Positions 1-64,000 of a stretch of DNA of 64,000 nucleotides are shown piece by piece. Position 1 is the stretch's first letter; every line of letters begins with the position of its first letter. Source of the DNA: Tubulanus polymorphus (taxonomy: Eukaryota; Nemertea; Palaeonemertea; Tubulaniformes; Tubulanidae); contig NC_134025.1 in NCBI RefSeq assembly GCF_964204645.1, forward strand, positions 28,178,001-28,242,000, given 5' to 3'. The translations under genes were made by a program, and so were the position numbers. The notes below the pieces were generated by a model, which saw nothing but the letters and a program-made list of their open reading frames with translations, was not told where the DNA came from and did not search any database.

Positions 1-63
1 TTTCTAAATTTTGGAATTGAAAGTGCATGAATTCGTGCCAGAGATTCGACCCGAAATACGTAC

Positions 64-3000
64 CATTGTTTCCTGATAAATCTTTCTTCAAATCATTTGG
101 ACGTTCGAATGATGTGTTTCCTGATAGAAGATTAACATAGATGATCTTTCCTAAAATTTAGAAAAACTAACACGTGCTATCTTGTTTATATTAGGTGAGA
201 TTTATCTTTCAGTTCAAAGCTCACCTGTTTTTGAATCAATTCTTGTTGTCCATTTCGCTGTGACTGGATCAAGGCCACACTGCTCATGAAGGTCTGAATT
301 TTCATCCAATGTTGAGTCAGTAAGGAGTTGTAGGCTTTTGTCAACTTTTTCCCAGGGCCATTCATCTCCAGAAAATTCATATCTTTCCTCCGTATTTTGA
401 TTAATAAATTCGGTCACTGGTATAGTATCCTCTTGAGCAATACCTTCAGACATGATGGTTTCTTTTGGCATAGAAACCATGCCATTTTTGTCCCAATCTT
501 GATGTTCGACATATGTTTTGATCCTACTGTCTTCTTGGGTAATTGAAGGCTGCTGGTTTTCTGTAACTTGGCCCACATTACCTGTACCTTTTACTTCAAA
601 TGGTTGAGTTTCAAAAGACCTGGGTACAAATTCTTGAGAAATACAAACAACAAGGTCATTCAGCGAAGAGTTCCTGGTGATCAGTGTACTGGGACGAACA
701 TTCACACCTCTCCCACCAATACCTGATGATTGAATTCCTTGCTGTAAATCGGTTCCATCGATATTTGAATTTATTGCCTGTATTTTTTCTAATTCAGTAG
801 ACAATTGCTTTTCACATTCCAGATTCATTGTTACAGGACGAAAACTTTGAGAATTGGTGCTATCTTCACGCGGTAATATCACTGGTGTTAATATGGCCTG
901 ATTCTCATTACAAATTGTCAAACATCGATCACTTTTCTTTAATTCATTCTGATTGTACATATCATTTATAGAATTACTTTCTCGTCTTGATTTGGAGCTT
1001 TTCATGTCACTCATTCCATTCTGTACTGAATACCGTGCACATTTAATCGTCATGGGTTTGTCTCTAGTTCTATGGGTGTTATGATGAATCCATACTGGAT
1101 ACTGTGTAAATTGAAGTGATACATCTGTTTTGGGTATGTCTTTAGTTCTATGGATGATTGGCTTTTCATCGCTTCTGTCCGGAGAACAATAATAGAGTTG
1201 ACTTATAGCTGGAGGACATCTATGTAAACACTGGTAACTCCTGTTTTTCGAGCAAAATGGAAACATGAAATTGTTATTTATTTCATTTGTTTCAAAAATT
1301 GGGCGCACCTTGTTCCGTCGCGAATCATCAAGCCAATATTCGATATGACCCTTACAGATCGGTGTTTCTACCGGGAACATCTGAGATTGTAGAAAGTTTT
1401 CATCTATAAAAATCTTCGAAACTTCCCCTTGTCTACAGAGTTCTGGTTTGAATTCGAATATCTCCGGAGAAACTCTGGACGACTTGTCACCGTTTTCGAT
1501 AGGATTACACTGAATTGCGACATCAACCATCGTTTTGACTGAACGAGGTTTCTGTCTCTCAGTTTGTCGTCTCTCCATTTCAGAATTCAATTTCCTCTTC
1601 TTAGGTGGTGAAGCATTCGTTTTCAAATGAAACTGTGAACATTCATTTTGTGCATTATTTCTACACAAACTGACAGCTTTATTCGATGTCTTAGTCACAT
1701 TCTGATTTCGTCTTTTAAGACATGATGGCGTCTTGATGGATTTCTCCGTTTTCGGAGGAAGTCGAATCTTTGAATTTTCCGCTTTTAGTTTCATCAACTG
1801 GTCTAACCTGTCTTTCAATGTTAATCGTCTACCGCTGTTAGTTACGCAGAACGATTCTTTACTCGTCTGAGTTAAAACTATCGAGTCGTCCGTTTCTGGG
1901 TGATTTTCATCTTCTGGAACGTGTAATGGAGATTCGTTTTCATAATCAGAGCGGCTGCCGTTTTTGTGCTGAGTTTCATCTCTTTCTTCAGAGGATGATG
2001 ATGATGATGAAAATGAACTACAGGCAGCATTTTGTTCATCATTTCTCTTCACAGAAACAGGTACTGTATTCATAGGAGTATTCACTGCTTGAACATTCTG
2101 CTCATTCTCATTATGTTCAATGTTTGGTGCGTTATTCTCTATATCCTGGACAGATCTTTGAACACGACTCGAATGAAGACAATTTGCCGCGTTCAGGGTA
2201 GTTATCTCATTGAATATCTGCCCATCAGCTAAACGCGCAACCTGTGCAGAATTGTCATCGGATCCTTCCATATTAGCGGCGCTTGCGACGATTAAATCTT
2301 GCGACTTCAGAAATCTGTCAATCATCTTAGCGAGGTTATCAACGACGGGCGACCAATTGTGAAATTCGATGAACGTCTTTGAAGGATCGAACGTGATATC
2401 GTACGTAGAAACCGGACAGTCGATCATAATCACAAACACCGGGAAATGTTCACGGTAAATCGCGCCTCTTCGACCGGTCGTTTTAGATTCATCGGATTTC
2501 GGTCGAACGATTAGCGATTTCGAGAGGAAATAATTCAAACACGTGTGAATTTTACTTTTCAAAACGACTCGCTTATTCACATACACGAATTGTATCGAGT
2601 TATTGCCGTGGCCTTCGCGCGCGATGAAACCGGTTACTTCGATATTTTCAGCCGCGTAGGAAACCTCTCTCAACTGATCGGATATTGACGCTCCGTACAA
2701 TTGCCGGAACGTACCGAGCTGCGAGGTACTTCTACGAATTTGAATTAGAATCGAATTCGTCGCGTCGTTTCTCAACGATAAACTAACTTCGTTATTTATC
2801 AAACAGATCGATTCGAGGCGTTCGCGAATTCTCTCAATTTCGAGACCTGAATTCAGATGTTTACGCCTGACCGGTTGGTTATAGAATAGTTTGAGTACAG
2901 TAATAGTGGTTCCGTGACTCGGTCGTTTCGTTTTAGATGTTTCAATCGCGATTGATCGACCACGTTCTATCAGTTTACGGTACGTTTGATCTTCGTGACA

Positions 3001-3803
3001 CGTTTCTATTTCGATAGACGCGCTAATATCGACGATGCTCGCTAGAGCCTCCCCTCTGTAGCCGTAGTGACGAAGATTAGACAGGTCATCGATACAATGA
3101 CATTTGCTGGTAAAATATCTAAAAAATACATCAAATTTTAACAAAGTCACACAGGAGTTGAGAGAAAGGCAACACATTTGAGTCGCCTAACTTTAATATA
3201 TCTTTAGATATGCACACAGGGACCTGACGCTTGACAGGAGCCTGGTATTCTTCATTCGGGGTCAGCCTACAGAAAGTTAGTCTAGCATCAAGCCGTGAGA
3301 TGATGCTTTAAGGTTTTGCTGGTATCAGGCGCGTTGGAGGCAATTTCTGATTGCCGTGGCCAATTGACGATTTTTGAAAGGTTTTAATGCTGCGGCGAAT
3401 TTACTTTCATTTCTTAAAAAACATGGTATTCAAAGAACAAAAAATTATATTGCCACAGCTTTCGCCGCAGCTGCACTTCCAACGCCACTGGGTATTTGGT
3501 CTATTCTAGAGGTAGATCAGCTGGTATCTAGACTACTGGTAGCCTAGCTCAGATGAAACTCGCTAGCTTAAAACAGCGTACTCACCTTTTACCAACAACC
3601 TCCAGATCGTCTTTAGATATACCATTTCCATTATCGACTACTTGTATTTTTTCGCAGTTTTCATTAATTCGTACAGCGATACACGTAGCGCAGCTGTCTA
3701 TAGAATTAAGAACTAATTCTTCGATGCACTGAGTAGGACTCGTAATAGCTACCCCTGATCGAAGTTGATTCCTTACTTCTGGACAAAGCAGTTGAATAGA
3801 CAT
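64..3803 (-). CDS. MLH3: DNA mismatch repair protein Mlh3 (5' three coding exons, truncated by window edge)
   Basis: Coding exons on the minus strand are 3586-3803, 225-3118 and 64-150; all junctions are GT-AG and in phase, giving about 1066 residues before the window edge. The start is the ATG at 3803. MutL GHKL ATPase motifs are visible: E29-LVL-N33, the DNGNG nucleotide loop at 57-61, and GYRGEAL at 92-98. The sequence GKRYFTSKCH spanning the first junction is typical of MLH3. The S5-fold transducer domain follows (FVYVNKR near 240). A long divergent linker with a serine run and many S/T/Q/N residues comes next, as in other MLH3 proteins. The third exon (SKTGKIIYVN..) leads towards the C-terminal endonuclease and dimerisation domain, which is off the window. 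Family role: MutL-gamma with MLH1, nicking DNA in mismatch repair and resolving meiotic crossovers in the nucleus. It is head to head with RPS6KC1. Confidence 0.95.
3119..3585 (-). repeat. MLH3 intron 1 with imperfect inverted repeat
   Basis: The intron holds an 11-bp perfect inverted repeat: GCTGCGGCGAA at 3389-3399 and its complement at 3461-3471. Outside it are weaker matching arms, GCGTTGGAGGC near 3330 and CTTCCAACGCC near 3475. The whole 3320-3500 block could fold as a long imperfect hairpin, which suggests a small decayed inverted-repeat transposon. No coding potential was seen. Confidence 0.4.
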
Positions 3804-4657
3804 GATCTCTTCCTAATCTTACATTACCTACTACTTGTAACAGGCTATCAAATTCAATTGAATCAGCCTGGAATCTGAAGAAGAAAAGAAATGGGTTAGC
3901 AATTTTTCATTCTCTCCAACAAATTTGTTCATCATCTGCCACTGACACTGATAGTGATATGGATCGGAGAAGGTGGAAATAATGTGATAACTGCTTAGGC
4001 CCTATGGATATTCATTTCTGTACACTTTAATGTTAGACGATTTTGACAGCAGAAAATCGATTCAAATTTTGACAGCTCTGGGTCTCTACGCCACCGACCT
4101 TCACTTGTACGCATACCCTATTTTCAGGTACGGCCAAGATTTGCGCGTTCCTGAAAATAGGGACACCCATGTGATTTGGGTTCGAATCCGTCACGTATAT
4201 TCGATTAATAGATAGATAAAAATGTGTCCATAGTTCATAATACATTTGTTAATTAGTACACCTATACATTCACCCCATCATCCTGAAGACCATTTTGGCC
4301 AGTATTTTTGGGTTCGAATCCGATATGAAATAATGCTACTCCTTTTAATTTCCCAAAACTACTATGTATACAATTTTGTCTATCTTAAAATGTTCAATAA
4401 CCATCATCATTTATGGAATTCCTTATGGAATTCATTAATTAATTCGTAAATCTTAACTCGTAAGTCGCATGGCACTTGAGGAATTACATACTAATATAAT
4501 ACGTAAGTCGTCATATGTAGTAGTTAAATGTAAGTCATAATTCGTAAAACGTAAGTGGTAAGTCGTATGACGGATGTCATCATTTCGCCTCATTATATGT
4601 GACAATATAGTTTTGAGTTTAAATTGAAATTGAATTGGGATATGTCAAATGGGAAAT
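3804..4657. promoter_or_regulatory. Shared MLH3/RPS6KC1 intergenic (candidate bidirectional promoter)
   Basis: About 850 bp separates the divergent start codons. It contains a perfect 13-bp hairpin (CCCTATTTTCAGG at 4116-4128, complement at 4150-4162, 21-bp loop). It also contains two copies of GGGTTCGAATCC (near 4177 and 4310), which match the RNA polymerase III B-box, and a run of degenerate CGTAAGTCGT-like direct repeats at about 4440-4575. No TATA box placed near either start was recognised. Promoter function is inferred from the head-to-head arrangement only. Confidence 0.4.
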
Positions 4658-7600
4658 ATGTCTTCAAAACAAGACCAGTGGGTCAGATGTTTCGATGTAT
4701 CTGACCCCAGAAAGCATCCCAAAGGGTACACAGTATACAAAGTCACTTATAAGGTAACGTTGTTTGTATTTTAAGTTTAATTATGTTCAATCATTAGTTA
4801 AAAGTCGCTAAAATATGTCCCTAAAGTGACTGGTTTTTGTGTAGGCATTGTATTGCCCACCATGTAATTCGTCCGGCTCGGCCCTAAAATTAGAATTTCA
4901 GAAAGAGTCCACTGCATGACAGTCGATTGTTTTGAATTGTTCATCTAGCATCTGGCATCTCCCTCCCCACAGCCCAATTTATAGTTAAAAATGAACCGTT
5001 TTATGCTGTGTGTACTGACGATCAACATTTCTGACTATATTTCCAGCTTTTTTCTAGAGAAACCACTGATCTTGTTGAAGAGGTAACTGCTGGTGAATTG
5101 GAATGGTTTTCTTATATAACTTTGACATTAGTGAATTAGGTAGGCCTAAATGTTAACTGTTCTCATTTTCAGATTGTCATTTGGAAACGATATAATGATT
5201 TTAAGAAGTTGTACGTGGTGCTGGCTGACTTACATCGTAAACTGCAGAGAAAAGAGGAATTCCCAGTGTTCGCTAAACCCACAGTTTTTGGTATGTTGCC
5301 GAGTCCGTTCGTTGAGACAATTGAAAAGGCTACAGGATAATTATCTATTATTGTTAAAATACAGGAAGGTTCGATGAAGCTGTTATTGAACAAAGAAGAC
5401 ATGCTGCCTTTGAGCTGATGGTATTTCTAGGGAGACAGTCCCACCTTTACAATCATGAATCATTTAAAAGGTTTTTTGAGGTAATACTCATTTTTGTTTT
5501 GTCTGTAGACGTGATTCTCCTCAACAGCAATGATAGGCCCTATTATATCGATTTCAGGGTGGAGAAAAACTGGATCCCAACAAAGCGTTTGAAAACACCT
5601 GCCCTCTAGAGCCAGAAAGAGTTGGATCTCCTAATCAGGATATGAGTACGGATTCATTTTCGATATCTGATGCCGGTTCTCTACAAGGGGATAGTCTTGA
5701 ACAAATACCAACCACATCGGCAGAGTCTTTACCGTAAGTCATCGACTCTGTCAAAATCAACCAGAAAATAATTTTTGATGCCTTATAAAATCTAACAACG
5801 ATAACTGTTGAGCGCCTTGGCCCTTATTGGGCTTGGCAGTGATATCGATTCGTAGAATGTCGGTTCTATTTGTACGCAAACTGATAGTGGCGAGATATCA
5901 TTGACAAAGATATAGAATGACTTCCTTGGATTATATTATGGGCATTATTGACATTCCATTTGTACATAGTCAAACTGCAGTAAACTTATATCCAAAGATG
6001 TTTGATAATAAGGCAAATAGAAAGATGATATGTTGTATTCAGAATATCTGCTTGGAGGTGGATATGTACACGACGTGCGAATAACGTTTTCCCTGACCCA
6101 GTCATACATGCACATTGTAATTGATGATAACCTCTCCTATTGAAACTTGTGCAGATTTCTTTGAACAATGCTCTCCTTAACTTATTGTCAAATCTTTTCT
6201 AAGGCATCAAATGATCAGTTTTCTAAATTTGATGGTGATGATGTTTTGTTTATTTGTAGCGAAGGGAAGTCAAACGCGAGTCTGGGAGGAGTTTGGAAAT
6301 ATCGAAAATCAGTCGAAAATATCAGCATAGATTCAAATGAAAATGGTGATGACGAAGATGAAGATGATGATGATGATGATGACGATGATTCGACGACCGA
6401 CATTCCTGAAAATGATTTATCGTTTTTCGACCCGTTGAAGGACGACGTCGATACGAACGGCGTTGCTAAGCAGCCGCATCGCATTAGCAACATGTGGTTG
6501 CTATCGGCGATGAGTGTGTGCGCCGAACTCGAGAACAAATCGGCGCAACCTTCGCCGCAACATTTCCCATTTTCGTACAGTCGCGATAAAGTCAACGAAG
6601 ATGAGACGATCATTCGCGTGGATCCGACGAGCGACGCGCAGTTAGATTACCCGGATATATCTCCGTGCGAAGAGGCCGCCGAAAACTCGGTCGCTGCCGC
6701 CAGCACGGCTCCTCCCTCTGCGGCCGAATCGATCGAATCGTCGGAAGACTTCGCGAAACCGAAATTAAATCGCACGTTGTCGGAAGCGATGATGAACATT
6801 ATATCTAAAGACGACGAGAGAGTTCGCGCCGATAGCGTCAGTCAGATCGATATCGGCGGACGTAATGATTATATATGTCAAGCCGCTAGCCAAATCAGTA
6901 TGGCTAAAGAATGCGAAGCGAACGGTAATAATGAAATGGCATTCCGTTATTATAAAGGTGGTGTCGCAATATTATTGGAAGGTGTTCAGAGTAAGTTTCT
7001 GTGAATGCTATTCTCTAATATTATCTTATACTGTATATGTTTGGTGGATTATTTGCTTGGATTAGATTTTATCCACTTCAGTTCGTGCTTTGAAAGTATT
7101 TTTTGGTGACTAGTGTAGAGATCCCGTACAAGTATTTTAACTGCATTATATGATGGGGGATACGTGATCTGGTCCTTAGTGCTACTAATCTATTATTTTC
7201 ATTTATAGGTGATATGAATAAAGCAAGAAGGGAAGCCGTTCGCAGAAAGACGGCTCAATATTTACTGAAAGCTGAGTATTTGTATAATCGTTACCTTGCG
7301 CCTGATATAACGGATGAGAAAAGATGGGCGGTAAGATATTCGATTGACAGCTTAACTCTTGTTATACTGAAGCTCGTTTTCATTTAAATTAGATCGTTCT
7401 ATTTTAGACTGATAGTCGTCTTTCTCCATCGTTGGAAAATGATAAGAGCATCTCGCATCTTCGTGGACCGATATCAGAATTACGTAATTATAGAGTTCTG
7501 GGAATTATAGATAAAGTGATGCTCGTTTTAGACAAAAGCTCAAACAATACATTTGTCATGAAGGTAAGCGGCTTGCTTCGGAAAGCGACAAAATTTTTCC

Positions 7601-10514
7601 TTGCATCTGGTAGGGATCTGATGAAATCGATTCTATTTTGCAGACGATTCAGAAGTCGCCGACATCATTCAGTCAACAGAAAAATAATGTCGTCCCGACA
7701 TATATTCCATTTATGGTTCAACTTTATAAGTTTTACGAAACAGAGTCGTCGTTGTATCTGTTACTGCAACACGCGACTGGTGGAAAATTATGGAGTTATA
7801 TTAGCGCGTATTTACTCCTCCAGAGGGAGCCAGATACTGAAATACGTTTACCGTCTGATAATACGAATATCTATTCCGGTCAGAGAGTCATCGTGGCGTG
7901 CAGTCCTAATTCCGGTCCGAGTTTTATCGATGAAGCCAATACGAAATCGTTAGCAACGGCGGCCGAAAGGAATTCACCCGATTTGTTGCACGAGAAAAGT
8001 AACAGTAGTCATGAACTAGAATGTAGTGACAGTTACGCACAATTCATTAACGAGTACCGTCGCGAGAGTATGACCGGAGATATCAACGAATTAAAAGTTC
8101 AGTTTAGTCTCGCTTCGAAAACGGACGTAGCGACTGTAGACGGCGAGATGAACGCGCAGATTATTAACAGCGACGATAACGCGAAAGTTGCCGATAAACC
8201 GTATACATCTCCCGAAACCGGTGAAACGATCACCGATCGTCCTCAATCGCTGAAACGTCAGAATTCTAGCTTTTCGTCGCTGGATTACGAAGAAATCCAG
8301 TCGCCGATATCTCCGCGAAGTGTCAACTCGCAGCAGTTTTCCGAAGTACTCAACGGGTCCAAGTCGGGAATTGAGAACTTCAGTATTTATAATTTCGACA
8401 GCGATCATCGTCACAGTAGCGGCGATGTGCCGCCGGACCACGCGTTTAATAGTCCGTTACCGACTTTAGACGACGACGACGGCGAGAATGGCGATGAACC
8501 GGTGTTCGGCGAAACGAACAAGCCTCGATTGAGTTTCGACGAACTGTTGAACGATATGCCCGAAGAGTCGGCGCCGAAATCTGATAATATACTCCCGACG
8601 ACCGAAGAACTCGTGAAAAACGCTCGCAAATTATTGTCGAGCGTTACCGAAACGCTAGGTGGCGCCAGCGAGCGTAAAACAAGCGCTTCAACTGACGAGG
8701 TGTTTGATGCCGACGAAAAGAAGAATCAGCATGACGATGCGATTTCTGGTTCTCCTTGTAAGATAGATACTAGCGGCTTTAAAGTCGTTTCTGATTTACG
8801 CGACGGTGGCGCCACCCAGCGCGTGACTATCGACGATTACTTAGAAAATCCTTTAGAGTACGAAACTAGTCGAAAACCGAAAAACGGCGAAATATCTCAG
8901 AGCGTAGATCGTTTAGAAGATGCGGGAGTAGACGACGAGGCTGAAGCCGCGGTTGTCGTTTCCTCGCCGGGAATTAACACGAATGTTACATCCAGCGGCG
9001 CGAAGTCAAAGCGTAAAGAATTCAAAATGCAGCGATCGTTATCGAGCGAAAGTTCACGCATTTTACTACAAAAAGAGCCGTCTCTCGATCGTAGTCTCGA
9101 TTCTTGTACAAGCAGCTCAAAGTCTCGAAAAAGGAACTTTTCGTCGTTGTTCGCTCAACTGGATACGACGCTTTCCGGTTCGGTGGAAGCTAAAAATGTG
9201 ATTATTCCCGAGAATTGCGTTCGTCAATGGGCTGCTGAGCTAGTGACCTGTTTATCTATGCTACATTCAATCGGAATTATTTGTCGGTAAGTAATTTATT
9301 CGATGCTTATACAGGTATCGAACTGTTGCCTTGAACTACCTCCGCTAGTAGTCGTCTGCTTTCAGCAAAGATTCGAAACTGGGGCTGATATCGAGACGGC
9401 TACAGTACAAAAAACCTTCCTGGATCACTTTTTTCAAAGTGTGCTGAAGGGATATTTGATTTCTGGTCTTGGTAGTTTATTCGTTAGTTCATTTTCAATT
9501 AAAAGTCTCTAAGTTGCAGTCCATTCGCATTTTCGATGTATCAAATGTATCTGCTTAAAAACTTAGATTTTCTGATGAATGTTGCTATGAAGTACTTGCT
9601 ACATGTATTCTTAATATAAAATGTTTTTTCAGGGATTTAAGACCGGATAATATATTGTTGGGAGAGCGAGGTCACATATTGATCACGTATTACAGCGAAT
9701 GGTCTCATGTAAATCGTGTTATATATCCCGAATCTTATGATGAATATTTCGTCGCTCCAGGTAAATTATTCACACAGGAATGTCACTAATATTGTGAAGC
9801 CTGGGCTTAGATGCTATCGTACTGAATATTAATCACTCCCTAAATAAAAGACTTTTAACGGTAAATATGCACTTAACACCGTTTTTGACAATGATTTCAG
9901 AGTTGCATTGTTTAGGCGAAGCAGGGCCTGCTTCTGATTGGTGGAGTTTTGGTGCAATATTATTCGAACTGTTAACTTGTAAGGTATGTATATATATGTA
10001 CGGGTGTATGTTGGTTTTATGTTTAATACACATTTATTATATCCGATGATGTATTATAATAATTATATATAGAATATTAAAATATTGGTTCATTTATCAA
10101 TCTAGCCGTTAGCATCGTGTCATCCATCCGGATTTTCATCGCATACACAGCTTAATATTCCCGAACATGTTTCAAAGGAAGGCCGATCTCTTCTCACTGA
10201 GGTAGGGCATAACCTGGCTTTGGCATTTCTGAGTTGAATGAATTTATCAAGTACTAATACTAGTGTAAACTTCACCTACCTCTCAAACTGGCAAAATTAT
10301 TCCGAGTTTCATTGGGTTTACTGTATATGTTAGCAATAATACCGGTATGTGCCGGTACATAAACAAGATCATTGAGAATTGTGTTTTCCATTTTCAGCTA
10401 TTACGATTCAATCCTAGCGAGCGACTCGGGTCCGGTGTTAATGGATCTGATGACATCAAAATGCATCCGTTTTTTCAGTCGATAAACTGGCTCGACCTTC
10501 AGACTAAACGATAA
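4658..10514 (+). CDS. RPS6KC1: Ribosomal protein S6 kinase delta-1-like (PX-MIT-pseudokinase)
   Basis: Thirteen coding exons: 4658-4753, 5047-5082, 5173-5290, 5365-5480, 5558-5733, 6260-6990, 7209-7331, 7408-7563, 7644-9286, 9633-9760, 9901-9983, 10106-10201, 10398-10514; about 1205 residues. The order is an N-terminal PX domain (1-120, with WKRYNDFKKL at 48-57), an acidic linker, an MIT domain (about 383-460), and a kinase N-lobe (YRVLGIIDKVMLV, TFVMK ending at 517). An acidic disordered insert of roughly 480 residues follows, then the C-lobe. The catalytic loop is CRDLRPDNILL (near 1064). The DFG site is replaced by TYYSEWS, so the protein is probably catalytically dead, as described for vertebrate homologues, which also share ECHPAG/SCHPSG and RLGSG motifs. 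Family role: PI3P-binding endosomal protein linked to sphingosine kinase and peroxiredoxin trafficking. One phase conflict occurs at the exon 7/8 junction (see findings). Confidence 0.93.
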
Positions 10515-11500
10515 TTAATCTCAAGTGCAGAAGAGATCTTGTTAAAACTTATTTGGTCACACTTAAAATGCTCACGATACATGATTTGTCTTTAGATTTT
10601 ACGCTTTTATTCAGGCTGGAATTCCAATCCAGCGACGTAGCAATGCAAAAAACCTGTCAAATCATGTCTATGTAGATATATAACTGTTATTTCTGTGATA
10701 TATCACTCGTTGTCTGTTGGTGCTTTACACATAATCTTAATGTGCATTTAATAGTGTAATTGTATTTCCATTATTTGTGTATATCATTAAATACACATTT
10801 GATTGATAAAACAGAGCGAAGTTTCCTTTAATTTTCACATTTGATAGTATTCAAAACTGTTTCTGCTGTAGTCGATGTTTGTTGTTGGTTATGTTGTTTT
10901 ATTTTATAAAAGGAATCCTGAAATATCAATATGTTCTTAGAAGGTATGAAATGAACCGTTTAGTTACAGACATTACCTTCTGGGCCATGTTGCTGAAAAT
11001 ATGATTGGAGATAACCAGTGTAGTGACAATTTGAAGTCCATTGGTACTGCAGTATTCATCCTACGGTTTTCGTTAAGCAATTTTCAATAACTGGCCTCAG
11101 ATTGATGAAAGTGGAACTGTTTTAACAAACTCTGCAACGAAATGGAAATCCCGGCCTTTTAATTGATTTCATTCGTGTCAGGTAAAAATGTTTTTCCTTT
11201 TTTGGAGTAATCCTTAAAAAGGCTTATGTAATGTGCCGATAGCCGAAGACTGGTTGTATTTGTAGAATTGTAAAGTTTTTGTAGAATTTTCTACATAATG
11301 TATCAATCAAATTTCATTGTCAAATGTTGTTTCATTTATCACTAAATAAAACTAACGTATAATGATGAATTAAAAAGACCTTGTTGCTAGTCGTCGAAAA
11401 TATACCCAAGTTACGGATATCTGCGATTCATGCAAGATGGAATAGACTAACATCGCGGACTATTCGAAAAACTGAACAAAAACCCAATGAGTTAATTACT
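10515..11500. other. RPS6KC1 3' UTR and intergenic spacer
   Basis: AT-rich sequence with the candidate poly(A) signals but no supportable open reading frame. It ends where sequence homologous between the receptor tandem units begins (the TTTATT poly(A) signal near 11514). Confidence 0.6.
10786..10791 (+). terminator. Candidate poly(A) signal of RPS6KC1
   Basis: ATTAAA lies 272 bp after the RPS6KC1 stop codon, in AT-rich sequence. A canonical AATAAA at 11345-11350 is a second, more distal candidate. Confidence 0.4.
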
Positions 11501-11513
11501 ACAACTAACATCT

Positions 11514-11519
11514 TTTATT
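11514..11519 (-). terminator. Candidate poly(A) signal, receptor copy 1
   Basis: TTTATT on the plus strand (AATAAA on the coding strand), inside a CATCTTTTATTTGT block conserved in all three units (also 16992-16997 and 22267-22272). It lies about 620 bp past the stop codon of copy 1. Confidence 0.45.
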
Positions 11520-11634
11520 TGTGCATTTACATTTACTAAGCTATGTTTTACAACCATGTTTACATCATAATAACCATTTATTGAGTCCGTGCGTCATAGG
11601 CTACAAGAAACAAGTAACCCGAGGTGAATCCGAA

Positions 11635-11922
11635 TTAGAAGTTTGAATTTTTCAATAAATTCATTACGTGTTTATTACAAAGTAATGTAACGGCTATGAA
11701 TATATCTTGACACGAATTTAAACCATCAAAGATGTACCATACAATTTCCTGTTCTACAACTATAGCTACAAATCCTATAATCCACGTCAAACCGATAATT
11801 AGTGACATACGAAAAAATATACTGATTAAGGTCCGATGGGCGGGCTGTTGATTCAAGGATTTCTTATAAAAATAAATAGATACATTATAACATTCAATTT
11901 CATAAGAACCAAATAACATCAT
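11635..11922 (-). pseudogene. C-terminal fragment of the class B-like receptor (TM6-TM7)
   Basis: Residues from KSLNQQPAHRTLI to the C-terminus repeat the last two transmembrane helices of the full copies (12183-12408), including LTWIIGFVAI and CNKHVMN. Upstream of KSLNQQ the similarity stops, and the reading frame runs into AT-rich sequence homologous to the 3' UTR of copies 2 and 3. The fragment therefore sits within the 3' region of copy 1. A pyrimidine-rich TATTTTTATAAG ends exactly at the homology start and could act as a splice acceptor. An alternative last exon is possible, but a matching donor in copy 1 is not apparent. It is most simply a partial duplicate. Copies 2 and 3 lack it. 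Confidence 0.7.
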
Positions 11923-12139
11923 ATTTTAGCCATGTAATAATAAGTAAATGAATTCATTACGAACGTAACAACGTCAACATCAAGAAAACGGGGATAATGC
12001 ATTGAACACTTACAATATACATGTGTTTATATTTCTAACAACTTTTCGATGAATATCCAAGAGGCTTTTTCCTTCGAGAGTGAAATTACACAAGGACGTA
12101 CTGCGCTGGATGTCGCTTGAAAAATAAACCATCGATTAG

Positions 12140-14886
12140 TTAATTTCTGTTAATTGTCATTCGTAGAGTAGTTACGTATGTTATAAAATTATTCTTCAGT
12201 GGATTCATTACATGTTTATTACAAAGTAATGTAACAGCTATAAATATACCTTGACACGAATTTAAACCATCAAATATGTACCATACTATTTCCTGTTCTA
12301 CAGCTATAGCTACAAATCCTATAATCCACGTCAAACCGATAATTATTGACATACGAAAAAATATATTGATTAAGGTCCGATGGACGGGCTGTTGATTCAA
12401 GGATTTCTTAGAACGAATTATACTCCTGATGATCAATACCGACATAACGGTATTACCGATAATAATAAGACCTACTGGTACAACAAAACTGTACAATAGG
12501 AAATTGAAATCTTTGATCCAACAGATTCTCGGATTTCCATAAACTACACCACGCAGAGACGTAGTGTCGCTGAAATGCAAGAATATACAAGGTATAACTA
12601 CCGAAATCGGAAGTAACCAGATTACTACAAGAAACCGAATGATTGATTTGTTCTGGTTAAACTTGAAAACTGTTGCTAGATTCGACGATAAAACGAAATA
12701 CATGTCAATGGCCAACGCCTTCATCGATACAAATACAACCAACCAAATGTAGTGTTTCAAAGCGGCAAAAGCCACGCATAAATACGAATTCGTAATTTCC
12801 ATAGTCGAAACGAGTAAAATGTGAGACAAAATCAACGAAATCGAAAGATTTAACAAAAGCTTACCAGGGAATGTTCGAAGTTTTGGCAAAATTATATACA
12901 TCATGACAGTCAAAGAAAGGCATATGATAGAAAGGCTACTTCCAGTTATAGTAATAATGAAATCAGTTGAAATTCGCGTAAGCTTAGTTGTTTTACATTT
13001 GTATGTTTTGTTGTTAGCGCTCTCAACAACTCGAATGCAATCTCGTAAAGGAGCCACGCACTTTTTCTTGTAGAAGTTTATTGGTCCGTAGTTGGTTCGG
13101 TTTAACTTGTAAACTTCGATTTCTCTCGTTTTCTCAGTGTAGATAATATTCTGACGTGATTTGGCTCCAATCATCGGTTTGAATATTTCGAATTGATTGC
13201 AGTTAGTTTCATCATCAGTTTGCATAATCAATTCCACATCAACTGCAAATATTTGATCTTCAAACACCCAGGTGGATAACAAATTCGTAATTTCCATTTC
13301 TTGCCGCCATAATGTATTTGAATCGAGGTTAGATGATACCAAATCAAATTCTTTTTCACCCGAAAAGCTGTAATTTCCTCTAAAAAAACTTGATTCTATG
13401 ATTGTCTCTTCATAGTGGTAAATCAACATAGCATTCCAACTGCAATCCTTTCCAAGATACCACAACCATTTATTCAGGTCGTCGATGTCACCTACAATAG
13501 GCGTTACTTTAGTGCTTTCCAATGTATATTTTATCTTCATTTGAACATTAATAATCATTCTAGTTCGGTCTAAACTACACATTTCACCATTTTTCTTGTA
13601 TCCTAACGCGCACCCCTCTTTAACACACATCAGCTTGGTGTAATCAAATATTTCATTATAGTCATCACATTCAGATGTTATTGGGAACAAAAAGACATTG
13701 TTACCTCGAGTTTTTAAACCACTTGTTAAGCTAAAATCTAAAAGAATATTGAGTCCACCGATTACATACGTTGGCGATTTTTTACGCGGTTCTATACAAA
13801 ATAGATTATCTTCTTCAATCTTTTTAGCCTTTTGCAAACAAACAATACAGTGATAATTCTTATAGACAATCATTTTCCCGTCCTCGATGCGCGCAACAGG
13901 TTGGTAAACAATTTTACATGCCCTACAGTCAGGGCTGTTATAATTTGAGAGGTAATAGGGACTACTTGATTTTTGGAGGCCTCGAGGATTTTCAATATCG
14001 TTTAGAAATTCGTAAGTGTTCATCGAAATGACGTCATTGCTAGGAAACCAATTTCCGAGACATTCAATTTTTTGCATTTCAGGCTTAGCAGTGAATATGA
14101 TTGAACAATCTTGCTGTATTTCCGATAGTTTACTTACATTTGATAAAATTGCGTTCAGTTCGTTTCTCGTAGTTAGATTTTTACATTCGAGTGTGATTTC
14201 GGGTAGAGTTAATTCAGATAATTCAAAACCGTGACATTGCGCGCAAAATATATTACGAAAAGGCAGAACTCCCTTCACGTGTACAGGCATCTCGTCATGA
14301 ATATTTTCTTTCTTTCTTCTTTCGTTCTCACATCTATCTCTTGTACCGTCCTGATCGACAAATGAGTCCGGACATTTGTTTATTATCCAGCTCCCAGAGT
14401 CACCAGAATATGAACTGAGACACGAAGCATATTCGCGATATCTGGCCATCATCGAACGAGCGGCCGATTGTTTGCGGTCGTAAATGCCATTTGTACAAGC
14501 AAGCGATGGAAGGCAACACATTGCCGACAACTCACAATTTACATCGCACTGACACCTATGCAGAGTATTCGGACAGTCTGCTGTTCGAGATCCATCAAAA
14601 TCATAAACAGCTTGGACTTTTGTGTAAAATATGGTTTCATTACTGACAGTGATATTATATAAATTCCCGTTATCAAAGAAACCACCGAACGTACCACCTT
14701 CACTGACACCAATTTCTGAAAAAGTATCACGAAAGTATCTCGACCCATTTTCATACAATAATCTCACCTGTGCAAGAAAAAGATAAAATCTTAATTTTCC
14801 TTTTAACTTATGGAAATTAGAGACTTGTCATTATTACCTGATGTGAAGATAGCGAGTATACAAAGAACTGCTATTTGAACCTCCAT
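12140..14886 (-). CDS. Class B-like 7TM receptor (Methuselah-like), copy 1
   Basis: Two coding exons: 14838-14886 (MEVQIAVLCILAIFTS, a signal peptide) and 12140-14715; 874 residues. The acceptor is TTTTTCAG just before 14715. It restores phase, whereas the more obvious CACAG at 14768 would give an early stop. The ectodomain of about 580 residues is cysteine-rich: a somatomedin-B-like cluster (CPNTLHRCQCDVNCELSAMC) near 65-90, then CAQCHG and further Cys pairs, with many N-glycosylation sites. The last 275 residues hold seven hydrophobic helices with class B features (FPGKLLLNLSISL in TM2, LTWIIGF in TM6). No GPS/GAIN cleavage motif was seen. This is the Methuselah-like type of cell-surface receptor found in many invertebrates. 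The ligand is unknown. Confidence 0.9.
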
Positions 14887-14932
14887 AGTGAGTTGATATT
14901 CTGCACTGAGGAGTAAGATGCGAATTCAACAG

Positions 14933-14938
14933 TTTATA
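14933..14938 (-). promoter_or_regulatory. TATA box, receptor copy 1
   Basis: TATAAA on the coding strand lies about 48 bp before the start codon, followed 30 bp later by an initiator-like TCAGTGC. It is conserved in the other copies at 20205-20210 and 25477-25482. The 5' UTR would be very short. Confidence 0.55.
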
Positions 14939-15699
14939 TTTCATCAGGCGTTTATTCAATATCGTGACGCTTTTGAAAATCAATTAACCTCTTCATTAGT
15001 CCTGGTCACGATTAATCTATCAGATAAAACATTTGGATTTGACAAATTGATATAATGGCGAAACATGCGTGCTAGCGAGGAGAGGGTATTAGATTACGAA
15101 GTGTTCGGTGTTCCTTCTTAAAGCATCAATTACTAGAATAAACTACATTGACATGCATCTTTATGTGTAAGCAATGGAGCGATTTCAATCGAATATTTTA
15201 GTTAATGGGGTGATTTTCGATTCTGTCTTAACAAATTAGAAAATTTAGTGGCAATAAATTCAAAGTATTACCATACAACGGGCGTAGGTAAACTTAATAA
15301 AGGTAAGCTTAATAAACCAAGGTACTTTGCGGGGTATAGGTTTAGTCCAGCCATTATCCTTGGATCAGGTCTGAACCAAACGTACGAGCAATAATGATAA
15401 ATAAATTCTGATTTCACGTTATACGGAGCTGGTTATTTTATTAAACTGAATCAATTTTTGTTTGACAGTATTCCTTGATTCAATGAGGTTTTTTCAAAAA
15501 AAGACATTTTATCTTTGAGGCTTTGTGGTATCATTATCTTTCATTCAATATCAGGGATTATTAGATCCTCGGATTTCAACTCCATACACCGGCACACGAA
15601 TACTAATCGCCATCTATATGATATGTACGTAACTAGTTTTATATATTTGTGACGCGTAGTATGATGAAAATCCCACTCTTAGAATGAATACATAGAGTC

Positions 15700-15990
15700 C
15701 GGAAAGTTTTCTTCAGCTAGTGTCTTTTTCGATGTTTCGACCGTTTCCTAATATAGTCATCCTCAGGAATACTTAAGCCAAGAAAATGACTAGATAACAC
15801 AGTCCAGAACATAGAGAATGATAAGTAATAAGATGTGACACAAACTAGGGATACATATATTAGCGCCACAATACGGAATTCATCAATCGATACCTCGGAC
15901 ACGTACTTCCGGCGTTTATGATCGAGGACATTATGATCGATTTTTTTCCGATTGGATTTCTAAAAAAATTGTAGATTCCAGCTTACACCA
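15700..15990. mobile_element. Possible retroelement remnant in the receptor spacer
   Basis: The minus strand reads GAGGATGACTATATTAGG followed by GGTCGAAACATCG. This motif pair is often seen at ends of Penelope-like or other retroelement fragments in animals. The block is present in the spacers of copies 1 and 2 (second copy about 20970-21260) but not in the spacer of copy 3, as expected for an insertion. Boundaries are approximate and no reverse transcriptase remains. Confidence 0.3.
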
Positions 15991-17414
15991 ACGCAGCCAA
16001 TTTCGTATTTTTGATTATCACTTGCATTCAGGCCTATTCTCATTATTATCATTATTCTATATCTAGAAGTATTTGAGTTTATTTTCGTCTTTGATTTTCA
16101 GTTTAAAAACCCAGAAATTGCATGAAGAAAATGGAATAAATGAAATAATCTTTATAAACGATTGATAAAATTTGTTGTAGCTTTTGTGATTACAAAATAA
16201 TTGATATATACGATTTAAGATATATTCCCATCAATAATGGTAAGATATATTCCCATAATAAAATTAATGGTCTTTATCTCGCAGATTCGACGTTGCGTCC
16301 TCATGCTTGTCATGTGTGATTTTGTAATCTGTATACAATTCACCATTAATTCATCGAATGATATTTTATCAATTTATTGATTCTGAGATATTTTAGTTTT
16401 TAGAATGAATGAAATGAATTCAGTCGTACACAAACCCTCTCGTTGACGGAGCGGCGGAACCTTATTTCAATTTTCTGATAAAACGAACCAACAGTCAAAT
16501 GATCAATTTAGTCAAATGAGATAAAATGAATCTCAAACTAGTTCTGATAAACTTTGATAGTTCTAATATTGCCGTTTATTGGCGTAAAAAATGTCAGATT
16601 TGAATTTTGTTGCGAATACTTCAGGCTACATCGTAGCTTCAAATAGGCTTACCCCGGTATGTGACAAACTGCCGCTAAATAAATCTAGTTCTAGGATTTT
16701 CAAAGTTTTTCTAAATTTGTCTACATGATATCTACATATTAGTTTCCTCGTCCGAATCTTGCTTTTCTTTTATCGTGAAATGATGTTAACGTTTACCGGT
16801 CAGTAATCATAGAGGCGAGTGACTTTATATTGGAAATACTTTGTATTTTCTAACTGTCTGTGAAAAACATAGATGGCTGGAATGTTGATCGTTCAATAGC
16901 TGCTGGTTGATAGAGGATTGCTAAAGATTTCCATATGACAGACTTTCCGTAAAAAACAACATAGAGCCAAAGGTCTGATGAATTAACATCTTTTATTTGT
17001 ACATTACGACATTATTACCACACAGCTGGTTTAGAATCGTTATATATTCTAAATCAAAATAACCATTAAAGCATATACGTCATAGGCCTCTATATATTAA
17101 ATGTAGAATGAAACTATCTTTTAAGAAAGGAGGGGTCCGAAAGAAGAGGATGAATAAATACATCAAAATATTTAATTTCAAAGAAACCAAATGATATGAT
17201 ATTTAAACCATTGAATAATAAGTGAATGAATTCTTTACGAATGTAACAACATCATTCAAGAAAACGGTGATAATGCATTGAACACCTACAATATACATGT
17301 GTTTATATTTCTAACAACTTTTCGATGAATATCCAAGAGGCTTTTTCTTTCAAGAATGAATTACACAAGGACGTACTGCGCTGGATGTCGCTTGAAAAAT
17401 AAACCATCGATTAG

Positions 17415-20158
17415 TTAATTTGTGTTAATTGTCATTCGTGGAGTAGTTACGCGTGTTTTGAAATAATTCTTCAGTGGATTCATCACATGTTTATTACAAA
17501 GTAATGTAACAGCTATGAATATACCTTGACACGAATTTAAACCATCAAATATGTACCATACTATTTCCTGTTCTACAGCTATAGCTACAAATCCTATAAT
17601 CCACGTCAAACCGATAATTATTGACATACGAAAAAATATACTGATTAAGGTCCGATGGGCGGGCTGTTGATTCAAGGATTTCTTAGAACGAATTATACTC
17701 CTGATGATCAATACCGACATAACGGTATTACCGATAATAATAAGACCTACTGGTACAACAAAACTGTACAATATGAAATTAAAATCTTTGATCCAACAGA
17801 TTCTCGGATTTCCATAAACTACACCACGCAGAGACGTAGTGTCGCTGAAATGCAAGAATATACAAGGTATAACTACCGAAATCGGAAGTAACCAGATTAC
17901 TACAAGAAACCGAATGATTGATTTGTTCTGGTTAAACTCGAAAACTGTTGCTAGATTCGACGATAAAACGAAATACATGTCAATGGCCAACGCCTTCATC
18001 GATACAAATACAACCAACCAAATGTAGTGTTTCAAAGCGGCAAAAGCCACGCATAAATACGAATTCGTAATTTCCATAGTCGAAACGAGTAAAATGTGAG
18101 ACAAAAGTAACGAAATCGATAGATTTAACAAAAGCTTACCAGGGAATGTTCGAAGTTTTGGCAAAATTACATACATCATGACGGTCAAAGAAAGGCATAT
18201 GATAGAAAGGCTACTTCCATTTATAGTAATAATGAAATCAGTTGAAATTCGCGTAAGCTTAGTTGTTTTACATTTGTATGTTTTGTTGTTAGCGCTCTCA
18301 ACAACTCGAATGCAATCTCGTAAAGGAGCCGTGCACTTCTTCTTGTAGACGTTCATTGGTCCGTAGTTGGTTCGGTTTAACTTGTAAACTTCGATTTCTC
18401 TCGTTTTCTCGGTGTAGATAATATTCTGATGTGATTTGGCTCCAATCATCGGTTTGAATATTTCGAATTGATTGCAGTTAGTTTCATCATCAGGTTGCAT
18501 AATCAATTCCACATCAACTGCAAATATATGATCTTCAAACACCCAGGTGGATAACAAATTCGTAATTTCCAAATCTTGCCGCCATATTGTATTTGAATCG
18601 AGGTTAGATGATACCAAATCAAATTCTTGTTCGCCTAATAAGCTGTAATTTCGTTTATAAAATCCTGATTCCATGATTGTCTCTTCATAGTGGTAAATCA
18701 ACATAGCATTCCAACTGCAATTCTTTCCAACATACCGCAACCATTTATTCAGGTCGTCGATGTCACCTACAATAGGCGCTTCTTTAGTGCTTTCCCATGT
18801 ATATTTTATCTTCAATCGAACATTGATATTAAGTCTAGTTCGGTCTAAACTACACATTTCACCATTTTTCTTGTATCCTAACGCGCACCCCTCTTTAACA
18901 CACATCAGCTTGGTATAATCAAACATTTCATTATTGTCGTCACATTCAGATGTTATTGGGAGAAATACATTGTTACCTCGAGTTTTTAAACCACTTGTAA
19001 AGCTAAAATCTAAAAGAATATTGAGTCCACCGATTATTGATATTGGCGATTTTTTACGCGGTTCTATACAAAATAGATTATCTTCTTCAATCTTTTTAGC
19101 CTTTTGCAAACAAACAATACAGTGATAATTCTTATAGACAATCATTTTCCCGTCCTCGATGCGCGCAACAGGTTGGTAAACAATTTTACATGCCCTACAG
19201 TCAGGGCTGTTATAATTTGAAAGGTAATAGGGACTACTTGAGTTTTGGAGGCCTCGAGGATTTTCAATATCGTTTAGAAATTCGTAAGTGTTCATCGAAA
19301 TGACGTCAATGCTAGGAAACCAATTTCCGAGACATTCAATTTTTTGCATTTCAGGCTTAGCAGTGAATATGATTGAACAATCTTGCTGTATTTCCGATAG
19401 TTTACTTACATTTGATAAAATTGCGTTCAGTTCGTTTCTCGTAGTCAGATTTTTACATTCGAGTGTGATTTCGGGTAGAGTTAATTCAGATAATTCAAAA
19501 CCGTGACATTGCGCGCAAAATATATTACGAAAAGGCAGAGCTCCCTTCACGTGTACAGGCATCTCGTCATGAATATTTTCTTTACTTTTTCTTTCGTTCT
19601 CACATCTATCTCTTGTACCGTCCTGATCGACGAATGAGTCCGGACATTTGTTTATTATCCAGCTCCCAGAGTCACCAGAATATGAACTGAGACACGAAGC
19701 ATATTCGCGATATCTGGCCATCATCGAACGAGCGGCCGATTGTTTGCGGTCGTAAATGCCATTTGTACAAGCAAGCGATGGAAGGCAACACATTGCCGAC
19801 AACTCACAATTTACATCGCACTGACACCCATGCAGAGTATTCGGACAGTCTGCTGTTCGAGATCCATCAAAATCATAAACAGCTTGGACTTTTGTGTAAA
19901 ATATGGTTTCATTACTGACAGTGATATTATATAAATTCCCGTTATCAAAGAAACCACCGAACGTACCACCTTCACTGACACCAATTTCTGAAAAAGTATC
20001 ACGAAAGTATCTCGACCCATTTTCATACAATAATCTCACCTGTGCAAGAAAAAGATAAAATCTTAATTTTCCTTTTAACTTATGGAAATTAGAGACTTGT
20101 CATTATTACCTGATGTGAAGATAGCGAGTATACAAAGAGCTGCTATTTGAACCTCCAT
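17415..20158 (-). CDS. Class B-like 7TM receptor (Methuselah-like), copy 2 (chimeric)
   Basis: Coding exons 20110-20158 (signal peptide) and 17415-19987; 873 residues, with the same splice structure and TATA box as copy 1. The N-terminal third is nearly identical to copy 1 (IGVSEGGTFGGFFDNGN, NDIENPRGLQ). From about residue 290 on it follows copy 3 (LLDFSFTSGLK, SGFYKRNYSLLGEQEFDL, C-terminal FKTRVTTPRMTINTN). The switch falls at roughly 19228-19255. Private changes include FEFNQNKS in the second intracellular loop region and SIDVISMN in the ectodomain. The full open frame, signal peptide and seven helices suggest a working receptor. Confidence 0.9.
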
Positions 20159-22370
20159 AGTGAGTTGATATTCTGCACTGAGGAGTAAGATGCGAATTCA
20201 ACAGTTTATATTTCATCAGGCGTTTATTCAATATCGTGACGCTTTTGAAAATCAATTAACCTCTTCATTAGTCCTGGTCACGATTAATCTATCAGATAAA
20301 ACATTTGGATTTGACAAATTGATATAATGGCGAAACATGCGTGCTAGGGAGGAGAGGTATTAGATTACGAAGTGTTTGGTGTTCCTTCTTAAAGCATCAA
20401 TTACTAGAATAAACTTCATTGACATGCATCTTTATGTGTAAGCAATGGAGCGATTTCAATCGAATATTTTAGTTAATGGGGTGATTTTCGATTCTGTCTT
20501 AACAAATTAGAAAATTTAGTGGCAATAAATTCAAAGTATTACCATACAACGGGCGTAGGTAAACTTAATAAAGGTAAGCTTAATGAAACAAGGTACTTTG
20601 CGGGGTATAGGTTTAGTCCGGCCATTATCCTTGGATCAGGTCTGAACCAAACGTACGAGCGATAATGATAAATAAATTCTGATTTCACGTTATACGGAGC
20701 TGGTTATTTTATTAAACTGAATCAATTTTTGTTTGACAGTATTCCGTGATTCAATGAGGTTTTTTCAAAAAAAGACATTTTATCTTTGAGGCTTTGTGGT
20801 ATCATTATCTTTCATTCAATATCAGGGATTATTAGATCCTCGGATTTCAACTCCATACATCGGCACACGAATACTAATCGCCATCTATATGATATGTACG
20901 TAACTAGTTTTATGTATGTGATGCGTAGTATGATGAAAATCCCACTCTTAGAATGAATACATAGAGTCCGGAAAGTTTTCTTCAGCTAGTGTCTTTTTCG
21001 ATGTTTCGACCGTTTCCTAATATAGTCATCCTCAGGAATACTTAAGCCAAGAAAATGACTAGATAACACAGTCCAGAACATAGAGAATGATAAGTAATAA
21101 GATGTGACACAAACTAGGGATACATATATTAGCGCCACAATACGGAATTCATCAATCGATACCTCGGACACGTACTTCCGGCGTTTATGATCGAGGACAT
21201 TATGATCGATTTTTTTCCAATTGGATTTCTAAAAAAATTGTAGATTCCAGCTTACACCAACGCAGCCAATTTCGTATTTTTGATTATCACTTGCATTCAG
21301 GCCTATTCTCATTATTATCATTATTCTATATCTAGAAGTATTTGAGTTTATTTTCGTCTTTGATTTTCAGTTTAAAAACCCAGAAATTGCATGAAGAAAA
21401 TGGAATAAATGAAATAATCTTTATAAACGATTGATAAAATTTGTTGTAGCTTCTGTGATTACAAAATAATTGATATATACGATTTAAGATATATTCCCAT
21501 CAATAATGGTAAGATATATTCCCATAATAAAATTAATGGTCTTTATCTCGCAGATTCGACGTTGCGTCCTCATGCTTGTCATGTGTGATTTTGTAATCTG
21601 TATACAATTCACCATTAATTCATCGAATGATATTTTATCAATTTATTGATTCTGAGATATTTTAGTTTTTAGAATGAATGAAATGAATTCAGTCGTACAC
21701 AAACCCTCTCGTTGACGGAGCGGCGGAACCTTATTTCAATTTTCTGATAAAACGAACCAACAGTCAAATGATCAATATAGTCAAATGAGATAAAATGAAT
21801 CTCAAACTAGTTCTGATAAACTTTGATAGTTCTAATATTGCCGTTTATTGCCGTAAAAAATGTCAGATTTGAATTTTGTTGCGAATACTTCAGGCTACAT
21901 CGTAGCTTCAAATAGGCTTACCCCGGTATGTGACAAACTGCCGCTAAATAAATCTAGTTCTAGGATTTTCAAAGTTTTTCTAAATTTGTCTACATGATAT
22001 CTACATATTAGTTTCCTCGTCCGAATCTTGCTTTTCTTTTATCGTGAAATGATGTTAACGTTTACCGGTCAGTAATAATAGAGGCGAGTGACTTTATAAT
22101 GGAAATAATTCGTATTTTCTAACTTTCTGTGAAAAACGTGAATGGCGATGGCTGGAATGTTGATCGTTCAATAGCTGCTGGTTGATAGAGGATTGCTAAA
22201 GATTTCCATATGACGAACTTTCCGTAAATAACAACATAGAGCCAAAGATTTGATGAATTAACATCTTTTATTTGTACATTACGACATTATTACCACACAG
22301 CTGGTTTAGAATCGTTATATATTCTAAATCAAAATAACCATTAAAGCATATACGTCATAGGCCTCTATAT
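20159..22370. other. Upstream spacer of receptor copy 2 (no gene)
   Basis: Near-identical repeat of 14887-17100, including the retroelement-like block and the relic exon-like stretch near 21557. It joins directly to the 3' UTR region of copy 3. Confidence 0.7.
20205..20210 (-). promoter_or_regulatory. TATA box, receptor copy 2
   Basis: Same position and surroundings as in copy 1. The promoter region is almost identical between copies 1 and 2, so the two are expected to share expression. Confidence 0.5.
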
Positions 22371-22689
22371 ATAAAATGTAGAATGAAACTATCTTTTAAG
22401 AAAGGAGGGGTCCGAAAGAAGAGGATGAATAAATACATCAAAATATTTAATTTCAAAGGAACCAAATGATATGATATTTAAACCATTGAATAATAAGTGA
22501 ATGAATTCTTTACGAACGTAACAACATCATTCAAGAAAACGGTGATAATGCATTGAACACCTACAATATACATGTGTTTATATTTCTAACAACTTTTCGA
22601 TGAATATCCAAGAGGCTTTTTCTTTCAAGAATGAATTACACAAGGACGTACTGCGCTGGATGTCGCTTGAAAAATAAACCATCGATTAG

Positions 22690-25430
22690 TTAATTTGTGT
22701 TAATTGTCATTCGTGGAGTAGTTACGCGTGTTTTGAAATAATTCTTCAGTGGATTCATTACATGTTTATTACAAAGTAATGTAACGGCTATGAATATACC
22801 TTGACACGAATTTAAACCATCAAATATGTACCATACTATTTCCTGTTCTACAGCTATAGCTACAAATCCTATAATCCACGTCAAACCGATGATTATTGAC
22901 ATACGAAAAAATATACTGATTAAGGTCCGATGGGCGGGCTGTTGATTCAAGGATTTCTTAGAACGAATTATACTCCTGATGATCAATACCGACATAACGG
23001 TATTACCGATAATAATAAGACCTACTGGTACAACAAAACTGTACAATAGGAAATTGAAATCTTTGATCCAACAGATTCTCGGATTTCCATAAACTACACC
23101 ACGCAGAGACGTAGTGTCGCTGAAATGCAAGAATATACAAGGTATAACTACCGACATCGGAAGCAACCAGATTACTACAAGAAACCGAATGATTGATTTG
23201 TTCTGGTTAAACTTGAAAACTGTTGCTAGATTCGACGATAAAACGAAATACATGTCAATGGCCAACGCCTTCATCGATACAAATACAACCAACCAAATGT
23301 AGTGTTTCAAAGCGGCAAAAGCCACGCATAAATACGAATTCGTAATTTCCATAGTCGAAACGAGTAAAATGTGAGACAAAAGTAACGAAATCGATAGATT
23401 TAACAAAAGCTTACCAGGGAATGTTCGAAGTTTTGGCAAAATTACATACATCATGACAGTCAAAGAAAGGCATATGATAGAAAGGCTACTTCCAGTTACA
23501 GTAATAATGAAATCAGTTGAAATTCGCGTAAGCTTAGTTGTTTTACATTTGTATGTTTTGTTGTTAGCGCTCTCAACAACTCGAATGCAATCTCGTAAAG
23601 GAGCCACGCACTTCTTCTTGTAGACGTTCATTGGTCCGTAGTTGGTTCGGTTTAACTTGTAAACTTCGATTTCTCTCGTTTTCTCGGTGTAGATAATATT
23701 CTGACGTGATTTGGCTCCAATCATCGGTTTGAATATTTCGAATTGATTGCAGTTAGTTTCATCATCAGGTTGCATAATCAATTCCACATCAACTGCAAAT
23801 ATATGATCTTCAAACACCCAGGTGGATAACAAATTCGTAATTTCCAATTCTTGCCGCCATAATGTATTTGAATCGAGGTTAGATGATACCAAATCAAATT
23901 CTTGTTCGCCTAATAAGCTGTAATTTCGTTTATAAAATCCTGATTCCATGATTGTCTCTTCATAGTGGTAAATCAACATAGCATTCCAACTGCAATTCTT
24001 TCCAACATACCGCAACCATTTATTCAGGTCGTCGATGTCACCTACAATAGGCGCTTCTTTAGTGCTTTCCCATGTATATTTTATCTTCAATCGAACATTG
24101 ATATTAAGTCTAGTTCGGTCTAAACTACACATTTCACCATTTTTCTTGTATCCTAACGCGCACCCCTCTTTAACACACATCAGCTTGGTATAATCAAACA
24201 TTTCATTATTGTCGTCACATTCAGATGTTATTGGGAGAAATACATTGTTACCTCGAGTTTTTAAACCACTTGTAAAGCTAAAATCTAAAAGAATATTGAG
24301 TCCACCGATTATTAATATTGGCGATTTTTTACGCGGTTCTATACAAAATAGATTATCTTCTTCAATCTTTTTAGCCTTTTGCAAACAAACAATACAGTGA
24401 TAATTCTTATAGACAATCATTTTCCCGTCCTCGATGCGCGCAACAGGTTGGTAAACAATTTTACATGCCCTACAGTCAGGGCTGTTATAATTTGAGAGGT
24501 AATAGGGACTACTTGAGTTTTGGAGGCCGCTAGGATTTTCAACATCGTTTAGATATTCGTAAGTGTTCATCGAAATGACGTCATTGCTAGGAAACCAATT
24601 TCCGAGACATTCAATTTTTTCCATTTCAGGCTTAGCAGTGAATGTGATTGAACAATCTTGCTGTATTTCCGATAGTTTACTTACATTTGATAAAATTGCG
24701 TTCAGTTCGTTTCTCGTAGTCAGATTTTTACATTCGAGTCTGATTTCGGGTAGAGTTAATTCAGATGTTTCAAAACCGTGACATTGCGCGCAAAATATAT
24801 TACGAAAAGGTAAAAGAGCTCCTTTCACGTGTACAGGCATCTCGTCATGAATATTTTCTTTCTTTCTTCTTTCGTTCTCACATCTATCCCTTGTACCGTC
24901 CTGATCGACGAATGAGTCCGGACATTTGTTTATTATCCAGCTCCCAGAGTCACCAGAATATGAACTGAGACACGAAGCATATTCGCGATATCTGGCCATC
25001 ATGGAACGAGCGGCCGATTGTTTGCGGTCGTAAATGCCATATGTACAAAGCGATGGAAGGCAACACATTGCCGACAACTCACAATTTACATCGCACTGAC
25101 ACCTATGCAGAATATTCGGACAGTCTGTTGTTCGAGATCCATCCAAATCAACAAAAGCTTTGACTTTTCTGTAAAATATGGTTTCATTACTGACAGTGAT
25201 ATTATATAAATCTGCGTCACGTAACACACCACCGAACGTACCACCTTCACTGAAACCAATTTCTGAAAAAGTATCACTAAAGTATCTTGATCTTTTTTCA
25301 TACAATAATCTCAACTGTGCAAGAAAAAGATAAAATCTTAATTTTACTTTTTACTTATGGAAATTAGAGACTTGTCCTTACCTGATGTGAAGATAGCGAG
25401 GATACAAAGAACTGCTATTCGAACCTCCAT
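22690..25430 (-). CDS. Class B-like 7TM receptor (Methuselah-like), copy 3
   Basis: Coding exons 25382-25430 (signal peptide MEVRIAVLCILAIFTS) and 22690-25262; 873 residues. It has the same architecture: signal peptide, somatomedin-B-like Cys cluster (CPNILHRCQCDVNCELSAMC), long N-glycosylated ectodomain, seven class B-like helices, short tail. The N-terminus is the most divergent of the three (GFSEGGTFGGVLRDADLYN, KVKAFVDLDG, and one residue fewer between CCLPS and GIYDRK). The remainder is nearly the same as copy 2. The divergence is concentrated in the part expected to lie furthest from the membrane, so ligand preference may differ. Confidence 0.9.
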
Positions 25431-25476
25431 AGTGAGTTGCTATTCTGCACTGAGGATTAAGATGCGAATTCAACAC

Positions 25477-25482
25477 TTTATA
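25477..25482 (-). promoter_or_regulatory. TATA box, receptor copy 3
   Basis: TATAAA on the coding strand, 47 bp before the start codon, conserved with the other two copies although the spacer further upstream has diverged. Confidence 0.5.
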
Positions 25483-26197
25483 TTTCATCAGGCGTTTATT
25501 CGATATCGTGACGCTTTTGAAAATCAATTAACCTCTTCATTAATCCTGGTCACGATTAATCTATCAGATAAAACATTTGGATTTGACAAACTGATATAAT
25601 TGCGACACATGCGTGCTAGGGAGAAGAGGTATTAGATTACGAAGTATTTGGCTTCACTTCTAATGAAAATCAACCACTAGAATAAATCATATTGACCTTT
25701 AAAGTGTTTATTTCTGAGAAATTGTCCTATTTCGTCGAAAATTTAGTTAATGGGACAAATTAGTCGTGTCATAATTCAAAATGTTACCGGCGTAGGTGTA
25801 ACCTTTCAATAAAGGAGTTTGTTGTTAGTAGGCCTGGTTCTAAGTCACCAGATCATCGGATACGGCATCATGATGGTAAGCGATTTCTGATTTTACTATA
25901 CAAAGCTTGGTATTGTTTAAGCGAATGAATTTCTAAATTGATCATCTAGACATCATACAGACGCTCAGAAAGCATTCGCCATCTATCTTTATGCAACTAA
26001 CTAAATATCTATGATGCGTGTTTAAGGATGCGTTCAACATATGACTGTCTCGCATTAAAGTTGTAGAGATCCCTCTTGTTTTCAAACTTTGGATTCGATT
26101 TTCAATCTAAAATACAAATGAGTCAGATAGAAATGGATTAAATGAATTGTCCGAAGGACTGACATTTTAAGGAACTTAAGAAATGTTCAAATATATT

Positions 26198-26514
26198 CAG
26201 GAGCGGATTTACCCCCCCCCCCCCCAAAAAAAAAAAATATCTACCCCAGTATTGAGATTGTGATTGTGGTATTGTGTATGTTAAAATTAATTTCTTGGAT
26301 TTCATTATTCAACTTCGGTGAAATCGCACCAAATTCTTCTCAAAATTTCAAAACATTTCTATTGACGAGTACATTAGGCTACCCCTCGCGGTCGTAGGCG
26401 ATAAGGGCTATGCCACTACGCAGCTTGCATCGTCCGTATAGTAACATTTCATATGGTCCCTTTTTACTTCTCTGCACCCTACCCCTACAAAAATCCTAGA
26501 TAGATCCGCCCCTG
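26198..26514. mobile_element. Non-autonomous hAT-like inverted-repeat element
   Basis: The element begins CAGGAGCGGATTTA and ends TAGATCCGCCCCTG. These are near-perfect terminal inverted repeats of the CAGGGGCGGATC type common at hAT transposon ends. It is 317 bp long with no coding capacity and contains a C run followed by an A run at 26211-26237. A clean 8-bp target duplication was not found, so family assignment is tentative. It interrupts the spacer of receptor copy 3 and is absent from the related spacers. Confidence 0.6.
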
Positions 26515-26562
26515 GTTATTCTTTATTTAAGTGTATTAATTAAACTCATCTTATTTTTTCAG

Positions 26563-28307
26563 TTTCGACTCTGTGTCCTGTTGCTAGTCTTGCGTGATCT
26601 TGGTTTTGTAAGGTGTAATTTGCCATTAATTCATCGAATGCTGAGACCGTACGGCCTCCTATCTAATTACCGGCTACCACAGCAGCCAAGAGCGGGAAAT
26701 GCACTTCCCTTTGATTTCACGGGAATCTTCTGGTTGAGTGAGTACAATTTAAGCACTCATTTTAGAGTTAATTTTTATCCCATGTCGGCCGTTAGCGCTG
26801 CCTTTTCAACGTCGAATACTTTCCGGCTGGTATTAACTTTTATCACGTAATGCCTTTTGGCGTAGTCGATCCTATTTTGCCGTTATCTCCAACTTGAAAA
26901 TACCAGGATAACCACGAGCGGTGTTAGAACCTTCGTTCAAATGTCCATACGTTATTTTTCTCGCTTTATCAGATCACATTTAAATTCGTAGGTCGTTTCT
27001 GCATGAATCATTTCGATTTCGGGAAAAAATGTCACACGGAATATGCATGCGTTTTCTCATTGAATAAGGTGTTCGTATAACCGCTATAAACGGGCAAAGG
27101 TGAAAGTAAAAGAACTAAGTGATTTTACCTGATATCAATATTACTCAGAAAAATACACGAGAAATGGATGACGTGGGATCCACTTTGTCGCTAAAAAAAT
27201 CAATTTCATCGCATGAATAGCGCAAACCGAAACATGTAGCTTTGATTCGTCTAAATCTAGTTTGTGTAAATGAAGTTAAAGGTCAAGGCAAGTTTCAAAG
27301 TTAACGAAATATTTATGAGATTATTCAACTAAATTGTTCGTATCTTTATCATGTTCAATTAAGACATTCTATGTCACGTGGAACAGAGGGTGAAACAATT
27401 TATTTGAAAGAATAAATACATAACTTGAAGTGTAGCACGTAGACGCGATTACCGAATGAACCAAAAGACACATAAAGTATGACATCAACTTTTATCCGCA
27501 TAAATTTCGGAATCACATATTATCACCCGAGACATATTACTCTATCAAAAAATAAATGTGGTGAAATTTATTCAAATAGTTAATGCGTGTAGATTTGGGC
27601 TTTCTTCCTCTGGGGAGCAAAATATGTAGCAAAATATGTACTGTGATTGTTCTTATGAGATTTGCGTTAACTTCACAACGCAGAATTTAGAGAAATTAGA
27701 ATCGCGCTCGAAGTTATTTCGTTTTGAATTATTCATACAACTTTCAAAGAAGTTTTACATAACATCGTGTTAGTTATTCGAAAATTTGAGATACATGTAA
27801 TATACGAGGTGTTGATATTTGCTATGCGTGAGATTTTGTTGTCACGCGGGAGCTTCCAATAATCATGAATTATTAACGTTACAATTTCACATGACAAGTC
27901 ATCGAATGCGCATAGAAAATCCATTTCAAAACCTGTTATAAAACGCCAATTCTTTATTACTCGAAGAATATAACCCATAACGTTATAAAATATCATCTTA
28001 TTCTATACTTTTCGATAGATTGAAGTAATTTTTACTGATATCAATATTGCTCAAATACGTCTCTCACTTGTTTGCAGTGAATGGCTTACCGGAAATGAAC
28101 CAAAATCAGAAAAGCATCCGTATTGCAGACGAGAAACGCTCACATCGCGGATTGTGGTCCGACTACAGTAGAGACGAGCACCAAACCGAGAATATGATTA
28201 AAACGCTTTTAAATCGTGGCTTGTTTCCGTTGGCGGAAATAATCAATAGAAATAACACCGGCTCGAAACGATCGACGAATTTTACCGACGAAACCACACG
28301 ACATTAA
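26563..28307 (+). CDS. Candidate two-exon peptide precursor (hypothetical)
   Basis: Exon A is 26563-26737 (acceptor CTTATTTTTTCAG, donor GTGAGT) and exon B is 28078-28307 (acceptor CTTGTTTGCAG, ends TAA). The phases match (1 nt + 2 nt). The only ATG in exon A is at 26638; reading further up gives a hydrophobic FRLCVLLLVL that would need an upstream exon. Exon B encodes a 42-residue stretch bounded by dibasic KR sites, starting SHRGLWSDYSRDEHQ and ending NRNNTGS. It looks like a processed amphipathic peptide. GLWSDYSRDE loosely recalls the N-terminal core of glucagon/PACAP hormones. There is no confirmed signal peptide and no family match. It could be chance. Confidence 0.25.
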
Positions 28308-28398
28308 TTACTGATTAATTATTCTGAACTGAAATCTGACCATTCGAAAAATTCAAATATCCAAGGATCTGAATGATATGGTTTATTATTATTATTCA

Positions 28399-28514
28399 CC
28401 AGGGTCCAGTTCCACAGTTCTGAGTTAAGATTTGACCCTGGGTTAAAACATTGAAAATGAACTAACTTTAACTCAGAGTTAACTCTAACTCACAACTGTG
28501 GAACTGGGTCCAGG
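28399..28514. mobile_element. Short palindromic inverted-repeat element (MITE)
   Basis: The left end CCAGGGTCCAGTTCCACAG and right end CTGTGGAACTGGGTCCAGG are near-perfect inverted repeats about 116 bp apart. The middle carries further complementary GAGTTAA/TTAACTC blocks, so the whole unit can fold into a hairpin. Confidence 0.65.
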
Positions 28515-31205
<2,691 letters not shown>

Positions 31206-31929
31206 CTTTTATACCCTTTTTGCTGAATTCATTATATCCAAGGATGTTCGCAGTCAAATTAAGTGTGCTTATGTCGATCTGGATGGCTCTCGGATATACA
31301 GGCCAATGATAAATAATATGTTCACTGCTATCAAATATTTGGCCTCGATATGTCAGAACTATTATATCATGTGTCAAGCTTCGCATGCATTGTATCATCG
31401 CAAAATTCCAGACGCTACGATTCCGATAAAGATGATTCCTTCAGTTCGAGACACCTAGGTATAACAAAAACTATAACTGATTTATCATTGATACGGAATT
31501 GTACACGTATATGTTTATTAGACATTCAACTTTTAAATACAACATGCATTAATTACAATAGAATATACACATTACAGTTGAATAAACTTTCAATTGTCTT
31601 TCTCCAGTAATTAGAACTTGGGATCATATAATGATACATATCAGATAACACGAAAAGAAGTTGACATTGTATGTGCATGATATCTGTATATACATCTAGA
31701 ATTCTATTTCATGTATCATGTAACAGTAATTAGTTTATACACAAGTGTTAAATATGTTGTTTGTTCGTAAATGATAAAAATCCCATATTTTTCTAACTAG
31801 ATTTTTTTTAAAGTAATTTCATAATCAACACATCTTCCGTTTGAAGTGCACTGCAATGTAAGTATAATTCATTAATCCACTTTCTGGTTCTTATTTTCCA
31901 AAAAGCGAATTTGAAACTTCTTGGAATAT

Positions 31930-33060
31930 CTAAACAGCAGTTAATTGTCCTGGCCCAGTCGTGACCATCGTCATTTCAACCTCATCCGTGACGTCACTGA
32001 GTGCGTGATCGTTCTGTGGACGTACGCATGCGCAACAACAAAATAAGTGCCTGTTAAAATATGATCTGAAGGTCTGATCCAACAAGTAGATAGTTATTGG
32101 ATTAATGCAAGAGTTCAAGAAAATCAAACAGAAGCCAGTTATTTTGAAAACGTGCCACGTCATGTTAAAATGTCCAGGATCGAAATAAAACCACATCAGA
32201 TAAACATGTCTCGGAAACCAACAAATTATGAAAACCAAAACTAACGCAAGAACAACTCCGGCCAATTTGACACGACGTTTTTTCATTTGATTCACGTTGT
32301 TTCCTGTCGTTGTTTGGGATAGGGTCAGTTTGTTGTCATCTGTGAGGGCCGTACGTTCGACGGCGTAACTGCTGAATCCTGTGTTCATCAACGTCGCCGC
32401 CAAATTAATGTAACAAACAGCAATGATTATAACAGGAATTGCGAACAATACGACAAATCTCGCGCATATGTGATAACGAATGTAATTCGTCCATTCGGTA
32501 GGATACGGGGTACATACACAGAAATGTTGGTTATCAGATGAGTGATATCTTATAACGGTAGCGGTGATAAGATCTGGCATGCCTATGAGAAGGGCCAACG
32601 CCCACATCACAAGTATTGATATTATAACCCGATTCGAACTGGTAGTTGCTTGGTACCAAGACGGGCTCAAAATCAGTTTGTAGCGTTCGATACTTAACGC
32701 GGTTAGAGTAAATATTACGACGCACGTTGAAACGGTTTGGAGAAAATCGACAATTTTGCAAATTGTAACGCCAAATGGCCAACTGGTAAGGGTATACACC
32801 GTGGCGGTGAAAGGTACGCAAATGATGATCATAACTAGGTCAGCCGTTGCCAGGTTGATTATGTAGGCGTTCGGCACCGTCTTCAAAGCTCTGTGTCTTA
32901 TGACAACGTAAAGAAGCGTTCCGTTTCCGAGGCAACCGAGAACAAACGTCATCGCGAAAACAATAGGTACAACAATTGACTCGATTGTTTGTGCGGGTTC
33001 GTACTCACCCTCTCTTGATGTTACGTTTAATTCTGTTACGTTCTGCATGAAGTCGACCAT
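31930..33060 (-). CDS. CCHamide / EP (GGNG) / bombesin-type neuropeptide receptor
   Basis: Intronless frame of 376 residues, rhodopsin-class GPCR. The start is taken as the ATG at 33060; the frame extends upstream only from a TTG. N-glycosylation sites NVT lie at 7 and 12. TM1 carries GNGTLLYVVIRHR, and TM2 follows VPNAYIINLATADL. Cys101 before TM3 pairs with a Cys in extracellular loop 2 (CVCTPYPTEW). The DRY motif is ERY (125-127), TM6 holds CWFP (280-283), TM7 holds NPITIY (320-325), and a CCCAC cluster after helix 8 is a likely palmitoylation site. The extreme C-terminus TAV fits a class I PDZ ligand. The PYPTEW loop and WFYF..WHV block closely resemble insect CCHamide receptors, whose lophotrochozoan relatives bind EP/GGNG peptides. 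Predicted plasma-membrane, G-protein coupled. It is divergent from, and next to, the GGNG-type precursor gene. Confidence 0.88.
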   Translation of the reverse strand: MVDFMQNVTELNVTSREGEYEPAQTIESIVVPIVFAMTFVLGCLGNGTLLYVVIRHRALKTVPNAYIINLATADLVMIIICVPFTATVYTLTSWPFGVTICKIVDFLQTVSTCVVIFTLTALSIERYKLILSPSWYQATTSSNRVIISILVMWALALLIGMPDLITATVIRYHSSDNQHFCVCTPYPTEWTNYIRYHICARFVVLFAIPVIIIAVCYINLAATLMNTGFSSYAVERTALTDDNKLTLSQTTTGNNVNQMKKRRVKLAGVVLALVLVFIICWFPRHVYLMWFYFDPGHFNMTWHVFKITGFCLIFLNSCINPITIYLLDQTFRSYFNRHLFCCCACVRPQNDHALSDVTDEVEMTMVTTGPGQLTAV

Positions 33061-33981
33061 CGTATCCACAGCCCGTCGCAATAACAAATAAAAAGTGCGC
33101 AAAGTTCGCTAACTAATTCCGGACAAAGTATGTGTCCTCCTTACACTGGGCGTTCGAACGTCACTCTGTCCTCAATTCTCGTATTGTCTTAGCGCTTCTG
33201 ACGATTGCAGTTGAAGAATTAACTTCGCGGCTGCACTTTGTTCATCTTTGATGCTGCAAGATTCATATAGCAGCGCCATTGATCTCCACTGAAACACTGA
33301 TCACGTGTTCAGAAACGCCAGGGTAGCTGCTGAGATGTTTCTGAGAATGTGACCATAGACAGCGCGAAGTCTGATAGATATTTTACTCGAGGGGTAATTA
33401 CCAAATAATTAACCTATTCAGTAATGTAAACGAAACTAATCGAGGAGATACATACATTTTTACGTTTAAAAAAAATTCTCATTCCGCGTACGATAATGTC
33501 GAGCTATTATAGTTAATTGGCTTAGGTCACGAAACGACCCGTATGTAGATTAATGTCTGTGTTTATGACGATGAAAAAACCCGCGGTGTGATATTTAGAT
33601 AGTAAAATAGAATAGCTGTTGAATCAAAGTTTGGTGATTTGTTTTTTTTTTTGGTTTAATTACTTAAAACTATGGAGGATTGAGCTTCCCCTGATGGGAT
33701 GAAATTAAAAAATCGGCGCGAAAATAGTTTTGGTGCTGACAACGTTTGCGTCGAAGGCGTCACCGGTTTAGTGTTTTATGTGAGCATCCGAGAAATGGAT
33801 GTTGTGATCTGTACTGACAGGTTAATTAACATGACACCCGCATCATAGTCTAGAAAATCCCTGTTTCATTCATTCCACTCCCAACATCATGACGTGCGTG
33901 ATTTTTACTTGTTGGATTATTTATCCGTGTCTTGTTTTATTGCGGTTCTATCGAAATACATAACCTCCATCGAAAGTATAT

Positions 33982-34126
<145 letters not shown>

Positions 34127-37100
34127 TTTGAAGTGATATCAACTCGATATTCTAAACATAATATCGATTTAGCCTCAAACCAAAGCGAACAAAATGTTAT
34201 TTTATTATTGTTTATAGATACAGTAATACGTCGTGTTGGACCGTTTGACTATATCCAAAGAATATCACTGAAGACGAGAATTATTATATATCTGAAACAT
34301 CGAATAAAACATTAGCTGAAAGTAACTTTTAGGACACATACTCAATGTGACGATAGCTCTTTAATAATTCGCAGTAAATTACATCTCGTTTGAATCGCAC
34401 ATATAAATGTTTAGGGAATTCACATATAATTGCACTATGTAACTGATAATGGTTCAGCGGTGGTATTGCCTCTATTCTGTAATTAACTTTCCTCGTAAAC
34501 GACGTCAATTACAAAAACTCATCCCACACTAATTGCAGGTTAATAGAGATTAAGGTTGCAAAGATCCCATCGAATCTCTTAATTAGTTTTCTTAATTATT
34601 CACTGAATTTGAAAGTTGAAAGTGTCGATTCTAATTAATCAGATTTAATAGAATCTGGTTTAACGTGTCTACCCTAAGTAGGTTAAACTTATTTCGTGTG
34701 GAAGTGCAAATTGTGAATCGCATCTAGAATTGAAGTTCCAATGTTTTGTTTCTAATTTCGGTTAATTCATACTGCAAATACTTAATTCAATTCGATGAGG
34801 TCACCTCTCAATTCGATGGACAAGATGCATATACTGCTGACGTAATCACAGAATAATACAGCAAAGTCCTTTGGCCGGAGAAACTTCCAAACTTTCCTCA
34901 TCTCCAACATAAAGATATCAGTTTTCTGTAAGTTATAAGTAGAATTTTGAATTCTCTTGTGCGCAAGTAAAACAAAGGTCTTTCCTTAGATGTGTATGAT
35001 ATGTATAAAAGCGACAGCGGCGCATCAAACTATGCGTGTCCAGTAATCCTGCTCTTTTAGATACTTGATCGTATACAGGCTGGTCATTTAGCGATAAAAC
35101 CAAACTGCAGTTAATCTAGTCGCATGAGTCACCGGATTATCGTATAAAATCCATTATACAAACAGGATAAAAAGCCGAGCGTTATATTACAGTAGTCATC
35201 CGTAAGATCAAATCGGAACAATGCTCGATTAGAGGTGGTTATTAAGTACAGAATTACGAGATGTTTATTCTACTGAAGAGTAATTACTTCTTACAGAATT
35301 GCGAGAGCTGTTTGACCCTTCGTGACTATAACACGGTTAAGGCGTTTGACTGTAATCAGGGGCTTCTTCATCAAAACATAACCCAACGAATGTTGCTCAA
35401 CTCCTGATTTTATCATTTACTATAATGTCGTTTTCTCAATGACTGTCCTTACGACGTTTCTAACAACCTGTGCTATATAGATATTATCTCGATAATTACA
35501 CATCAGAAGTGTACAGGAAGAGTCGTTGACGAGGAATGATCAAGAAGCTGACGCCTCTCCGTCAGTTTTGTTAGTTTAACTATCTGAATTAGATTTATTC
35601 ACAGACTAGTCTATGATTTGAGCTGTTACATTATGATCTTGCTATAAACCTTTACAATTTATATCCTTTATTGAGAACGATGTATCAAACAATACTTGAC
35701 ATGAGCGATCATTGGTACTCAACAGAATACACTCCATTAAAGATGAAATGATTCTCATGTCAGTAGGTAATGATATAATATAAAGCATGAGTTACCGTAT
35801 TATCATACATTGTCAGAAAAACATGTCCATTTCAACAAACTTTCACCTCCATTGCGAATGACAAATCTATTCAAATGTAATACAATTTGACTGAACTTGT
35901 ACAATAATCTATTACTATCAGATAATACAATTTTATAAGGGTGTCCAAACATGCTGTCCCTGCTTTTGTTCTGAACTATTTTAGACAACAAATTATTGTT
36001 ATTACCATTTTAGTTTGAATAACGATTTTTCTTTCTTACTTAAAAAATACAGTTTTAGTCTTTTTCCATTCGATTATTTATTGATTATCCAAAAATATAC
36101 ATAACGTCACTATATAATTACATTTAGCAAACTGTTTCACAAACGTCGATCAACCTTGGGCGTTGAAATCAATCGGCATTGCGTGCTATAGGTAACTGAG
36201 AGAAAAAAATCAGTCAATTCGCGCGATACGATAGTCCGATGTTGCGTGTTAGCCCTCAAGCAACTCATAACGAAGTCGCTATACTGGTCGACTGTGAAAA
36301 TGACTCCCGATATCTGTGGATGAAAACTCAGTCGAGTGATTACTTTATTAAGAGATCATTTTACCTAACGAAGAAATCGGAGCTGCCCTCAACTTGTAAA
36401 TAGACGTATGATTTAAATAATAAAAGACTCGCAGCTTTGACTTACACAGAATCATACCAGCTAGATGAGAAATGGATAAGTCTTCTCCGTAATTTCACCA
36501 CGCGTCTTGAACTATCTATCAATAACCTCCCGAAAGAAGTGACATCAATTCTCATTCTGAGGTGATCAGATATATGTAATGTTTCTAATAACTATGAATG
36601 ATCCTCGTCAGTCTCGCCTGTGAAAATGAGGTGGAATGAATTGCAAAAAGATTTGCACCATCAAAACCTAATTTTTTGTGGTCAAATATTGGTGGTGGCA
36701 TGCTGGGAAAGCGATGGACATACATCTAATAACAAACACGACAGGTCCAGAATCCAACGAAGCGTGATTACACAAACATGGCTAACATCAACGTCTAACT
36801 TTGATCGTCGTTTACTCACGTTTTCAGCAAATAGTCACGTTTTACATCATAGCTATCCGATATTTCATCAATAGCCGCTCTAGGTAATCAACGAGCCAAT
36901 ATACATCAGCAAAAATTGAAAAACACTTATTAATGGAAGCCGTTAGAAGGAAATCATTAACGTGAAACTGTCAAGTCACACCTACATGGTGGCAAGACAC
37001 TAAACATTTTACCAGATGAAAGAAAGAAAAAGAATGTAGCGAATGATACACGAGAACTTTCCATATGACATAAAAAGTGATCCTTTTCGCCACATGAATC

Positions 37101-37672
37101 ATTTTGTTACCAATGCAACAAAAGCTTGTTTTGGTATCTAAAGATTAACGCATTCGCCGTAACAGGATATTTCATTAGTTCTACTAAAAACATCTCAAAA
37201 TGTCTGGCAATTTCTGAAAAAATGTGATAAACGATACAGGAACTTCAGAGCTACTTAAAATGTACACATATACAATTCTAACATATTGTTATATCTTACA
37301 TTAAACTGCGACTATAAAATTCACATTTTTGGAATTTGAGATGGTGTAAAAGTTGGAAATCTCGGAGACCAGTGATTTGGTGAAAATAATCCTTCAATCT
37401 TTACTTAATGTGAACTATAGACTGGTATCAGGTTCATCGACAGAAACAATTGCAAACAGTTCTGGAACTGATCAGAACGTGTGAGCGTGTCTATTACTTA
37501 TAATCGATGGATTAGCATTTAGTTTACAGAAATGATTAGAAACTAATTAATCAACGTGGGCAACCGGAGACTACTTGAGATCACAAAATGAATACTTATT
37601 TACTGTTTGAGAAAAGTTATCATCCCGTTGTTTATCAAATATCAATTATGTTTTCTAACTGTAATAGTATAT

Positions 37673-37702
37673 GGGGGGAGGGGGGAGGGGGGAGGGGGAA
37701 GG
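37673..37702 (+). repeat. G-quadruplex-like G-rich run
   Basis: Four G tracts of five or six G separated by single A residues, then GGAAGG. Tracts this long with one-base loops fit the classical parallel G-quadruplex pattern. It lies about 3.2 kb before the precursor start codon. Confidence 0.8.
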
Positions 37703-40700
37703 AGTTTCGTCGACTAGAATTAGATCTGTTCTGTTTGATTATATCCCATAATGTTAGCAGGATATTATAACGCCATGAATCAGTGAAAAGTCACGCAGAA
37801 TTTGCCTGATCCAAGCTCGCGTTTGTCACCCGACAATTTGAGTTATGATGATCTATCGCCATCAATGTCCGGTCTGAGTAACTTCACTGGCCATTAACTA
37901 TTCTATAACGTCAATCGTCACTTTGAATATTTATCGTACGAACGTTTCAGTTGAAATGTTCATTGTTTTAGTTTACTGCAAGGTTCGTTAATTACTGATT
38001 AGCATTTGTGCGGATTCATACACACACATTTATTTGTTTCGTTTTCATTTCATATTTCTGTACGAGGTCATTTCGCAGGCGAATCAATTAAACACCAATA
38101 TAACCACGAGAACAGAAAGAATAGTTTAGCGACATGAATGAAAGCTTGTGAACCGACCGTCCGGGGTTCACTAAGAAAAGTAATGATATTAATTTACGTA
38201 GGCTATTTACTCCGTTGTGCTTTCAGGATATTAAAAGGATCTAATGTTTTCTATAGCAATTGCACACACGGACACTTTTGCATGATGAAATAGTTTTACT
38301 TATACACAAGATCTACGCATGAATCTTTCACTCGTCTATTCCCCAGATTTGATAAGTCAACAGGCTGAATAGCAAGCAAACATAATCCTTCAGAGTCTCT
38401 TACTTTTTCCTCGTAATATGCTTTTTAGATGATACACGTTACGGTTTGTAATAGTTGTAGCTGATAGTTGTAATACTTCGTATACTTTCGGTCAGGTAAA
38501 GTGGCTATAGGGATCGATCTTGATAGAAAACATTTTGAAATTCTTAGTTTGAATACAGGAAATTAGAAAGACTGTAAATAAACGCGAACAAGAAACCTCA
38601 GACGAAGATATAATATGTCTGAACCAGTTCTGTTTCGCGAAAGATTTTCAATGTTGGTTTTCAATGTCGCAACTGACAATAGACATCAAACATCAAGTGT
38701 GTTGGAGTTTCAGGATCGTCATATCCTATATCGAGAGCCTACGTAAATACGTTTAGGCCTATCATAACTTTTCTCAGTGAACCTTAGACGACCCACTTAA
38801 TACGAATGTGAGTATATCAAGGATCCAAGTGTGTAATGGATACTTGTGCGAATTCAACACTGTCTTATACTTAGACCGACTGTTTTACGTACGGTATAGC
38901 AACTAATTAATTCATTCGATGTGTTTTTTTTCAGATATCTGTCATCTCCTAATTGATTCGATCAAGTTATTCAAGATCATATATTCATATTTTCCCGATG
39001 TAGCAAAATACATTACAGTAATAGGCATGTTGGTGGGATATCGGCAATGCTGTAAATGTAGAATCACATTTCCGTAATGAATTTTTTGCAAGTTGGGGGT
39101 ATTTGGACTGTGTTTTTGCTCGATAGATCATTTTAAACCTTACACAATTACGTTACTCAATTAGAATTCTAGTGTAGAATACACCACAGCGGAAACACTT
39201 GTAAAAAACAGCTACGAGCTTGATCCCGAATCTATGAATAGAACTACAGGAAGTTCCCCTCTTTACTTTGTTTACTTTCAATATTGCTCATACTGATCCT
39301 CAGTGACTGATATATCTCTAAAATTAGAAAAGCCTATCATTTCATTTTCTGTCGCGGTCAGAAGTTTTTTGTTTTTGTCAACATGAATCGTGGATTGCGC
39401 TGCGCATTGGTTGAAAAGTTGAATCACCGTTTCGCTTTGGGATGGATATCTCATTGCTTTTCGATGAAATATTCTGAACGGATTCACTAATCTATCATAA
39501 ATCGTGCTTCGGAATATTAATTAAACATTCTCCGGGACAATGGGCCATCATTTCGTGATTCGTGTTCCGACGCCGTTTTCCAGGAATAAGTTTATTTGTT
39601 CATTTATATTCTCTTTGTTCGTTGATATTATATTCACTGAAAAACGAAGCATGTCTGGAAAAAACGCACGAGTCTATCGATCGTTCCATTTCCAATGAAT
39701 ATTGAGATCGCGCGTCACTTCTTTTTTATGTCTAAACTATTCTGTAATTTGTGTCTATTTTGACGAATGAACGTCCTCTAGTTTTAATAAGTTTGTTCAT
39801 AGATTAAATTCAAGAATTGAGATTTATGAGACTATTAGGTCAAGATACGCAGGCGATATTTTTTATGTCCGAATAATTAGGCAATAAATAATTCATGCTA
39901 CAATATTCTGTTTCCGTCATATTTAATCAATATGTTTGAAGACTTATTAACTGTTAGACGCATGCCTTCGATCGAGGCAATAAATGGACATTCTACAAAA
40001 GGTCCGTGGCAGGGGGAAACGCCCTTGATAATTTGACGTAATACTTCCCGAGTATATCGTGCATTTTAGCGCCTACAAATCAAAACAATTTGACTCGCTA
40101 ACCAAACTAACAAATCTAAAAACCACAAATCTAAAGAAAAGTATGACGGACGAAATAATGATCCTCGTTTGACAGGACAATGATGAAGCATGTATGATAC
40201 GTAATAGTTTGGATCGGACATGAACATAGTACGCAGTACACGCGTGTGTGTGTCATCGAACTCAAATGAGTGAGTTCGTGTACAACCTCGTTACATTTCA
40301 TATTATATGGGAAAATACTTAACTTAATACTTAACGATGTCATTTCTTGTTAGATTATACATTAAGCAATCAGTTCTTTCTACTACATCAAAACTACGAT
40401 TTACGGATGATGACATCACGTTGTATAGATGTATAATGAAATCTGCTCTACGTAGTTGAGAAGTGGGTGGTTTACTGTCGGGTGCATGGAGGATGTGACG
40501 ACGCGTTACTACATAAACCGGGGTTTCACTTTACGCTAGCGTCACTCGTTACACATTCTCTCATTCAATTGTCATCAGTAACTGCTCGCCGCTTACGTTA
40601 ACGCTTCCGACGTCCACTTTGTTACACTTACAACGCCACCTATTATCAAAACGAAATACGAGACGTCGTGTTTGTTTGGGGCGCTTAGAGTGGTGAAGTG

Positions 40701-40766
40701 TTATGGTTAGAAACTTGATGAAACTGAGCAGCCCAAGTTTAAAGTACGACAAGCTAATACCAGGAT

Positions 40767-40774
40767 TGACGTCA
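40767..40774. promoter_or_regulatory. Consensus CRE (TGACGTCA) upstream of GGNG-type precursor
   Basis: The palindromic full cAMP response element, in context TTGACGTCACG, lies 126 bp before the start codon at 40900. Full CRE sites close to the start are common in neuropeptide gene promoters. A TATA-rich stretch (40882-40900) lies directly before the ATG, too close to act as its TATA box if transcription begins downstream. Confidence 0.45.
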
Positions 40775-40899
40775 CGTTATAGCGGGATTTATTCCGGGCC
40801 TCATTAATTACAAAGCCGGGATTTTTCATTCATACAGAGCTTTCAGTTTTGTTTTAATTTGAAACATTAGATACATAGGTTGTATATATATATATTTAT

Positions 40900-43800
40900 A
40901 TGAGAATGCGAACTAACGGAGCTTGGTCACTTGTACTATTGGTGGCAGTTTACATATGCGTGTCTCGAACTTACGTACAAGCAGGTAAGAATGAATCGTT
41001 GTGTATTTTTGTTGTCTTGTGCTTATTTATCTATATTTCGTTGTTATTTTGCATAGATCTTGCTATTTACACGTACGTACATGTGTTACCGTATAAATTC
41101 TAAGGCCACCACCGCCATCACACCCCGGAGCAAAAATTGGGTTTATAAATCAATTTCACATAAGAAAATCATGTAAATTCATTTGATGCGCTCAATTCAA
41201 TTGTAGTCCCAGTAAGTAGTTAGGCAAGTATCGTAAAGTATCGGTCAATTCTAAATTCTAGAATTGCGCACGCCCGAGAATTGTAAATAGGATTAACAAT
41301 TGTCCAATGTAAACAAGACGTATAGGCTCCACCAGCTTCTGAGTCTAAAATTCATGCTGAATATTAATGAATTAGTATTTCGATGATTTCTCAAATGACC
41401 CCGTTCGCTTATAAGGGCAACTTATCCGTCCACGGTATCGAATGTGATTCTATTATGTAACGAAGACGAATAAAGAATCAGTAACACAATAAGAACAATA
41501 CATTTGCGTCAATTATATGTATTTATTCATTGATAAAATCAGAGAAACAAATAGACGATAACCCGTACCATAGCTCATAGACGTGGATCGCTTACTAGAT
41601 ATACCATGAATACCAATGAAGTATACATGATAATCATTTCATATGTATCCACTCCTGACGCCCAAAATATCCCTAATCTATAAATTGATTTACCTTCCAT
41701 TCTATATTTTTGTTTAAGCTTACTCTTAATATATATACATATATATATGTATATATATATATACATATATACATATATATATAAGTGCAGAGCTATCCCA
41801 GCAGGAAATGTCGCTAGTTTTTCTAACTTCTAATTGTGAGCAGGTAGTTCAAAGAACATCGAGATGATGTGCAACTGTTTCTAGTTTCCCTATAAAAAAT
41901 TGAATTAGTAATTCAATGGCGCATTGAAACACCAGCCAGCTCATCCATAATCTAAATGCACTGTGTCTCTCAAAAAGTGAGGCTATTTGCTGCGTTCTGC
42001 CTTAATAAGAATTCATGAGTGATCGTGTAGTCACACTGCCCGGTTGCAACCGAGGTGTTTTACCATCATCTTTTACGATATCAATAATTTACATGATGCG
42101 GCCACGACGTCTCAGTTGAGAAATAGGCTTAATATTCAAGAAAAGAAGTGAAATCTTAAAACCTATCGGGATTTGACTTGTAATGCCGTCTTTCGGTTCT
42201 GAACTTATTTTGTTTTAACTGGCCTTACCACTGTGATGTATGTGTCTAATATTCTATGTCTAATATTCCCAAAAAGCAATCGTTCCCTCAAATTGCGCGC
42301 TTGTTGTTGTATGTATACCTTGCGTATAAACTGTTTTTTTTGTTGAATGACTGTTCGAACTAATGATACGGGAGTCCTATACATCGAAAACACCGATGAC
42401 TGATTACAGGAAGATGTCAGGATTCCATTTACGCGCCAGTTAGATTGATAACTTACAAAACAATGGTCGCATGTTAGTTCATCTTTAGAGGTTTGATGTA
42501 TGAGAAAGGGAAGGGTGGGGGAGATTTCACCCCATATTTCGTGAATGGCACATATTGATGATGGTTCTTATGCTCTGCGTCACTAATATTTTGATCTGCG
42601 ACGACACCGGACTATTTTCTATCATGGCCTCGGGTATCAATAACATCTTTACATATAACATGTGTAATTCAAAACCTCATTATGACACTTAATTTCTGAT
42701 CTTTTATAAATAACTTATTTTCCGCTTGTTTGTTAAGTTAGGCGCACCTGAAACTGACAACTTAACGGCACAGTTCACCACCGCCCATATCATCAGTCGA
42801 TCTGATGAATACAGATTGGTTTGATGCCGAATAAACGTTAACGCTGTCCAGAATTACACCGGACTATGTTCGCCTTTGGCCGCGTTTAATGCCTAGCACA
42901 ATGTTTACTAATCAGTTTATAAATTCCCAACACGCACGAATCCTATAAACACGACAGAGTCTAAAATCAAAATTTACTGCTGTCGATGCTGATAGAGAAA
43001 GGATTTCTTTATTAATTGATGTCACTGATGACAAACAGTATTCCTTTACCTGTCAGGTATCCCAGAGATTGAGCTTATACTGTTCTGTACAGTGCGATTA
43101 TCATTGTCGATGTCACATTTTTTGGGTGAAGGATGTACTGATTAATTTTTCACAATAGACTATAAAAACGTTGCGTTGGGTTAAGAATCTATGTCACTAA
43201 AATGGCAGGAACTATATTCTCTTACACCTCAAAAGTAATTTTGTATTGATATAATCCCATAACGAAACGATGTCTCGTACGATATTTATGCTTAACCACC
43301 TGTGGATAGTTTACACGGTTGGTTAAAGGTGAAGGAATCATCTTATCATCAATAAATATATAATCCTATCTGAACGGACGTCACATCGCTTTTCGGAAGT
43401 ATTTCGTCGACGGTTTTTCTTTTCGTGATTTTGGTATGAATGTTATCATTCTGGGACAAATATATTTTTTTGGAGGAAATAGATTTATCGAGAAAAAGAA
43501 TGTTTTCGCTGTTTTTCTTTTTTACAAATGAATGCGAACTAGCGATGTCGTTACTTTTGATCGGTAATTTGATGCGATATAAATCATGTCAATTATGAAT
43601 GATCGTTTTTTTCTAAACCATGGTGCCTGTCAATATAGGCGTCACCTCTTGAAGTTCGATATGTTGCTGGATCCCCAAGGAATGCCTCCGTTAAATTTGA
43701 ATAAATTGATTGATGATAACAGAATTTTCCAAAGCGTTATAAGTTTGTGGTATGGTTTCCGCTTTCAAACGCCCGCAGAAAGAAACTCATCGATATTGGA

Positions 43801-46800
43801 AACCGGTAACCTACGAATGACAAATATTTCGATTTTGAAAGAGAAATCGTTAATTCTTTTTCAGTCTTTTTAATAAGACGACCCCGCCTATTAATACCAT
43901 TTCAAGCGAAAGATATACATCCTTAGTTTTCTGCTAAACGATGTTTTCTACATGTTTTTTTTATATATCTTATAACACTGTATGTATATCTTTCTATTTT
44001 GACAATTACAATTACAACTACAACTATTAAAACTACAATTGAAATTAGTCAATAGGTCAACAAAAAAATTACTTTTGCACAGAGTATAAAAAACAGGTTC
44101 ATGTACACGTTCATACATTTACGGATGAATGTATGTTGTGTTTTCTAGACGATGATATCCAATCGTTTATGAAATGAAAGGGCATGGATTGTCTGGGGAT
44201 TGTTTTCCAGTTTGAGATCAGTTTGAATAAGAAACTGCTCTTGTTGGAAATTAAAACGAAACCTGGTAAATACTCAGTTCGAGAAACACCGTTTATAGGA
44301 ACCCCTGAACGAGAAACAATTATACTGAGATTTTATTGGTTAGCTATTGTGGATAATTAACTTTGCTCTATTAAATACCAATCCATCATTCATTCATTCT
44401 AAGCTCGCGTTGATGATCAATTCACGGCCTGTTTATTTGATTTATTTCTTTTAGAGGGTTAATCCCTTGATTTGATGCTCTTTTAATAACTCGCTCGATT
44501 GTATGATACCCGGCAACCTTCGGGATCCCTCTCGATGTTTGAACTGTAACTGTGTCTAGAGACGAAAGTCCTTCCCGAGTAGCTTTCCATGTACGATAGT
44601 CATTTTCATTTTTATACACTGTAAATTTCAAAATAGATATAAACTTGAAATCTAATTCCTGTTTATAAAGAAGCCAGCCGCAGGCATGAAATCCAAATAT
44701 CACATCAAACTATGATAAACGACTTACGGTTATTTTGATATTATATAAAAACAGTTTGTTTTCTCATCAATACTACTCCAGGATATTGTAACAATCATTT
44801 ATAAACATTTTGAATTGAATTTGCAGTTGACTATGGTCACAAAGCCTTTTAATCTCAGATGATTACTATTACAAACCTATAGACAATATATACATATGTT
44901 TTTCGGCAGTTCTTATCCTTTATGTCTATTGTTTACCACTGTTTGGCCCTTGGGTATGGCGTTCTAGCGCCCTCATTTGAATACCAGGAATTTACGTTAT
45001 GGCCCGAATCAGCCACCATACTTAATAAACTCGATCAAGTTTTGATGTGTGCGCTCAGTTTTGAGGTAATTATCAGTTTCATTAACGTCGAAATTGATGA
45101 ACCGTCAACATTTAAGGCTGGCTTACGTCGACAAACAACGCGACGCCTACCGACTCCTACCGACGCAACTGAGAGCAACCGCGATCGCAGCCCAGCTTAG
45201 ATTCATGCGATCTGATAACTTTTTAGAACTGTCTCCCAATGAACTAATGAATGTATGAATGAGTGTGTTGTGACGTTTCTACACGATAAACTGGATCGTA
45301 AACCACTTTATGAAGACAGCGAACTTTGTTAGTTCGCGAGTTGTCGTTACTACGTGGCTTTCTCACCGTACTGTATTTGGTGCTGCCGAATCTGCGTGAA
45401 TACAGCGCTTTCAGCACGCTCGTAAAATGAGGATTCATTGAAATTCTGATTTCCAAGATCGAAATGGATGAGACGAACGATCTGTAACAAAGAGAATCAG
45501 ATATCTACTATTGAATTACTTCTGAGGTATTGATGACAAAATGGTTTGTCGTTACGAATAGCAAGTTTCTATTTACAGTTTCACTTCGAAAAAAAAACTG
45601 TTTGCGTCATCGAGGGGATCAGGGGATGATAGAAGGCTAATTGTAAACCCTTTTAGAAAGTATCGCCTTTAGTCAAAGTGTAACACGATCATCTCTTCAA
45701 AAGTCAATAGAACGGAGACATCTGAATAATTTTTTAATTCTTCCCACAGGTAGAAATCGAAGTAGTCATTACTTTTCGAGATCGATCAAATTGACGTGTA
45801 TTCCCTTTGAAGTAACCGCCGTTAAGTTCTCTAGCACTTGCGGCGTTTTCATAAAGTCCTTACCGTGGAAACTATTTAAAATAGAAATCAACATTATATA
45901 CAACGGTACTGAATTGTATGATGTTAAAATGACTACTTAATGTTTGATGGCTGATTCGGGCCAATTGTATATTCTTTTTCATCATCCTCTGCGACAACAA
46001 ATTTTAATGCGCAGAAATTAGTTTGTTTTGTGCTATTTCTTGGTTTTGTTTTGCGGGGTGGCAAAAGAAAAAGATTTTTTTCTTCGTACAATTGACCTTT
46101 AAATATTATTTTCAATACAATATTAATGGTAGAATACATTCTACTTGTATATTCTCAACTTAATGTAAGTTGTAAATATTATTTTCAATAAAATATTAAT
46201 GGTAGAATACATTCTACTTGCATATTCTCAACTTAATGTAAGTTGAGAAATATTAATTACAAATTCAATGTAATGTAAGTTTTTGACTGATTTGGATTTG
46301 AAAATTCGGTCGTCCTGTCAACAAGTTATTGGCTTTAGGCAATAACAGGTCTTCAATTTCACTTGTTAGGTATAGTGTTTATATGTTGTTTTGTTTATCG
46401 ATGGCATGATTGATACATTTTGAAACCAATCTCACACATTATGCTTATTGACGTTAAAGTCAATAAAAACATGGACTGGCTTTCTATGAAATCAAAATGG
46501 TGTTCATAGTTTGGTGTACGAACTTTAGGACATAATTTAAAAAAAGAATTATTATGTAATTCAGAAATCGATGACACTTTAGCTGAATCAGTTCATTCGG
46601 TACTCCAAAACCGTTTCAAACTCTGAAATGACGATCAATGTAAAATTACTTCATAGATCAGGTTTGTTGTGAAATGGATTTATTGCTTTGTACTTGGGTC
46701 TATTGCCGATGGAGATAGAAACTACTATTGGAATATATGCATTAAGATGTTTGAAAATTCCTTAGAAACCTTTCAAATGAAGCAATAAATTATTGGTTTA

Positions 46801-49800
46801 CAGCTATTTTATTCACCTCTCTGTAGTTGTTGGATAAATTTGTCCCTCAGAGCCAAAATGTCTCACATTGAAAGTCAGTTCTAACATTATGAACTATTTA
46901 CGTAAAAAGAAGGTTTGGATACACGCAGTTTGCTTTTGGTGGAAATAAGGAAGCTTAAATCTTATCAATAGTCAAACCAGTGCAGTTAACGATAACTGTT
47001 TCATTTGAGAGAAAACACACCTGGGAATTGGTAATATCAGTCATTTTACGTCTGATAGGTTTCGGTTTGGTAGCACACGCTGTAGTCACGACCGATGTTA
47101 TCATCGTGTCTCGGTTAACCGACAGACCACCGCTGAAAGCCTCATCCAACCAATAATTGGCTGAAAAGCTTGGCGTCAACAAGAATAAAAGAAAATCAAG
47201 TTAGCCCCGTATTTTGTTAACCTTTATTTGATGTGATGTAGCTTCAATACTGACACCTCTATAAGCGATTAATTCACGAGCAAAGATTCTCTCAGCGACA
47301 GTAATGTTATTAGTTAAGTCAATGAAACTATCCGTACAGATACTGACAAGGGACCAATCTATCAACTAATTCCATACTGTCCCCAATAGACAGTCAAATC
47401 ATGTTGCATTCGACTAATAAACACACGGCATATGCTCGAATTGGTCAGATTTCATGCGCATCAAAATCTTATATGTAAAAAAATACAGCAATTTAAAAAA
47501 GAGATAAACTTCACAGTTAGAGAGAACTTCAAAGTTATAAAATGTACCAAAATAATTCACAATCCTCTTTGTTTCGTGTGATTCTTTTACAATGACTTTC
47601 ATGATGTGATCTGCATTAGCTCAAGGGTTTGTCAGTTCTCTATTGTTCAGGTAACTTAAGCGCACGTTCGTATGTAGGTTCACGTTTATCGCCTACGATG
47701 CATATCGACTGCGCCGGTGGGGCATCCTTGGGATTTGATTAATTACGCATTATGGAATAGTATACAATTAATTAATCCGGTATCAAATTTTAATTCATTC
47801 CCACGTCCCTTTCCGGCGCGCAATCGTCGCACCTGAAATTTATCGTATCTCCAAGACATGCGTAGGTATGGTGTTTAGGCCTCTAGATTTTTTTCATCAA
47901 AAGTTAATCAATACTTTCTGGATTGTCTCATATATGCCGCGTGGTTTCTAACTATTCTGTGTTCGCGTTGTAATTTTCTTGCGCTGAACTTTGACGGATC
48001 ATTGACTTGTGTTTAGTTATATGCAGCGCCTCACTGTTTCTATTTGTTTGATATGAATCCCATTTGCGACGCCACTGCTACTCAATTATTCAAACGATTT
48101 CATTTGACAAAATAATTTCGCGACATAAAGAAGCCGGTAAAAACCTATTGATGAACGTAGATTTATTGGAAGCGTGAAGTCACGCGAGATTATGCGACTG
48201 TTCGCGAGAACATTGGCAGGTTCACGTGAAAAAAAAACAGTACCATTAAAACTCAAGACGAGTGTATCAAAGTGCAAAGCTGATTAATCAAAATACGGTT
48301 TATTATTTCAACATATAATACCAAAGCCATTACGGTATTGCTGTATGTGGGTGGATTCATTAGTATATCACAATCATCTGCTGAAAGTTGATCTGTAATG
48401 TAAATTCTTTCGTCGATCAGATGTAATGAATTATCTGATGTCCACACGAGGTTCAATAGCGTTCGGTCATTTTCGTCACTGTGGTTACCGGCAATGAATA
48501 TGACGAGAAAACTAACTTGAAAGGTCATTGACAGCTTGAAAAATAAAACGTTATCGACAATAACTGATTGAAATTATCAGGAATCATGTGGGAAACAGTG
48601 AATACATCTGTTCAAATTTGGATTAATATAGATTTATCAGCCGGGACATCTAGAAGTTATTGTTATAAACGGGTTTTGTATTCAACCCCGAATCGTATGA
48701 CGGGTTTGGTTTCTCTTGTATCTTTCATATAACGTACTTCTATTTTTTTTTCAAAATTTAACATGAGCAGTATTTTGAATACGCAAACCTCAATATTTGG
48801 TAAGTCATTCTCTTGATATGAGATGATGTGCTATATCTCGAGAGAACTGCCCGAGAGATTCGTCCCAGATTAGATTAATTAGATTGGGATATAAATGGAT
48901 TAAGACTCGTTAATCACGCCCCCTATATAGTATACTCACCGTCCTGTCTAAAACACTCGTTGCGGAAAATAATCGTTATGACTCACGTGTGTGATCTGAG
49001 AATGCGTTTGAAAATGAATATATCGTCCATCTTGATAGCTAGGTAGAAAGTATTCCACTTATGCGTGCATGTGTTAAGAAATGTTCACAGAAAGTTGCCT
49101 GGGGCGTGCCGCCGATATCCTGAACGGAAATATTGAGAGAATATTCAGTTCGTAGTCTTAGAGTCACGCAAAAAATCCAATTCATTCCCATGTAATTGAC
49201 ACTCCTCTGATAATATTGGACATTAACAGCGAGTAAATCGAAGCACTATAGTGTCATTTTTTTCCTGTGGCTTCCGTAAAATAAACAATTTTCCGCGAAT
49301 TTGGTTTTTTAATTTTTCGACCTCCCTTCGGCGGTGTTATATGTTTGCAGATTCTTCAACAACAATACGAGAGGGGAGAAGCTCGACAGATTGGAATATA
49401 AGGTATTTTCGGAGTGAAAATGTTTGATAGACAGGTTCAATTCTGCTCTTACAATCAGATATTCATGACCCTAATCATTAACATGATTCCCATAGAACAT
49501 ATTATGGATGACTCCGGCATAGGGAATTAACGAACCGAATGTAAGGAGCCCAAGAAAAAAACTGGAGCTCAGAGTAATGCCAATTAACAATTCTTTACAC
49601 AGAACACATATTTCTACAGTGACCGTATTTCACTCGCGGCCATATTTGAATATCAGATTCTGGCGCCCAGTCCAATTATCTCAGGTAGCATGAGCGTGGT
49701 CACTTCCTGCGCACAGTATCACAGTGTTTGTTTCCCATCAATGTTACTGTCTGCTACATTTCTCCGAACTAGTCCAAAATGCGTTACGTATTTTGTCTTC

Positions 49801-52800
49801 TTCGAGTTTTACGGATAGCTTCTATTCCATGTGCCTCCTCAAATAACATATACTTTACACCAATGCCCCGCGGTGTAATTTTCCGTTATAAACGGGTAGA
49901 GGTTTTTTTATACGTCAGATGATTATTGACTTCTATTTAATTCTATGATTTCTTCACCGAAAAACTACATTTACCATTTGTGAAATAAATACGTTAAATC
50001 AAATTCGTCAAATTAACCAAAAGAGGTAGGAGCGTCAGTGAAATTCATAGATCAATAGTTAAAATGCGACGTTATATAAAATTCCTTAAAGCAGAAAAGA
50101 ATTCTTCGTAGTAAGAGACCTAATGCTGATAATTCGGAACTGCGTATGACACGATATACCGATAAAACTGACTAATCCATTGATAGCTTGACCACTGGTT
50201 AGGTCGAGCTCATCAAAAACTAATCAAGTGTGTGTAGGTAGGTGAAATGGGTAATACATTCTCTTCCGTGTGACTTGGTACATACTTATTACTATCTTCG
50301 TCTTACAATCGTATACCAAATAAATCACGTCCAAGAGATTTCTATGCGTTATATGTCACCAATGCTCTGCAATCGCTACATCATATTTCCCGTATATTCC
50401 CCTGATCTGATACTATTCATCATAATTCAGAAAAGAATTACTCCTGTTTGATGATCTAGAAAAATAAACGCATTAACAAACAATTTATCGGCCGTACCAT
50501 GAACACCCCGGGCGGTTAGTCACGAGTAACAAATAAATTTTAAAAGAAAATGCAAAAAAATTGTATGGCTCTAAAAATTATTTCCAATCTTTTTTCTCTA
50601 TTTGGAACAACACTATTTAGCGCATCAAGATTCCAGTATTTGTATTGTGTTTATAAACCCAGCATTACCATTAAAATCCAGTCGCAATTACTTTGATATT
50701 AATGAAATCGACGGCCCAGAATACGAACCACGGTCGGAGTAAAAATCAGAAAAATTATACGGGCTCAATTACAACAAATTCGCGTTTTATTGGCAGTTAG
50801 ACTATTTACACAGCAGGGTTAGGGAATGGGGGGTAGAACTACGCTTCAGGGATGTGTAAATAGTTATTACACATACAGCTGAAAGACAGCGTGGTTTTGT
50901 TTTTAATGGTTGAGGGAACAATCCGTTATATTACCCACCAATACGCAATCTTATCAAACATTGCCTTAACCCGTAACGCGAACAGAACAAGACATTCTGC
51001 TTAGAAATTCATTTCTCGTATTCAGTAAAGAGGCGCCTTACGTAAAAAAAAAACAACCATGATCGTGTGTTTATTTAATACGTGATTATGAATGTAAAAC
51101 CTCTCTGGAACTTTTGACAACTGAAAAGACGGCAATTACGTGCACAGGAAATGTTCAATTCTAATTCTCAAAACATATCATTTGAAACAGAGAAGTTACC
51201 GGCGAAGAGAGGTGTAATTTTACATATGATATAGACTTGTTTGATATTCCCGTGAAAGTTATTACAATGAAACTTTATTCTAGCCTCGACATTTGTATAT
51301 TCTCGAGTTATAGATGCGAATCAATCCCAGAAAATGGCCCACTTCGCGCAATATATCAACATCTTTAACCTGTCATCAAGTCTTCATGTGCGCTCAGAAA
51401 CTTCGACTGCGAATCAAATAGTAATAATTCAAAATATTTTCATCTCGATGACAGGTTTGTCACCGTATGAACGGCTTTGGCAGTCATAATGTTTGATTCG
51501 AACGCTTAAATGAAATGATCATTTATCAAGTGAGAAAACCCTATTGATCATTAGTGCTTTCGTTTTTAATTACACCGTCGATCGATTGGGTTTGTATCGA
51601 TTAGACTCGCTTCACTGAAACAAGACGAGTTTTGCAGTCAATTTGCTGTAATACTTTGCGATGACGTATATACTACTTTGGACGGTAAAACGAAAAGTGA
51701 AATAGTGTTTAGTGTTTTCTGTCTCCACCGCGTAAATACATTTTCATTACCTGAAATATCCAGCGTTAATTAAGCCAACAATTTATTGGGCAATTACTAT
51801 AGAAAAATTTGATTTGGTTTTCTACATTCTCGGTTCGCTGTGGTACGGAATGTATTGTAATTACACCAGTGCGCAGACGGCTTACAGTCGGAATAGAAAA
51901 CCGCTGGTGAAACTCTCGGGGTAATTTATGATAGAATATCACGTCCGGCCGCGATAGATGCTGGAAAAATAATTGTATTAGGTTATTGTTTCTAGTTACC
52001 GATGAAATTGCAATGCGCTCCGTTTCTTTTCATGTCAACGGCGTTCAATGTCTTAAGGCGATAGCGACCGGGTTTAAAGCGGGGGGCCGTTTATACTACC
52101 TGCGCTTTATTCGGTCTCGGGTTCGATCCCACTGCTGCAGTCCGTTCTAAAGTAGATCAGGTTGGACGAAACTATTTTACAGTTTCTAGTCCTGAAAACC
52201 TTTTTTGAGGCGTGAGTTATCATATTTCACCGGTCCTTCGGTGGATTAGCACAACATTCAAACCGGGTGAATATCTGGTTTTCAGTTATGTCGAATTCAT
52301 TTCACAAATTTGCAACAATGCGACACGAAACTTATGATGAAAAAAACTGTGGCCATTTTTTGCCATAGTTAATTCAAAAATTCAAAGATGTCTTGCCGCC
52401 GAGTTTTCATTCTATGGTTATTTCATTGCAGCGCGTCTATCGCCATGCCGAGTTTCTGCGGTACTGTTTTCGATGAATTTAGATCTATTCATTTTCACTA
52501 TAATCATAGCGGAGGATAAACCAGCGCAAGATGCTCTTATTACTTTCCAGTCAGCGGCGGGTCGATCCTGAACTCCGCATTCAAGAGCGCGAAAAAGCAC
52601 CAGTGTTCCGTATATGCGACGTTCTCCATTTCATGTTCTATTATTGCTTCGAATCAAAGTATGAATTGATCAGTACCTGTCTCGGGAAATGGAATCAAGA
52701 TGACACGAGTAGTGACTCATGATTGAACCGTATCTTAAACTAAAGCGCTTTCAAGGGAAAATGATACCAATCATTTTTTCTCATTAGAGATCACTTCAAA

Positions 52801-55800
52801 CGTATCAAATGATCATTACTTTACTCAAGGTTTCTTCGCAGCTTTTCTTCATAATAATTTGTTTCTATTGATACCGGAAGTAATCGAGTAGTCACTGAGC
52901 ATAACTTCGAGATATCGGGTTATATAGAAATCGTTGAATAGAAAGATATCTATATCGACACCAGTTGCTCTGCGGTGATCTCAAATAATGACAAAACAAT
53001 GAGAAAATGTGGAAATCAATTAAACGTTAGTTGTGTATTTTCCGATAACTGCATTACGTCCATTTCTATCAACACGTAAAGACTGAGACAGACTGTTGGT
53101 TAGGGTTTGGTTTCTGGTGTAAAAAATTCAGTAGATTTGCGCATAATGACGAAATTGAGTATGTCGTCACTGAAAACTGCATGGTGTGACCGGCGTGGTA
53201 TTCATACCTTTAGCCAATCTTATTAGATATTTCAGGCGAATGTTTAAGACCAACCCTTAAGCGGCAGGATGGAGAAAGCATTTTGGGCGCTCGATCGATT
53301 TATATAAAATGTTTCATCAATAGGTTATCGATTAGTGACGAATGAAAGGCCGTGAGTAACAGTCAATTAATGGGGAAATGAGGCTTAACAGTTCTTACAT
53401 CTATATCAATAATATATAAAGATACCCTATGCATAAGATAAATAGACAAATCAATTTATTCTTATCCCTATAGCCAAAACACGCCGTGCCCATTGCTGGT
53501 TAGAAATAAATGACAGATTCTAATGGGGCTATTATATTGACGCCATGAAATTCATGATAAAGAAATGATGGTTGCTAAATACCAACTACTCACTTTACAG
53601 TAAAGAATTTGACTAGACTAAAATAATGAAAAACGAGGTCCAACCTACAATATTGTGAAATTTAACCTTGAAATTTAAAGGTTATACCTGTTCGTATATA
53701 GATCATGTTACATGAAATTGAAGGAATAAAATAACGTTTTCCACATATCAAATCATTCAGTCGAATGTATTCGCCGAGCAATTAAAGGACTGACGAACCA
53801 CAACTCTCATTAATGAGGCGTAAAAGGCCACTTCAAAACAACCACTGATGATGTGATTGATTCCCACGTTAATTGTTTCAATTTGTAGATTTTGAGAGCG
53901 ATTTCAAGGTTTTTTGTATACGTTATTTTCATGGTTGAAAAATGAAATTCATTCAAACTACATTATGACATTTTACGGCGTCTGAGAAAAGCTGAAAGAT
54001 TGCAACAAAATTAGAAAGCAATTGAGCGATAATGACGACAAATTAATCGTCAATCGTAAAGAGGATATCCTCATGGATAGGTTCGTACACACGTATTTCC
54101 ATGTGTTTTTTAAAGAGATCTAATTCTGATTTGTATTGATTCAGTATTAAGTATCAGACATTATACCACAAGGTGTGACTGTTATTATACACACATTAAA
54201 CCACTTATATCATATGCATTAGCAATATCTATTGAATCGAACCATTTCTGTTTTCGATTTCATATTTATAGATCTGTTTTCACCTGTGTCAGGCTTTTAA
54301 CACGTCAAAAGTCAAAAGCATAGTCATATTTTTACCCATCAATGAAAATAGCTCCGACTGCTTAATGTAAGATATATGTATATCATGTTTTTATGTAGCA
54401 AAGGCAACATCGATCCGACGGAAAATCGCTTTTTATTTGATCTGTTGATCGATTCAAATAATTGAAATCTAATTCGATGAATGACTTGTCAGATCATTAT
54501 ATATACATCATAGTTAAGTTCGCTAATGAACCTATATCAAACCTATATCTGATTATATTTCTATGTATGATTTCCATCATCACAGAGAAACGATTGTAGA
54601 TGTAATTGTTTTAGAAGTGGAAGGAATTGCTACGGCAAAATAGCCGGAAGAATATCCCGTTGGTCAAATATTAAGAGACAGATCCATGAAGAATTTGTAG
54701 CTTTCGGCTTAATAAGAGTTTAATATAGAACTGAATGGTTTGTGAATGTGTTCCTGGTGTGGGTGGTATAATTGCGTGGGTGGCTGCATTATCGATTGAT
54801 GCGTTCAATCACACATCACGAAGTACTAAATACCATCTATTACGCAGACGAGGAAGAAATCTCCAAATGAACACCATAAATTTTCAAATCGGAATAAACC
54901 AATAATGTTTTTGCCTGGAATGCCCCGCTATATACATATATCATATAATATGAAATCATCCTTTTTCCTGACTGGCGTTCGCCCTAAAATGAAAGAATAA
55001 GTAACGAGCATGATATAGAGTAACAAACATAATACATGGCGTATAAACTCTGTATCGCTTCCTGAACAGCCATTGATATATACTCGAAAAGCAAAGGTAA
55101 CTATTGTCCATTGCCTCTCGGCTGTAGCTAACTAATATGAATAATAGAAAATATCCTGTTACGTCTGCTTTGAGAAATGATAGCGTTCTATCAATCGTGA
55201 GAACTATCAATAAGAAGCTAGAGTTGCGGGTTTTTTGCCTCTGCATTTAGTGACTGTTACATCACGAAATACTAAACTCCATTTTCTCACCAGATTAGCA
55301 ATTTTATCCTTCCGGCAACAACAAAAACATGTAAAAAGCTACTCCGTCATTTCATCAAGGCGTATTATACCCAAGCATGAAAAATTTGCGATGATTCTAA
55401 GCAATTTTTATCTGATTACCGTTCGAATAATTTGGGATTGCCAAATCTTACGGGATTTCAATAACATTCTTTAGCCAATTCCTGGTAGTTGGAACAATTC
55501 AACACAGCCGCCGACTAAACTTTTTAAAACCATAAGCAGTGGGAATAGATGTGTATTGAATCACAAGTTTGATGTCACACGATACGAGTTTATTGTGAGT
55601 TTTTAGTTATTACCCGATGTTTACGCGAAGAAAACGTAGTCTGACTAAAGAAACGCAGATACGATGGAATATGAGTACGACTTTCGTTGTGCATGGTGTT
55701 ACATTTCATCCAACTCTAAATTTCCTCTTAAAATAACGCGTGATTTATAAATAAATATCACTTCCCTAAAACGCGTATCGCGAATTTGAATAAACACCTG

Positions 55801-58800
55801 AAATTGTCGAGCAATGACGTCATAATCGCTGTTACTAGATGCAAGACGTAAAATGCATCGCACAGAAGCTTTCAGCAAAATTATACTCATTACAACCTTT
55901 CTTTCTGGGAGTGTTTCAAAAAATCTGTCTTAATTATTTCCCAGAATCAACGCGAACAACTGCTTTTAATGATACTAGCTATAAACAGAAAATTCAGAAA
56001 AAAGTATCCTTAACTATTTACGTTGAAGTGTACTCCAGTAAAGCGAGTACAGTACCAAAAAAAATATTTACTATTAAGTAAAGCGTTTTAAGGATTCGAG
56101 CGATTGTTTTAGGGCATTTCGCTTTCATAGGTTTTACTGACAGTATTAAAAACGATGCCCCCTTTCCGTTTCGTGGACTCACAATCTTGTATCATATCAT
56201 AGTCAATATAAGACAGAGAGTTAGAATTCTTTCGCGTCTAAGTAGCGACCTTTTATTAGACATCCGGTTTTTGTATAGAACGCCCGATTCGAACGGTCAT
56301 CGATACGTACTTGATGCTAGCTGCGAGAGTATTTTGAGAGTCTGTGCTAGAAACTGCTTTCGTCTTCAGCGGCATCGATTTCCGACGCTTGTTGCGAGAT
56401 CTCGTTGCTCGTTTTATCGCGGTTTTTATTTATTTTCTCGAGAGTCGATTAGCGAATCTTTTACCTTCCTCGATGCTATCAATCGTCTGTCGTTATGTAT
56501 TATGCATGTAGTTTCGTGCTTTGGATTTTATCCAAAACTAATTTTCCGATAGTCTGCGGCGCGAGTCGGAGCGAACGTGAGGACTGGCGACGTTCAGGAA
56601 CGTCGGTATTTTTGAAATATAATTCGGTTTAACGCTCGAGGTGCGATTTAGATGCGGCCGATCGTAACGTTTTTAAAATGATAAGTGAAAATCTTGTTTG
56701 TAGCGGAATTAGAATTGAAACTGGAGTTAATAACGTTGAATTACTCATTTTCTATACGACAATCTAAGATTCCCTACGAGTCGCTTTGTGGCAATTATTT
56801 GATTTAGATTTGAATTGTAGAAAATGCCTTATTCGCCGCTTTATCCGATAATATTTAATCTTCGTTTCAATTTCACGGTTGCATTCAGACACCCCGGGAC
56901 TGCTTATCCGACAGAATTTCCTACTTCTTAACAAATCAGTCAATAAACCATGAAATTCTGACGTAGAAATGATGGCGCTGTATCTTTCTCAGCCAGGAGT
57001 ATAACGTGCTGATTTATCTGTGTCGTTCTCGCATCCGTTAAAATTTGAATAAAGTTCATTAGTTGATAATTGATTGTCACAAAGTGAAATTTTGCCGATG
57101 GCCATTCTATTCAGGGATCGTTCGTCGAATTCAAAATACATGTACTACCAGAGCTGCTAGGTCTGATGTAACACGTTGAATACAGAAAAGTTCAAATATC
57201 AACGACTGTATGTGTTATTTGTGAAAAAACGGGTAAATTATGTTCAATATAAATTCCCGTACATCACTCAAATTGAATGATCAAACGTATAGCAACATTC
57301 AACAAATTAACTCATGAATAAACCCATGTTTCGTCGTTCTTTTCACGGACCCCGGGGGAAATAGATGACTAACGTTGTATTTGCACCAATACGAAGATAT
57401 ATGTTAACTATGAAATTTGCTTCTATTTCGACAAGTGTATATATCAACGCGGCAGATTTGCACTTAAGGTTGGACCTAACTCCATTTATTATACATTAAT
57501 TACTCCTAATCTTGGTCGACACTGGAGACGCATCGCTAAAATACCCAGAGGACTTGTTTTGCGTCGCTGAAAGTTTAGCTACAATTCGGATGGCAAGTGG
57601 TTTTAATGATGACCATGTCTACGTGGATAGTTAATGATCAATAGTATAGGGGTAGAAATAAATGATTCGTCGTTTCAGTCTGATAGAACTTGCGTCGTCT
57701 AATCACAGCACACATACAATTTAGATACATACAATAAATAAGAACATATTTTTACAAAGTTTGATAAGAGCAACATTTTCAAAAATATTCTCTGTTGGTT
57801 ATGCCTAGATTCCCCTTAAATGCGTATGGAAATTCAAAGTGAGTTAGTGCGGTTCTATGACCGACCGGCCAGACCACCGAAATCTTATCAGTGAAGCTCA
57901 TGAACTACATGTAGACAAAAACGATATAGAGGATGAAATTTATATCCGATTCATACATCGTCCATCGGAAAACAGATGTTTGGGGAAGATTGACGATGGT
58001 TTGATGAGAATAATATTCATTTCAGTATTGTATTCATTTCCTACATTCCGATAAGCACAAACGACTAATTTACTTCAGCCTCTCTTCTAACATCGGAATA
58101 GATCTGTTGGAATCTGATCAGATGTGGACATACGCATGAGACTGGATGAGTGTTTGAAATCAGATTAATGACCTGTCCCTGGTATACATATCGGTCAATT
58201 TGTCGACATCAATTAATAGACAGATGGAGGGTAGAGCGAACGTGTGAGGGAGAGAGAGTGAGAGTGAGTGAGAGAGAGAGAAAGACATGTTATGGCTCTT
58301 TTATTACGTCTCTTGAATATCGTTAGAATGATATTGTAATTGTAAATCTTTTTTAGTCTTTTATTACCTGGTGTGAAATCTCTTCGATACAAGTGGACAA
58401 TTAAACATATCTTTCTATATGTATATATCATTTCAATTAAAAATGGAAATTGTAAAATCACTTAACAATGTGCGGTCCAAGTTCGTAATTACTTTCGTAA
58501 TTAGTTTTATCTCACCCCAAAAATAAAAAAAAAGATGTACAGGACTACGAGCGCTTTGCTGCAGGCGCCTAATAAGTCGAAAACGTTCCGAAAAGAGCAA
58601 TAAGCTAAAAGTGGTATTTTATCTCATGGAGGCACAAGTTAAAGGTGCGTAATTATGGAAGCTTAAAGCATCCGAACCGACTAATTCACATACTACGGCT
58701 GTATGACTGACTATCCATTTGCGTCCATAAGTCAACATGTTTGACCAGGCACGGTAATCAAATTATTTTCACTCAGTTCAAGTTAATCACTCGAAAGAAC

Positions 58801-61530
58801 CGTTTAGCCCTTTTTTTGTTTGTGTTCGAAATGTGTAAACGTTATAGGCTTGGACTACAGCTAATGTTATGAATTACCAAAATATCCTGAAAATTTGATC
58901 AACTCTTATGTAATTTATAATATCATTATCGAAGGCGTTGTAATCTAAGTGTCATCTGAAGTGTGTTAGTTGGTTTGGTCATATTCGGCAACTCGTCCAC
59001 CATACGTATAATACGTTGCTTAATAGGCCATTTGTGTGGTTTCTTTTCTATTCATCCATATTTTCGCTAATAGTAAATGATGGCAAGGTTATGAATACGG
59101 AAGAAGATATGAAATTGGCTTCTATTAAGGGGATGACATTAGTGGACTACATTGACTGGGAGATTACCCTAGTTAGTCAGCTTAAACATATGTCATCATT
59201 TCCGACTTTACTTCCAAGACAAGGTAGAACGAATTGTCAGACAAATATAATCAACTTTATACGCCTTACCTTATACTGCGACCAGAAAAGAGAAAGAGAG
59301 AGTAGAGAAATGATTTCTATAGACTTGCGTTTATCTGGGTATTTTGGTCTGCTTTTAGTTGGAAAGATGATATATCTATACATTACAGATCATTTTGTGC
59401 GCGAACATACAAATGCCACTGATCATGAATCTAAATTAACGGATGGTGTTTATTCTAACCTACAACCGCCTTAAATGCAGTTGGTTGTTTGATTCGATTG
59501 ATAAATTTAACAAAAAATTGTTGTTTGTGCTTGTGAAAAAAGTGCTGTACCGTGGTGATTACCAAACTGCGCCCGAAGAAAGACCGGACTACAAAGTGCT
59601 CGTCTGATGCTTCGACAAGTTGTTAGACAAATGTACTTAGGTTATAAAAAGTACTTGAATCGGGGATACTTGTAGTCGATGAAAGATAATTTTTCTTTGA
59701 AGTATTCTTCTTATACAGCAAAGATAATTATCGAATCAATTAAATCGACGCTGAGGAACTGAACGAACAGTAAACTTTTTAAAATGTATTGAAAAACACT
59801 TAACATCCTCAAACTCCAACTAGCTTAATTTGATGATAAGGCTGTTCTTCTATTTGAATATATTGCCAACGGGAATCTTTGATCACTACCACGAATATTT
59901 CACATTTGAAGAACTAAAGAGATCGGTCTTGCGGTACCGTGTATAATCATCGTCTTTGGTGTGAGAGGTCCACTGGACTTTTTATTCAGATGGGAGATTT
60001 CCATTTGCATATCGATGCTACTCCCCTGTCGGTATTACTTCACTATCTATCACAGAACCGACGATGGGTAATGTTATCAAGGATTAGTAGGGCCTACATT
60101 GTAGTAGATGGTAGCATTGGTCGCTCGTGATTTAATTCTGGTTCAATTTATCGTTGCAGGTAAATGTACAGGAAAATGGCTAATACATTCGTGCATGGCC
60201 GGAAACTCTGGCAAGCGTTCGGATTCCAGTGCAGCAAACAGATTACAATCACAAGAAACTTTAGAAAAATTACTCCGAATCATTAAACAAGAGATAAAGA
60301 TCCAGTCGGATCAACGACAGTTGGAAAACCCGTCGATAGGTAGCAGCATTAGCAGCACGTACCAAGATGAACCAACGCCTAGTTCAGTTTTATGGGAACG
60401 TTTGGTAAGATTAATAATGCATCGCCCATTGTTCCAATAAACATCAGCGACAGACAGAAGTTTATACTGGCCACTAGAGTTGCTGAAGCGTTTAACATGA
60501 CTACAAACATTTTATCCGTGTTTATTAGATTTGAGCTGTCCGTGCTACCGCAAGTGAATACAAACCGTCCACTGTCAAATAACTTGATTAATTTCGCATC
60601 CCAGAGGCCTTCACCGGCGCTTACTATTTCTGAAACAAAATATCATTGTCGAAGAATCGAATTTCTATTGTTATAACTCGGAATATATTTCGTTATCTAT
60701 TTATGATGACCGTCCGTCTGTATATGTCTAATCATTTCCGCTGGCGTGTACCAATTTGAAAGACTTCGTGCACAGTATCATATTACGCCCTGAATGTCTT
60801 AATCATTCTACGTATATATATGAATATATCATACCATGTATATATGATTTCGTTCTGTAATATAAACAAAGGATAAACAATTATCTATAAGTTTGTATTC
60901 AACTATCCAAACGTAATACGGAGTTTTCTTTCATGATTTCGACTTGGTGACGAAATTCGAGTTATTCAGTGACGAATGCTAAACGGAAAGCACATACGTT
61001 AATGAAAAATGTCCTTGGTGCGCCAGCGGTGATCAGGCTGAACCGTATGGGCTTATGGTATAGGCCTAATAACTCGAATTTCGATATTTTAAGTCGAAAA
61101 AATTTAAAAAAAAAATCTATCAATTTCATCACGAAGCCTGTAAGAATTAGTTTGTAATCAATTTTTTGAGGAGATGGAACCTCGCGTTGAAAAATGAAAT
61201 AAATATGGCGATGCTTTAAGCCGGGTGTAGGTAGACCTTTGCGACTGCTTGCGATTTATTGAGACGCTGCCCGTGCGGATGACCTAGACTATTCGCACAC
61301 GTCGCAGTCGACCTATGCACCCATCTGTCGCGTTGCAACTACCTACACCCGCATTTATGGCAACTTTACCTCATTAGGTAATGGTGACTTCGCTTCTTTG
61401 GGTAATGTTACCGAAAGGTAATATGACTTTCATTTTCCTCAGCAAAGTACTTATCATTATTTCTCTTATTTCTATTCAGCTGACGAGACTACGAGATCAA
61501 GAAGAACGCAGAAGACGCAGACGCAAGTGA
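40900..61530 (+). CDS. GGNG / excitatory-peptide (EP)-type neuropeptide precursor
   Basis: Three coding exons: 40900-40984, 60160-60404, 61480-61530, with GT-AG introns and matching phases (1, then 0); 126 residues. Exon 1 is a signal peptide (SLVLLVAVYICV) ending TYVQA. Cleavage there would free GKCTGKWLIHSCMAGNSG before the dibasic KR. This matches the annelid GGNG pattern: Cys-x8-Cys with W-x-I-H between and a Gly/Asn-rich end (earthworm peptides, from memory, read GKCAGQWAIHACAGGNG). The Gly before KR could allow amidation. The rest is an acidic/Gln-rich helix (QETLEKLLRIIKQEIK), a Ser/Thr linker and a tail of six Arg and a Lys. It is secreted by neurons or gland cells. Linking exon 1 to exon 2 across 19.2 kb is inferred from phase and the cleavage site. 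Confidence 0.82.
41729..41782. repeat. Imperfect TA/CA microsatellite
   Basis: TATATA tracts broken by CATATA and GTATA, about 54 bp, inside the precursor's first intron. Confidence 0.85.
45112..45199. mobile_element. Possible GC-rich inverted-repeat element
   Basis: A GC-rich island in AT-rich sequence, starting TTTAAGGCTGGCTTACG and ending CGCAGCCCAGCTTAG. The ends are imperfect inverted repeats. The inner CGCGACGCCTACCGAC resembles a widespread type of marine-animal MITE. Confidence 0.4.
46101..46246. repeat. Two tandem copies of a 73-bp unit
   Basis: The unit AAATATTATTTTCAATA... starting at 46101 recurs at 46174 with four or so differences. Each copy contains the near-palindrome GTAGAATACATTCTAC and the dyad AACTTAATGTAAGTT. 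A partial third start (GAAATATTAATTA) follows. Confidence 0.85.
52055..52207 (+). mobile_element. tRNA-derived SINE-like sequence or tRNA relic
   Basis: A-box-like TAGCGACCGGG at 52062 and B-box GGTTCGATCCC at 52120-52130, with the first seven bases and the T-stem failing to pair. It is therefore not a working tRNA. It runs on to a T-rich end (ACCTTTTTT) near 52207, as in tRNA-derived SINEs. Confidence 0.35.
56210..56670. promoter_or_regulatory. CpG-rich patch within the precursor intron
   Basis: CG dinucleotides are much denser than in the flanks (for example CGATCGTAACG, GGCGACGTTC, GCGCGAGTCGGAGCG). In invertebrate genomes such patches may mark unmethylated regulatory DNA or old exons. 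The 121-codon frame at 56187-56552 shows no protein features. Confidence 0.25.
58235..58286 (+). repeat. GA-rich simple sequence
   Basis: GAGAGAGAG and GTGAGTGAG motifs over about 50 bp. The 82-codon minus-strand frame over it is a low-complexity artefact. Confidence 0.8.
60160..60404 (+). CDS. Peptide-bearing exon 2 of the GGNG/EP-type precursor
   Basis: The acceptor TATCGTTGCAG precedes GTAAATGTACAGG and the donor is TTG|GTAAGA. The exon starts in phase 1, so the last base of exon 1 supplies the first Gly codon of the mature peptide. It encodes the single cyclic-peptide copy, the KR site, and most of the C-terminal spacer ending VLWERL. This exon alone supports the family call, whatever the first exon turns out to be. 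Confidence 0.87.
61222..61351. mobile_element. 130-bp inverted-repeat element (MITE) in precursor intron 2
   Basis: A perfect 13-bp terminal inverted repeat: CGGGTGTAGGTAG at 61222-61234 and its complement at 61339-61351. The interior is GC-rich with GTCGCAGTCG and GTCGCGTTGC. No coding capacity. It lies between the peptide exon and the terminal exon of the GGNG-type precursor. Confidence 0.7.
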
Positions 61531-62948
61531 CGTCATGGCGAACTACATCAGGCAGGCCGATAACTTCTATACAGCGCCACCTATACATGCCGGTAGAACC
61601 TTCCTCGAAAACTACAGAGCGCTGCAACTAGGAGAAAATACACCTGGTCGGATATAATCAAATTGGTCGCAATAGTTATCACTGACCTAACAAATATTTT
61701 TTGCGGAGCATGTTCGGGGATAAATTAGAAGCGAATGTCTGACAATTGAATTCTGATTGTGCATGCCAAAACCAAACGCGAATAACAAATTTCAACATTT
61801 TATCGTATTGATAGTGGTGTTCAATGTTCTCCGCGTAATGTATTCATCCATGTAGATTTTAAGACAACTCCACTTAAAAAAAACCTCGGTTAATTTTCGA
61901 ATGAGACTGATTTGTTGTGTAGTGTTGTGTTTAATCGCCCATAAGCTCCGGAAACTTTGTGGTAACGCATTTGACGGTCGTCATTTCACATTCATATAAT
62001 TCTATTTTGATGGGGGCGATGAATAAATCCAATATGCGTGACTACACTGCATGATTTTCAGCTTCGGTAGAAGACTTATCTATTCCTAAAATCTATTTTG
62101 TATAAACGACTGCATCAGTTTAGAGATTCGAAGAAGTATTGCGTGGAATTACGATTTAGAGTAAATTAAAAGGTGTAAACACCTTTAACAGTCGAAACGG
62201 TTGTAATATATATCTATAATAAGAATTAATCGATTTCTTGCTGACGTTCTACTCATAATTTCTTGCTCCTACTCATTACCGCCGAATGCATGCACTAGTA
62301 ATGAATAAAAGAAGAATCGGCTACATGTATAGAATCCGAGTAACTTGTCTGATTTAGTCATTTGTCTTGACTGTTGAATAAAATTTCTATAGTTCTATAT
62401 ACTATTTCTTTCGTTTTGTTTTTTAATAATAATCATTGATAGTGCAAACGACACATTGCCAAGTGTTAAGTAAGTCTTATTTAGTTAATTCCTTAAATGA
62501 CACGTCGAATTTCTGAAATATTCATATTTCTGAAATGGAATCTAGCTGTAAATAAAAAAAATTCCTGAATGAAAATCCTTCACCGGCCATGTACATAGCT
62601 AATACCGGTTATTTCAATTAGGTCATGCGACATTCGTTTATCGAGTGTAGCTGCCTAGTTTATCGAACAATTATTTGTCATTTCACACAAAATACGTTCA
62701 CTGAGTGTCATCATTCTTCAGATTCAGGGAATTTACCTTCAACTGCACCTTTCATAATAGATCCTTGCATCGTCTACATGACAAGGTAAGCTTAACACGA
62801 TGATTCACAAATGAATAGTTTAGATGACCACAGTTCAGTCATTCATCATGGTTACTAATATCTGAAGATAAAATATATATAGAAATGATTGAAGATTTAT
62901 AATGTATGGGAGGCTGGTTTCAAAACAAATTTTTTAAACGTTTTTAGG
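61531..62948. other. Precursor 3' UTR and spacer to the UDP-glycosyltransferase
   Basis: No gene seen. It holds three candidate poly(A) signals and a perfect hairpin AAAGGTGT-AA-ACACCTTT near 62170. A TATA-like AAATATATATAG about 70 bp before the glycosyltransferase start codon may be its core promoter. Confidence 0.5.
62022..62027 (+). terminator. Candidate poly(A) signal of the GGNG/EP-type precursor
   Basis: AATAAA 491 bp after the stop codon. Further AATAAA copies at 62304-62309 and 62377-62382 are alternatives. Confidence 0.4.
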
Positions 62949-64000
62949 ATGTTTGCCGTAGTGATATTTGGACTTCTATTGTACGGTTCGACAGAGATTA
63001 GCGGTAAAAGAATTGCTGTACTCACTTACCAGGTCGGGGGTCACTTAACTCAAGGAGCAACAATAGGCGAATTATTAGTTTCACGCGGACACGAAGTTTA
63101 CATGCTAGTAGAAAAATCATACATTAAACGGCCATATTTCCAAAATAAAAACTTCAAATTCCTGTCGTATAGCATGGGTAACAACAGGACTCGTGATTTG
63201 TCGAATTCAGAAGCACTACACATGACATTTCAAGAATTGGTAGCCAATGAAAATCTGATAGCTGACTGCAAAATTGTAATTGAAAATCCTGAAATTCATG
63301 AAATCTTTAAAACACAGAAATTTGATTTGGCCATAGTGCACGCGGCGGCCTTGTGTTACTATTTATTACCAAAGCTATACGGAATCCCATATATTTCGAT
63401 GGCACCTTATATCTTTCCATGGCTTAAGACTGGAATACCGTCTGTACTCACAACCTTTACCTGTCTCATCGGACCAAATCGAAAATTATTGTATGATAGA
63501 TACAAACATTACGAAATCATCAATATGATGGATACTTTATCGAATTCGTTCAAACAGGAATTTTTAGACTATCTACCAGGAGTTCACTTAAATTCCCTGA
63601 CAGATCTAATAGATGAATCTATGTTGACTTTAATCAGTGAAGTTCCATTTTTGGACTGTCCCACGATTAAGCTTCCAAGTTTTATTCAGATCGGGGGATT
63701 TTCATTTGTCGCACCCGAACCAGTACCCGATGAGTTCAAGCATATTGTGGATGCAGCAATTGATGGCGTAATCCTCGTATCTTTTGGTAGCTGTATAGAT
63801 CCCGATTTTTCTGCTGAAATTGCCGGGAGATTTTTTGCTGCATTCGCTCGGTTACAGAAATACCAAGTTATCTGGCGATTAGACCCAAAGTATATCGATG
63901 TAAGCAATATACCGAAGAATGTTCACTTCACTTCCTGGCTTCCACAAAAACAAATCCTCGGTCACAAAAATACGAAAATATTTATAACTCATTGCGGACA
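62949..64000 (+). CDS. UDP-glycosyltransferase, N-terminal 350 residues (cut by window edge)
   Basis: Open frame from the ATG at 62949 to the right edge with no stop and no intron in 1052 bp. It starts with a signal peptide (MFAVVIFGLLLYGSTEIS), as expected for ER-luminal UGTs. QVGGHLTQG puts the family's catalytic base at His32. The acceptor-binding half follows, then VSFGSC near 277. The start of the UGT signature is present: WLPQKQILGHKN from 330 and THCG at the end, where UDP-sugar binds. The C-terminal donor-binding part and membrane anchor would lie beyond the window. Family role: transfer of glucuronic acid or glucose from UDP-sugars to small lipophilic molecules (detoxification, pigment or steroid handling). 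It is cooriented with the precursor gene but functionally unrelated as far as can be seen. A TTTTTAG directly before GATG could be an acceptor for a non-coding 5' exon. Confidence 0.94.
   Translation, partial: MFAVVIFGLLLYGSTEISGKRIAVLTYQVGGHLTQGATIGELLVSRGHEVYMLVEKSYIKRPYFQNKNFKFLSYSMGNNRTRDLSNSEALHMTFQELVANENLIADCKIVIENPEIHEIFKTQKFDLAIVHAAALCYYLLPKLYGIPYISMAPYIFPWLKTGIPSVLTTFTCLIGPNRKLLYDRYKHYEIINMMDTLSNSFKQEFLDYLPGVHLNSLTDLIDESMLTLISEVPFLDCPTIKLPSFIQIGGFSFVAPEPVPDEFKHIVDAAIDGVILVSFGSCIDPDFSAEIAGRFFAAFARLQKYQVIWRLDPKYIDVSNIPKNVHFTSWLPQKQILGHKNTKIFITHCG

What the first reader, a model, noticed from the sequence alone, without database searches (positions are those of the whole stretch)
31930..61530. 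A GGNG/EP-type ligand gene next to, and head to head with, a CCHamide/EP-type receptor gene
The sequence shows an intact rhodopsin-class receptor (31930-33060, minus) with CCHamide-receptor hallmarks. It also shows a precursor (40900-61530, plus) whose single peptide has the GGNG pattern, Cys-x8-Cys with W-x-I-H. Established knowledge, from memory: lophotrochozoan EP/GGNG peptides activate receptors orthologous to arthropod CCHamide receptors. If these are partners, ligand and receptor are physically linked with 7.8 kb between start codons. Such linkage is rare for neuropeptide systems and would allow co-inheritance or shared regulation. That they bind each other is inference.
Basis: partly seen in the sequence, partly recalled or inferred. 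Interest (0 to 1): 0.9.

Follow-up and report, generated by a model that had tools for sequence, protein, structure and literature searches.

The report
Neuropeptide gene beside a duplicate receptor
A gene for a worm- and mollusc-type signalling peptide sits back to back with a gene for a receptor of the matching family, but that receptor is a fast-changing duplicate and a more typical receptor lies far away on the same contig, so the two being neighbours is real while a working partnership is unproven.

Summary
The receptor (31930-33060, minus) is an intact 376-aa rhodopsin-class GPCR. The precursor has three coding exons (40900-40984, 60160-60404, 61480-61530) and encodes a signal peptide followed by GKCTGKWLIHSCMAGNS-amide, an EP/GGNamide-type neuropeptide ending in AGNS-amide instead of GGN-amide. 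Its intron phases (1, then 0) match those published for bombesin-type precursor genes. The start codons are 7,839 bp apart, head to head, in gap-free sequence of a 32-Mb contig. Of 36 genome receptors put into trees, only this one and L002 (C1:4.753 Mb) join human bombesin and endothelin receptors (support 97-100). The neighbour is a diverged paralogue with about twice the branch length, sharing 16 of 30 pocket positions with L002. One EP precursor was found in the genome. Most likely one peptide serves both receptors, and the linkage is possibly fortuitous. Conservation of the linkage, and binding, could not be tested.

The parts
31930..33060 (-). Receptor gene, single coding exon, 376 aa plus stop; diverged paralogue of L002 in the bombesin/endothelin/CCHamide/EP receptor group
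33061..40899 (.). 7,839 bp between the two start codons (divergent, head to head)
   Evidence: the one ORF of this stretch that was scanned (36602-36871) has no Pfam match over its cut-off
40767..40774 (.). TGACGTCA (CRE-like palindrome) about 125 bp upstream of the precursor start codon; function inferred only
40900..40984 (+). Precursor exon 1: signal peptide MRMRTNGAWSLVLLVAVYICVSRTYVQA plus first base of a Gly codon; phase-1 donor
40985..60159 (+). Intron 1, phase 1, 19,175 bp; none of the nine ORFs scanned in it has a Pfam match over its cut-off
60160..60404 (+). Precursor exon 2: rest of Gly codon, mature peptide, GKR, then C-terminal spacer; phase-0 donor
60162..60209 (+). Codes for KCTGKWLIHSCMAGNS of the mature peptide (the leading Gly codon is split over intron 1); C-x8-C disulfide predicted
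60210..60218 (+). Gly-Lys-Arg: amidation and dibasic cleavage site
60405..61479 (+). Intron 2, phase 0
61480..61530 (+). Precursor exon 3: LTRLRDQEERRRRRRK and stop

Best explanation
The plus-strand gene makes a single-copy EP/GGNamide-type neuropeptide precursor. Signal peptidase cuts after VQA, the Cys-x8-Cys pair forms a disulfide, a convertase cuts at Lys-Arg, and the exposed Gly is turned into an amide, giving GKCTGKWLIHSCMAGNS-amide (processing inferred from sequence). The minus-strand gene encodes a peptide GPCR of the bombesin/endothelin/CCHamide/EP group, one of two found in this genome. The other, L002, is slower-evolving, looks like the canonical EP/CCHamide-type receptor and lies 23.5 Mb away. 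The linked receptor is a diverged duplicate that shares 16 of 30 pocket positions with L002. I expect the one peptide to activate both, in the way that EP activates its receptor in Lineus. The head-to-head linkage is then a lineage-specific arrangement that could be fortuitous or could have been kept for shared expression. Shown: gene structures, placement in the receptor group, linkage, one ligand gene and two receptor genes found. Inferred: processing, binding, signalling, lineage-specificity and any role of the linkage.
For: Gene model in frame with consensus splice sites. Intron phases 1 and 0 as in bombesin-type precursor genes (PMC12002301 section 7). Peptide placed directly after the signal peptide, single copy, two Cys, amidation site, and Asn at the spiralian position, as described for EP/CCHamide (PMC6617912 sections 11 and 18). 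Scallop GGNamide GKCRGRWSIHACLGGNamide (PMC5996578 passage) matches at 10 of 16 positions counted by hand, including the leading GKC; oyster GGNamide (PMC4200219 passage) at 8 of 16. The receptor clade with human BRS3, NMBR, GRPR and EDNRB contains two genome genes, support 100/98, 99/97 and 100/98 in three trees. The two receptors are reciprocal best matches in the genome: 9.5e-80, next 4.6e-34, and 9.3e-79, next 1.4e-46. Pocket identity of the linked receptor is 16 of 30 with L002 against 5-6 of 30 with the bombesin receptors.
Against: No activation data. The linked receptor is diverged (branch 1.16 against 0.50) and 39 positions shared by L002, NMBR and GRPR are changed in it, so it may have changed ligand or lost function. 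Its sister relation to L002 is 89/88 in one tree and unresolved in the other two. No authentic CCHamide or EP receptor sequence could be fetched, so 'EP-type' rests on bombesin/endothelin anchors and on L002. Pocket retention against other TM positions (16/30 versus 74/161) is no clear excess. A strongly diverged second EP-like precursor could have escaped.
Confidence: 0.7

Rival explanations
1. The linked receptor has left the EP system: after duplication it took another ligand or became constitutively active, and its position beside the EP gene is coincidence. L002 alone is the EP receptor.
For: Faster evolution and changes at conserved positions, such as ERY for DRF/DRY in TM3 (alignment). 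BRS3 of placental mammals is reported as such a case in the same superfamily (PMC6422423 passages). Three other peptide loci (one NPY, two neurophysin, one of these with a stop inside) lie 200 kb or more from any of the 109 scored GPCR matches, so linkage is not the rule here.
Against: The reading frame is intact and Q3.32, R5.42, R6.51, W7.31, K7.35 and F7.39 are shared with L002.
Confidence: 0.22
2. The pair is a functional cassette: ligand and linked receptor are co-regulated from the shared 7.8-kb divergent region, for example as an autoreceptor in EP neurons, and are kept together by selection.
For: Divergent orientation; the one ORF scanned between the genes has no Pfam match over a cut-off; a CRE-like site about 125 bp upstream of the ligand start. 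For relaxin-type peptides linkage has been proposed to favour co-expression (PMC3310001 passages).
Against: 7.8 kb is long for a shared promoter. No relative was available to show that the linkage is conserved. No such site lies near the receptor start codon; the nearest CRE-like sites are in its coding end and at the ligand.
Confidence: 0.13
3. The proximity is an assembly artefact that joins two unlinked loci.
For: Two long perfect TA arrays (30970-31202 and 33984-34123), a kind of sequence prone to misassembly, bracket the receptor.
Against: No N in the window; the contig is 32 Mb; arrays of 116 and 69-70 units were resolved, which suggests long reads (inference).
Confidence: 0.04

Closest known systems
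Scallop (Patinopecten yessoensis) GGNamide and other lophotrochozoan EP/GGNG peptides
   Same: GKC-x-G-[KR]-W-x-I-H-x-C core of the scallop peptide and amidation; single copy directly after the signal peptide as in EP/CCHamide precursors generally
   Different: C-terminus A-G-N-S-amide: Ala for Gly and one extra residue after Asn
Lineus longissimus EP (CAAGNG-amide) and its EP receptor
   Same: Ala-Gly-Asn followed by one extra residue before the amide; receptor in the bombesin/endothelin/EP group (PMC6617912)
   Different: Extra residue is Ser, not Gly; two receptors of this group in the genome, where a single one was reported from the Lineus transcriptome; my scan found one exon 1, where Lineus has two N-terminal splice variants
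Vertebrate bombesin-type system (NMB/GRP and NMBR/GRPR/BRS3)
   Same: Receptor clade 100/98; precursor introns of phase 1 and phase 0
   Different: Peptide has a Cys pair and no bombesin C-terminus; pocket identity of the linked receptor with them only 5-6 of 30
Relaxin/INSL and RXFP genes of vertebrates (ligand-receptor linkage)
   Same: Ligand and receptor genes in one linkage group (PMC3310001 passages)
   Different: There, the linkage described is between genes of one chromosome or linkage group; here 7.8 kb head to head

Membership tests
EP/GGNG (excitatory peptide) precursor | Single peptide directly behind the signal peptide | tested here: met
   signal peptide judged by a hydropathy scan only
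EP/GGNG (excitatory peptide) precursor | Two Cys with an aromatic residue and His between them | tested here: met
   C-TGKWLIHS-C
EP/GGNG (excitatory peptide) precursor | Two Gly, or Gly plus Ala, between the second Cys and the amidated end; Asn shared by spiralians; amidation and cleavage signal | tested here: met
   C-MAGNS-GKR; criteria from PMC6617912
EP/GGNG (excitatory peptide) precursor | Strict GGN(G) C-terminus | tested here: not met
   AGNS-amide; the published family also holds AAGNG-amide, so this feature does not define membership
Bombesin/endothelin/CCHamide/EP receptor group | Grouping with bombesin and endothelin receptors to the exclusion of other rhodopsin GPCRs | tested here: met
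   100/98, 99/97, 100/98; 36 genome receptors in all were put into these trees
EP/CCHamide receptor (protostome clade) | Grouping with authentic EP/CCHamide receptors | not testable with these tools
   I found no source of such sequences; grouping with L002 is 89/88 in one tree, open in two
EP/CCHamide receptor (protostome clade) | Activation by EP | not testable with these tools
   needs a cell assay
Linked ligand-receptor pair | Close proximity of the two genes | tested here: met
   7,839 bp between start codons
Linked ligand-receptor pair | Linkage conserved in relatives | not testable with these tools
   the genome tool holds no relatives of this genome (note)

The most novel reading that the evidence does not exclude
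Ligand and linked receptor form a co-evolving private channel. After duplication, the copy beside the EP gene was tuned to the altered AGNS-amide peptide and is co-expressed with it (autoreceptor), while the distant conserved receptor carries the general EP function. The locus would then be a compact model of ligand-receptor co-evolution in cis.
Probability: 0.1. Interest if true: 0.75.

Novelty: new variant of a known kind. Interest (0 to 1): 0.45.

Why it matters
Neuropeptides and their receptors are as a rule encoded apart (general knowledge, not measured here), and how pairs stay matched through duplication is an open question. A genome with one EP ligand found, a conserved unlinked receptor and a fast-evolving receptor beside the ligand gives a direct test. 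Do both respond, with what affinity, and is the linked one expressed in the ligand's own cells? It also adds a peptide with an unusual extended C-terminus (AGNS-amide).

Tried and rejected
Naming the organism: COX1 (PF00115) gave no match in the assembly, and a paper search on assembly size gave nothing, so the taxon is left open beyond 'spiralian-type peptide'. A second ligand near L002: 110 kb read; two C..C..GK[KR] hits, neither with W-x-I-H (the scan does not see motifs split by introns). Other genes in the 7.8-kb spacer and intron 1: 10 of the 21 ORFs listed were scanned against Pfam, none over a cut-off (the weak herpes UL42 match at 18.7 bits against a cut-off of 27 is taken as chance). 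CRE-like sites: 7 in the window against 1.12 expected, but three of them lie one in each of the tandem GPCR copies, so this was not pressed. TA arrays: 81,207 overlapping positions genome-wide, so such arrays are common; the bracketing was noted, not used. Structure prediction was not run, because a fold alone would not separate class-A receptors.
Full report
Observation. The receptor ORF 31930-33060 minus is intact (376 aa) and a clear rhodopsin-class GPCR. By sequence its nearest solved structures are NMBR, GRPR and BRS3 (best E-values 4e-51, 2.3e-49 and 1.8e-46), then galanin receptor 1 (2.8e-40) and endothelin B (3.4e-38). The precursor is a three-exon gene with coding exons 40900-40984, 60160-60404 and 61480-61530. 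It gives MRMRTNGAWSLVLLVAVYICVSRTYVQA / GKCTGKWLIHSCMAGNS-GKR / a 78-residue tail (126 aa in all). If the donor after exon 2 were not used, translation would stop after 11 more residues, so the peptide does not depend on exon 3. The start codons are 7,839 bp apart and the genes diverge.

Is the gene model more than chance? The strict core pattern occurs once in 267.8 Mb and its backward control not at all. The whole precursor finds its own two larger exons in the genome and one match at E 0.14 (3 of 3 candidates scored). My scan for a signal-peptide exon with a phase-1 donor gave one candidate in 27 kb plus strand, none on the other strand and none in 40 controls; its thresholds were set with exon 1 already known. 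Independently, the intron phases (1 at the first codon of the peptide, 0 in the C-terminal tail) are those reported for bombesin-type precursor genes of chordates and, for the first and third of three introns, of echinoderms (PMC12002301, section 7 read). That paper calls EP and CCHamide receptors closely related to bombesin-type ones (passage).

Ligand class. PMC6617912 (abstract and outline; sections 3 and 11 in part, 5 and 18 whole; passages) describes EP/CCHamide as a single peptide right after the signal peptide, with two Cys, an aromatic residue and often His between them, Gly-Gly or Gly-Ala before the amidated end, and Asn shared by spiralians. All are met. Several nemerteans and both rotifers studied carry one extra residue after Asn; here the extra residue is Ser. 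The scallop peptide GKCRGRWSIHACLGGNamide (PMC5996578 passage) is identical at 10 of 16 positions, the oyster one (SKCKGPWANHMCFGGNamide, PMC4200219 passage) at 8 of 16, both counted by hand.

Receptor class. In three maximum-likelihood trees the receptor falls with four human anchors and one other genome gene, L002: 24 rows, support 100/98; 13 of those 24 rows, 99/97; 37 rows, 100/98. From the first tree 2 of 21 fetched genome loci were left out as fragments (L041, L042). In the third, 4 of 20 further loci were left out as short, and 3 earlier long-branch rows were dropped. In all, 36 genome receptors were put into trees. The endothelin anchor is a partial sequence (233 aa). Only 109 of 481 candidates of the genome search were scored, so fragmented receptors could be missed. 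The receptor and L002 are sisters at 89/88 in the first tree. In the other two this is open: L002 with the bombesin receptors has 61/76, and a tree holding the linked receptor with the bombesin receptors is not rejected (p 0.16). No authentic EP or CCHamide receptor was available.

L002 (C1:4753219-4754205 plus; an open frame of 383 residues from stop to stop) is much closer to human receptors: BRS3 255 bits against 162, NMBR 249 against 178, endothelin B (chain 8iy5) 171 against 125. Its branch is 0.50 against 1.16. L002 is 42% identical to NMBR over 306 residues and 39% to the linked receptor over 346. L002 is therefore the likely ancestral-type receptor, and the neighbour of the EP gene the derived copy. 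In L. longissimus a single EP receptor was identified in the transcriptome (PMC6617912); lineage-specific duplications in this system are known in insects and in Leptinotarsa (PMC6585902 passages).

Could the linked receptor still bind EP? At 30 generic class-A pocket positions (a list recalled, not taken from a tool) it matches L002 at 16 and NMBR, BRS3 and GRPR at 6, 6 and 5; L002 matches NMBR, BRS3 and GRPR at 10, 7 and 8. At 161 other TM positions the linked receptor matches L002 at 74 and NMBR at 66. The alignment has a gap at the top of TM6, so 6.58 and 6.59 are approximate in the human rows. Both genome receptors thus differ from bombesin receptors in the pocket and share part of the difference. 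That fits a shared ligand, but 16/30 against 74/161 is no clear excess. Against it, 39 positions shared by L002, NMBR and GRPR are changed in the linked receptor, while 21 positions go the other way; 53 are shared by the two genome receptors and by none of the four human rows.

Linkage. With two receptors of the group and one ligand found in 267.8 Mb, arithmetic gives about 1 in 8,500 for a random ligand start lying within 7.84 kb of either receptor and about 1 in 2,200 for 30 kb. With 37 to 69 precursor groups per phylum (PMC8557429 passages) and one or two receptors each, one such pair at 30 kb is expected by chance in about one genome in 30 to 120, so chance is not excluded. As a small control, NPY (C6:12.06 Mb) and two neurophysin loci (C2:27.61 and 16.10 Mb, the second with a stop inside) were compared by eye with the 109 GPCR places: 0 of 3 lie within 100 kb; the nearest is 200 kb away. 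Ligand-receptor linkage has been described for relaxin-type genes, and that paper cites work finding it commoner in the human genome than chance (PMC3310001 passages); for opioids an ancestral synteny is inferred and now broken (PMC5818035 passage). Paper searches (I saw listings, and passages only of the papers named) showed no report of an EP or CCHamide gene beside its receptor, in a library limited to open-licence papers.

Verdict. The ligand is a new member of the EP/GGNamide family with an unusual end. The neighbour is a second, fast-evolving receptor of the bombesin/endothelin/CCHamide/EP group. Their head-to-head linkage is genuine in this assembly. That they are partners is plausible (I put activation of the linked receptor by the peptide at about 0.6). 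That the linkage has a function is unproven (about 0.13).

Noticed in passing
12140-14767, 17415-20039, 22690-25314 (minus): Three tandem, very similar genes for a class-B/adhesion-like GPCR (7tm_2; only the first copy was searched) with a Cys-rich N-terminus; unit about 5.275 kb.
   Followed up: no
30970-31202 and 33984-34123: Two long perfect TA arrays (116 and 69-70 units) bracket the receptor gene within about 1 kb on each side; such arrays are common genome-wide, but the bracketing might mark an inserted block.
   Followed up: partly
60108-60159: An in-frame ATG just upstream of exon 2 gives MVALVARDLILVQFIVAG before KCTGK, a possible alternative start; it may only reflect the T-rich splice acceptor.
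   Followed up: no
14029, 19301, 24576, 31989, 40767, 55815, 61528: TGACGTCA occurs 7 times in the window against 1.12 expected; three sites lie one in each tandem GPCR copy, one is about 125 bp upstream of the precursor start and one covers the precursor's stop codon.
   Followed up: partly
L021 467-3769 (C1:28.2525-28.2558 Mb): A 1,100-residue open frame with what look like LDL-receptor-like repeats, leucine-rich repeats and a 7TM region, resembling the snail GRL101 type (by reading and recall only).
   Followed up: no
214-3177 (minus) and 6168-9290 (plus): A mismatch-repair protein (DNA_mis_repair over its cut-off) and two frames with weak MIT and kinase matches below their cut-offs next to the GPCR cluster.
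   Followed up: no
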